43,470 nt of DNA from Treponema sp. (GTDB taxonomy: Bacteria > Spirochaetota > Spirochaetia > Treponematales > Breznakiellaceae): NCBI GenBank assembly GCA_031254315.1, contig JAIRUQ010000012.1, forward strand, positions 1 to 43,470. Reading direction: 5' to 3'. Of this stretch, positions 1 to 43,470 are shown in pieces (positions within the stretch are counted from its first letter, which is position 1; each line of letters opens with the position of its first letter). The notes under the pieces are model-generated. The model searched no databases. It had not been told where the DNA came from and saw only the letters and a program-made list of their open reading frames with translations. A program made the position numbers and the translations under genes.

Positions 1-27
1 AATTAACGCGAATTTCATAAAATTTCA

Positions 28-41
28 TGGCAAATTTGCCA
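28..41. promoter_or_regulatory. Perfect 14-bp palindrome upstream of the glycosidase gene
   Basis: The sequence TGGCAAATTTGCCA is a perfect palindrome about 50 nt upstream of the first gene of the polyphosphate/glycosidase operon. A TATTAT hexamer (49-54) lies just downstream and could be the -10 element. The position fits an operator for a dimeric repressor, but no regulator gene is adjacent, so this is inference. Confidence 0.4.
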
Positions 42-92
42 ATTCTGTATTATATTTATAAGGTTGTATGTCTATTAACTTAAGGAGTATTG

Positions 93-1517
93 GTGACCAA
101 GCATGATTTCCCCAAGATCCACTTTTATGATCAGGATTTTGTCGATATTTATGATAAAACTTGGGCATGGATACAGGATTGTTGGATTAGCGGCGGTGAA
201 AATAGCGGAATAGACGGGAAATTCTTCTCTTATCCCGGTTCGCAGGTAGTTACCCAGACGGATGCAATTTTTTCCTCGTTTTTTCTGGTGTATTCCAACA
301 GAATTTTCCAAGCCCATCCCACTTTGGACCTGTTTTATAGCCGTCAGGAGCCAAATGGGGCTATTCGCAACGCCTATGATACCGTTACAGGTACGCCCGT
401 TGTCGATAAAGACAACCATGAAGGGCTTGGAATGCCTCTTTTTGCGTGGGCGGAGCATAATATCTACCACAAATCCGGTAATAAAAAACGGGTTAAGGAT
501 ATTTTGCCCATTTTGTGCAAATATTCGACATGGATCGATTCGGTTTTTAAAAAGCCCAACGGTCTCTATAAAGCCCCCCTTCCGGCGACAGAAATGGGCA
601 ATTTGCCCCGTGGGGACGCCTACTATACCATGGACTTTAACACCATGATGGCGATTAATATGCTCTATATGTCCGCCCTCGCGGATATTTTGAACGACAA
701 GGATACGAGTTTTCAATACAAGAAGCAGTATTTCTCTCTGAAAACAAGAATTAACTCCCTTATGTATAACCCTACGGATGGTTTTTACTATGACATCAAC
801 AAAAGCGAGAAACAAATTCCTGTAAAAACAATTGCAGGCTACTGGGCTCTTCTCGCGGAAATTCCAAACGGAGAGAGGGCGGAGAAGTTAATCGAAAAAC
901 TTTCTGATCCTGAATTTTTTGGAACGCCGCATCCTTTTCCTTCCCTCGCTGTGAGTGAAAAAGAATTTGATGAAACGGGGCGAGGTTATCGCGGCTCTGT
1001 TTTTCCGTATCTGACATTCATGGTGATAAAAGGACTTGAACGCTATCAGCGGTGGGACATAGCCAGGGAGTGCGCGATTAGGCACGTTTATTTTATGCTG
1101 GATTCGATGAGCCCGGACGGTAATCATCACAGGGGAAATCTTTGGGAAGCGTATCTGCCTACAAAAGAAGGTCCAGCGAAATGGCAAAATAAACTCACCT
1201 TTCCGCGACCTCAGTATCTGACATCAGACGCTCTTTCTACGATCTGCCTTACTATCGAAAATATTGTCGGGCTTTCAATATCGCTTCCTCGCAAAACTGT
1301 AGACTGGGTTGTTCCAAATCTTGAAATAATGGGAGTAGAAAATCTTTCACTAAAAAATAACATGATTACGATTCTTTCCAACAAGAGCGGCAGAGGCTGG
1401 GAGATTCAAATGGAAAGCGAAAAACTTTATTACTTTACAATTAATATTCTTAACGTAAAGGAAAAAACTCTGCCTATTCCATCCGGAAAATGTTCAATCT
1501 TAATTGATAAGCTGTAA
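93..1517 (+). CDS. Trehalase-like / MGH1-type glycoside hydrolase
   Basis: The product of about 474 residues looks like an (alpha/alpha)6-barrel glycosidase of the trehalase / mannosylglycerate-hydrolase (GH37/GH63-like) superfamily. It has the aromatic, acidic pattern typical of these barrels, with a DFNTMMA segment near residue 190 in the middle and a conserved-looking GNLWEAYLP near residue 350. There is no signal peptide, so it should act in the cytosol on an alpha-linked oligosaccharide or compatible solute; the substrate cannot be read from sequence. Start choice: TTG at 90 is only 2 nt from the AAGGAG at 82-87, whereas GTG at 93 is 5 nt away and is preferred. The ppx/gppA-like gene follows after 2 nt, so the two are probably co-transcribed. 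The superfamily assignment is fairly secure; the exact activity is not. Confidence 0.75.
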   Translation: MTKHDFPKIHFYDQDFVDIYDKTWAWIQDCWISGGENSGIDGKFFSYPGSQVVTQTDAIFSSFFLVYSNRIFQAHPTLDLFYSRQEPNGAIRNAYDTVTGTPVVDKDNHEGLGMPLFAWAEHNIYHKSGNKKRVKDILPILCKYSTWIDSVFKKPNGLYKAPLPATEMGNLPRGDAYYTMDFNTMMAINMLYMSALADILNDKDTSFQYKKQYFSLKTRINSLMYNPTDGFYYDINKSEKQIPVKTIAGYWALLAEIPNGERAEKLIEKLSDPEFFGTPHPFPSLAVSEKEFDETGRGYRGSVFPYLTFMVIKGLERYQRWDIARECAIRHVYFMLDSMSPDGNHHRGNLWEAYLPTKEGPAKWQNKLTFPRPQYLTSDALSTICLTIENIVGLSISLPRKTVDWVVPNLEIMGVENLSLKNNMITILSNKSGRGWEIQMESEKLYYFTINILNVKEKTLPIPSGKCSILIDKL

Positions 1518-1519
1518 TT

Positions 1520-3052
1520 ATGGGCGCTACGTTAACTGCAATAATTGAAATTGGCTCAACAGGCATAAGGCTCCATGTCGCGGAAATTCATTCAAATGGC
1601 GGCTGGCAGGTGCTTGACCGCGCGGTGCGTCCCGCCTCCCTTGGGCGTGATGTTTTTACTTCAGGCAGTCTTTCAAGAGAGTCGATAATGGAGTGCCTTT
1701 CTGTTTTGCAGAACTACCGCGAACTTTTATCGGGGTGGGACATTGCAGATAACGATATTCATGTTATCGCTACAAGCGCCCTTCGCGCCGCGCGCAACAG
1801 AGATGTTTTTATTGACCGTGTGCGGCAGGAGACTGGTTTTCACCTAACAATTGTAGAAGGTATCGAAGAAAACAGGCTGATGTACCTTGCGGTGCGTTTC
1901 GCGCTAAAGCAGGATTTGCCGCTGTTCTGGCGAGCCAATTCCATGATAATCGAGATTGGTGGCGGTTCAACGGAAATTATGCTTTTGCGCCGGGGGCAGA
2001 TGGTAGCGGCTCACAGCTTAAAAATGGGAACGATAATCATCGATCAACATTCAAGACAAGGATTTGGAGCGGGAATAATTTTTGAACGTTATCTGAATGA
2101 AAATATTAAAAACACGTTGAGTTTGTTAAATATGGAAATGGATCTCGCCCATGTAAGGACAATGGTCGCCGCCTGTAGCGACGCTCATATTGTCGCCGAT
2201 ATAGTAGGAAAAGAGTTAAACGAAAATTGCAAAATTATCGAACGTAAAGATTTTATTGAATTTGTAGAGAGGATTCGCAATTTAAGCATAGAGGACTGCA
2301 TACATCAATTTGGAATTCCGTACGCTAACGCAGAAGGACTTATTCCGGGGCTGTTGGTTCTTAAACTTTTTTTTGAACGTACAGGAGCGGCGGATGTTGT
2401 GGTTCCATATATTACAATCCGTGACGGCTATCTTGTCGATTTAGCTTCGGGAGTTGATTCATCAATACAGGATGAATTCTTTTCGCAGATTATCGCCTCC
2501 GCCGTGAACCTCGGACGCAAATATCATTTTGATGAAGCGCACAGCCGCCATGTCGCCGCTCACTGCATGACAATTTTTGACGCTCTTGTTAAGGAACACG
2601 GAATGAACCGCCGTCATCGCATCATGCTGGAGACTGCGGCGATTTTGCACGATGTAGGCACTTATATAAAAGCGTCCGGTCATCAAAAGCACGGTCAGTA
2701 CATTGTCTCTAACTCAGAAATTTTTGGGCTTCATCAGGACGAGCTTGGCATTATAGCTAACGTAATTAATTACCATCGAGGCGATCCTCCGTCGCAGTCC
2801 GATATAGAGTACATCACACTCCAGCGAGAAGAGCGTATTTTGGTTTTGAAGATGGCTTCCATTTTAAGAGTTGCCGACGCTTTGGATCGCGGACATACTC
2901 AGCAATTAAAAAAAATCACTGTTGAACGCCGCCTTGAAACAGTGGTTTTTCATGTGGACAAGATTTACGATCTTTCCCTTGAACTGATAGGCATTGAAGA
3001 AAAAGGCGGAATGTTTCAGGATGTTTTTGGATGTAAGGTGATACTAAATTAG
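1520..3052 (+). CDS. ppx: Ppx/GppA family exopolyphosphatase with C-terminal HD domain
   Basis: A 510-residue protein. The N-terminal half is the ASKHA-fold phosphatase: phosphate-1-like motif EIGSTGIRLHV at about residues 11-21, TSALRAARNRD near 90, and the glycine-rich EIGGGSTEIM near 148. The C-terminal third carries an HD-type metal-binding pattern with His-Asp at about 377-378 (AILHDVGTY) and HGQYI soon after. Ppx/GppA enzymes hydrolyse polyphosphate or pppGpp. The gene directly precedes polyphosphate kinase, which favours the polyphosphate role. It starts 2 nt after the stop of the upstream glycosidase with no clear Shine-Dalgarno site, suggesting translational coupling. Which of polyphosphate or pppGpp is preferred cannot be told from sequence. 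Confidence 0.9.
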   Translation: MGATLTAIIEIGSTGIRLHVAEIHSNGGWQVLDRAVRPASLGRDVFTSGSLSRESIMECLSVLQNYRELLSGWDIADNDIHVIATSALRAARNRDVFIDRVRQETGFHLTIVEGIEENRLMYLAVRFALKQDLPLFWRANSMIIEIGGGSTEIMLLRRGQMVAAHSLKMGTIIIDQHSRQGFGAGIIFERYLNENIKNTLSLLNMEMDLAHVRTMVAACSDAHIVADIVGKELNENCKIIERKDFIEFVERIRNLSIEDCIHQFGIPYANAEGLIPGLLVLKLFFERTGAADVVVPYITIRDGYLVDLASGVDSSIQDEFFSQIIASAVNLGRKYHFDEAHSRHVAAHCMTIFDALVKEHGMNRRHRIMLETAAILHDVGTYIKASGHQKHGQYIVSNSEIFGLHQDELGIIANVINYHRGDPPSQSDIEYITLQREERILVLKMASILRVADALDRGHTQQLKKITVERRLETVVFHVDKIYDLSLELIGIEEKGGMFQDVFGCKVILN

Positions 3053-3080
3053 TAACTTGTTTGTAAGGAGTTGAATTATA

Positions 3081-5288
3081 ATGAGTGACGCTCAAGAAAA
3101 TGAATCTATCTCAATCCCGTATCTGAGCCGTGATCTCTCATGGGTTGATTTTAACGAACGTGTAATGAAAGAGGGACTGCGTAAAGAAATGCCGCTACTT
3201 GAAAGACTTCGTTTTCTGTCGATAGTCTCCACAAATTTTGATGAATTTTTCATGGTAAGGGTCGCGGCATTAAAACGCCTTTTAAAAGCGGAAGGAGAGG
3301 TTGCCTCCGATCCATCGGGTTTAACCACTGAACAGCAGTTAAAGGCGATTTGTGAAAAAGTTCATTCCATTATAAACAAACAGTATGAATGTTTGCGTAA
3401 CGAAATTTTCCCTGAGCTTGCGAAAAATGGATTATCTCTCCTTCGTCCTGATTCATGGTCTGTTCCCCAGCTTGATTTTTTGGATTCATTTTTTCTTGGG
3501 CAGGTCTATCCCGTTCTTACCCCCTTGCGTCTGGAAGATGACAAGCCAATGCCTTTTATAAAAAGCATTTCACTTAACGCCGCTTTCTTGCTTGAACCTG
3601 AAAACCCCGATCCCGAAAAATCAAATAACACTCTTAAAATTATTATTCCCCTTCCTTCGGTTCTGGACAGGATTATCTGGCTTCCAAATTACGATTCAAC
3701 GCCTTCCGCCACAGAAAAAGAAAAACTCCAGCTTGCTCTTCTGGAAGATGTTATTGTAACGTGGGGCGCTTATCTCTTTCCCGGTTTTCGCATAAAAGAA
3801 AGTATGTTATTCAAAATTAACCGTAACGCTGATTTTTCCGTAGATGAGCAGAGGGACGAAGATTATGTCGAAGCGATGGTAGAAGTTCTGGAGGGCAGGG
3901 GAAGGTCTGATGTAATACGGATGGCTTATTCTCCGGGAAGCGACACATTGAAAAAAGAGCTTGCTACACGTTTTTCACTTGACAGCGAATATTTGTTTGA
4001 AGTTGACGGTCCGATAAATCCGGTTGATTTTTTGGAACTGACTAATGTCGCGAGCCTTGAGGACTTTATTGAGAAGCCGTGGAAAATTTATAAGACTGAA
4101 GATTTTAGCGAAGAAACTCCGATTTGGGATCGCGTAAGTCAGGAAGATGTAATGCTTCATTTGCCGTATCAGTCATTTGATCCAGTTGTTCAATTTTTTC
4201 AATCAGCGGCTGTCGATCCGCAGGTTGTTTCGATTAAAACCGCTCTTTACAGAACCGGCGGCGATATTCCGGGGATAGGGTTACATTCCCAGTCTTCCGA
4301 TTTTTCTCCGGTGGTAAGAGCGTTGGAACAGGCGGCGTTGAATGGAAAGCACGTAACGGCTGTTGTTGAATTAAAAGCGCGTTTTGACGAAGAGCGAAAT
4401 ATCTCATGGGCGAACAGGCTGGAAAAAGCGGGCGTAATCGTTGTATACGGACTTTCTAACCTTAAAATCCACTCGAAAATTACGATTGTTTTACGCAGGG
4501 AAAACGACCGCATAAAACGTTATGTGCATCTTTCAACTGGAAATTACAATTATAGAACGGCAAAATATTACGAAGATATTTGTCTTTTTACCTGTCGTGA
4601 AGACATCGCCTACGACGCGGGACTTGTTTTCAATATGCTGACAGGTTATTCAGCCGTTCAAACAATGAACAGGCTGACAATCGCTCCTGTCGGTTTAAAG
4701 CGCCGCTTTCTCGAACTTATTGAAAGAGAGGCAAACAGGGCAAGGCATAATTACCCGGCGAGAATTATAGCGAAGATGAACGCCCTTACCGATGTTGATG
4801 TAATAAAAGCGCTCTATGCCGCATCTCAAGCCGGAGTAAAAATATCGCTCTGTATTCGCGGTATCTGCACATTAATTCCCGGAATAGAAAAAGTTTCAGA
4901 AAACATCAAGGTAATCAGCGTAATCGATCATTATCTTGAACATTCAAGAATTTATTACTTTTCCAACGGCGGCGCGGATGAGCTTTATTTGGCAAGCGCG
5001 GACTGGATGACTCGCAACCTTGAACGCCGTGTAGAGATTTTATTCCCTGTTCAGGACGAAAAACTTCGCGCGGAATTGTGCGATGTTCTTAACGATTATT
5101 TCCGCGACAACTGCAACGCTTCTGTCCTTGACAATTCCGGTACATGGACAAAAATCTCTCCCGGCGAAGGCGAAAAGCCGTTCCGTGTTCAAAAAGAACT
5201 GCTTTCCCGCGCCTCAGGGGTCAGCGATGTTCCCAATCTCGCAAAACTTGAATATACTGTACGGAGGAGTCCGCCGCAGGTTATATAG
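3081..5288 (+). CDS. ppk1: Polyphosphate kinase 1
   Basis: A 735-residue protein of usual PPK1 length. The N-terminal domain begins with YLSRDLSWVDFNERVM. The catalytic phospholipase-D-like domains hold the expected histidines: H483 in RYVHLSTGNYN, which is the autophosphorylated residue in the family, and H621 in LEHSRIYYF. PPK1 reversibly transfers the gamma-phosphate of ATP to polyphosphate and is a cytoplasmic, membrane-associated oligomer. A good AAGGAG site lies at 3065-3070. The upstream ppx and this gene form a synthesis/degradation pair, and a zinc protease follows within about 30 nt. Confidence 0.97.
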   Translation: MSDAQENESISIPYLSRDLSWVDFNERVMKEGLRKEMPLLERLRFLSIVSTNFDEFFMVRVAALKRLLKAEGEVASDPSGLTTEQQLKAICEKVHSIINKQYECLRNEIFPELAKNGLSLLRPDSWSVPQLDFLDSFFLGQVYPVLTPLRLEDDKPMPFIKSISLNAAFLLEPENPDPEKSNNTLKIIIPLPSVLDRIIWLPNYDSTPSATEKEKLQLALLEDVIVTWGAYLFPGFRIKESMLFKINRNADFSVDEQRDEDYVEAMVEVLEGRGRSDVIRMAYSPGSDTLKKELATRFSLDSEYLFEVDGPINPVDFLELTNVASLEDFIEKPWKIYKTEDFSEETPIWDRVSQEDVMLHLPYQSFDPVVQFFQSAAVDPQVVSIKTALYRTGGDIPGIGLHSQSSDFSPVVRALEQAALNGKHVTAVVELKARFDEERNISWANRLEKAGVIVVYGLSNLKIHSKITIVLRRENDRIKRYVHLSTGNYNYRTAKYYEDICLFTCREDIAYDAGLVFNMLTGYSAVQTMNRLTIAPVGLKRRFLELIEREANRARHNYPARIIAKMNALTDVDVIKALYAASQAGVKISLCIRGICTLIPGIEKVSENIKVISVIDHYLEHSRIYYFSNGGADELYLASADWMTRNLERRVEILFPVQDEKLRAELCDVLNDYFRDNCNASVLDNSGTWTKISPGEGEKPFRVQKELLSRASGVSDVPNLAKLEYTVRRSPPQVI

Positions 5289-5318
5289 AAATTGTATAAT
5301 ACAACACAGGAGGAAATT

Positions 5319-5999
5319 ATGTTTTTTGACGAATATTATTTATTGCTGGTAGTTCCTACGATTATTCTTTCACTTTGGGCGCAGATTATGGTTAAATCTA
5401 CTTTCTCCAAATATTCAAAAATCGCCTGTTCCAAAAAGCTCACAGGCGTTGACGCCGCAACTATTTTGTTAAGATCAAATAGTATAACCGATGTTAAAAT
5501 AGAACAGATAAGAGGCTCATTAACAGATCATTATTCTCCAAAGGATAAAAAACTGCGTCTTTCCGACCCAGTATACGGTTCAATGTCAATTTCCGCTGTC
5601 GGTGTCGCCGCGCATGAAACAGGGCACGCGATCCAGCACGCTCTCCACTGGGGACCGCTTGCCTTGCGAAGCACTCTTGTTCCTGTGGCGAACATTGGTT
5701 CGGCTCTGGGTCCTTGGCTTGCGGTCGCGGGGCTTGCGCTTTCCATGCCCATCTTGCTCAACATCGGGATTTTCCTTTTTGGCGGAGCTGTCCTTTTTTA
5801 TGTGATCACATTACCCGTAGAGTTTAACGCTTCAAATCGCGCCATCGCTATTTTACGCGCCAACAATGTTTTAACCGAGCAGGAACTTAAAGGAGTAAAA
5901 AAAGTTTTAACCGCCGCGGCAATGACTTATGTCGCTTCCGCGCTCACCGCTGTTATGAGTTTGCTCAGGTTGATTTTGTTGTCACAAAGGAGAAGATAG
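5319..5999 (+). CDS. YugP-like neutral zinc metallopeptidase, membrane-bound
   Basis: A 226-residue protein with an N-terminal membrane segment (residues about 3-20), the zinc-protease motif HETGH at 99-103 in VAAHETGHAIQHA, and two further hydrophobic segments (about 120-165 and 195-215). This order and length match the DUF2265/YugP family of integral-membrane zinc proteases. The start ATG at 5319 is preferred over the upstream in-frame TTG (5292) because AGGAGG at 5308-5313 is 5 nt before it. It is the last gene of the polyphosphate block and is followed at once by a terminator-like hairpin. The substrate is unknown. Confidence 0.88.
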   Translation: MFFDEYYLLLVVPTIILSLWAQIMVKSTFSKYSKIACSKKLTGVDAATILLRSNSITDVKIEQIRGSLTDHYSPKDKKLRLSDPVYGSMSISAVGVAAHETGHAIQHALHWGPLALRSTLVPVANIGSALGPWLAVAGLALSMPILLNIGIFLFGGAVLFYVITLPVEFNASNRAIAILRANNVLTEQELKGVKKVLTAAAMTYVASALTAVMSLLRLILLSQRRR

Positions 6000-6033
6000 G
6001 GGGTGTTTGGGCAAAAATTAAAAAAACCCCTTT
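6000..6033 (+). terminator. Weak intrinsic terminator after the protease gene
   Basis: GGGGTGTTT (6000-6008) can pair with AAAAAACCCC (6021-6030) with one mismatch, followed by only three T. It starts at the stop codon of the protease gene, fitting the end of the glycosidase-ppx-ppk-protease transcript. It overlaps the -35 box of the toxin-antitoxin promoter. Confidence 0.35.
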
Positions 6034-6066
6034 GACAAAGTAGGAAAAAAGTAGTATTTTAGTAGT
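6032..6066 (+). promoter_or_regulatory. Sigma70-type promoter of the mazEF-like pair, leaderless geometry
   Basis: TTGACA (6032-6037), a 17-bp spacer and TATTTT (6055-6060) are followed by six bases and then the ATG at 6067, so transcription should start at or next to the A of the start codon. There is no Shine-Dalgarno sequence. The octamer AGTAGTAT occurs twice, at 6050-6057 and 6061-6068, overlapping the -10 box and start codon. Such direct repeats could be the operator bound by the ribbon-helix-helix-like antitoxin. Confidence 0.75.
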
Positions 6067-6300
6067 ATGATAACAAAGACCAAAAAATCTGTTTCCCTGT
6101 CCAATGTTCTGTTACGGAAACTGGCAGTGCATAATCAAGAGAGAAATATTTCCCAATTCGTTGAAACTGCTTTGATTTATTACATCAATGAACTCGAAAA
6201 ACAGAAACGCGCTCAGCGTGATAAAAAAATAATAAACGCCAACGCAAAACGCTTTAATAAGCAGGCGGAAGAAAACCTGCAATTTCAGGCATTGATATGA
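6067..6300 (+). CDS. Antitoxin of a MazEF-like toxin-antitoxin pair, RHH-like
   Basis: A 77-residue basic protein whose N-terminus ([18 protein letters not shown], then [13 protein letters not shown]) has the beta-strand plus two-helix pattern of ribbon-helix-helix DNA-binding antitoxins. The charged, probably disordered C-terminus (about 48-77) would wrap the toxin. The stop codon overlaps the start of the toxin gene by 4 nt (ATGA), the usual coupled arrangement. Antitoxins of this type repress their own promoter; the repeated AGTAGTAT at the promoter is a candidate site. The start codon lies at the predicted transcription start, so the message is probably leaderless. Confidence 0.85.
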
Positions 6301-6623
6301 AGCGTGGGGAGCTTTACCGCGTTTCTCTGGGGTCAAAAACGGACACCAAAAAGCAAAGGGTGTATGTCATTGTTTCAAGACAGGCTCTTATAGACAGCGC
6401 TTATTCTACCCTTATCTGTGCGCCGGTATATACCAATTATGAAGGCTTAAGCACACAGGTTCAGGTTGGCATTAAAGAGGGCTTAAAGCATCCGAGCGCA
6501 ATACGTTGCGATGAATTAATAAGCATTCTAAAAACACGATTGACTGATTATGTGGGAATTCTTTCGGAGAAAAAACTTAGCGAATTGGGTTATGCTTTGT
6601 CTATAGCTATAGGAATTGACTAA
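6297..6623 (+). CDS. MazF/PemK-family endoribonuclease toxin
   Basis: A 108-residue protein of standard MazF length. It starts with the family signature [11 protein letters not shown], then has [24 protein letters not shown] and [21 protein letters not shown], matching the conserved beta-barrel core and the RCD-containing loop of PemK/MazF RNases. These toxins cleave mRNA at short motifs. It overlaps the antitoxin gene by 4 nt. The pair sits between the polyphosphate operon and a large lipoprotein gene and is likely an accessory insertion. Confidence 0.92.
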
Positions 6624-6665
6624 CGGCTTATAAGTTGGTAGAGAAAAGGCTATTTCCCAACTACG

Positions 6666-6686
6666 GCGGCTGACATAGCCAGCCGC
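6666..6686. terminator. Hairpin between convergent genes
   Basis: GCGGCTG (6666-6672) and CAGCCGC (6680-6686) form a perfect 7-bp stem with a 7-nt loop in the 84-nt gap between the toxin gene (+) and the lipoprotein gene (-). No strong T-run follows on either strand, so it is only a possible bidirectional terminator. AGTTGG and CCAACT a little upstream form a second weak inverted repeat. Confidence 0.4.
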
Positions 6687-6707
6687 TCAATTATTCTGCT
6701 TTACGGT

Positions 6708-8672
6708 TCACTCCCAAGACTCAGTTCCAGAGTTCCAATTTCCCAAATTCAAAACAATATTCGGGATGTCTCCATTACCATCGAGCATTATGTTAGGATC
6801 GTAATTATAAAAAGTAATGGACTGCCCTGCGGATTTATTGCCTGTTATATTAAACAAGAGTTTTGTATTGACCTCCTGTCCCTGTGTTGTAATTGACCAT
6901 TGATTATACCCCCCTATGGATGATGCACCAAGATAATAATAGCTGTTGTTAGCTTCTTTAATAGCAAAGGCTTCTATATAGATGAAAGAAGCCGGTTCAT
7001 TGTCATAAGTAACATTAACTGTTCCGCTCAGTGTGATAGGAGGAGAGATATTGCTCGTGATATTAATATTATCTATGTTTTGATCTTTGACTGTCATATC
7101 TAAATCCTGCCACAACAATCTAAATAAACTATCATCATCCCAACCATTGGGACCTTTGAAACCGTAAATAGAAAACCGTATGTCCGTATCCACATCAAAA
7201 GCCGCAATATTCATTGACCATGGCGTATTGTTTACTGCCGGTACAATGGGGATGGTTTCGCCAAGGATAGATAAGATATTTTCTTCGACAGCCTGTAATA
7301 CTATGGAGGGGACAGGACTATCATCATAATTAATATTGATTGTTCCGCTCAGGGTAATAATCTTTAGCTCTGCCAAGTTTATGTTAATCCCATCTATTGA
7401 CCGATTATAGAGCCATCTCTTAAGATTTTTAACATCAAAGCTGAACAGCATTGAAGAGGGATTGTAGGTATTATCTGCATAGCCTTTTACTCGAAATGAA
7501 ATCTCTTTTTCCCATGATAATGGTTGTGTAATCATGGACCATGCGGTATTTGCCACCGGTGAAGATAATCTGGTTCCTTCCTGCCAATTCCATGTCGCAT
7601 CATGAGCAATAATTTCTACATAGGGAATTGTTTGCCCATTGTTTTTAATGGTAATGGTTCCGCTCAGTGTGATAGAAACGTCCATAAATGTGATTTTAAT
7701 ACCACTTTTGTTTTCATTTTTGACCGATGCTGTAGCCAGATTCGATTGATAAAATAATGCTTGATCACCATCATTCTCCCAGGGGATTGAAGTGTTGAAA
7801 CCATAAACGGAAAATCTGATTTCCGTATCGGAATCAAAAGCCTCTATTACGACTGACCATGGCGTATTGTTTCCTACCTTCTGAATGTTCACTTCTCCAA
7901 GGAAAGGTATAAGGAAAGGTATATCGTTAACTCTATAGACTTGTATTTGCGCGGAAGGAAGAGGTTTCCCTGCATAACTGCCATTGATTGTTCCGCTCAG
8001 AGTAATGGTTTTTAGATTTGCCAAGTCTATGACGATACCGCTTATACTCCCATTAGAAACCATCTGCGTGAGATTTCTAACATCAATGGAGAACAGTGAA
8101 TTAACATACTTGTCATCCGAAAAGGCTTGTACCCGAAAAAGAATTTCCATCTCCGTTGATAGTGGTGTTGTAGTTATGGACCACTCAGTAACGCCATTTT
8201 CTCTTAAAGGAAGTCTGGTTTTCTCGCTCCAATTCCAGCTCAGATCATGGGCAGAAATTTGTACATAGGGAACCGGTCGTCCATTATTTTTAATCGTGAT
8301 GGTTCCGCTCAAGGTAATTGAGGGGGCGCTTCCTGCTTGTTTGACATTTTCAAAAGAAACAATAGCTTCTTTCAGGGTTTCCGTTGCCGTATCTACCGAT
8401 GACTGGCTTGATGAACTATTATCCCTGACTGCTTCCGCACTTTTAATGACTGCATTAAAAGTGTCCATATTGGGCTTGGTTACCCATTTGTACCCCTCGG
8501 CTACTTCCGATGCATTAGTTGCTATTTTAACATTGTATTTTGCATCCCAAGCATTTTGAATTTCCTTTTTAAGATCCGACATATTGGAACCCTGATCCGG
8601 CTCCGGACAAGCGGTAAAAACCAGCAAACCCGTCAATGCCAATATTCCTACCATAAAAAATCTTTTCTTCAT
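6708..8672 (-). CDS. Large repeat lipoprotein with FIVAR-like N-terminal domain
   Basis: A 654-residue lipoprotein. The ATG at 8672 is chosen because GGAGGG lies just upstream and MKKRFFMVGILALTGLLVFTAC is a typical signal with a spirochaetal lipobox ending in Cys 22. After the anchor comes a FIVAR-like helical segment (about residues 30-112, ending SVDTATETLKEAIVSF). Five Ig-like units of about 105 residues follow, each opening with ITLSGT. Units 1 and 3 resemble each other (KNNG...PY and AHD...WNW motifs), as do units 2 and 4 (NNTPWS and DTEIRFSVYGF-like motifs), so the array reads A-B-A-B-C. It should be a surface or periplasmic protein; no function can be assigned. Confidence 0.85.
   Translation of the reverse strand: MKKRFFMVGILALTGLLVFTACPEPDQGSNMSDLKKEIQNAWDAKYNVKIATNASEVAEGYKWVTKPNMDTFNAVIKSAEAVRDNSSSSQSSVDTATETLKEAIVSFENVKQAGSAPSITLSGTITIKNNGRPVPYVQISAHDLSWNWSEKTRLPLRENGVTEWSITTTPLSTEMEILFRVQAFSDDKYVNSLFSIDVRNLTQMVSNGSISGIVIDLANLKTITLSGTINGSYAGKPLPSAQIQVYRVNDIPFLIPFLGEVNIQKVGNNTPWSVVIEAFDSDTEIRFSVYGFNTSIPWENDGDQALFYQSNLATASVKNENKSGIKITFMDVSITLSGTITIKNNGQTIPYVEIIAHDATWNWQEGTRLSSPVANTAWSMITQPLSWEKEISFRVKGYADNTYNPSSMLFSFDVKNLKRWLYNRSIDGININLAELKIITLSGTININYDDSPVPSIVLQAVEENILSILGETIPIVPAVNNTPWSMNIAAFDVDTDIRFSIYGFKGPNGWDDDSLFRLLWQDLDMTVKDQNIDNINITSNISPPITLSGTVNVTYDNEPASFIYIEAFAIKEANNSYYYLGASSIGGYNQWSITTQGQEVNTKLLFNITGNKSAGQSITFYNYDPNIMLDGNGDIPNIVLNLGNWNSGTESWE
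7022..8312 (-). repeat. Five in-frame repeats inside the lipoprotein gene
   Basis: The words TTCCGCTCAG / TTCCGCTCAA recur on the + strand at 7022, 7343, 7658, 7991 and 8303, spaced 312-333 bp. They are the complement of the codons for LSGT-type unit starts. The A-B pair repeats with a period of about 640 bp, which points to duplication of a two-unit block. Confidence 0.8.
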
Positions 8673-9036
8673 TTTTGCCCTCCGTAAATAGCCCGAATTC
8701 AAGCCGCAAGCGAATATTAGAGTTGTTCGGAAACTTCAGTTTCTGAATAACTTCCTTTTAAAATTGAAAACCATTTTTTGTTAGTTTCTTCCGCTTATTA
8801 GTATATATATCTCAAAAATTGATTTTTGTCAAGGGGGGAAATAATATCAATAACTAAATTTATTTTAATTTAACATAAAAAGTAATAACCATATATATAA
8901 AACTTTTAAAATTCCAAGTTTATTTAATTATTTTTTATACTATTTTACGCTTTTATAGAGAAAAATATACAAGAAAACATTTTTTTCTCCACCTTTTCTT
9001 TTTCAATAGAGTTGCTTGAAACCACATAGATTACTT

Positions 9037-9189
9037 TTAACTTTTCTGTACAGTCTGCATTTGAGTGAAAATAACAGTATTCGCTCTCGGTGATACCCGC
9101 ACCGCTTCCGGCTCCGTGTCAAAGTCGATGTAAGAAATCTTTGCCTGTGAATCGGGTTTTGCAAGCACATCTGCGGCGGTGCGGATGCG
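9037..9189 (-). pseudogene. Possible C-terminal remnant of a decayed protein gene
   Basis: Read on the minus strand up to a TAA at 9039-9037, this patch gives a protein-like segment of about 50 residues containing RTAADVLAKPDSQAKIS and ending RANTVIFTQMQTVQKS. Its base composition is like that of neighbouring genes, in contrast to its AT-rich flanks. No start codon or ribosome site precedes it. A different frame over the same bases gives a basic, low-quality peptide and was rejected. I do not recognise the family. Confidence 0.3.
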
Positions 9190-9210
9190 TTTATAAACAT
9201 TTTTTATGAT

Positions 9211-9310
9211 GTATATACAGATATTTGGAGATAAGAGGCGTTTTAATGTCGCTTATCGCATTAGTATCTGCCCGTTTTAATGGCAGATACTTTTTAATAC
9301 CTGTATATAC
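9211..9310. repeat. 100-bp three-stem element with two hairpins sharing one loop sequence
   Basis: An outer stem pairs GTATATACAGATATT (9211-9225) with AATACCTGTATATAC (9296-9310), 14 of 15 positions. Inside it are two hairpins: GATAAG/CTTATC (9230-9235 with 9252-9257, extended by GGC/GTC) and a perfect 10-bp stem AGTATCTGCC/GGCAGATACT (9263-9272 with 9282-9291). Both hairpins present the same apical 10-mer CGTTTTAATG (9239-9248 and 9273-9282). The whole folds as a three-way junction. On the + strand the second hairpin is followed by TTTT, so it could also act as a terminator. It lies 41 nt beyond the stop of the minus-strand membrane protein gene. Confidence 0.7.
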
Positions 9311-9351
9311 TATTTTATATAATATTCCTGTTGTTAGGTGCTATTTTTGCT

Positions 9352-9720
9352 TTATGTTTCTTTTTTTATTGCTGAAATTAGTTGAGCAATTAACGCAATA
9401 ATAAAACCGGTTCCCATTACATAAGCCCCATATTGTAATTCCAGTTCATTTTTGCTCAACAAGATAATGCCAATGACTAAACAACCAATTATAATTAGCC
9501 AATCGGCAATAACCGGCAGATTTTTTTTCATTAACAATAGAGCGCCAATTATAAGTCCGACAACCGCTAATATGAACAATACAATTATAAATACGCCAAC
9601 TGAGTTATCGACATATTCAACAAGCTGAAATGCGTTCATATCACAAGCCACAGGCATAAAAAAGCCGATGATTGCCAATAGAAAACCGAATTTACCAATT
9701 GTTCTGAAATTAAACGTCAT
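9352..9720 (-). CDS. Small four-helix membrane protein of unknown function
   Basis: A 122-residue very hydrophobic protein with about four transmembrane segments (residues about 8-25, 41-65, 69-88, 98-117) separated by short polar turns, and a C-terminal KKET. There is no recognisable enzymatic motif. The start is supported by GGAGG 6 nt upstream of the ATG and by a promoter further up. The gene is flanked on both sides by hairpins containing GTATATAC, which raises the question whether it belongs to a small transferable unit. Function unknown. Confidence 0.7.
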   Translation of the reverse strand: MTFNFRTIGKFGFLLAIIGFFMPVACDMNAFQLVEYVDNSVGVFIIVLFILAVVGLIIGALLLMKKNLPVIADWLIIIGCLVIGIILLSKNELELQYGAYVMGTGFIIALIAQLISAIKKET

Positions 9721-9749
9721 AAAAAACCTCCATAAATAGTTTTATGCTT

Positions 9750-9779
9750 TAATTAAGCATATTTTTTACTTTGTGTCAA
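9750..9779 (-). promoter_or_regulatory. Promoter of the small membrane protein gene
   Basis: On the minus strand TTGACA (9779-9774) is followed after 17-18 bp by TTAATT/TAATTA. The -10 region lies inside the imperfect palindrome ATGCTT-TAATT-AAGCAT (9744-9760), a possible operator or leader hairpin. The -35 box directly abuts the hairpin at 9780-9812. Confidence 0.55.
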
Positions 9780-9812
9780 GTATATACGAATATTTTTTAT
9801 ATTTGTATATAT
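9780..9812. repeat. 14-bp AT-rich hairpin with GTATATAC arm
   Basis: GTATATACGAATAT (9780-9793) pairs with ATATTTGTATATAT (9799-9812), with two G-T pairs in the folded strand and a 5-nt loop. Its arm begins with the same GTATATAC as the outer stem at 9211-9310, on the other side of the small membrane protein gene. Confidence 0.5.
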
Positions 9813-10054
9813 TATGTTACTGAAACATCTAACGTACATTATCAGCCCTTTTTCTGTTTTTAATTCTCTTGCTGATTATTCATAATGGTTTTATGCCAAA
9901 GCTTTTAATGTTTTGATTTGTTTCAGCCGAAGAAAATCTTCGGGTGAGTACAAGTCACAGCGAACCTTTGGTTCTATGGCGGTGTTCTATAATAATTTTC
10001 CTTACACTCTCCGGCTACGGGGATGTATTAAATCCTACTTTCGAATAAATGCCA
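9813..10054. other. Intergenic region with two small triloop hairpins
   Basis: No gene is seen. Two tight hairpins stand out: CCGAAGA-AAA-TCTTCGG (9927-9943) and GAACC-TTT-GGTTC (9962-9974), both with 3-nt loops. They lie downstream of the minus-strand bspA-like gene but lack T-runs, so a role in termination is not supported. Confidence 0.45.
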
Positions 10055-11848
10055 TCAGTTTCTGAATTCGACATTCAAAGTATACGGTCCTTCGACACTA
10101 CCGCTATATCCGGCAACTCTAATAAAGAAGGTTCCGGCAGAAACAGTCTGACTTATCCTCGCGTTAGAGCCTGAGCCTGAATCATCATCGGAAGCAATTT
10201 CATTCATATTTGAATCATAGAGTCTCATATAGGTATCTATGTTACTTGATGTGTACGCAGTAAGTGTTCCGGCATTAACTGTAACGCGGTATAATTGTCC
10301 GACATTCCGTCCATCCCCCGCAAGAGTTGCATTGTACTGTGTTCCCGGCGTAATATCTATTACTACTGTCTCAACGAATTCGACATACAAAGTATACGGT
10401 CCGGTAACACTTTCGCTATATCCTGTAACTCTAATAAAGGATGTTCCGGCAGAAACAGTACGGCTTATCCTCGCATTAGAGCCTGAGCCTGAGTCATCAT
10501 CGGAAGCAATTTCATTCATGTTTGAATCATAGAGTCTCATATAGGTATCTATGTCGCTTGATGTGTACGCGGTAAGCGTTCCTAAGTTGGCTGTAACGCG
10601 ATATAATTGTCCGGCATCCCGTCCGCCCCCCACAAGGTTTGCATTTAATTGTGTTCCCGGTGTAATAGTTGTTGCCGTAGCGATTTCTTTAGCGATTTCC
10701 CTTTGACGTCCGGCTGTGTTTGCCTGTTGTCGGGCGGCTTCAGAGGCGTTTTCCAGTCTTCTTAGAGCGGCTTGAGAAGCCAAGGTTAGTTTTGTAGCGC
10801 CGGAAAATGCACTGCCGGAAACCTCAATCCATTCAACTGATCCGGGGATGGTCAAAGTAGTTAAAGAAGAACATCCTGCAAATGCGGAATCTTGTATTTT
10901 CCAGATAGTTGAAGGTAACGTAACACCTGTTAAAGCTGTACATCTTCCAAACGCTTCGTTGCCTATTATAGTAACTCCTTCGGAGATGATCGCTGTTTGC
11001 AGATTCGTACATCCATAGAACATTCTATAGGGAACAGTGATTATTTGAGCTGGCAAGGTTATGGTTGTAAGACCACTGCTTTGAAAGGAACTATTCCCTA
11101 TAGAAGTAACTGTATTTGGGATAGTAATAGATGACAAGGAGTTGCAATTATAAAATGCGTTTTCTCCTATACTAACGAGTCTATTGGGCAGAGTAACGGA
11201 TGTCAGGCGTGTGCATCCGGAAAATGCAGAGTTGTATATAATAGCAATACCTGCCGGCAGAGTAATGGATGTTAACGCTGTGCAGTTAGAAAATAATTCT
11301 TGCGCTATAAAAGTAATGCCTGTAGGCAGAGTAACGGATGTCAGAGATGTATTTCTGAATGCTCTGTACCCTATAGTAGTAACTGTATTGGGGATGGTTA
11401 TGGATGTTAGTGAACTGCAATTCTCAAATGCAGAATTCCGTATATTAGTAAGACTTTCAGGCAGGGTAATAGATGTCAAGCGTGTACATCCGGCAAATGT
11501 ACTTTCCCCAATAACAGAAATGCCCGCAGGCAATGTAACGGATGTCAGGGCGCTACAGCCGAAAAACGCAGAATCTCCTATAATAGTAATACCTCTGGGG
11601 ATCGCTACACCGGTAATCCTAGTATTTCCTCTAAAAGCCCCACTGCCTATTTCTTTAACAGGCATACCCTGTATTGTGGCAGGGATATTTACAGTTGTTA
11701 TACTACCGACATATTTTGTAATTACCGCTCCTGTACTGTCTGCTGTCAAAATTACTTCAAAGTCCGCTTCGTTATTCTGCGCCCATATCTGCGCCGCCGT
11801 AGTAACTGTAAACAATATCAACATTAGCATGGTATATGTTTTTTTCAT
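10055..11848 (-). CDS. Exported BspA-type LRR protein with two PPC-like domains
   Basis: A 597-residue protein with a signal peptide (MKKTYTMLMLILFTVTTA, cleavage near AQIWAQ). Residues about 50-365 are BspA/Treponema-type leucine-rich repeats of about 23 residues with the pattern LTSVTLP.GIT.IG..AF.GC. After a linker rich in Ala/Arg/Gln, two consecutive about 104-residue domains follow. Each contains GQLYRVT, DTYMRLYDSNMNEIASDDDSG and a closing GPYTL.VEF, which matches the bacterial pre-peptidase C-terminal (PPC) beta-sandwich. BspA proteins are surface adhesins in oral spirochaetes and Bacteroidetes; a binding role here is inference. AAGGAG lies 5 nt before the ATG. Confidence 0.88.
   Translation of the reverse strand: MKKTYTMLMLILFTVTTAAQIWAQNNEADFEVILTADSTGAVITKYVGSITTVNIPATIQGMPVKEIGSGAFRGNTRITGVAIPRGITIIGDSAFFGCSALTSVTLPAGISVIGESTFAGCTRLTSITLPESLTNIRNSAFENCSSLTSITIPNTVTTIGYRAFRNTSLTSVTLPTGITFIAQELFSNCTALTSITLPAGIAIIYNSAFSGCTRLTSVTLPNRLVSIGENAFYNCNSLSSITIPNTVTSIGNSSFQSSGLTTITLPAQIITVPYRMFYGCTNLQTAIISEGVTIIGNEAFGRCTALTGVTLPSTIWKIQDSAFAGCSSLTTLTIPGSVEWIEVSGSAFSGATKLTLASQAALRRLENASEAARQQANTAGRQREIAKEIATATTITPGTQLNANLVGGGRDAGQLYRVTANLGTLTAYTSSDIDTYMRLYDSNMNEIASDDDSGSGSNARISRTVSAGTSFIRVTGYSESVTGPYTLYVEFVETVVIDITPGTQYNATLAGDGRNVGQLYRVTVNAGTLTAYTSSNIDTYMRLYDSNMNEIASDDDSGSGSNARISQTVSAGTFFIRVAGYSGSVEGPYTLNVEFRN
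10070..10690 (-). repeat. Tandem duplication of the PPC-like domain
   Basis: The two C-terminal domains of the BspA-like protein are copies at DNA level with an offset of exactly 312 bp (for instance TATACGGTCC at 10081 and TATACGGTCC at 10393). The central parts, encoding DTYMRLYDSNMNEIASDDDS, are nearly unchanged, which indicates a recent duplication or gene conversion. Confidence 0.85.
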
Positions 11849-11902
11849 AAAAACTCCTTCTTATTGTGTTTCTCCTTTGCGGAGCATCATTAAAATAAAT
11901 AT

Positions 11903-11937
11903 AAAAAACCGATGTTCCCGTATACGCAGAACCCCGG
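11903..11937 (-). promoter_or_regulatory. Terminator-like hairpin in the bspA-like leader
   Basis: On the minus strand CCG and GTTC pair with GAAC and CGG around a small internal loop, and the stem is followed by TTTTTT (complement of 11903-11908). It lies about 55 nt upstream of the start codon, where it could act as an attenuator if transcription starts further upstream. Weak evidence. Confidence 0.3.
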
Positions 11938-12071
11938 CGTTTTTTCTGTGGACATAAATATTATGTGAAAATGCTCTATTAAGTAATAATTACTGTAATT
12001 TTGCCTCATTATAAATATAATGCCAATTTTAGAAAAAGGTTACAAGGGACTCTATTGAAAAAGCGACATCT

Positions 12072-12531
12072 CCAACAAAAAGCCGCCCCGTCTTCCCCCC
12101 ACCCAAAGGAGATATGTAAAAATGATAAAAGAACTCAGTACTTCAGTTATGTATGCCCCCGAACCATACTTGAGTGGTTTGTAGATGCCGCCTGAATGGC
12201 TCCCATAGAAAAGTACCGTATTCCACGATGCCACCAATCCAACAAAAAGCCGCCCCGTCTTCCCCCCACCCGTAGGAGATATGTAAATAATGATAAAAGA
12301 ACTCAGTACTTCAGTTATGTATGCCCCGAACCATACTTGAGGGGTGGCAGGGGAAAAGTGCCGTGCTCCACCACACCGCCATCAATCCAACAAAAAGCCG
12401 TTCCGTCTTCCCCCCTCGAAGTATAAGCTAAAAATGACTCAGTACTTCAGTTATGTATGCCCCCGTAAAGTACTTGAGGGGTGTCAGGGCAAAAAATGCC
12501 GTGCTCCGCCACGGCATTTTTTGCCCTGACA
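12072..12531. repeat. Array of three imperfect direct repeats, 148-167 bp each
   Basis: Units start with CCAACAAAAAGCCG at 12072, 12239 and 12387. Each continues with a C-rich run (GTCTTCCCCCC), then ACTCAGTACTTCAGTTATG, TATGCCCC and ACTTGAG. The units have diverged by small indels and substitutions. The third unit is joined to an inverted partial copy (about 12510-12568), which creates the foldback listed next. Short frames here encode recurring peptides such as TQYFSYVCP, but the frame is broken between units, so I treat the array as non-coding repeat DNA lying between the divergent bspA-like gene and secA. Confidence 0.8.
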
Positions 12532-12568
12532 GGCCCCCAAATGAACTCTTTAGGGGCATACATAACTG
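12448..12568. repeat. 121-nt foldback (nested inverted repeat) just upstream of the secA promoter
   Basis: CAGTTATGTATGCCCC (12448-12463) pairs perfectly with GGGGCATACATAACTG (12553-12568). TAAAG (12466-12470) pairs with CTTTA (12548-12552), and GGGG (12478-12481) with CCCC (12534-12537). The 22 bases at 12482-12503 then pair perfectly with 12510-12531 around a 6-nt loop (CTCCGC). It arises because an inverted partial copy of the repeat unit faces the third direct copy. It ends 13 bp before the -35 box of secA. Confidence 0.85.
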
Positions 12569-12581
12569 CAGAGCCGACCCA

Positions 12582-12610
12582 TTGATAACTTGCATTTTTA
12601 CCTATATACT
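12582..12610 (+). promoter_or_regulatory. secA promoter, leaderless geometry
   Basis: TTGATA (12582-12587), 17 bp and TATACT (12605-12610) form a near-consensus sigma70 promoter. Six bases (GCCCCC) separate the -10 box from the ATG of secA, so the transcript should begin at the start codon. No purine-rich ribosome site is present. Confidence 0.8.
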
Positions 12611-12616
12611 GCCCCC

Positions 12617-15397
12617 ATGTTTGAGAAATTCTTCAAAGCCCTTTTCGGCTCCCAGCACGAGCGGGACTTAAAAGCTATTCTTCCAATACTTCACAGGGTA
12701 AACGAAAAAGAGTCTTGGGCGGCATCCCTTGCGGCGCAGGAATTTCCCCGCCAAACCGCCTCGTTCCGCGAGCGCTACAAAAACGGCGAAAGCCTCGACA
12801 GCATTTTGCCGGAAGCCTTCGCCCTCGCGCGTGAAGCCGCGCGCAGAACACTTGGCGAGCGCCCCTACGATGTTCAGGTGCTTGGCTCTATCGTTCTGCA
12901 TCAGGGAAAAATAGTGGAAATGAAAACAGGCGAAGGCAAGACATTGATGTCGGTAGCCGCCGCTTATTTGAACGCCATTCCCGGGAACGGACTCCATGTT
13001 GTTACCGTGAACGATTATTTGGCAAGCCGCGACGCTGAGTGGATGAGACCGATTTTTAGCAGTCTTGGACTGACAGTCGGGACAATTCTTTCCCACATGG
13101 ACAATGTTCAGCGCAAAGAAAATTATAACTGCGACATCACTTACGGAACAAATAATGAATTTGGTTTTGATTACCTCCGCGACAACATGCACCGCGAAAT
13201 GGAAGGTCGCGTTCAAAGAGGACACAATTACTGTATCGTGGACGAGATCGATTCAATTTTAATTGACGAGGCGCGAACTCCGTTGATAATTTCAGGCGCG
13301 GCGGAAGATGACACTTTTAAATTTGCCGAAGTTGATAAACTGCTTGGAACCCTTACTGAAGTAGAAAAAAAAGAAAACGGCGAATATCCTGATGAAACCA
13401 GAGGCGAGGAAATAATCGGCGATTATAAAATTAACGAAAAAAATAAAAGTATTTCTTTTAGCAATCAGGGACTGACAAATATAGAAGAAATACTTAAAAA
13501 ACGAAACCTTATTCAGGGCGCGATTGTAGATGTCGAAAATTTTGAGTACATTCACTATTTTACGCAGGCGTTAAGAGCGCATAAACTTTTCCATATTGAT
13601 GTTGATTATGTTGTTGATGACGGACAAGTTCAAATTGTTGATGAATTTACCGGACGCATTCTGCAGGGCAGACGTTATTCCGACGGACTGCATCAGGCGA
13701 TTGAAGCAAAGGAGCGAATCAAAATAGCCCAGCGCAACAGAACTCTGGCGACAATTACCTTTCAAAACTATTTTAGGTTGTACAAAAAAATATCAGGAAT
13801 GACAGGAACTGCTGATACCGAAGCTGTCGAGTTCAATAAAATCTACAAACTTGACGTTGTTGTCATTCCTACAAACCTGCCTGTCGCCAGAAAAGACGAA
13901 AACGATCTTGTCTACCTTAACGAATCCGACAAATACAAAGCGTTATGTGATGAAATAGCGGAGGCGAATAAAAAAGGACAGCCGATGCTGGTTGGTACGG
14001 TTTCAATCGAAAAGTCCGAAAAAATTTCCTCTCTGCTTTCGCGCAGGGGAGTACGCCACGAAGTGTTAAACGCAAAAAACCACGCGCGGGAAGCGCTCAT
14101 TATTGCCGAAGCCGGCGCGAAAGGTTCTGTCACAATTGCAACTAACATGGCGGGACGCGGTACTGACATCAAACTTGGAGGCAACCCCGAATCTCGAGCG
14201 CACCGCCGAGCGGGAACAGGCGCGAGCGAAGAACAATACGCGGCTATTTATAAAGAAGAGTACGAAAAGTGGAAAAATGATTATGAAGAAGTAAAAGCCA
14301 CAGGCGGTCTTTATGTAATAGGAACCGAGCGCCATGAAAGCAGACGTATCGACAATCAGCTTCGAGGGCGTTCGGGGCGTCAGGGCGATCCGGGAAAGAG
14401 CAAATTTTTTATATCGATGGACGATGAACTTATGCGCCTTTTCGGTGGAGAGAAGATGAAGAACATCATGTCAAGGATTGGTATGGAAGGCGGAGAGCCG
14501 ATTTATCACCCAATGTTGAGCAGGAGCATAGAGAACGCGCAGAAAAAAGTAGAGGAGCGCAACTTTGAAATTCGCAAACACCTTTTGGAATTTGACGATG
14601 TATTGAACCAGCAAAGAAAATTCATTTATGAACAGCGTGATGCGATACTTGTTGATAACGATATGAAAAAGCGCGTAAATGACGCGACATCTGACATTTT
14701 GGGTGATTATATTGACGAGTTTAATAACGCGAGCAGAAATGATTTAAACGAGGCGATAAAAGAGATTACGGAACGCCTGCGCACAAACTTCGGTTATACT
14801 CTTAGTCTTGATCCTGACGGCAAGGAATTTAGAAATCCCGAAATGCTGGAAGCGCACATTAAAGCCGGTCTTGAGAAGGATATAAAAGATAAGGAAGATA
14901 TTATCGGTCATGATTACCTTAATTTATTTATCCGTGATAACTACCTTAATTCTATAGATCGCAAATGGCTTGATCATCTTGAAAACATGGAAGCCCTTCG
15001 TGAAGCCGTATACCTCCGTCATTATGCGCAAAAAAATCCCCTAACAGAATACAAAGTTGAAGGCTTCCAAATTTTCGAGAAAATGATAGAAGAGATAAGG
15101 CAGGAAATCGCGTCGCGGATTCACCTTATCCGTATTCAGGTAACAGAAGGCGGACCGCAAAGGACTGTAAGCCGCTCTATCGGCGCAAATCAGTCGGCGA
15201 GCCACAGCAGTATGGGCTCTTTCGCGGGCGGCGCTTTTGCCGGAAGCCAGCAAGGCTCTTCCGCCGCATCCTCACAGATGGAAAAGGCAAGCCGCCCTGA
15301 GGGTGCGACTGTTGTTCGCAGTCAGCCAAAGGTCGGTCGCAACGATCCCTGCCCGTGCGGCAGTGGTAAAAAGTATAAAATGTGTCACGGACGCTAG
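12617..15397 (+). CDS. secA: Preprotein translocase ATPase SecA
   Basis: A 926-residue SecA, the motor that pushes preproteins through SecYEG. Visible parts: Walker [10 protein letters not shown] near residue 103, DEID Walker B near 208, the preprotein-binding domain region (about 225-360), second helicase core with [16 protein letters not shown] near 510 and [12 protein letters not shown] near 583, and the C-terminal zinc-binding SEC-C tail ([14 protein letters not shown]). The ATG at 12617 is chosen because homologues start close to [11 protein letters not shown]; nine codons upstream are open but would overlap the promoter. Notably the start codon is 6 nt after the -10 box and lacks a Shine-Dalgarno site. 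Confidence 0.98.
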
Positions 15398-15423
15398 GGT
15401 GCGCCGTGAAAACAGGAGTTAAT

Positions 15424-16935
15424 GTGAAAAAATTATTTGTTATAATATCGATTTCTTTAATGTTGATTTCTTTGCTATTGGTTATTTCCTGCGATCTTTT
15501 TAATTTTAGCGAAGCTCAGGGGAATTTTTGGGCGGTAAATACGAGAAATAATATCCCTTACAAGGTAAGTGCAGACTTAATATATGAAGGTATACATTGC
15601 TATGTTTGGGTAGAAAAAGGTTCCGGCGGAACCTATGAGCAAGCGAAGAAATTGGCTGACGCCTTTGACGCGGATATATATCAAAAAATGAAAGATGCCT
15701 TTGGTGTTGATATTGATTATGAAAGAATAAAAAATTTGTTTATCGATAGTTTTAATCCTGGCAAAAATACGTTAAATACCATGGAATTAACCGACTTGCT
15801 TGGTGATGATGACGGTAAACTCTGTATTCTCATGCTGGATATTAAAGATAATTACAAAAAAGATGTAAACGACTCTTATGTTGCCGGTTACTTTAGCCCC
15901 AATGATTTTCTTAACGTACCGTACTCAAATAAACGCGATATGATTTATATTGATACTAATCCGGGAATGAAAGATTTTGACGAAGATTTTGATAGTATAA
16001 AAAAGACGCTTGCCCATGAAATGCAACACATGATGAATTTTATATCTACTATAGCAATTAGATGGGATAGAGAAAGTAGTAATATTGCTCCCTTTTTAAT
16101 GGATACATGGATTGATGAAGGTCTTTCATCTGCCGCAGAATATATCATTGATGAGAAACATCTTAAAGGCAGGGTAGACTATTATACAAATGGGAATTAT
16201 GGGTTAATAGGAAAGGGCAACAACTTCTTTGTTTGGGGCAACCGTGAAAAAGAAGATCAATATGCAATATTGGATGATTATGCAACTGTTTATCTTTTTT
16301 TCCAATGGCTAAGACTGCAATCAGACAAAGATAAAGGCGTTTATGGTGATATTATTGTGTCTGAGTACTCGGATTATAAAGCGGTATTCAACACAATGAA
16401 AGATGATTCTTTTTATTTACATTGGGAGTATCTTCTTGGAACATGGTTAGCCGCTAATTATATCAATAATACTAGTGGTCCCTATGGTTATATGAATGAC
16501 GAAATTCTAAGCAGTATAAAAGTTCCTGCTCCTTCTTCACTTGGGACTAGTGTTCTGCTTTTCCCGGGAGAAGGGGTTTACAGTACTACTACTTCTGCTC
16601 CAAGCATTTCCGGTCAGGGGACAAATATCAGAAACTTATATTTACTTTATGAAGTCCAAAATAACTATTTTCAAGATTCTATTTTACTTACTTTTAACGC
16701 AAACATTAATAAGGAAGGCGCTACAGAAACAGGCGTTACGACAGGTACCCCTGCAGGCGCTCCGCCAAAATCAAGTATGTCAACGGATATATCTTCCGGT
16801 AGCCGCTCTGTACAAAGCTCGATACTTTCCGGTCCTTACCGTATTGACGCGAGAGATATGCTCAGAAGAAATGGTCACGAGTTTTCTGTTTTTGATTTTT
16901 CAGGAAGCTTAAGAGGAGCCCGAATTGTTGAATAA
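15424..16935 (+). CDS. Lipoprotein zinc metalloprotease, M30 (hyicolysin)-like
   Basis: A 503-residue predicted lipoprotein. The GTG at 15424 is preceded by AGGAG at 15414-15418. The signal sequence VKKLFVIISISLMLISLLLVISC gives a lipobox Cys at residue 23. The zinc motif HEMQH is at about 198-202 (KKTLAHEMQHMMNF), with a downstream DEGLSSAAEY near 231, as in gluzincins of family M30. The C-terminal 120 residues are Ser/Thr/Gly-rich and may be a separate beta domain. It follows secA by about 27 nt and overlaps the next small gene by 11 nt, so it may be co-expressed. The substrate is unknown. Confidence 0.75.
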   Translation: MKKLFVIISISLMLISLLLVISCDLFNFSEAQGNFWAVNTRNNIPYKVSADLIYEGIHCYVWVEKGSGGTYEQAKKLADAFDADIYQKMKDAFGVDIDYERIKNLFIDSFNPGKNTLNTMELTDLLGDDDGKLCILMLDIKDNYKKDVNDSYVAGYFSPNDFLNVPYSNKRDMIYIDTNPGMKDFDEDFDSIKKTLAHEMQHMMNFISTIAIRWDRESSNIAPFLMDTWIDEGLSSAAEYIIDEKHLKGRVDYYTNGNYGLIGKGNNFFVWGNREKEDQYAILDDYATVYLFFQWLRLQSDKDKGVYGDIIVSEYSDYKAVFNTMKDDSFYLHWEYLLGTWLAANYINNTSGPYGYMNDEILSSIKVPAPSSLGTSVLLFPGEGVYSTTTSAPSISGQGTNIRNLYLLYEVQNNYFQDSILLTFNANINKEGATETGVTTGTPAGAPPKSSMSTDISSGSRSVQSSILSGPYRIDARDMLRRNGHEFSVFDFSGSLRGARIVE

Positions 16936-17299
16936 CAGGCGTTCTTTTTTCCTTCGCGGTAAATGGGTTTTAATCGCATTGTTTTTTCTGTCATTAGCTC
17001 AGGGTGTTTTTGCTTTTGGCGGAAGGGAAAGAGCCGAAGCGCCTGTGGTTATTCAGGTAACGGGATTGGTACGGCTTGTAGGAAGCGCGACTTTTCCCGA
17101 ACTGATTATTTCTGACCCAGAGAATACAGAGAACACATGGATTGTAGCAAGGGAAGAAAGAGCCAAACTTAATGATTTTCAGTACCGTACCGTAACCGTA
17201 GAAGGCGAGGAGACCGTAACAGAGATGACGTTCGCAAATGGAACGCCTGCCGGTATACGCCGCGAATTGCGTAATATCAGAATAATCGCCGTTCATTAG
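16925..17299 (+). CDS. Small exported protein, beta-rich, unknown function
   Basis: A 124-residue protein with a signal peptide (basic start, hydrophobic WVLIALFFLSLAQGVFA, cleavage near AFG). The mature part of about 90 residues is predicted beta-rich, with ligand-like phrases such as VIQVTGLVRLVGSATFPELII that recall OB-fold or DUF-type periplasmic domains. The start is TTG at 16925 (or the next TTG at 16928), 6-9 nt after GAGGAG at 16913-16918. It begins within the last 11 nt of the protease gene, which indicates translational coupling. I do not recognise a family. Confidence 0.7.
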   Translation: MLNNRRSFFLRGKWVLIALFFLSLAQGVFAFGGRERAEAPVVIQVTGLVRLVGSATFPELIISDPENTENTWIVAREERAKLNDFQYRTVTVEGEETVTEMTFANGTPAGIRRELRNIRIIAVH

Positions 17300-17310
17300 A
17301 TTTCTTCCTC

Positions 17311-17335
17311 TTCCTCCGTGTTTCTCCGTGGTTAA
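17311..17335. repeat. CTCCGTG-type intergenic repeat
   Basis: CTCCGTG occurs at 17314-17320 and again at 17324-17330, followed by GGTTAA. The same words occur with 9-nt spacing at 21125-21149. It occupies the gap between convergent genes. Confidence 0.65.
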
Positions 17336-17357
17336 TATTCTTTTCGACATCCCGTTT

Positions 17358-17822
17358 TCATCTAACCTGTGCGATCGCATCCTGCGTCATGCTGTCGCAC
17401 ATTTCATTGAATTCGTTTCCGGCGTGCCCTTTAACCCATTCCCATTTCAGCGGAAACTCCCCTGCCAGAGAATCAAGCTCCACCCACAAATCTTTGTTTT
17501 TAACAGGTGATTTATCGCTGGTTCTCCATGAGTTACGCTTCCATGTGCGTATCCAATCTGTTATTCCCTTTTGCACATACTGGGAATCCGTGTATACCGC
17601 CGCCGTACGCGGAACATCTTTCAGTGTTTTAAGAGCGCGTAACGCCATAATTACGGCGGTTAACTCCATCCTGTTGTTGGTTGTCTCTTTTTCCCCGCCT
17701 AAGTTTTGCGCCAGTATTTGTACGCCCTGAAAAGTTTGCTGAACAATAACATAAGCCCAGCCGCCGGGTCCGGGATTCCCCGAACATCCGCCGTCTGAAT
17801 AAATCCTTAATGATGTTTCCAT
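17358..17822 (-). CDS. rnhA: Ribonuclease HI
   Basis: A 154-residue RNase HI of standard length. It cleaves the RNA strand of RNA-DNA hybrids. The catalytic set is complete: D10 (YSDGGCSGNPGPGG), E53 (NRMELTA), D79 (YTDSQYV) and D143, with the helper H133 in VKGHAGNEFNE. The ATG at 17822 overlaps the stop of the upstream J-domain gene (TAATG). The in-frame ATG at 17840 is less likely because it lacks a ribosome site. It is the last gene of the argF-J protein-rnhA run. Confidence 0.96.
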   Translation of the reverse strand: METSLRIYSDGGCSGNPGPGGWAYVIVQQTFQGVQILAQNLGGEKETTNNRMELTAVIMALRALKTLKDVPRTAAVYTDSQYVQKGITDWIRTWKRNSWRTSDKSPVKNKDLWVELDSLAGEFPLKWEWVKGHAGNEFNEMCDSMTQDAIAQVR

Positions 17823-18232
17823 TATTTTTGCGTCCTCCATTTTTCAATGCGATCCCATGCGGCGTTTATTTTTGCCGATTTTTCAGTCGCTTTTTTGTAA
17901 TTGCCCTCATGCCCGGCATGGCGGTCGGGGTGGTGGACTTTCAACAGTTTTTTGTACGCGCTCTTACAGGTTTCGCTGTCCGCGCCAAATGGAACGCCTA
18001 ACAATTCAAAATCCGCCCGCAACTCTTCGGGAATATTTACGCTACTTTGGGCATCCTGCCATGCGTACTCTTTTTTCGCCTTAGGCTCATTGTTGTTAAG
18101 ATAATCATCTAACTCTTCATAAGCCGCGTTAAAATCAGGGTCTCCCGATGATCTAAAACTCTTGTTAGTCTGAGCGCCAAAATCATTAAAGTAACTGTTA
18201 ATCACGCTCCCCAAGCGGTTCCAAATACTCAT
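17822..18232 (-). CDS. J-domain protein (DnaJ-like co-chaperone)
   Basis: A 136-residue protein with an N-terminal unknown segment (about 1-70, acidic and Asn-rich) and a C-terminal J domain (about 75-136) containing ELLGVPFGADSETCKSAYKKL and the essential HPD in KVHHPDRH. J domains stimulate the ATPase of DnaK. No Gly/Phe or zinc-finger region is present, so this is a class III type with unknown client specificity. It starts 11 nt after the argF stop and overlaps rnhA by one base. Confidence 0.88.
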   Translation of the reverse strand: MSIWNRLGSVINSYFNDFGAQTNKSFRSSGDPDFNAAYEELDDYLNNNEPKAKKEYAWQDAQSSVNIPEELRADFELLGVPFGADSETCKSAYKKLLKVHHPDRHAGHEGNYKKATEKSAKINAAWDRIEKWRTQK

Positions 18233-18243
18233 AAATTTTCCGG

Positions 18244-19191
18244 TTATATTTTTTTTACCAGTGTCGCCAGCATTATCGCTTTAATCGTATGTTTGCGGTT
18301 TTCCGCTTGATCCCATGCCCTGCTTTGCGCTCCGTCAATAACATCAGCCGTTACTTCTTCGCCCTTAACAGCAGGAAGACAGTGCAGAAAAATAGTTCCG
18401 CTCTTGCCCGTCATATCCATAAGTTTTTGGTTTACCTGATATTTGCTTAAAAGACTGATGCGCTCTTCGCGCTTTGCCTCCTCGCCCATTGAAATCCACA
18501 CATCGGTATAGAGAGCGTCCGCTCCTTTTACCGCGCCAACGTCGGGAGTAATGGTAATAACAGAGCCGGACTTTTCAGCAAGTGGGGAAACTTTTTTTCG
18601 CAGTTCATCATCGGGGTTTAGTTCACCCGGCGTTATCACTGTAAAGTTTGTCCCTAATTTGGCGCAGATTATCATAAGAGAGCGGGCGACATTATTACGC
18701 CCGTCGCCTACATAGCAGAGCGTCCTTCCTTTTACTTCTCCAAAATTTTCCTCCAGCGTAAGCATATCCGCCAGCGCTTGGGTCGGGTGAAAGAGGTCAG
18801 TCAGTCCGTTATAAACCGGAACCCCTGAATACTTGGCAAGGGTTTCGACGGTTTCCTGCTTAAAACCACGGAACTGGATCGCGCTGAACATCCTGCCAAG
18901 AACACGGGCGGTATCTTCAAGCGATTCCTTTCCGCCAAGTTGAATGTCAGAATTGGAGAGAAATACGGGATGACCGCCCTCCTCTCCAAAAGCGGTTTCA
19001 AAGGCGCACCGGGTACGTGTGGAGCGTTTTTCAAAGAGCATGGCAAGGGTCTTGCCCTCGAAACGCCTGAAAACTTTGCCCTTTTTAGCCTCTGATTTGA
19101 CCTTCATGGAAAGGTTTAATAAATACCGGATTTCCTCAGGCGAATAATCCAGCAGGGTAAGCAGTGAACGTCCAAATAATAAAGACACCAT
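18244..19191 (-). CDS. argF: Ornithine carbamoyltransferase
   Basis: A protein of about 315 residues with the full transcarbamylase signature: carbamoyl-phosphate loop STRTR at 57-61, HPTQ at 135-138, the ornithine-specific DVWISMG loop near 235, and HCLPA near 272. It converts ornithine and carbamoyl phosphate to citrulline, or runs in reverse in the arginine deiminase pathway. No other arginine gene is in the window, so direction is open. The ATG at 19191 is only 2 nt from GGAGG; the following GTG codon (19188) is 5 nt away and may be the true start. The J-domain gene and rnhA follow closely. Confidence 0.95.
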   Translation of the reverse strand: MVSLLFGRSLLTLLDYSPEEIRYLLNLSMKVKSEAKKGKVFRRFEGKTLAMLFEKRSTRTRCAFETAFGEEGGHPVFLSNSDIQLGGKESLEDTARVLGRMFSAIQFRGFKQETVETLAKYSGVPVYNGLTDLFHPTQALADMLTLEENFGEVKGRTLCYVGDGRNNVARSLMIICAKLGTNFTVITPGELNPDDELRKKVSPLAEKSGSVITITPDVGAVKGADALYTDVWISMGEEAKREERISLLSKYQVNQKLMDMTGKSGTIFLHCLPAVKGEEVTADVIDGAQSRAWDQAENRKHTIKAIMLATLVKKI

Positions 19192-19210
19192 AACCTCCAA
19201 AAACTTAAAA

Positions 19211-19246
19211 ATGATAGACTGGTATTTTCTATCATTATAGTATAAT
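19211..19246. promoter_or_regulatory. Divergent promoter region with 8-bp inverted repeat
   Basis: Between argF (-) and the phosphohexomutase gene (+), AATGATAG (19211-19218) and CTATCATT (19230-19237) form a perfect inverted repeat with an 11-nt centre. TATAAT follows at 19241-19246 and suits the mutase gene. The repeat overlaps where both promoters must lie, so it is a candidate shared operator. Confidence 0.5.
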
Positions 19247-19283
19247 ATGATTAACATAATATAGTAGAGAGTGAGGGTTTTTT

Positions 19284-21035
19284 ATGAAACAGGAAATTTT
19301 AGAAAGGGCGAATGATTATATCAAAAAGGAAAAGGACAGCCATTTTAGGCAGGAGGTTGAAAAACTTGTCGCGGAGGGCACTGATGCCGCACAGAAGGAA
19401 TTAACCGATCGTTTTTATCAGAACTTGGAATTCGGGACAGGCGGACTTCGCGGAGTAATCGGCGGCGGCTATAACCGCATGAACGCCCTTGTTGTAAAAA
19501 GCGCGACTCAGGGACTTGCAACCTATATAATTAAAACATTCCCCCAAAAAGCCGCAGTAAAAGGCGACGGTTGTCTTAAAGCCGTTATCGCTTTTGACAG
19601 CCGCCACTATTCGGCTGAGTTCGCGGAAGCCGCCGCTTTAATATTTGCGGCTAACGGCATCAAAACATATTTGTTTTCCGCTCTTAGACCAACGCCGGAA
19701 TTGTCCTTTGCCATCCGCCATCTTGGCTGTGATACAGGCATAGTTGTGACGGCAAGCCACAATCCGCCAAAGTACAACGGCTATAAGGCGTACTGGAACG
19801 ACGGCTCTCAAGTCGTGCCTCCGCATGATGAGGGCATTATTGACGAAGTAAACGCGGTTAAAGAGATCAAAGAAATTTCACGAAAGGAAGCTCTGGATAA
19901 AGGGCTTCTTGTAATAATCGACAAAGAAGTTGACGAACCATATCAGGCGATGGTTAAAACCCGTCTTTTCAGACCTGAATTAATAAAAGAAAAAGCCGCT
20001 GAGGTAAAGATTGTTTACACTCCGCTTCACGGAACGGGCGCTCTGCACGTTGAAAAAGTCCTTGGCGATCTTGGTCTAAAAGTAATTACAGTCCCTGAAC
20101 AGCGCGAGGGCAACGGTGATTTTCCAACGGTTTCCTTCCCCAATCCCGAAGAAGCCGCCGCTCTTGACATGGCGATCAAACTTGGCGCTAAAGAAAAAGC
20201 CGATGTTGTAATGGCGACCGATCCCGACGCAGACCGCTTTGGAATAGCGGTTCCGAATAAGGAAGGCGGCTTTACTCTTGTTACGGGCAATCAAATGGGC
20301 GTTCTGCTTGCGGATTACATCTTCCTTTCGCTAAAAGAACAGGGTAGGCTCCCCGCGAACTCTGCGATGGTCAATTCTATCGTTACTACGGGAATGCAAA
20401 AAAAAGTAGCCGAGCATTACGGCGCCGGTTGCGTTGAGTGCTTAACAGGTTTTAAATGGATAGCCAGTGTTATGCGTAAATGGGAGAATGGCGAGGATGG
20501 AGGCAAACACTTTGTTTACGGTACGGAAGAAAGTTACGGCTATCTTGTAGAGACCGAAGTCCGCGACAAGGACGGAATTTCAGCGGCGGCTCTGACCGCG
20601 GAGATGACCCTCTACTGGAGAGGCAAGGGAAAGAGCCTCTTAGATCGCCTAAATGACCTTTACGCTATTTGCGGTTATTGGCAGGAATTGGGTATTTCCA
20701 AGTATTTCCAGGGACCGGAAGGACCCGCCATTATGAACGGTATAATGGAAGAATACCGCAAAAATCCGCCGAAAACCCTCGGCGGTATAGAGATAACGAA
20801 GGTCCGCGATATAAAAAACGGCGCGGACGGTCTCCCCCCAAGCGATGTTTTGCAGTTTTTCCTTGCGGACGGCACTGTGGTAAGCGCCCGTCCCAGCGGC
20901 ACTGAGCCAAAGATCAAATTTTACGCGACTTGTTGCGCCATTGTCGGCTCCGGAGGGCTGTCCGAGGCAAAAGCCGAAGCCGTCCGCAAATTGGACGCGA
21001 TCAACAAGGACATTCGCTCTGTCATTGGGGATTAG
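19284..21035 (+). CDS. Phosphohexomutase (phosphoglucomutase/phosphomannomutase, long form)
   Basis: A 583-residue alpha-D-phosphohexomutase of the long, PGM2-like type. The catalytic phosphoserine is S158 in VVTASHNPPKYNGYK. The metal loop is DPDADRFG near 313, and the phosphate-binding C-terminal loop is ARPSGTEPKIKFY near 540. It interconverts hexose 1- and 6-phosphates, linking glycogen or cell-envelope sugar synthesis to glycolysis. Substrate choice (glucose, mannose or pentose phosphates) cannot be decided from sequence. GAGGG lies 6 nt before the ATG. It is transcribed away from argF. Confidence 0.93.
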   Translation: MKQEILERANDYIKKEKDSHFRQEVEKLVAEGTDAAQKELTDRFYQNLEFGTGGLRGVIGGGYNRMNALVVKSATQGLATYIIKTFPQKAAVKGDGCLKAVIAFDSRHYSAEFAEAAALIFAANGIKTYLFSALRPTPELSFAIRHLGCDTGIVVTASHNPPKYNGYKAYWNDGSQVVPPHDEGIIDEVNAVKEIKEISRKEALDKGLLVIIDKEVDEPYQAMVKTRLFRPELIKEKAAEVKIVYTPLHGTGALHVEKVLGDLGLKVITVPEQREGNGDFPTVSFPNPEEAAALDMAIKLGAKEKADVVMATDPDADRFGIAVPNKEGGFTLVTGNQMGVLLADYIFLSLKEQGRLPANSAMVNSIVTTGMQKKVAEHYGAGCVECLTGFKWIASVMRKWENGEDGGKHFVYGTEESYGYLVETEVRDKDGISAAALTAEMTLYWRGKGKSLLDRLNDLYAICGYWQELGISKYFQGPEGPAIMNGIMEEYRKNPPKTLGGIEITKVRDIKNGADGLPPSDVLQFFLADGTVVSARPSGTEPKIKFYATCCAIVGSGGLSEAKAEAVRKLDAINKDIRSVIGD

Positions 21036-21092
21036 TGGATAGAGTTATGGCTGTCTGAGAAGAATATTGACCTAGCACCTAAATTCTTGAGA

Positions 21093-21155
21093 AACACGGA
21101 GTTTTGACACATTTTTGCTTCTTTCTCCGTGTTCTCCGTGTCCTCCGTGGTTAAA
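21093..21155. repeat. CTCCGTG repeat, three units at 9-nt period, with inverted partner
   Basis: CTCCGTG occurs at 21125, 21134 and 21143, then GGTTAA. An inverted copy ACACGGAG lies at 21094-21101, so the element can fold. The same words are found at 17314-17330. Confidence 0.7.
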
Positions 21156-21265
21156 TTCTTAATTCTTGGACATTTACAACTTCCATAATAAAGTTCAATA
21201 TCACCAAAAATGCCGTTTGTTTAAGTTTCATTAATTACTCGATTTATATGAAATACCCCTTTTTT

Positions 21266-21295
21266 TTGAAAAAAATTGTGTTATAATGGTATAAT
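21266..21295 (+). promoter_or_regulatory. Promoter of the TRAP transporter operon
   Basis: TTGAAA (21266-21271), 18 bp and TATAAT (21290-21295) precede the ATG of tatT by only 9 bases, so the leader would be about 3 nt. No ribosome site is present. A second TATAAT at 21282-21287 is too close to the -35 box. Confidence 0.7.
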
Positions 21296-21304
21296 TGGCA
21301 AGTT

Positions 21305-22264
21305 ATGAAAATACGGTTTATTTTACTCGCAACAGTGATTATTTTCTTTTTGTGTCTCCCGTCCTGTTCGATTAATAAAATGGCTATGAACATGGTAGCC
21401 GACGCCCTTACAGGCGAGGGCAACGCCGATGTCTTTACCGGAGATTCCGATCCCCAACTGGTTGGGGACGCTATTCCTTTCGCTATAAAAATGTATGAAG
21501 CCCTGCTTTCCCAAAATCCCACCCATCAGGGGCTAATAAACACGACAGGCTCAATGTTTGTGATGTACGCAAACGCTTTTGTCCAGGGACCGGCTGAAAT
21601 GCTCCCCCGCGTAAGGTATGAAGAGCGTCTGGCGGCTATAGTCCGCGCGAAAAACCTGTACCTTAGAGGGCTTGCCCTGCTTTATCGCGGACTTGACCTA
21701 AAGTACCCGGGGTTTTCAGGCGCTTATACTGAGGGGCGCTTCCCTTCAATTTTGGCAAAAATGAAAGCCGCTGATGTGCCGGCTCTGTACTGGTCTGCGG
21801 CGGCAGGACTTTCGGCGTTTTCACTCAATCCTTTTGATATGGAATTAGGTATAAGAATACCTGAATTTTACGCCCTTGTAGAACGGGCTTATGAGCTTAA
21901 CCCCAACTTCAACTCCGGCGCTCTGGACGAATTTTTGCTTCTTTTTCATGGGTCGGTTCCGGCGGCTATGGGCGGCGATCCTTCAAGGATAGAAACACAC
22001 TTTCAAAGGGCGCTTGAAAAATCGGGGGGAACTTCGGCTGGAGTTTATGTATCTTATGCCCAAACGGTCTGTATTCCCGCCCAAGATTATGATAGATTTA
22101 AGGAGATGCTGGAGACTGCCCTTGCGATAGATATTGACGCGAATCCGTCAAATCGTCTGGTAAATGTCATTTCTAGGCAAAAAGCGCGTTACCTTTTGGA
22201 CAATGCGGCTTTTTATTTTATAGATATTGGTGATGATGACTGGGGTGATGATGAAGACTGGTAA
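21305..22264 (+). CDS. tatT: TatT-like TPR lipoprotein associated with a TRAP transporter
   Basis: A 319-residue lipoprotein. The signal MKIRFILLATVIIFFLCLPSC gives a lipobox Cys at 21. The mature protein is helical and matches the T. pallidum Tp0956 (TatT) family, which has degenerate TPR helices and forms a trimer that binds the solute-binding partner TatP. The following genes are exactly that partner and the permease. The tail is very acidic (DIGDDDWGDDEDW). The start is supported by the signal peptide and the immediately upstream promoter, although no Shine-Dalgarno site exists. The ligand is unknown; hydrophobic molecules have been proposed for the family. Confidence 0.9.
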   Translation: MKIRFILLATVIIFFLCLPSCSINKMAMNMVADALTGEGNADVFTGDSDPQLVGDAIPFAIKMYEALLSQNPTHQGLINTTGSMFVMYANAFVQGPAEMLPRVRYEERLAAIVRAKNLYLRGLALLYRGLDLKYPGFSGAYTEGRFPSILAKMKAADVPALYWSAAAGLSAFSLNPFDMELGIRIPEFYALVERAYELNPNFNSGALDEFLLLFHGSVPAAMGGDPSRIETHFQRALEKSGGTSAGVYVSYAQTVCIPAQDYDRFKEMLETALAIDIDANPSNRLVNVISRQKARYLLDNAAFYFIDIGDDDWGDDEDW

Positions 22265-22279
22265 ACAAAGGAGTATTAT

Positions 22280-23308
22280 ATGAGAATTTTAAACAGACCG
22301 ACGCTTAAATTGTCTTTCTTGTTATTTCTGCTTTTTTTCGCGTTTAATCCGCTTTTTGCTCAAAGGACAGTAACCATAAAACTTGCTTCGCTTGTTCCTG
22401 AAAATACCGCATGGGGTCAGGCAATTAACCGCATGGCGGTTGAATGGGCGCGCGTGACCAACGGCGAAGTAGAGGTAATTGTTTACCATAATGGAACGGC
22501 GGGAGATGAGGGAGAAGTCCTGCGTAAATTGAGGCTCAATCAGATACAAGCCGCTATTTTTACCAGCTTGGGAATAAACGCCATAATGCCGGAAGTAATG
22601 GCTCTAAGCTATCCGTTCCTTATAAGGAATGATGCCGAAATGGAAGAAGTTCTGCGCAGACTCAAACCGGAAATGGACGCAAGGATGCAACAGAGCGGTT
22701 TTGTTACGCTTGCGTGGGCGCGCGCCGGATGGATTAGATTGTTTACAAGGACGCCTGTTTTTACTCCTGATGATTTACGAAGAATAAGACTTTGCTCAAG
22801 CCCCGATGAACAGCAGATGATTCAGGCTTTTAGGGTTATGGGTTATCAAATTGTTCCGGTTAATATGACAGAAATTATGGTTTCGCTTAACAGCGGTATG
22901 GTTGACGCGACATATATTAGCCCTATTTACGCGGCGGCAAATCAACTGTTCGGCATTGCAAGAAATATGTCCGCTATTAATGTCGCTCCGTTTATGGGCG
23001 GAATTCTGATGAATAATACCGCATGGCGCAGAATACCGGAAAGGCACAGACCCGCGCTTATGGATATATGCAGGCGTTTAGAAAGAGAAATTGAAGCGTC
23101 AATCGCCAATCTGGAAGCCGAGGCAATTAACACAATGGTAAGATACGGCTTGCAAATTAACGATCTTTCACAACAGCAGATGCAGGTGTGGTATAATGAT
23201 ACCGCCAGATATGAAAACAATCTTATTGGCGGCGCGACTCCGATTTTCCACAGAGATTATTATACAAGAGTCAGAAATATTCTGACGGAGTACCGAAGGG
23301 GACGTTAA
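22280..23308 (+). CDS. tatP: TRAP transporter solute-binding protein (TatP/DctP family)
   Basis: A 342-residue periplasmic binding protein with a signal peptide (LSFLLFLLFFAFNPLFAQ) and the DctP-family sequence IKLASLVPENTAWGQAINRMA at the mature start. The ligand-handling Arg region RLCSSPDEQQMIQAFRVMG lies near 170, and the long C-terminal helix follows. It captures solute for the TatQM permease. It is 15 nt after tatT with AAGGAG before its ATG. The T. pallidum counterpart is Tp0957. Confidence 0.93.
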   Translation: MRILNRPTLKLSFLLFLLFFAFNPLFAQRTVTIKLASLVPENTAWGQAINRMAVEWARVTNGEVEVIVYHNGTAGDEGEVLRKLRLNQIQAAIFTSLGINAIMPEVMALSYPFLIRNDAEMEEVLRRLKPEMDARMQQSGFVTLAWARAGWIRLFTRTPVFTPDDLRRIRLCSSPDEQQMIQAFRVMGYQIVPVNMTEIMVSLNSGMVDATYISPIYAAANQLFGIARNMSAINVAPFMGGILMNNTAWRRIPERHRPALMDICRRLEREIEASIANLEAEAINTMVRYGLQINDLSQQQMQVWYNDTARYENNLIGGATPIFHRDYYTRVRNILTEYRRGR

Positions 23309-25231
23309 GTGGAAGATCAAGCCATTCAAGGGGGAAATCCTCAGCCTGAGGTTAGGGAACAACCGGCATGGAAAAAAGTTCTTTATAATATCGAAGATAT
23401 TTTTTGTATTGCGGCTTTAGTTCTGATGGCTCTTATTCCTATAATGGAATCGGTCGCGCGTTTATTCAGTACGGGAATTCTCGCCTCTTCAGGATTTCTG
23501 GTTCACATGCTTTTGTTTACGGGGCTTCTTGGCGGTATGATCTGCACCAGAAAAGAATCCCACCTTGCCATTTCGCTTGTGCATTATATTCCTGAAGGTT
23601 CCATAAAGGCTAACTTAAAAGTTTTCTGCAATTTAATTTCCGCCTTTGTAGCTATAATAATTGCATGGAGTTCTATTTCATTTATTAAAATCGCCCTTGT
23701 TGACGGAAGGATGATAGGTTTTATTCCCGATCGTGTTTTCGCTTTAATCATTCCCATTGCTTTTGGAGTTATTGCGGTTAGATTTGCAAGAAGGACAACC
23801 CTTACAGGATGGAAGATCGTGTTTCCAATACTTTCTCTCGTACTTGGAACAGTTGCTTCATTTCCCGTAATAGCAAAAATTATCTGGGGCTTTGATATGC
23901 CGGATAATATTTTTTCTATATGCGATCAATTTATTACTGTTGCGTTATATGCAAAAGTGCCGCTTATTGTTTTACTTCTGCTTGCGGCTTTGGGAGGAAC
24001 TCCGCTCTTTGTTATTATCGGCGGCTTTTCTCTGCTTTTACTGCAGGCTTCAGGCGGAGAAATGGATTCTGTTGCCGACAGTATCTATTCCGGCCTTATA
24101 AATAGAAACATAATCGCGATTCCGCTTTTTACCTTGGTAGGTTTCTTCCTTTCTGAAAGCAAAGCAGGGGAGCGTCTTGTAAACACCTTCCGTTGTTTTT
24201 TTAGCTGGCTTCCCGGAGGAATCATAATTGTATCGGTAATTATCTGCGCTTTTTTTACTTCGTTTACAGGCGCGTCCGGCGTTACAATTCTTGCCCTTGG
24301 CGGTATTCTTTATGCGATACTAAGCGATCACTTAAAGTATCCTGCTAAGTTTTCTGTCGGGCTTTTAACTTCCGTGGGAAGCATAGGGCTTCTTTTTCCG
24401 CCAAGTCTTCCGTTAATTCTGGTTGGAACAGTTATGCAGGTAAATATTTTTCATATGTTCCTTGGAGGCATGATTCCGGGGCTTATTCTTGTCGTGGCTA
24501 TGGTTGTTTTTGGCGTAATAATATCGATAAAAATAAAAATTCCCGTTGAAAAATTTGAAGGACGCAAGGCATTATCCTGTTTGAAGGCTTCAGCCCTTGA
24601 GATTCTTCTGCCTGTATTTTTAATTGCAGGTTATTTTTCGGGTATTCTTTCACTGGTAGAACTGGGAGCCGCCGCTGTTTTATACATTTTTATTGTAGAA
24701 GTTATAATATACCGTGATATAAAATTTTCTGATCTAAAAAAAGTTTTTGATAAAGCAATCCCGATAATCGGCGGCATACTTTCAATTCTCGCCCTTGCAA
24801 AAGCACTTTCGTATTACATCGTTGACACGCAGGTCCCCGCAAATATGGCGGTTTGGATGTATAGCGCGGTAACATCAAAGTATGTATTCCTTTTACTTTT
24901 AAACGGAGTTCTTTTATTAATAGGTTGTTTCTTGGATATGTTTTCCGCCATTCTTATTTTGCTTCCGCTCATTGTTCCATTAGGTGAAATTTACGGCATA
25001 AACCCCGTGCATTTAGGCATAATCTTCCTTGTAAACCTTGAAGTCGGCTACATTACTCCTCCCGTTGGACTTAATCTGTTCCTTGCTTCATACCGTTTTC
25101 AAAAACCTTTTGTCGAGATATGCAAATTTATCGCGCCCTTCCTGCTTGTCAGGCTGATCGTTGTGCTACTTGTAACATACCTGCCCTGGCTGAGTACATG
25201 GCTGGTTAGTGTGTTTACAGGCGCCCAATAA
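23309..25231 (+). CDS. Fused TRAP transporter permease (small Q + large M subunits)
   Basis: A 640-residue membrane protein. Residues about 20-160 are a DctQ-like four-helix unit. From about 195 the large DctM-like unit follows with many helices and the typical motifs IIGGFSLLLLQASGG, FTGASGVTILALGG, SVGSIGLLFPPSLPLILVG and LEVGYITPPVGLNLF. Fused QM subunits are known in TRAP systems and in the T. pallidum locus. It should use a sodium gradient to import the solute delivered by TatP. The GTG start directly follows the tatP stop (TAAGTG), so translation is coupled. Confidence 0.95.
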   Translation: MEDQAIQGGNPQPEVREQPAWKKVLYNIEDIFCIAALVLMALIPIMESVARLFSTGILASSGFLVHMLLFTGLLGGMICTRKESHLAISLVHYIPEGSIKANLKVFCNLISAFVAIIIAWSSISFIKIALVDGRMIGFIPDRVFALIIPIAFGVIAVRFARRTTLTGWKIVFPILSLVLGTVASFPVIAKIIWGFDMPDNIFSICDQFITVALYAKVPLIVLLLLAALGGTPLFVIIGGFSLLLLQASGGEMDSVADSIYSGLINRNIIAIPLFTLVGFFLSESKAGERLVNTFRCFFSWLPGGIIIVSVIICAFFTSFTGASGVTILALGGILYAILSDHLKYPAKFSVGLLTSVGSIGLLFPPSLPLILVGTVMQVNIFHMFLGGMIPGLILVVAMVVFGVIISIKIKIPVEKFEGRKALSCLKASALEILLPVFLIAGYFSGILSLVELGAAAVLYIFIVEVIIYRDIKFSDLKKVFDKAIPIIGGILSILALAKALSYYIVDTQVPANMAVWMYSAVTSKYVFLLLLNGVLLLIGCFLDMFSAILILLPLIVPLGEIYGINPVHLGIIFLVNLEVGYITPPVGLNLFLASYRFQKPFVEICKFIAPFLLVRLIVVLLVTYLPWLSTWLVSVFTGAQ

Positions 25232-25440
25232 GGCACAACGTAGTTGTGCTGATGAACAGTTTAGCACGGCGTGGCGCTAAATAAATGTAACCCAGATGAA
25301 AATGGCGCGAAGGCTTTAGCCTGAGTAGCGCGCCCGGGGGAGCAATGAGGGGCGCAGAGTACGGCCAAGATGCGGCAGTCTAGCCAATGAGTAGCGAGCA
25401 AAGAGCGAAGCAAATTTGTTGACTTTTTTATTTTCAGGTA
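25232..25440. other. Structured non-coding region after the TRAP operon
   Basis: No gene is apparent. Several inverted repeats occur in a row: GCACAAC-GTA-GTTGTGC (25234-25250), then TTTAGC/GCTAAA, then GGCGCG...CGCGCC enclosing GGCTTTAGCC. After these come GC-rich short repeats of the type GAGTAGCG and GAGCGAAGC. It resembles a transcribed structured RNA or a degenerate repeat element. No T-run follows the first hairpin, so it is not a standard terminator. Confidence 0.4.
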
Positions 25441-25525
25441 AGCGTTATGTGTGCTAACTACGATATATACTCTCTATTCTTAATTCGTGTCAATTCGATT
25501 AATTCGTTGATCCTCTTCTCTTTTC

Positions 25526-26086
25526 TCATTGCTCATAACGTGGAAGCCAGCAGAGCCTCCCAATTCTCCATTTGTACGCTGTTTTCCCGCCTGATTGAAA
25601 AGGTCTCCAGTACATATTCGCGACAGCCGCCGCGCGAAAAGATATTTCTTCGCACGGAGGCAGAGAAGAGAGAAGTTGTTCGCGTTCTTTGTATAAATCG
25701 GCGGGAAGCAAAAAAGAGCCGATAACCGTAGGTAATATAATGTTTTTAATTTTTGGCTCAGCGGTTTTGAATGCGGCGGCAGTAACTGAGAGGTCAATGC
25801 GTGAACCTAAAAGCGTCATATTATCATCTGTGAGAAATTGAGTACGGGCGATACTGCTTGCAGACATTTTATCTTTTGCGGTTTCTCTTAAAGATTTAGA
25901 AAAGTTTTTTAATTCATCAATTTTAAGCGGATGGGAAAGTTCTGCCAGCGGAGCAACCCATGGAAAATTGTATACGCCTGTAAGCCCCGCTTTTAACAAT
26001 TTTTCGCTATATTCTTTCAATTTAAGTCTTATATCCCTATGAGGTACAAGAACGAGGAATATTTTTCTGTTTTTTGTTGTTTCCAT
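25526..26086 (-). CDS. Conserved-looking protein of unknown function
   Basis: A protein of about 186 residues. The N-terminus (KIFLVLVPHRDIRLKLKEYS then GLTGVYNFPWVAPLAEL) resembles the first part of 2H-phosphoesterase-type proteins in its hydrophobic pattern, but the two HxT/S motifs are not clear, so I do not assign it. The ATG at 26086 is an inner codon of a frame that opens with TTG at 26095; no good ribosome site is visible. It is divergent from the next gene with a short shared promoter region (TATAAT on the minus strand at 26115-26110). Function unknown. Confidence 0.6.
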   Translation of the reverse strand: METTKNRKIFLVLVPHRDIRLKLKEYSEKLLKAGLTGVYNFPWVAPLAELSHPLKIDELKNFSKSLRETAKDKMSASSIARTQFLTDDNMTLLGSRIDLSVTAAAFKTAEPKIKNIILPTVIGSFLLPADLYKEREQLLSSLPPCEEISFRAAAVANMYWRPFQSGGKTAYKWRIGRLCWLPRYEQ

Positions 26087-26127
26087 ATTTATCAACTTAT
26101 GATAGAATTATTATAGAGGAAATATTT

Positions 26128-26907
26128 ATGAAATATAAGACCAAATTATTGGTAGAGCGATTTACAGAAATTCTTTCATCATGGAAAGGCGTGGAATGTA
26201 TAACCCTTAACGAAGCCGCGCTACCGGACACCCTTGATCCGTACTTCGCGCTCATTCTGGATATTTTCTATTCAGCCCCAATTCCCGAAGCGGAGAAGCG
26301 GTGCGGTCTTTACGGCGATGATGTAGCCGCGTTTGAAAGTTCCGGTCAGAGTGAAAAAGACCGTTTTTTAATCGGGGATATTCCTGTACGCCTTGAATTT
26401 AAAAAGACCTCGAAGATCGATGAACTTGTTGATATTGCCTGCTCAAACCATGAATCACTTTGGTTCATTAAAGATTCGGGAACTTATGGTTTTTACCGTC
26501 TTGCGAATTGCGAAGTTGTCTATTCACGTTCCAAATGGATTCATGATGTAAGAAAAAAACTTGAAAATATCGGGGATAAATTTTGGGAAGAAATGAGACA
26601 CAACATTCAATCAAAAATGGAGCATTTTTTGTCAGACTTGGGAGCCGCCTGTTTTCAGAGCGATAAATTTCACTACCTTATCGCTTCCGCGGGTTTTATA
26701 AAAAACGCGTGTCTCACTCTTTTTTGCGTCAACAAACGTTTTGAGCCATCACACCGCGCGTATTTTAAGCAGGTATGCGAATTACCGATTCTGCCCGAAT
26801 CGTTTCCAGCCGAGTTTCAAACTTTCCTTGAAAACAGCACCGCCGATGATTTAGATTCGCGCTTCTATGTTGCGAAATTAATCGCGCAAAAAATAATAAT
26901 GCTTTAA
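26128..26907 (+). CDS. Conserved-looking cytosolic protein of unknown function
   Basis: A 259-residue soluble protein without signal peptide or membrane segment. The ATG at 26128 follows GAGG by 8 nt. The early part (TLDPYFALILDIFYSAPIP) and RFLIGDIPVRLEFKKTSKIDELV have the acidic and hydrophobic strand pattern seen in minimal nucleotidyltransferase-like domains (DUF4037-type), followed by a helical C-terminal half. No catalytic G-S motif is visible, so this is only a weak suggestion. It is divergent from the unknown gene upstream and convergent with the acyl-CoA synthetase gene. Confidence 0.65.
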   Translation: MKYKTKLLVERFTEILSSWKGVECITLNEAALPDTLDPYFALILDIFYSAPIPEAEKRCGLYGDDVAAFESSGQSEKDRFLIGDIPVRLEFKKTSKIDELVDIACSNHESLWFIKDSGTYGFYRLANCEVVYSRSKWIHDVRKKLENIGDKFWEEMRHNIQSKMEHFLSDLGAACFQSDKFHYLIASAGFIKNACLTLFCVNKRFEPSHRAYFKQVCELPILPESFPAEFQTFLENSTADDLDSRFYVAKLIAQKIIML

Positions 26908-26940
26908 GATACTTTTCTGGGATGGTGAAAAAAAGCAGGG

Positions 26941-26973
26941 CTTGTGAGGAAACCAACCGGATTTCCTCACAAG
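26941..26973 (-). terminator. Strong hairpin between convergent genes
   Basis: CTTGTGAGGAAA (26941-26952) and TTTCCTCACAAG (26962-26973) form a perfect 12-bp stem with loop CCAACCGGA. On the minus strand a TTTTTTT run follows about 6 nt after the stem. It probably ends the regulator/acyl-CoA synthetase transcript and perhaps both convergent transcripts. Confidence 0.7.
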
Positions 26974-27033
26974 TCCAATAGAGCTAACGATTTTCTTCCG
27001 GAAATCTCTAACCCAACCGGGGTTTCAGAGGTT

Positions 27034-28734
27034 TCAGTCTTTGCTTCCTTCTGACGGCGCGTTGCCCATGTCTTTACTGCGGATTTCCACACGGCGAATT
27101 TTTCCCGATATGGTTTTTGGCAGGGCATCGACATATTCGACAATGCGCGGATATTTATAAGGAGCTGTGATTTTCTTAACGTGATTTTGCAATTCACGGG
27201 TCAACTCAGGCGAACCGGTATAACCCTTTGAAAGTACGATGGTGGCTTTAACGGCAAAACCGCGTTCAGGATCGGGTACGCCTGTTACGGCACACTCGGT
27301 AACGGCAGGGTGTTCCATCAAAACGCTCTCAACTTCAAAGGGACCAATGCGGTAACCGGAAGATTTGATCACGTCGTCCGTGCGTCCCACATACCACAAA
27401 AATCCCATTTCGTCTTTGTAAGCCGTGTCTCCGGTGTGATACAGATCATCATGCCAAACGCTCTTGGTCATTTCTTCATCACGGTAATAACCGGAGAACA
27501 TCCCAAAAGGTTTGCCTCCTCCCGCTTCGTCTGTGCAGATGCATATTTCGCCTGTAACGCCGGCGGCTAATTCTTTGCCGTTTTCGTCGGCGATAATCAT
27601 ACGGTAACCGGGCGCAGGTAATCCCATTGAACCGAGCCTCGGTTGCATCCAAGGGAAGCCTGTCCAACAGCAGAGAGTTGATTCTGTCTGCCCAAAACCT
27701 TCAAAAATTTTGTGTCCTGTTCCTTCAAGCCACACCTTGTAGACCTCAGGGTTAAGCGCTTCGCCGGCTGTGGTACAGTGCTTAAGCGAGGAGAAATCAT
27801 ATTTTTTCAAATCCTCTTTGATCAGATAACGGTACATGGTGGGCGGTGCGCAGAATGTGTTAATTTTATACTTCTGCATTTTTTCAAGAATATCGGACGC
27901 GGAAAATTTGTCAAAGTCGTAGGTGAAAATCGCGCTTCCCGCAAGCCATTGGCTGTACATTTTGCCCCACAGACTTTTAAGCCATCCGGTATCGGAGATT
28001 GTAAAGTGAAGACCGCCCGGCTCACAGCGATGCCAGAAACATCCGGTCATCAGGTGTCCAAGCGGATAGGTAAAGTCATGCCAGACCATCTTAGGATAGC
28101 CGGTAGTGCCGGAAGAGAACGCCATCAACATCATCTCGCTTTTGACATTGTTACGCGCAACAGGCTTTTCTCCAGCGGCTTCCCATTCAGCGTCAAAGTC
28201 AATCCATTTATCGTTGGGAGTTTTGCCGCCGAATACCGCCAGCTTTTTGACAGTCGGGCAGTTGGGCAGTGCGTCATCCATCGCCTTAGTTACGCCGAAG
28301 CGAGGAGTGGTCAGAAGCATTTTTATTGAAGCGGCATTCATCCGGTACTCAAAATCTTTTTGAGTTAAAAGATATGTCGCGGGAACTGCAACGCCTCCCA
28401 TGCGGTGAAGCCCCATGAGAACAGGCCAATATCTCCAGTCACGCGACATTGTCAGCATAACCATATCGCCCTTTTCAATTCCCTGCGCGATGAAAAAATT
28501 GGCGGCTTTAACCGACAATCGGCGGATGTCTTCAAATGTAAAACGCTTTTCCGTACCGTCATTGGCTATCCATAACAGAGCAAGCGCGTCGGGCGTTTCA
28601 GAGGCAAGTACGTCAATGCAGTCAAAGGCAAAGTTAAAATTGTCAGGGACATTTAATTTGTAATTTTTCTGCAGATCACCTAACGTGGCAAAATCATCAC
28701 GGTGGCGACCTGTAAATTTTTCATAAAGTGGCAT
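27034..28734 (-). CDS. AMP-forming acyl-CoA synthetase (ACSM-like)
   Basis: A 566-residue adenylate-forming enzyme. It has the P-loop-like motif FSSGTTGYPKMV near 215, FEGFGQTESTL near 340, the hinge HTGDTAYKDEMGFLWYVGRTDDVIKSSGYRI near 430, and the catalytic lysine in KTISGKIRR near 545. It activates a carboxylic acid to acyl-AMP and then acyl-CoA. Overall pattern and length are closest to medium-chain acyl-CoA synthetases; the actual acid is unknown. An XRE-cupin regulator lies 21 nt upstream in the same direction and likely senses a related ligand. AAGGAA precedes the ATG. Confidence 0.93.
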   Translation of the reverse strand: MPLYEKFTGRHRDDFATLGDLQKNYKLNVPDNFNFAFDCIDVLASETPDALALLWIANDGTEKRFTFEDIRRLSVKAANFFIAQGIEKGDMVMLTMSRDWRYWPVLMGLHRMGGVAVPATYLLTQKDFEYRMNAASIKMLLTTPRFGVTKAMDDALPNCPTVKKLAVFGGKTPNDKWIDFDAEWEAAGEKPVARNNVKSEMMLMAFSSGTTGYPKMVWHDFTYPLGHLMTGCFWHRCEPGGLHFTISDTGWLKSLWGKMYSQWLAGSAIFTYDFDKFSASDILEKMQKYKINTFCAPPTMYRYLIKEDLKKYDFSSLKHCTTAGEALNPEVYKVWLEGTGHKIFEGFGQTESTLCCWTGFPWMQPRLGSMGLPAPGYRMIIADENGKELAAGVTGEICICTDEAGGGKPFGMFSGYYRDEEMTKSVWHDDLYHTGDTAYKDEMGFLWYVGRTDDVIKSSGYRIGPFEVESVLMEHPAVTECAVTGVPDPERGFAVKATIVLSKGYTGSPELTRELQNHVKKITAPYKYPRIVEYVDALPKTISGKIRRVEIRSKDMGNAPSEGSKD

Positions 28735-28755
28735 AATATTTTCCTTCTTTTAGGA

Positions 28756-29307
28756 TTAACCCATCACAACTGCCAAAAATTGCGCCGGAGAATTGTCCAG
28801 CGCCTGCATTGCATGGGGGATTGAGGCGTTAAAGTATACACTATCGCCCGGTTCCAAAACGTATTCTTTATCTGCGATAAAGAAACACATCCGCCCCGAA
28901 ACCAGCCAGTTAAACTCCTGCCCGTCATGGGCGTGCTGGACGGGTTTGTCTCCCTTTGGTTCGACGGTAACCAAAAACGGTTCCGCCTTTTTTTTCCGAA
29001 AGGTAAACGCCAAATGGTTGTATTTATAAGCGGCTCTGCGGTCGATTGCATAGCCCTCTCCGTTACGCACAATGCACCAATCAGAGAGATGCGGACTGTC
29101 TCCGCTCATAAGATCAACAACATCAACGCCCAAAATACGAGCGGCGTTGTATAAAAAGGAAAAAGAAAAATCCAACTCGCCCTTTTCATACGCAGCCAAT
29201 ACCTCCGTAGTAACGCCAACTTTTTCGCAAAACACTTCCGCCGTCATTTCCGCAATACTCCGCAGAGCTGACAGACGAAGCCCAATTTCCCTAAGTTGTT
29301 CAGTCAT
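28756..29307 (-). CDS. XRE-family regulator with C-terminal cupin sensor
   Basis: A 183-residue protein. Residues about 8-62 form an XRE helix-turn-helix (AEVFCEKVGVTTEVLAAYEKGE). Residues about 110-180 form a cupin barrel (PVQHAHDGQEFNWLVSGRMCF and LEPGDSVYFNASIPHAMQAL) with metal-binding His/Glu. This fusion typically binds a small molecule and controls the adjacent operon. Here that is the acyl-CoA synthetase. GGAGGAG precedes the ATG. A promoter-like TTACGA / TATAAT pair lies upstream on the minus strand in the region shared with purF. Confidence 0.92.
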   Translation of the reverse strand: MTEQLREIGLRLSALRSIAEMTAEVFCEKVGVTTEVLAAYEKGELDFSFSFLYNAARILGVDVVDLMSGDSPHLSDWCIVRNGEGYAIDRRAAYKYNHLAFTFRKKKAEPFLVTVEPKGDKPVQHAHDGQEFNWLVSGRMCFFIADKEYVLEPGDSVYFNASIPHAMQALDNSPAQFLAVVMG

Positions 29308-29455
29308 TTGATCGTCTCCTCCGGTTCACAAGAACCAGTATTCTTCATTGCTTTCTATATTATATAGATTTTGACAAGAATCGTAAGATATGCAACAATG
29401 ACAAAATATCAAAAAACGTCAGGGTTGGTCAAGGGGTTTTTATGAAGTTGACGGC

Positions 29456-29484
29456 TTGACAATCCGGCTGATTTTTGCTAAACA
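29456..29484 (+). promoter_or_regulatory. Promoter upstream of purF
   Basis: TTGACA (29456-29461), 17 bp and TAAACA (29479-29484). Transcription would start near 29490-29491, which coincides with the first ATG of the small leader frame. Confidence 0.6.
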
Positions 29485-29489
29485 TATAC

Positions 29490-29543
29490 ATGATGAACAA
29501 AGGCGTTTATCGGCATATTGATATGGGATCGATCTGCCGGTGA
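29490..29543 (+). CDS. Possible leader peptide of purF (17 residues)
   Basis: A 17-codon frame encodes MMNKGVYRHIDMGSICR. Its two start ATGs lie exactly where the purF transcript should begin, and its stop codon falls at the start of the descending arm of the following terminator-like hairpin. There is no ribosome site, so it would be translated as a leaderless message, as several genes in this window appear to be. It contains no run of a single amino acid, so which signal it would sense is unclear. It may be coincidence. Confidence 0.35.
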   Translation: MMNKGVYRHIDMGSICR

Positions 29544-29554
29544 ACGCCTTTTTT
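29499..29554 (+). promoter_or_regulatory. Attenuator-like hairpin in the purF leader
   Basis: AAAGGCGTT (29499-29507) pairs with AACGCCTTT (29543-29551). After a 3x3 internal loop, CGGCA (29511-29515) pairs with TGCCG (29535-29539). A six-T run (29549-29554) completes an intrinsic-terminator-like shape. The GAGGGG ribosome site of purF (29555-29560) follows at once, so the structure could control transcription or translation of purF. It does not match the purine riboswitch consensus as I know it. Confidence 0.6.
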
Positions 29555-29571
29555 GAGGGGAAATCATAAAA

Positions 29572-30984
29572 TTGACGAAGATCGATACTAAACTCCATGA
29601 AGAATGCGCCGTTTTCGGGGTCAGCCTGACTACCGAAGAAGCGGCTGGCATAACATACAACGGCTTGCTCACGCTACAGCACCGGGGGCAGGAGGGTGCG
29701 GGCATAGCTGTCGTAAATGACGGTAAAATCTGGTGTCATAAAGATATTGGTCTTGTTAGCGAGGTTTTTTCGGGCAAAGAGCTTGGACAATTTCCGGGGG
29801 GCAAAATCGCTGTCGGGCATACGCGCTACGGAACAACAGGCAACAATAAAAAAGAAAATGTTGGTCCGTTTATAACCGAATATCTGACAGGTCGAATCGC
29901 CACCGCACACAACGGCAATGTTACCAACGCCTTGGAAATACGGCGCAAGCTCAAATCGTACGGACTTAACTTTAACGCAACCAGTGACAGCGAAGTCGTT
30001 TCATCGCTGATTGCCTATTGTATCACCAAAGAAGGGGGGACAATGCAGGGCGTTGTTAAAGCGGCAAGTTTCCTGAAAGGAGCGTTTTCCCTTATTATCG
30101 CAAGCGGAGAAAATAAGTTAATCGCCATGCGAGACCCTAACGGTTACCGTCCTCTTTGTATCGGGAAAAATGATATAGGTTACGCGGTTGCATCGGAGAG
30201 TTGCGCGCTTGAAGCTTCCGGTTTTGAGTTTGTAAGAGACGTACTTCCCGGAGAGGTTATCATTGCAGAAGACGGGAATCTCACTTCTCATGGCGTTCAT
30301 CCGGGCGACACGCAGGAAAACGCAGGTCTTTGCATTTTTGAATATGTGTACTTTGCGCGTCCCGATTCGATCGTTGACGGATTAAGCGTGTATGAATCAC
30401 GGTATAACATGGGCGCGATATTAGCCGAAGAATATCCGGTGTCTGCCGATGCTGTCTGCGGTGTGCCTGATTCCGGTCTGGATGCCGCAAGCGGTTATAG
30501 CGCGAAGAGCGGAATACCGCTCGTGTCGGGATTCGTTAAAAACCGATACATTGGCAGGAGTTTTATTTATCCTACGCAGACCGAACGAGACAGCGCAGTA
30601 CGGTTAAAATTAAATCCGTTATCTGCAAACATTCGCGGAAAGCGGATTGTGCTTGTTGACGATTCCATTGTGCGCGGCACGACCAGCGAAAAAATCGTAA
30701 AGAGCCTTAAAAACGCAGGCGCGAAAGAAGTGCACATGAGGGTATCATCGCCGCCGTTTCGCCACACATGTCATTACGGAACCGACATAGACAATGAAGA
30801 AAACCTGATAGCGAATAAAATGAATTTAGATGAAATTTGCCGTAAAATCGGCGCGGACAGTTTAGGCTATATCCGCATAGAAGGATTAAAAGAAGCGTGC
30901 ACAAAGTGCAAGCTCTCATTTTGTACCGCATGCTTCACAGGAAACGGTGAAACCGAACGCGCTAAAAAAGATGTCCTTGAGTGA
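29572..30984 (+). CDS. purF: Amidophosphoribosyltransferase
   Basis: A 470-residue enzyme for the first committed step of purine synthesis (PRPP plus glutamine to phosphoribosylamine). The glutaminase nucleophile is C12 in HEECAVFGV, so an 11-residue propeptide must be removed, as in the Bacillus subtilis type. The PRPP-binding motif is VLVDDSIVRGTTS near 361. The C-terminal CTKCKLSFC, together with further cysteines, suggests the [4Fe-4S] cluster of that enzyme class. Start: TTG at 29572 with GAGGGG 11 nt upstream. It is monocistronic here, without other pur genes. Confidence 0.96.
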   Translation: MTKIDTKLHEECAVFGVSLTTEEAAGITYNGLLTLQHRGQEGAGIAVVNDGKIWCHKDIGLVSEVFSGKELGQFPGGKIAVGHTRYGTTGNNKKENVGPFITEYLTGRIATAHNGNVTNALEIRRKLKSYGLNFNATSDSEVVSSLIAYCITKEGGTMQGVVKAASFLKGAFSLIIASGENKLIAMRDPNGYRPLCIGKNDIGYAVASESCALEASGFEFVRDVLPGEVIIAEDGNLTSHGVHPGDTQENAGLCIFEYVYFARPDSIVDGLSVYESRYNMGAILAEEYPVSADAVCGVPDSGLDAASGYSAKSGIPLVSGFVKNRYIGRSFIYPTQTERDSAVRLKLNPLSANIRGKRIVLVDDSIVRGTTSEKIVKSLKNAGAKEVHMRVSSPPFRHTCHYGTDIDNEENLIANKMNLDEICRKIGADSLGYIRIEGLKEACTKCKLSFCTACFTGNGETERAKKDVLE

Positions 30985-31066
30985 GAGGGTGAGGTAGTAG
31001 TTATTGCCCTTTAAAATTCATGTAAAAATTTTTGTATTTTCAGATAGAAATGCACATAACTTAATA

Positions 31067-31678
31067 TTATTTTAATCCGTCAAAATGAAGTCCTAAAGAA
31101 AATCTATGTACAGTACCCATATTGTTATTTAGGAGTGGAATATTATAACTATATTCCAAAGAAATTTCATCAATTGCCAATAAAATGCCAAATGCGTTAT
31201 AGAGACCGCCAATACTATCAGAACTGGAAAATCCTCCCGTAAAATTAAACCCTGCAAATGGCTGTATAATAAAAATATTGTATCTGAATTGATTGTATAA
31301 ACGGATTCCAATTGACCCAAAAAACAATGGTTCCTCATTTATTTTTTTCGCATCATTATTTGCTCCATCATTATTGCCTTCTGCTGTTAATAAGGATAAA
31401 AGGCTCAATCCACATTCCGCATAAATACCCGGTGAAAGAAAATGCGGTATAATATTTAAATGCCAGCCGCCGCCAACAGAAAACGTTGATGTTAAAAGAG
31501 CTCCCAGTAATAAAACTCCCGGGTTTTCTTCCAACATTGTAAGAAAATGTAAATTTATAGACAAATTACCGGAATAATTTTCTTCCAGATTAAAAAATAA
31601 ATAATTATTATCGTCTGTAGCAAATGATAAATAATGAAGTTGAGAAATGAGAATAATTAATAATACTATTCTTTTCAT
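31067..31678 (-). CDS. Putative outer-membrane beta-barrel protein, unknown
   Basis: A 203-residue protein with a signal peptide (MKRIVLLIILISQLHYLSFA). The mature chain alternates hydrophobic and polar residues, has many aromatic residues and Gly turns (FGSIGIRLYNQF, PFAGFNFTGGF), and ends in HRFSLGLHFDGLK, as small beta-barrels do. The gene is distinctly AT-rich. A consensus promoter lies just upstream and AAAGG sits 4 nt before the ATG. No family is recognised. Confidence 0.65.
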   Translation of the reverse strand: MKRIVLLIILISQLHYLSFATDDNNYLFFNLEENYSGNLSINLHFLTMLEENPGVLLLGALLTSTFSVGGGWHLNIIPHFLSPGIYAECGLSLLSLLTAEGNNDGANNDAKKINEEPLFFGSIGIRLYNQFRYNIFIIQPFAGFNFTGGFSSSDSIGGLYNAFGILLAIDEISLEYSYNIPLLNNNMGTVHRFSLGLHFDGLK

Positions 31679-31692
31679 AAAGCCTTTTAGTT

Positions 31693-31721
31693 ATTATATA
31701 CTATGTTTCAATATTTGTCAA
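31693..31721 (-). promoter_or_regulatory. Consensus promoter of the barrel-protein gene
   Basis: On the minus strand TTGACA (31721-31716), 17 bp and TATAAT (31698-31693) are both perfect matches. The start should lie near 31686, giving a leader of only about 8 nt that still holds AAAGG. Confidence 0.85.
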
Positions 31722-31830
31722 TATATTTTTTATATTCCGGCTACAGACTAAGCCACCGTAAGGCTCTCTTAATTGTCGCGCAGTAACTTCCCTGCAATAC
31801 AATCTCTGTTATGCGCATTTGTGTCGCACT

Positions 31831-32325
31831 TCATTTTGCTTCTTTGTTTTCGTACTTTATTACTTTTAGTAAAATTTCCTTAATGAAAATAAATGTTAAT
31901 AGTACAATGTTAAAGAGAACTGATATTGCAATAAATGTTAAGCCAATTATAGGGAAAGTAAAATATATTGATTTAATTATGATTAAATAAATATCAATAC
32001 ACAAAACAATTTTTAATTTATATTTGATACTGTATTTTTTTGATTTTATAAAACCTATAACATCAATGATAAATAATATAAACAAACTTATTATTATAAC
32101 TGTAAAAATCATATTTTTGAGAAAATTTGGTAAATTAAATTCTCTGCTAACAAATATAGACGTTGGACCACCATGATCGCCAATTATTTCTATAGCGCTA
32201 TTTTCGTGTATAATGTATATAGAACTATTATTTTCCCGGATAATGTTAATAGTTATTATTACCAATATTATAAGGATAATCTCGAGAATAATATTCAATA
32301 GGTTCTTTTTTCTTTCGGTATTCAT
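31831..32325 (-). CDS. Small membrane protein with OadB-like GPTSIF motif
   Basis: A 164-residue, very AT-rich, Ile/Lys-rich membrane protein with transmembrane segments at about 8-29, 71-90, 106-120 and 125-152. Between the first two lies AIEIIGDHGGPTSIFVS, which resembles the IIGGADGPT-type motif of the beta subunit of sodium-pumping decarboxylases and of small orphan proteins annotated with that name. The full decarboxylase beta subunit is far longer, so transport activity should not be assumed. No strong ribosome site is visible upstream of the ATG. Confidence 0.55.
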   Translation of the reverse strand: MNTERKKNLLNIILEIILIILVIITINIIRENNSSIYIIHENSAIEIIGDHGGPTSIFVSREFNLPNFLKNMIFTVIIISLFILFIIDVIGFIKSKKYSIKYKLKIVLCIDIYLIIIKSIYFTFPIIGLTFIAISVLFNIVLLTFIFIKEILLKVIKYENKEAK

Positions 32326-32379
32326 AAATTATCATTCTTCTCTGTATTTTACAAAATCACCCATATTTTATCCAACCAT

Positions 32380-33036
32380 TTACAATCCCAATTCTTCTAA
32401 ATAAGTATTTAAAATCATTATTGCTCTATTATTAATATGATTTATATTCAGAGCGTGTGTTCCTGTCAGTGAAGTCATCCCTCCATAATTACTCTTTGAT
32501 TCCTCGCCCCCTCCTCCCGTACGAAATGTATTTTCAAAATTTACAAATATTGTTTTTGTCAATAACTCGCCATCTTTTAATAATTTAACAGTTAGAAACA
32601 TATTAGCAGTAAGCATATAATTCGTACTACTTCCACTTCCTAAACCACCAAGAAAACTTAGAAATCGTATAGTTTCATTATCTGTAATATATTCTTCTAT
32701 CCAAAAATCATCTAAATGTATAAATATTTTTAATATGTCATCAGTTTCTTGAGAAGGGAATTTTTTTCTATTATATTCATTTAACATTTCATGAATAGTC
32801 GTATTTTGAGATAAATAATAACCACTTTCCCTAGAATTTAATTCCTTATCCTGATGATATGGAATTACAAGTCCATCTTGAATACTAGATGAGAATTCCA
32901 CGGTTACCGGTATCATATTATTAGGCTTTATACTAACATTAAGAGCGTTATATAGGCGTGGCGAAACATGAATTGTTAATACACAGCTAATATTGAACAA
33001 AACAGACAAAGTTAAAAAGAACAATACTTTCTTCAA
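32380..33036 (-). CDS. Putative lipoprotein of unknown function
   Basis: A 218-residue protein starting with TTG (GGAG about 6 nt upstream) and the signal MKKVLFFLTLSVLFNISC, whose Cys 18 is a plausible lipid-anchor site. The mature part is AT-rich in codon use, contains a hydrophobic glycine-rich segment FLSFLGGLGSGSS and a GGGG stretch near 175, and has no known motif. It begins 27 nt after the mutL stop in the same direction, so it could be read through from the repair operon. Function unknown. Confidence 0.65.
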   Translation of the reverse strand: MKKVLFFLTLSVLFNISCVLTIHVSPRLYNALNVSIKPNNMIPVTVEFSSSIQDGLVIPYHQDKELNSRESGYYLSQNTTIHEMLNEYNRKKFPSQETDDILKIFIHLDDFWIEEYITDNETIRFLSFLGGLGSGSSTNYMLTANMFLTVKLLKDGELLTKTIFVNFENTFRTGGGGEESKSNYGGMTSLTGTHALNINHINNRAIMILNTYLEELGL

Positions 33037-33063
33037 AATTTTCTCCTTGTACTATTTGTAAGT

Positions 33064-34848
33064 TTACTCCCGCTTTACCGCTTTGTAAAGCGCGTCCTTG
33101 CTGATCTCTGTCCAGATCGGGCGACCGTGTGGACAGCGCGGATCGGGCAAATTAAGTGCTTCTCTGCCAAGCGCGAAAGCGGTTTCATCATCAGGATAGT
33201 CGCCGTCTTTGATTGCCGCGCGACAGCAATAGGTAGCCGCCCAGCGGCGCGCCATGTTTTCACCTGACGTTCGCAGTCCAAGAATTTCTTTTACAGTCTC
33301 CGCGTCGCTCATTCTCCAGTCAGCAGGCAGGGCTTCAATGCGCCAACCGTCTTCGTCTTTTTCAATATCTACCCCAAGACGCGACAATTCTTCACGCTTT
33401 TCTTCAAGAAAAGCATCTTCATCGTTGCTTTCCGTTGTGAAGGGGATGGGCGCAAGCAATTCCTGTTTTGGAATTGGCTCTTCAAGAAAACGGTTAAAAA
33501 GGATACGCTCATGGGCGGCGTGTTGATCAATAATATAAAGTTTATCTCCCCATTCAATTAAAATAAAAAGCCCAAAAACCCTTCCGGCATAGCGTACTTC
33601 TCCTAAAACGGGCGCGGATTCATTTGTAAAAGAAATATTGTTAAATTTTTCACGGATATCACGGAGTTTTTCAGAGGACACAGGCTCGTAGCTGGAAAAT
33701 TTTTCGTACTCCTTCGTACTTCGTCCGGCATTGTTATATGTAAATTTAAACTCGTCTCCTTTACCGGAACCGTGAGCGTTGTCTGAATAGTTATGCGCAG
33801 AATAAGCGTCTTCATGCGAAGTTCCTCCTTGAGAGTTTTTCAAAAATAAAGTGTGAAAAAAGTTTTTTACTCCGCCTGAGACAGCGTGATGAATCGCGCC
33901 TGGGTCACGGAAACGCACCTCGCGCTTGGCGGGATGAATGTTAAAATCCGCGAGAGACGGGTCTATTTCTATATATACCGCCCCGACAGGATGAACGCCG
34001 TTTGGAAACCAGCCTTGAGAGCCGTATTCTACCGCCTGTATCAGCGAATAATCCTGCACTCTCCTGCCGTTGGCAAAGACAAACAACTGCCGTCTGTCGT
34101 TTCTGTAAAGATCGGGACCGCCTATAACAATTGCCGCCGAAAAACCGTCCCCTGTTACATTTATTTCATGCAGAAAATTTTCTTCGCCTGCCTGTAAAAG
34201 CGCGGCGGCAAAGCGCTCTTTTTTTGAAGATACGGACGGCAGAAAATCTTTTAATTTGCCGTCAACTAAAAAACGAAAATTAATGGTGTTAAACGCCAGC
34301 GCCTTGTCAATAAATATCTGTCTGCAAAGATTCGCTTCGCTTCCTTCCCTTTTTAAAAAGCGTTTACGAGCCGGTATATTTTCAAAAAGATTGAGCGCCC
34401 TTACTGTCGTGCCTTTTGTTCTGCGTGTCTGTTCAATTTCGGGAGGATGGTTTTCACCGGGACCGGTAATAAGAGCCCATGCATCCCTGCCGTCGGCGCA
34501 TGTAATTATTTCAAGACGGGAAGAAGCGCAAGCGGCGGCAAGCGCTTCTCCACGAAAACCAAGTGTATGAGATGAATCAAGATCATCAAGACCGCGTATT
34601 TTACTGGTTGCGTGAGTCAGCCAACAGAGATGCAAATCTTCGAGGGACATGCCGCTACCGTCATCGGAGACTTCAACTTTTTTACAACCGCCCTCTTCAA
34701 TAGAGACTTCGATATTCACGGCGTTCGCATCTATCGCGTTGTCAAGGAATTCCCTGACCAGCGCAGAAGGGCGGTCAACAACTTCGCCTGCGGCAATACG
34801 CCTTGCCTCTTCAGGCGGCAGTACCCTTATGGCGTTATTCTCCGGCAT
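33064..34848 (-). CDS. mutL: DNA mismatch repair protein MutL
   Basis: A 594-residue MutL. The N-terminal GHKL ATPase is clear: ALVREFLDNAIDAN, DDGSGM, the TSKI motif and GFRGEAL. The C-terminal domain has IDQHAAHERILFNRF near residue 440 and CPHGRP near 575, as in MutL proteins with nicking activity. In the DQHAxxExxxxE motif the last Glu is Asn here. CCRAAIKDGD also fits the metal-site region. MutL couples mismatch recognition to strand removal; the exonuclease VII genes lie directly upstream. It overlaps xseB by 14 nt. Confidence 0.96.
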   Translation of the reverse strand: MPENNAIRVLPPEEARRIAAGEVVDRPSALVREFLDNAIDANAVNIEVSIEEGGCKKVEVSDDGSGMSLEDLHLCWLTHATSKIRGLDDLDSSHTLGFRGEALAAACASSRLEIITCADGRDAWALITGPGENHPPEIEQTRRTKGTTVRALNLFENIPARKRFLKREGSEANLCRQIFIDKALAFNTINFRFLVDGKLKDFLPSVSSKKERFAAALLQAGEENFLHEINVTGDGFSAAIVIGGPDLYRNDRRQLFVFANGRRVQDYSLIQAVEYGSQGWFPNGVHPVGAVYIEIDPSLADFNIHPAKREVRFRDPGAIHHAVSGGVKNFFHTLFLKNSQGGTSHEDAYSAHNYSDNAHGSGKGDEFKFTYNNAGRSTKEYEKFSSYEPVSSEKLRDIREKFNNISFTNESAPVLGEVRYAGRVFGLFILIEWGDKLYIIDQHAAHERILFNRFLEEPIPKQELLAPIPFTTESNDEDAFLEEKREELSRLGVDIEKDEDGWRIEALPADWRMSDAETVKEILGLRTSGENMARRWAATYCCRAAIKDGDYPDDETAFALGREALNLPDPRCPHGRPIWTEISKDALYKAVKRE

Positions 34849-35104
34849 TAAAAAGTTCCAGTTCAGGTGATTCGCTTGCCGGAGCTGACGCGGAATTCAT
34901 CAGAATCTCAATGCGGTTTTCAATTTTTTCAAGGTCTTTCTCCAAACTTCTGGCAAGACGTATTCCCTCTTCAAATGCGGACAGCGCTTCATCAAGGGGA
35001 ATGTCGGTTTTGCGAATCTGTTCGCCAAGGGTTTCAAGCCGCTCAAGGCGCTCCTCAAAGTTATTCATACTGCTACTTTTTGCAGGCGCACTTTTCTTTG
35101 CCAT
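34835..35104 (-). CDS. xseB: Exodeoxyribonuclease VII small subunit
   Basis: An 89-residue protein with the XseB core NFEERLERLETLGEQIRKTDIPLDEALSAFEEGIRLARSLEKDL in the middle, preceded by a Lys/Ala/Ser tail. Several copies bind one XseA to form the single-strand exonuclease. The start is 13 nt after the xseA stop and the end overlaps mutL, giving a compact xseA-xseB-mutL block. The core motif makes the call secure. Confidence 0.93.
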   Translation of the reverse strand: MAKKSAPAKSSSMNNFEERLERLETLGEQIRKTDIPLDEALSAFEEGIRLARSLEKDLEKIENRIEILMNSASAPASESPELELFNAGE

Positions 35105-35117
35105 AAAATTTACCTCT

Positions 35118-36311
35118 CTATTCTATATTTTCAGCTACTGCGTGAATTTTTCCCTTTAACGGTCTTATACAAAGCATATCGCCTTTTTTTACGCCTGCCG
35201 AATTGCGTATAACTTTTCCCGTACTGTCCGTAACAACAGAAAAACCCCTCTGCATTGCGGCTAACGGACTTCCGGCTTCTATTACAGCGGACGCAAGTTC
35301 AATTCTCTTTCTAAAGTTTGAACTGATTTCGGCGATTGCGTTTATCAAATCTTCTTTTGCGTCATCAAGACGGATAAGACGCGGCTGAAGAATTGAACGG
35401 AAATGATATTCCATGTCCTGCGGATCAAACGGTTTTAAAAGAAGCCTCGCCCTTTCCAGCCGTGTTTGCATAATGTGTATAAAATTTTCCGCTATTTTTT
35501 GTACGGACTCCATTATGGTGCAAAAATTTTCGCTTATCAATTCAGCCGCGGCGGAAGGAGTCGGCGCTCTTAAGTCCGCGGAAAAATCACAAAGCGCCCA
35601 GTCAATTTCGTGTCCTACCGCGCTCACTACAGGAATAGCCGACTGCGCCACAGCGCGGACAACTTCTTCGTCGGAGAATGATAAAAGGTCTTCGAGAGAA
35701 CCGCCGCCTCTGCCCACGATCAAAACATCCGCGAGATGCCACTTGTTTGCCTGCCTTATCCGCGCGGAGATAAGAGACGCGGCTTCTTCTCCCTGCACAG
35801 GAGCGGGAAGGATTATCACCTTAATGCCGCTAGCCCGCCTTGTAAGAATGTTGAGAATGTCCCGAACCGCGGCTCCTGTAGGAGAGCTGATCACGCCAAC
35901 AGTTGAAGGAAAACGGGGAAGAGGCTTTTTTCGTTCTGTATCAAAAAGCCCTTCCGCCGCGAGTTTTTGTTTTCTTTTTTCCAGCATGGCGAGGATTTCG
36001 CCCGCTCCTACGACTTCCATTTCTTCGCAGACAATAGAATAAGTCCCGCGCGGAGCATACACGGAAAGGCTTCCGCGCACACGCAGTAACATCCCGTCCT
36101 TAGGCTCAAAGGTTAAAGACCTCAATCTGTTCTTAAACATCACAGCGTCAATTTTCGCGCTTGCGTCTTTCAAACTAAAATAAAGATGACCTGAACTCGC
36201 CGGTCTGCAATTTGAAACTTCACCCTCTACAATTACGGCGGAAAAAGAGCCTTCAAGATTCAAGCGAATCTGTTCAGTTAGTTCGCTTACTGTCAGATGT
36301 TTTCCGTTCAT
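35118..36311 (-). CDS. xseA: Exodeoxyribonuclease VII large subunit
   Basis: A 397-residue protein. The N-terminal OB domain carries the opening LTVSELTEQIRLNLEGSF and VEGEVSNCRPASSGHLYFSLKD. The nuclease domain carries VGVISSPTGAAVRDI, ILPAPVQGEEA, IVGRGGGSLEDLLSFSDE and VSAVGHEIDWALCDFSADLRAPTPSAAAEL. It degrades single-stranded DNA to acid-soluble oligonucleotides, relevant to mismatch repair with MutL. It lies 12 nt downstream of the MgtC-family gene. Confidence 0.97.
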   Translation of the reverse strand: MNGKHLTVSELTEQIRLNLEGSFSAVIVEGEVSNCRPASSGHLYFSLKDASAKIDAVMFKNRLRSLTFEPKDGMLLRVRGSLSVYAPRGTYSIVCEEMEVVGAGEILAMLEKRKQKLAAEGLFDTERKKPLPRFPSTVGVISSPTGAAVRDILNILTRRASGIKVIILPAPVQGEEAASLISARIRQANKWHLADVLIVGRGGGSLEDLLSFSDEEVVRAVAQSAIPVVSAVGHEIDWALCDFSADLRAPTPSAAAELISENFCTIMESVQKIAENFIHIMQTRLERARLLLKPFDPQDMEYHFRSILQPRLIRLDDAKEDLINAIAEISSNFRKRIELASAVIEAGSPLAAMQRGFSVVTDSTGKVIRNSAGVKKGDMLCIRPLKGKIHAVAENIE

Positions 36312-36323
36312 TCTAATCCTGCG

Positions 36324-36779
36324 TTAAGAGGCATCTTTGTTCCAGTTATCTTCGGGGAATATTTTTCTTTCAAGGAGGTGCATAAAAATCAAAGTGATAA
36401 GGGCAAGAGCCGTTACCACAAGGGCGGCGATAAACATTCCCGCCCCGATAGTCAGCCCGATTGCCGCCGTAAGCCACAGCGAAGCCGCCGTAGTCAGCCC
36501 CCTGATACTACTGCCAAGACGGATGATTGCGCCCGCTCCAAGAAAACCCATGCCCGAAACAACCTGCGCCGCGATTCTTCCGGGGTCGCCGCCGTTTAAT
36601 TGCTGTGGCAACCAGATTGAAAGTAGCATAAGGCAGGAAGCCCCCAGCGCGATAAGTATATGGGTACGAAGCCCGGCGACCTGGCGTCTGCTTGAACGCT
36701 CCAAGCCGATAATGCTCCCGGCGGCAAAGGCAAGACAAATACGGATAATAATATCAATTTCTGTTAAAGTACCGGTCAT
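36324..36779 (-). CDS. MgtC/SapB-family membrane protein
   Basis: A 151-residue protein with the MgtC signature: FAAGSIIGLERSSRRQVAGLRTHILIALGASCLML, GRIAAQVVSGMGFLGAGAIIRLG, and GLTTAASLWLTAAIGLTIGAG. It has about four transmembrane segments. MgtC proteins affect magnesium homeostasis or intracellular survival; the role here is unknown. No Shine-Dalgarno site precedes the ATG, and a possible promoter (TTGCAC, 18 bp, TAAAAT) places the start only about 9 nt upstream. It is the first gene of the xseA-xseB-mutL run. Confidence 0.92.
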   Translation of the reverse strand: MTGTLTEIDIIIRICLAFAAGSIIGLERSSRRQVAGLRTHILIALGASCLMLLSIWLPQQLNGGDPGRIAAQVVSGMGFLGAGAIIRLGSSIRGLTTAASLWLTAAIGLTIGAGMFIAALVVTALALITLIFMHLLERKIFPEDNWNKDAS

Positions 36780-37022
36780 GGTTTAGATACCGTATATTTT
36801 AGCATTTTTTTCTATATAAGTGCAATTATGTATGGTTAGGGTTGTCATGAAATTTCAATTTTGAGGGCTCCCATTAAAAAATACGTGTTTTTATAGGGTT
36901 TTTGCCCAAAAAACGCAGTTTTTGTAATAGATAAAATAAAAACTAATAAACATCATTATTTTGAAAAAAAGCCTGTTTTTTTCTTTCAAAGACAGATTTT
37001 TGACAAATTACTGGTCTTTCAC

Positions 37023-37051
37023 TTGACTTTTTTGTATTTTTAGTAGATATT
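37023..37051 (+). promoter_or_regulatory. Promoter of the chemotaxis operon, near leaderless
   Basis: TTGACT (37023-37028), 17 bp and GATATT (37046-37051), with the ATG of cheA 7 nt later and no ribosome site. A second TTGACA at 37000-37005 has no matching -10 box. The motif TAGTAGATATTAGTA resembles the TTAGTAGTAT region at the mazE-like start. Confidence 0.6.
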
Positions 37052-37058
37052 AGTACTT

Positions 37059-39431
37059 ATGAGTGATTATCTTGATCCTAACAATGAGGAACTCCTCAAG
37101 GACTTTTTCAGCGAGGCTCAAATGCAAGTAGATACATTGGAACAAAACGTTCTGGTTCTCGAAACCGGGGGCGCCAATAAAGACGCTGTGGACGAGATTT
37201 TTCGTGCTGCTCATACCCTCAAAGGCGGATCCGCAACAGTAGAAATGATGGAGCTTTCTCATTTTACCCATCTTGTTGAGGATGTTTTTGACGCTATTCG
37301 TTCAGATCAAATTTCAGTAAATGAAGATGTAGTAGATACCTTGCTCCAAGCTATTGACGTTATTAAAGCTATGCTTGATCAGCGGATGAATGGCTCTGTT
37401 TATCAGGATGATACTTCTGAAATCGAAGGTAAACTTCGCGCATTAATGGGTCCTGCTCCGGCAAAAAAGGGGAGCGCTCCGGTAAAAGCTCCGCCTGTTG
37501 CGGCTCCCGTAGCCGCCGCGCCCGCTCCTTCCGCAGGAGGTCAGGCGCTTACCGAAAACGAGTTGGAAGAATTAAAACAATCAGTTGACGGCGGAATGCC
37601 AATATACAAAGTTTCCGTCAATTTTGATGAAAGCAGTCTTATGAACACAGTTGGCGGCATTCAAGTTTATTCTGTTCTTAAAGGACAGGGAACAATCCTT
37701 AAAACTGTTCCCGATTTTGATCAGCTTTATGCCGACAACTTTTTCCCGGTTGTGGATTATTATGTCGCGTCTACTGCGGATACTCAGAAATTACAGAAAT
37801 CCTGTATTATGCCGGATGTGAGTCTCAGCGCGCAAGTAACAAATCTTTCCGATCTTGCTCCGGCGAAAGCCGCCGCTCCGGCTCCAAGACCTGCTCCAGC
37901 GCCAGCCCCGGCTCCTGCCGCCGCAACGCCAGCCGCCGCTCCGGCAACACCTGCCGCCGCGCCAGCCGCCGCCGCACCAACTGCGCAAAAATCCGCCGCC
38001 GCTTCGGAAGACGCAAAGAAAGCCGGAAAAGAAGCCGGTTCTATTCTGCGCGTAGACTCCAAGCGAATTGACGATCTTCTAAACCTTGTTTCTGAAACCG
38101 TTATTACCAAAGCGACTTTCAACCAGATCAATATGCAGTTCTCTGAGCTTACAAACCAGCTCCGTGATATTGAAAATCAATACCGTGATAAAATTAAAAG
38201 TTTGTTCGATGAACTGCCGAATTTCTTGGAAAGCATTCAGGAAGGCAAATCTGTTAAAGATATTCGCAAGGATATAAACGATTCTTATGGCGATATTTTC
38301 TCACTCTTTGATGATTTTGAAACATCGTTTAAGGGCAGTATAGCAAAGTTCCGTTCTACTTCGCAGAACCTTGGGCGTATTACAGGTGAACTTCAGGAAG
38401 GCGTAATGCGGATTCGCATGGTTCCAATCAGCCAGATATTCAGCCGTTTCCCGCGCCTTGTACGCGACCTTTCAAAATCACTCAACAAAAAAATCAATCT
38501 GGTCATCGAAGGTGAAGATACAGAACTTGACAAGTCCGTTATCGAAGACCTTCTTGATCCAATCATGCACTCAGTGCGTAACTCTATCGACCACGGAATT
38601 GAATCTGCGGAAGAACGCAAAGCCGCCGGTAAGTCGGAAGAAGGCACTGTCCTTCTTAAAGCCGCCAACGAAGGCAACATGATCGTGATTGAAATCGGGG
38701 ATGACGGCAAGGGTATAAATGTTGACGCTGTTAAGGCAAAAGCCATTGAGCGCGGTATTATCAGCCCGAATAAAATCCTCACCGATGTAGAAGCCTTCAA
38801 TTTAATTTTTGAACCCGGATTTTCTACCGCGCAATCAATTACTGCTATTTCAGGACGCGGTGTCGGTCTTGATGTTGTGCGCCGTAAGATTGACGAGCTT
38901 AACGGAACGGTTACCGTCAATTCTGAACATGGAAAGGGAACCAAGTTTATTATCAAACTGCCGCTTACATTGGCTATTATTCAGGGCTTGCTTGTTCGTG
39001 TCGGACCGGAAATCTATTCTATTCCGATTACTTCGGTTATTGAAAGTTTGCGGATCAGACCGGAAGAAATCAAAAAAATCGATAATTATGAAGTTTTCAA
39101 TATTCGCAGTGATGTTATTTCCTTACTGCGGCTTAACCGGTTGTTTGGCATCAAAACCGAAGAAGATTCGGATTATCACTTTATTGTAATTGTAGGAACG
39201 GCGGAGAAAAAGATGGGCTTCATGGTAGACAGTCTTATTGGCGAAGAAGATGTTGTTATCAAACCGCTAAGGGATCAATTTACCAACTCACCGGGAATTG
39301 CGGGAGCTTCAATATTGGGAGACGGCTCGGTTTCTCTTATTATTGATGTAAGTCAGCTTCTTGAGCTTGGGCTTAAGAAAGAGATGGAGCAACGCCGAAT
39401 CCGCGAATCTTCAATAAAAGGCGGCAGGTAA
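37059..39431 (+). CDS. cheA: Chemotaxis histidine kinase CheA
   Basis: A 790-residue CheA. The Hpt domain has the phosphorylated H52 in AAHTLKGGSATVEM. A P2-like region (about 160-260) is followed by a long Ala/Pro linker (about 270-325). The dimerisation domain (about 335-450) is longer than in enteric CheA, with an inserted helical stretch (QYRDKIKSLFDELPNF onward), as described for atypical spirochaetal arrays. Then come the ATPase with HSVRNSIDHGIE, GDDGKGIN and GRGVGLDVV, and the CheW-like P5 domain. It phosphorylates CheY and CheB. It starts at the predicted transcription start with no Shine-Dalgarno site; the fused cheW gene follows after 1 nt. Confidence 0.97.
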   Translation: MSDYLDPNNEELLKDFFSEAQMQVDTLEQNVLVLETGGANKDAVDEIFRAAHTLKGGSATVEMMELSHFTHLVEDVFDAIRSDQISVNEDVVDTLLQAIDVIKAMLDQRMNGSVYQDDTSEIEGKLRALMGPAPAKKGSAPVKAPPVAAPVAAAPAPSAGGQALTENELEELKQSVDGGMPIYKVSVNFDESSLMNTVGGIQVYSVLKGQGTILKTVPDFDQLYADNFFPVVDYYVASTADTQKLQKSCIMPDVSLSAQVTNLSDLAPAKAAAPAPRPAPAPAPAPAAATPAAAPATPAAAPAAAAPTAQKSAAASEDAKKAGKEAGSILRVDSKRIDDLLNLVSETVITKATFNQINMQFSELTNQLRDIENQYRDKIKSLFDELPNFLESIQEGKSVKDIRKDINDSYGDIFSLFDDFETSFKGSIAKFRSTSQNLGRITGELQEGVMRIRMVPISQIFSRFPRLVRDLSKSLNKKINLVIEGEDTELDKSVIEDLLDPIMHSVRNSIDHGIESAEERKAAGKSEEGTVLLKAANEGNMIVIEIGDDGKGINVDAVKAKAIERGIISPNKILTDVEAFNLIFEPGFSTAQSITAISGRGVGLDVVRRKIDELNGTVTVNSEHGKGTKFIIKLPLTLAIIQGLLVRVGPEIYSIPITSVIESLRIRPEEIKKIDNYEVFNIRSDVISLLRLNRLFGIKTEEDSDYHFIVIVGTAEKKMGFMVDSLIGEEDVVIKPLRDQFTNSPGIAGASILGDGSVSLIIDVSQLLELGLKKEMEQRRIRESSIKGGR

Positions 39432-39432
39432 A

Positions 39433-40761
39433 ATGGCGGCAGTAATTAAAGATTTAGCGCAGGTAAACGCCGATTTACAAGAACAAAAAGAACGCGTAGA
39501 TAACGTAGATTTTAAAATGATCACTTTCTCTTTAGCGGGGAAAGACTACAGCGTTGATATTATGAACGTAAAAGAAATAGCGAAAGCCGATAAATTTACC
39601 TATGTGCCTAATGCCGCTTCTTATGTCCGGGGCGTTTATAACCTTCGCGGCGACATTATCCCGATTATCGACCTTAGGCTGTTCTTCCATTTACCTGTAG
39701 ACCACAAAGAAGTCAACCTTGAAAATATGCTTATCCTGCGTATTAATGAACAAGTTTACGGAACAATTGTAGACAAAATCGATAAAGTCGTCGGGATTAA
39801 CCACGATTCAATCCAGCCGCCGCACCCGATTTTTGGCGACATTAACATTAAATACATAAGCGGCGTTGTAGAAAAAGAGGGCGATCTTTATATCATTCTT
39901 GATGTTGTCCGTATATTTACAGTAACAGAAGAGGACAAAAACAAGTCACGAGGCTCGGTTGGGGAGGGGGAATATTTTGTCCCGCCGCCGCAGGCAAGCG
40001 AACAATCTCTGCAGAAAGCCGCCGCCGATACGGCTATTGGCTTTATTCAGGAAAGCCTTGCGGCTTTAAAGCGGTTTGTTGTTACAGACATAAACAGCAG
40101 GTGGCTACAAAGGCGTTTTTCCGAGTGGAGTATGGGTCGTTCAGGAGAAGATTTACAGGTAAAGAGCGCCTCGGAAGCCGAGGACTTCTTAAACAATTTC
40201 GAATCTCCGTGTTCAAACGAGTTCTGGACAGAGTCTTATGCCAATACCGTCAAGAAAATCCTTCCTGATAGTTCTGCGGCAAATATCAATGTTTGGAATG
40301 TTGGTTGCGGAAAGGGCTATGAAACTTATTCTTTTGCCTGTATACTTAGAAATAAGTATCCTAATGCTCATATAAAAATATGGGCAAACGATAACGATAT
40401 TATGGCTGTTTCGCAGGCTCCAAACATGGCTTTTAATTTTGAAGAAATGCCGGATTATTGCAGGGCTTATGCGGTACACGGGACAAGCGGCTATTCGTTT
40501 AATCAGGTTATAAAGGACTCGATTGTTTTCGAGTATCATGATATAACTAATGATAACACCTTGCCGGATTTGGACATTATCCTTATCAGGGATATCCTTT
40601 CATTCTTGCCGGCGCAGGATCAGACAAGGATAGTTGGGGATTTTTCAGAGAAGATGAAAAATCGTGGAATTGTTATAATGGGTAGGAATGAAGAGCTTAC
40701 CGGGGCTATTTGGCAGGCAATAGCCGATGATCCCGTTTCAGCTTTCATGCATGACGCATAA
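39433..40761 (+). CDS. CheW fused to a CheR-like domain
   Basis: A 442-residue protein. Residues about 25-170 are CheW (MITFSLAGKDYSVDIMNVKEIAKA and NLRGDIIPIIDLRLFF). After a linker, residues about 210-435 resemble the CheR methyltransferase: VWNVGCGKGYETYSFACIL where CheR has its SAM-binding GCSTGEE-type loop, WANDNDIMAVSQA, and ILIRDILSFL in place of the usual FCRN. The changes at these positions raise doubt about methyltransferase activity. CheW-CheR-like fusions are known in spirochaetes and are thought to be structural parts of receptor arrays. It starts 1 nt after the cheA stop. Confidence 0.93.
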   Translation: MAAVIKDLAQVNADLQEQKERVDNVDFKMITFSLAGKDYSVDIMNVKEIAKADKFTYVPNAASYVRGVYNLRGDIIPIIDLRLFFHLPVDHKEVNLENMLILRINEQVYGTIVDKIDKVVGINHDSIQPPHPIFGDINIKYISGVVEKEGDLYIILDVVRIFTVTEEDKNKSRGSVGEGEYFVPPPQASEQSLQKAAADTAIGFIQESLAALKRFVVTDINSRWLQRRFSEWSMGRSGEDLQVKSASEAEDFLNNFESPCSNEFWTESYANTVKKILPDSSAANINVWNVGCGKGYETYSFACILRNKYPNAHIKIWANDNDIMAVSQAPNMAFNFEEMPDYCRAYAVHGTSGYSFNQVIKDSIVFEYHDITNDNTLPDLDIILIRDILSFLPAQDQTRIVGDFSEKMKNRGIVIMGRNEELTGAIWQAIADDPVSAFMHDA

Positions 40762-40782
40762 TAAAACTTAAAGGAGTGAATT

Positions 40783-41259
40783 ATGAGAGTTGAGTATATC
40801 AACCCCTTTGTGGAGTCAGCTTACAGTGTGCTGAAAGAAGTATTAAACTCTGACGTAAAACGGGGTGACATATATCTTAAGCCCACTTCCATGGCAATTA
40901 TGGGAGTTGCCGCCCTTGTAGGGCTTGCCGGCGATGTGGAAGGTCGTGTCCTTTTTGACATGACAAAAGCCTCTGCTTTATTTGTTTCCGGAAAAATGAA
41001 CGGTGAAACTTTTACGACACTTGACGAAATGGCTAAGGCGACAATACAAGAGCTTGCGAACATGATCACCGCACAGGCGGTAACAAAGTTGCACGATCTT
41101 GGCTTTAAATTTGACCTTACCCCGCCCGCGCTCTTTACAGGCGATAATATGGAAGTTTCTACAAACCTCGGTGAAGTGGAAGCCCTTATAGTACCTATGG
41201 AGCTTGAGGGTGGTAGTAAAATTGAAGTCAACGTCGCTATCCGCGAACGTGTAAAATAA
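40783..41259 (+). CDS. cheX: CheX, CheY-phosphate phosphatase
   Basis: A 158-residue CheX. The catalytic motif ExxN is present as E90-L-A-N93 in KATIQELANMITAQA. The opening YINPFVESAYSVLKEV and the Gly-rich MGVAALVGLAGDVEGRV fit the family. CheX dimers dephosphorylate CheY-P and matter for reversal control in spirochaetes. AAAGGAG precedes the ATG. In Treponema the next gene is usually cheY, but here the coding run stops and a tRNA gene follows about 240 nt later. Confidence 0.95.
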   Translation: MRVEYINPFVESAYSVLKEVLNSDVKRGDIYLKPTSMAIMGVAALVGLAGDVEGRVLFDMTKASALFVSGKMNGETFTTLDEMAKATIQELANMITAQAVTKLHDLGFKFDLTPPALFTGDNMEVSTNLGEVEALIVPMELEGGSKIEVNVAIRERVK

Positions 41260-41279
41260 GCGCTTCATAAGCTATTAGG

Positions 41280-41309
41280 GTTGTTCACAGGCTCCGGTTT
41301 CTGAACAAC
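41280..41309 (+). terminator. Possible terminator after cheX
   Basis: GTTGTTCA (41280-41287) and TGAACAAC (41302-41309) form a perfect 8-bp stem. The T-run (TTTTT) comes only about 14 nt later, so it is a weaker candidate than the tRNA terminator. It lies about 20 nt after the cheX stop. Confidence 0.45.
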
Positions 41310-41442
41310 TCTATAATTCAATTTTTGTCAAAGTCTCTTCTGTGTGTTATGCGAATAGTTAAAATCATCTCCATTCCCGTTTAAGTTTTTTTAATATTCT
41401 CATGTAAACAAAGTTCTTTTCATTTCGCGGACAGGCGTTCTA

Positions 41443-41471
41443 TTGACACTTTTTGCGGTGTGGGGTATAGT
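41443..41471 (+). promoter_or_regulatory. Promoter of the tRNA-Val gene
   Basis: TTGACA (41443-41448), 17 bp and TATAGT (41466-41471). Transcription should start near 41478, about 19 nt before the mature tRNA. Confidence 0.85.
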
Positions 41472-41496
41472 TTCCCCAGCACCTTGACCAGTATCA

Positions 41497-41570
41497 GGGC
41501 GGTTAGCTCAGTTGGTTAGAGCACTAGCTCGACACGCTAGGGGTCACAAGTTCAAGTCTTGTATCGCCCA
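41497..41570 (+). tRNA. tRNA-Val (GAC), C at position 33
   Basis: All arms fold: acceptor GGGCGGT / ATCGCCC, D arm GCTC / GAGC, anticodon stem CTAGC / GCTAG, T arm ACAAG / CTTGT, discriminator A73. The 7-nt anticodon loop reads TCGACAC, giving anticodon GAC and thus valine. Position 33 is C rather than the nearly universal U. The CCA end is not encoded (the sequence continues AAATC), so it must be added enzymatically. It is transcribed alone, from its own promoter, and is followed by a strong terminator. Confidence 0.93.
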
Positions 41571-41579
41571 AATCTTTTT

Positions 41580-41618
41580 GGGAGTAAATTGGGTGAACCC
41601 TGGTTTACTCCCTTTTTT
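41580..41618 (+). terminator. Intrinsic terminator of the tRNA-Val gene
   Basis: GGGAGTAAA (41580-41588) and TTTACTCCC (41604-41612) form a perfect 9-bp stem followed by TTTTTT (41613-41618). Confidence 0.92.
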
Positions 41619-41625
41619 AACTCCC

Positions 41626-41654
41626 TTGACAAGCCGTACCAATTTTGGTACACT
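41626..41654 (+). promoter_or_regulatory. Promoter and palindromic operator of the higBA-like pair
   Basis: TTGACA (41626-41631), 17 bp and TACACT (41649-41654). The interval contains GTACCAA-TT-TTGGTAC (41636-41651), an inverted repeat with 7-bp arms between the two promoter boxes, where a bound dimer would block RNA polymerase. The HTH antitoxin encoded downstream is the natural candidate. The ATG follows the -10 box by 6 nt, with TATAAT (41655-41660) directly before it; that hexamer is 23 bp from the -35 box and is less likely the -10. Confidence 0.8.
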
Positions 41655-41660
41655 TATAAT

Positions 41661-42035
41661 ATGCTTCATAATCTTGACGGGAAATCTCTGACAGTATATT
41701 TCTACAAAACTCTCGCTGGTAATGAGCCGGTAAGGGAATGGTTGAAAAAGCGGAAACCGGAAGAAAGAAAGGTAATAGGAGAGGATATTAAGGCAGTCGA
41801 ATTTCTCTGGCCTGTTGGGTATCCACAAGTTACCAAACTGGACAAAGATTTATGGGAAGTCAGGACAAATTTACCAAGTGGTATTTGCAGGCTCTTTTTT
41901 ACAGTTTGGAAGCGATATATGGTTTTATTGCATGGTATTATAAAAAAGAGCCAGAAAACGCCGCAACAGGATTTAGACCATGCTAAAAAACTAAGGAATA
42001 GGGTAATGGCAGGAGGAATAAACAATGAAGAATAA
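41661..42035 (+). CDS. RelE/HigB-like toxin (Gp49 family)
   Basis: A 124-residue protein with the phage Gp49/HigB pattern: VREWLKKRKPEERKVIGEDIKAVEFLWP, then PQVTKLDKDLWEVRTNLPSGICRLFFTVW and a basic helix VLLHGIIKKSQKTP followed by a hydrophilic tail. These toxins are ribosome-dependent RNases. Toxin-first order, with the antitoxin overlapping by 11 nt, is typical of HigBA. The start ATG at 41661 has no ribosome site and coincides with the predicted transcription start. Confidence 0.9.
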   Translation: MLHNLDGKSLTVYFYKTLAGNEPVREWLKKRKPEERKVIGEDIKAVEFLWPVGYPQVTKLDKDLWEVRTNLPSGICRLFFTVWKRYMVLLHGIIKKSQKTPQQDLDHAKKLRNRVMAGGINNEE

Positions 42036-42306
42036 AGCTATTGGCAGTTCATTTGATGATTTTCTCGCTGAAGAAGGTATCAGCGAGGAAGTGGAGGCTG
42101 GAGCCATAAAAAAAATTATTGCCTATCAATTACAGGAAGCTATCAAGAGAGAACATCTTTCAATGACCACTTTGGCTACACGGCTTGAAACTTCCCGTGC
42201 CGCAGTCAACAGGCTTCTTGATCCTGATAATGAATCTATTACATTATTAACCCTTAAAAAGGCGGCGAATGTTTTAGGGAAAAAACTGCGGGTTGAATTG
42301 GTATAA
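42025..42306 (+). CDS. HigA-like XRE antitoxin
   Basis: A 93-residue protein with an XRE helix-turn-helix in the C-terminal half (HLSMTTLATRLETSRAAVNRLLDPDNESITLLTLKKAANVLGKKL). It should bind the toxin and repress the promoter at 41626-41654. GGAGG lies about 6 nt before its ATG inside the toxin gene. Recognition is by fold and context. Confidence 0.9.
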   Translation: MKNKAIGSSFDDFLAEEGISEEVEAGAIKKIIAYQLQEAIKREHLSMTTLATRLETSRAAVNRLLDPDNESITLLTLKKAANVLGKKLRVELV

Positions 42307-42378
42307 GGGAATTAGTTGAAAACTGGTTAGTGCATCTTTTGCACATACCACCCGTCATCGATTAAGGGAAATTCAGTC

Positions 42379-42408
42379 TCTCTCTGCGCCTTCGCGCCTC
42401 TGCGTGAG
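42379..42408. repeat. CTCTGCG-type intergenic repeat
   Basis: TCTCTGCG-CCTTCGCG-CCTCTGCGTGAG shows an about 9-nt period like the CTCCGTG repeats at 17311 and 21093 but with different bases. It fills the gap between the toxin-antitoxin pair and the BspA-like gene. Confidence 0.6.
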
Positions 42409-42454
42409 GTCTTTTGAGAATAAGTTAACGCATATGGTGCCTGTTACCATGACC

Positions 42455-42483
42455 TTGCAATTTCCCCCATTTCCCCCTAAACT
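42455..42483 (+). promoter_or_regulatory. Putative promoter of the second BspA-like gene
   Basis: TTGCAA (42455-42460), 17 bp and TAAACT (42478-42483), each matching 4 of 6 consensus bases. The ATG at 42490 again begins 35 nt after the first base of the -35 box, and there is no ribosome site. The boxes are weak on their own; the shared spacing is the main support. Confidence 0.5.
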
Positions 42484-42489
42484 AAGAAT

Positions 42490-43314
42490 ATGCACATAAA
42501 AAAAGGTTTTGTTCTGCTGTTTTTCAGCCTTTCCGCCGGTGTTTTCGGCGATACAGGGCTTGAAATTATCGTTGAGGAAAATTCAAGCGGGCTGACAATA
42601 GTAAAATCAACGGGGAGCGCGGCAACTCTGGAAATACCGGATACCATCGACGGCAAACAGGTTACGGTCATCGGTAACGGGGCGTTTACCGGCAAGGGCT
42701 TAACGGCGGTAACCATCCCCGACAGCGTTACAAGTATCGGCAACGGGGCTTTTTCGTTTAACCTGCTTGAAACGGTTACCGTCGGCGACGGGGTTACGGT
42801 TATCGGAACGGGGGCCTTTACCGGCAACAAGCTGGCTACGGTGTCCCTGGGCGGCAATATTACCAATATCGGGAAATGGGCTTTTTCCAATAACCAAATA
42901 GCGGCGGTAACCATTCCCGACAGCGTTACCGTTATTGACGACTACGCTTTTTTCAACAATAAAATAAGGGAGATAGCGATTCCCGGCAATGTCACCGTGA
43001 TAGGGGAGGGGGCTTTTTCCGGCAACAGGCTTACCGGTGTTGAAGTCGGCGGCGGCGTTACAAGAATCGGCGACGGGGCTTTTTACAACAACAGGATCAC
43101 AAGCGTTACCATACCGCCGTCGCTGGAAACTATGGGGAAAAGGGCTTTTGACAGCCGTTCCCCCGACGGCCGTATCCGGGGCAATGTCAGCTATATCGAT
43201 GCGGGCGGTAACGTTCTTTTTACCACGGCGGACAATTTCGACACCTACTACGCCTCAAACGGCAAAAAGCCGGGGAGGTACACCCTTTCCGACGGAAGCT
43301 GGCACCTTGAATAA
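42490..43314 (+). CDS. Exported BspA-type leucine-rich-repeat protein, short form
   Basis: A 274-residue protein with a signal peptide (MHIKKGFVLLFFSLSAGVFG). About eight BspA-type repeats of 22-23 residues follow (for example TAVTIPDSVTSIGNGAFSFN), then a short closing domain with Tyr/Gly-rich end (YYASNGKKPGRYTLSDGSW). It lacks the PPC domains of the longer homologue at 10055-11848. Base composition is richer in G+C than its neighbours. A surface or periplasmic binding role is inference. The start is supported by the signal sequence and not by a ribosome site. Confidence 0.85.
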   Translation: MHIKKGFVLLFFSLSAGVFGDTGLEIIVEENSSGLTIVKSTGSAATLEIPDTIDGKQVTVIGNGAFTGKGLTAVTIPDSVTSIGNGAFSFNLLETVTVGDGVTVIGTGAFTGNKLATVSLGGNITNIGKWAFSNNQIAAVTIPDSVTVIDDYAFFNNKIREIAIPGNVTVIGEGAFSGNRLTGVEVGGGVTRIGDGAFYNNRITSVTIPPSLETMGKRAFDSRSPDGRIRGNVSYIDAGGNVLFTTADNFDTYYASNGKKPGRYTLSDGSWHLE

Positions 43315-43318
43315 GAAG

Positions 43319-43470
43319 ATGAAGAGATCACACAAAGCCCACGAAGTTCACAAAGGGGAAGAGGGAAGAAGAAAGATTAATCAATATTCTGTCCTGCATA
43401 CGTTCAGGCGGGTGGGGCTGATTGTCCTGGGCGCCGCCCTGATGGCCTTTAACATCAATACCTTTGTCCA
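43319..43470 (+). CDS. Start of a YitT-family membrane protein gene (partial)
   Basis: An open frame begins at ATG 43319 and runs off the window. After a hydrophilic stretch of about 30 residues comes RRVGLIVLGAALMAFNINTF, the typical first transmembrane segment of YitT/DUF161 proteins, which are uncharacterised membrane proteins. The first residues (SHKAHEVHK) are encoded by a 9-nt-periodic repeat of the intergenic type, so the true start could lie further inside, but no better start codon with a ribosome site is visible. Confidence 0.6.
   Translation, partial: MKRSHKAHEVHKGEEGRRKINQYSVLHTFRRVGLIVLGAALMAFNINTFV
43329..43356. repeat. CACAAAG-type 9-nt periodic repeat inside the YitT-like frame
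   Basis: CACACAAAG-CCCACGAAG-TTCACAAAG shows three 9-nt units. Its complement (CTTTGTGAA-CTTCGTGGG) follows the same C-T-N-Y-G-N-G rhythm as the repeats at 17311, 21093 and 42379. Confidence 0.6.

What the first reader, a model, noticed from the sequence alone, without database searches (positions are those of the whole stretch)
6032..42492. Recurrent leaderless promoter geometry before several unrelated genes
In front of the mazE-like gene (6032 to 6067), secA (12582 to 12617), the higB-like gene (41626 to 41661) and the second bspA-like gene (42455 to 42490), the ATG begins exactly 35 nt after the first base of the -35 box, with a 17-bp spacer and no ribosome site. cheA differs by one base (36). 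tatT has a leader of about 3 nt, and the possible purF leader ORF sits at 34. Other genes nearby have normal AGGAG sites. The bspA-like promoter is the weakest case, with 4 of 6 matches in each box. The pattern suggests that this organism translates a set of mRNAs without leaders, including essential (secA) and signalling (cheA) genes.
Basis: partly seen in the sequence, partly recalled or inferred. Interest (0 to 1): 0.75.

Follow-up and report, generated by a model that had tools for sequence, protein, structure and literature searches.

The report
Leaderless genes in a treponeme
Several genes in this spirochaete, including the essential secretion motor secA and some toxin-antitoxin genes, have their promoter so close to the start codon that the messenger RNA probably begins at the start codon itself, a known but little-studied way of starting translation that relatives have kept for secA.

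Summary
Four window genes have a -35 box, 17 bp, a -10 box, 6 nt, then ATG. In the window's own genome the strict form (TTGACA/17/TANNNT/6/ATG) occurs 27 times, against 4.3 per gap on average at the other gaps of 0-30 nt. Over 149 genomes of the phylum it occurs 1022 times, against 302 with a 14-nt gap. In secA it is conserved: TANNNT sits at gap 6 in 45 of 60 non-redundant upstream regions, and a -35-like box begins at 35 nt in 36 of 60. The mazE-like and higB-like genes keep it in relatives too. cheA has a near-zero rather than exact leader. The purF 'leader ORF' lies in a terminator-like hairpin. Added here: among 28 toxin-first operons chosen because the toxin looked leaderless, the next gene has a strong ribosome site in 23 (all called genes: 62 of 317). 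Leaderless genes were already known in spirochaetes (Leptospira) and in M. tuberculosis toxin-antitoxin modules, so this is a new member of a known kind. No transcript start was measured.

The parts
6032..6060 (+). promoter of mazE-like antitoxin: TTGACA, 17 bp, TATTTT; 6 nt before ATG
   Evidence: 17/6 geometry in all five relatives whose antitoxin could be aligned, L211, L212, L213, L215, L231; 15 other loci with a mazF match gave no alignable antitoxin
6067..6300 (+). predicted leaderless mazE-like antitoxin ORF (77 aa), overlapping mazF
   Evidence: no Pfam match for the antitoxin itself
6297..6623 (+). MazF/PemK toxin ORF; start overlaps the antitoxin end, no strong SD
   Evidence: PF02452, E 2.5e-13
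12582..12610 (+). promoter of secA: TTGATA, 17 bp, TATACT; 6 nt before ATG
   Evidence: TANNNT at gap 6 in 45 of 60 non-redundant upstreams
12617..15397 (+). secA, predicted leaderless
   Evidence: SecA Pfam domains
21266..21295 (+). promoter of tatT: TTGAAA, 18 bp, TATAAT; 9 nt before ATG 21305 (leader about 3 nt)
   Evidence: PF16811; relatives not examined
37023..37051 (+). promoter of cheA: TTGACT, 17 bp, GATATT; 7 nt before ATG 37059
   Evidence: -35 box at 35-39 nt in orthologs
37059..39431 (+). cheA, predicted leader about 0-4 nt
   Evidence: CheA Pfam domains
41626..41654 (+). promoter of higB-like toxin: TTGACA, 17 bp, TACACT; 6 nt before ATG
   Evidence: promoter at gap 5-7 in 7 of 10 homologous loci tested, own included
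41636..41651 (+). near-palindrome GTACCAATTTTGGTAC between -35 and -10, possible operator
   Evidence: 14 of 16 positions symmetric; similar sequence in L170 (by eye)
41661..42035 (+). HigB-like toxin (Gp49/DUF891), predicted leaderless
   Evidence: PF05973, E 3.2e-16
42011..42016 (+). AGGAGG ribosome site of the antitoxin, inside the toxin gene
42025..42306 (+). HigA-like antitoxin (helix-turn-helix), SD-led
   Evidence: PF13744, E 8.5e-6, 25.9 bits against a cut-off of 27
42455..42483 (+). promoter of bspA-like gene: TTGCAA, 17 bp, TAAACT; 6 nt before ATG 42490
   Evidence: of six relatives at 62-70% identity, L140 has TTGAAA/17/TAAACT/6, L144 and L145 have 17/TATAAT/7, L143 has 17/TATAAT/8, L141 and L142 have none
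42490..43314 (+). BspA-type leucine-rich-repeat protein, possibly leaderless
   Evidence: PF13306
29456..29551 (+). purF promoter (TTGACA, 17 bp, TAAACA) followed at once by a terminator-like hairpin; the short ORF at 29490 lies in it
   Evidence: fold -32.8 kcal/mol, z -6.2, then a U run; hairpin in L318 without the ATG; no Rfam match at gathering scores; PurF-type Pfam domains downstream

Best explanation
These are ordinary sigma-70-type promoters placed so that RNA polymerase starts at, or within about one base of, the A of the start codon. The mRNA then has no leader and no SD site, and would be translated by the leaderless route, with the 5'-terminal AUG (sometimes GUG) bound by an initiator-tRNA-loaded ribosome. 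Shown here: the boxes, the fixed distance, its genome-wide excess and its conservation. Inferred: the transcript start and the mode of translation. In secA the arrangement is old: it is kept in most of the treponeme order and in several other families of its class. In toxin-antitoxin operons it is likely part of expression control: the first gene has no ribosome site and, where the toxin comes first, the antitoxin has a strong one, which should favour antitoxin over toxin from one mRNA.
For: Own genome: 27 strict hits at gap 6 against 4.3 per other gap; 21 of 27 open ORFs of at least 75 codons. Phylum: 1022 against 302 hits over 149 genomes; gap 6 exceeds gap 14 in 117, ties in 19, is lower in 13. 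secA: TANNNT at gap 6 in 45 of 60 non-redundant upstreams, at most 10 of 60 at any other gap; at gaps 5-7 in 72 of 77 before thinning. Other ORFs of at least 300 codons in the secA loci (271 ORFs, 323 ATGs) also peak at gap 6 (26; other gaps 1-15) and at -35 distances of 35 nt (13) and 36 nt (7; others at most 5). The geometry stays where sequences differ: mazE-like relative L215 has a different spacer sequence but the same 17/6 spacing, and toxin genes L287, L295 and L271 have GTG exactly 35 nt from the first base of the -35 box. Within the BrnT family, of 28 loci examined (30 fetched, 2 below the cut-off left out) 24 had an in-frame ATG: at the nearest ATG 11 have a promoter at gap 5-6 and no SD, 9 have an SD and no such promoter, 4 have neither, none has both.
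Against: No 5' end was mapped. The gene-level excess in the 438-kb sample is modest (18 of 318 against 5-12 for other gap triples). Of nine secA loci in the class outside f5, L180 and L181 have gap 9 and L188 has only a weak -35. In cheA TANNNT is at gap 6 in 2 of 21. Some families show no excess of gap 6 over gap 14: f5 0 against 6, f23 1 against 5, f34 4 against 4, f12 none of either; and little in f20 (10 against 9) and f37 (24 against 21). SD absence at gap 6 is partly trivial, because the -10 box occupies the SD position.
Confidence: 0.85

Rival explanations
1. In the toxin-first operons the promoter at the start codon serves to make mRNA from which the toxin is hardly translated, so it is in effect an antitoxin promoter; toxin protein would come from another, longer transcript. 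This is how a review describes the second hicAB promoter of E. coli.
For: The next gene has an SD 5-mer in 23 of 28 such operons against 62 of 317 called genes. PMC5535158 (passages): a promoter near the toxin ribosome site gives a truncated mRNA with a weakened toxin site.
Against: Does not explain secA, cheA or mazE-like antitoxins. A second, upstream promoter was not looked for. ATG or GTG is found at exactly the predicted transcript start, which suggests that it is used.
Confidence: 0.3
2. The promoters are real but the mRNAs have short leaders of 2-5 nt, or the main transcript comes from a promoter further upstream, so translation is not leaderless in the strict sense.
For: tatT (gap 9), cheA orthologs (-35 at 35-39 nt), secA of L180 (gap 9) and bspA relatives L143-L145 (gap 7-8) have such spacings; a second TTGACA lies further upstream of purF (sequence printed).
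Against: The sharp peak at gap 6 in secA (45 of 60; 4, 1 and 0 at gaps 8, 9 and 10) and genome-wide.
Confidence: 0.12
3. Chance matches to loose consensus sequences in AT-rich DNA.
For: The bspA-like boxes match only 4 of 6 each; a scan with 4-of-6 boxes gives several unrelated hits in the window.
Against: Enrichment at one gap and cross-species conservation.
Confidence: 0.03

Closest known systems
Bacterial leaderless ('TA-led') genes, Zheng et al. 2011 (PMC3160421; passages seen)
   Same: TANNNT about 12 bp upstream of the start, read there as leaderless; Spirochaetes listed with 6 of 18 genomes positive, mean 3.9% of genes (1.8-6.9)
   Different: Here also a -35-like box at a fixed 35 nt, and conservation in one essential gene across a class
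Leaderless mRNAs of Leptospira interrogans mapped by dRNA-seq (PMC5243855; passages seen)
   Same: A spirochaete; 184 genes with transcript start equal to the translation start at 30 C, about 440 with leaders under 10 nt
   Different: A distant lineage (recalled, not looked up); 'secA' does not occur in its main text; no promoter motif but sigma-54 was identified there
Leaderless toxin-antitoxin modules of Mycobacterium tuberculosis (PMC3898074; passages seen)
   Same: Leaderless transcripts predominate in toxin-antitoxin pairs: 32 of 37 with a primary start
   Different: No conserved -35 there; the toxin-without, antitoxin-with SD asymmetry was not in the passages I saw
E. coli hicAB second promoter (review PMC5535158; passages seen; original paper not read)
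   Same: A promoter near the toxin ribosome site makes mRNA with weakened toxin translation
   Different: Here the promoter lies exactly at the start codon and recurs in HigB, BrnT and HicA families; whether another promoter exists was not tested

Membership tests
Bacterial leaderless (TA-led) genes | -10 box (TANNNT) about 6-7 nt upstream of the start codon | tested here: met
   secA, mazE-like, higB-like and bspA-like at gap 6; cheA at gap 7 but with GATATT
Bacterial leaderless (TA-led) genes | no Shine-Dalgarno site | tested here: met
   none for these starts; SD-like core in 4 of 77 secA upstreams, in three of them (L037, L040, L058) 12 nt from the ATG, in L081 close to it
Bacterial leaderless (TA-led) genes | positional enrichment beyond chance in the genome | tested here: met
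   weaker in the gene-level sample
Bacterial leaderless (TA-led) genes | transcript 5' end at the start codon | not testable with these tools
   no RNA data; needs 5' end mapping
Bacterial leaderless (TA-led) genes | translation of the leaderless mRNA | not testable with these tools
   needs a reporter or ribosome profiling
hicAB second-promoter type of TA control | toxin gene first, second gene with its own SD | tested here: met
   window HigBA and 22 of 27 other selected toxin-first operons; in L249 the second gene is a hybrid with a BrnT remnant
hicAB second-promoter type of TA control | a second, upstream promoter that gives translatable toxin mRNA | not tested
   no search made
Type II HigBA toxin-antitoxin module | Gp49/RelE-type toxin followed by HTH antitoxin | tested here: met
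   PF05973 above cut-off; PF13744 at 25.9 bits, just under its cut-off of 27

The most novel reading that the evidence does not exclude
Leaderless start is a regulatory class in treponemes: secA, cheA and the toxin genes of at least three toxin families share it, so one change in the translation machinery that favours leaderless mRNA (for example altered initiation-factor balance or damaged ribosomes) would raise secretion, chemotaxis signalling and toxin output together, while antitoxin output, which depends on SD sites, would fall.
Probability: 0.2. Interest if true: 0.7.

Novelty: new member of a known kind. Interest (0 to 1): 0.45.

Why it matters
It gives a clear, testable prediction of which genes lack leaders in a group of spirochaetes, and shows one essential gene, secA, keeping this arrangement over long evolutionary time. 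The toxin-without, antitoxin-with ribosome-site design offers a simple way for a toxin-first operon to make excess antitoxin, and can be tested with reporters in laboratory strains. It also warns that start-codon prediction relying on SD sites may misplace such genes.

Tried and rejected
Chance origin of the pattern: rejected for the set. purF leader ORF as a leaderless gene: not supported, because the ORF lies in a terminator-like hairpin and L318 has the hairpin without the ATG. The hairpin was seen in L318 only; the five other close purF relatives (L319-L323, 74-80% identity) and the partial L344 showed no like structure in my script, nor did the distant ones, so the attenuator reading is weak too. 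A first control on other ORFs in the secA loci was contaminated by secA itself and was redone. Palindromes in the promoter spacers were scored but no null was run, so no enrichment is claimed. PADLOC gave only weak NsnC matches for two of eight toxin or antitoxin proteins.

Rows left out before counts. secA: of 80 loci, L067 and L075 begin inside the gene and L086 at the contig edge, and L023 has a short upstream; 76 loci plus the window gave 77. Toxin-first operons: the 28 were chosen as leaderless beforehand: 6 own-genome, 11 BrnT, 7 HicA and 4 HigB loci. Of the 12 HicA loci that I count as leaderless-like, five were not used (L290, same upstream as L289; L294, L299, L305 and L311, where only another candidate ATG has the promoter), and of the HigB loci L172, L178 and L179 were not used; L174 was used although its -10 (TATACC) is not TANNNT. 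The start of the second gene was chosen within -60 to +45 nt of the toxin stop with SD preferred; the same scan at the stops of called genes gives 62 of 317. The sample is therefore not unbiased.

Papers: in the rows listed by searches (several lists were capped, e.g. 12 of 79 and 12 of 84) I saw no title or abstract on leaderless secA or on this toxin/antitoxin asymmetry in treponemes. Only open-licence papers are held, so this is weak evidence of absence.

Full report
What is there. The four sites are exactly as described, to the base. The window lies in a 3.10-Mb genome of 127 contigs; its SecA is 87% identical to that of a Treponema metagenome bin, Emb289P3bin135. That this and the nearest other bins come from termite guts is my recollection of the isolate codes, not a tool result. 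Predicted start of transcription: six bases intervene between the -10 box and the start, which puts it on the A of ATG (general knowledge of sigma-70 promoters).

Is it more than chance? The strict pattern TTGACA/17/TANNNT/6/ATG has 27 hits in the own genome and none for the tool's reversed control. With the gap free from 0 to 30 the total is 155 (control 20), so the other 30 gaps average 4.3. Across 149 genomes of the phylum gap 6 gives 1022 hits and gap 14 gives 302; the 15 genomes of families f1-f3, in the window's order, give 210 against 33. Not every family shows it: f5 (four small genomes) 0 against 6, f23 1 against 5, f34 4 against 4, f20 10 against 9, f37 24 against 21. In a 438-kb sample of the own genome (20 stretches plus the window, 318 called genes) the promoter pair peaks at gap 6 (12 hits against 0-6), and at gene level 18 of 318 genes have it at gaps 5-7 against 5-12 for other gap triples. 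From these excesses I estimate that very roughly 3-7% of genes are leaderless, in the range that Zheng et al. give for spirochaetes.

secA. From 80 relatives, 76 upstream regions plus the window's were usable and 60 remained after removing near-duplicates. TANNNT is at gap 6 in 45 of 60, and a -35-like box (at least 4 of 6) begins 35 nt before the ATG in 36 of 60 and 36 nt in 10 of 60. In a second set of 30 genomes over the phylum, 6 of 9 loci of the class outside f5 meet the full test (families f2, f3, f4, f6, f7) and none of the 9 has an SD; the other three have gap 9 (L180, L181) or a weak -35 (L188). Of the 21 remaining loci (f5 and outside the class), 13 have an SD-like core, 2 (both of family f10) have the leaderless geometry and 6 have neither. 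So leaderless secA is old in this class and not universal in the phylum.

Other window genes. mazE-like: the antitoxin could be aligned in 6 of 21 loci with a mazF match, own included, and all 6 have the 17/6 geometry. higB-like: 7 of 10 loci tested, own included, have a promoter at gap 5-7, one with GTG and one (L178) with a weak -35 and low similarity; L171 is SD-led. cheA: the -35 box is kept at 35-39 nt in orthologs, with a variable -10. bspA-like: of six relatives one has 17/6 before a start eight codons further out, three have TATAAT at gap 7-8, two have neither. tatT has gap 9.

Toxin-antitoxin genes. Of the 21 strict own-genome hits that open an ORF of at least 75 codons, nine are toxin or antitoxin genes by Pfam or by their partner: three Gp49-type toxins besides... 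counting the window's own four (window higB, L004, L245, L249), one BrnT-like (L239, below the Pfam cut-off, partner CopG-type antitoxin also below its cut-off), one HicA (L252, with HicB), one HicB-like without a partner seen (L253), and two antitoxins named only by a MazF/PemK neighbour (window mazE, L251). In L249 the second gene is a hybrid that ends in a BrnT remnant, so that module looks broken. In the BrnT family 11 of 24 ATG-start loci are leaderless-like and 9 SD-led, with no overlap at the nearest ATG; in the HicA family 12 of 23 ATG-start loci (30 examined) have a promoter at gap 5-7 at one of the candidate ATGs (my count from the printed rows). Of 28 toxin-first operons selected as leaderless, 23 have an SD 5-mer before the second gene, against 62 of 317 called genes under the same scan. 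This works like the second hicAB promoter of E. coli as a review describes it, and leaderless toxin-antitoxin mRNAs are already known in M. tuberculosis.

Reading. The best-supported explanation is leaderless transcription from fixed-distance promoters, conserved in secA. That the mRNAs are translated from their 5'-terminal codon is inferred from ATG or GTG at that exact place and from reports in other bacteria (abstract of PMC8485053). The kind of system is known; the conserved secA case and the toxin/antitoxin asymmetry are, as far as the listed rows of my searches go, new details.

Noticed in passing
window 29456-29570: Strong terminator-like hairpin (-32.8 kcal/mol, z -6.2) directly after the purF promoter, also in relative L318 but not seen in L319-L323; may be a transcription attenuator of purF; no Rfam family matches at gathering scores.
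   Followed up: partly
window 41497-42490; L141, L142, L144, L145: The higBA module lies between tRNA-Val and the bspA-like gene; in these four relatives the bspA-like gene follows a tRNA-Val directly, which suggests insertion or loss of the module next to a tRNA gene.
   Followed up: partly
L260 and L273: BrnT-type genes with no ATG or GTG near the expected start: the position 34-36 nt from the -35 box holds ATT (L260) or ACG (L273). Possible rare start codons or decayed genes.
   Followed up: partly
L287, L295, L271, L179: Toxin genes with GTG in place of ATG at the leaderless position.
   Followed up: partly
L249 193-808: Gp49-type toxin whose second gene begins like the antidote of L245 and ends in a BrnT remnant: a rearranged toxin-antitoxin module.
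   Followed up: no
genome G138, same family: 64 strict gap-6 hits against 4 at gap 14, the highest count of the 149 genomes.
   Followed up: no
L002: TetR-family regulator, predicted leaderless, with a 20-bp near-palindrome (18 of 20 positions) in the promoter spacer.
   Followed up: no
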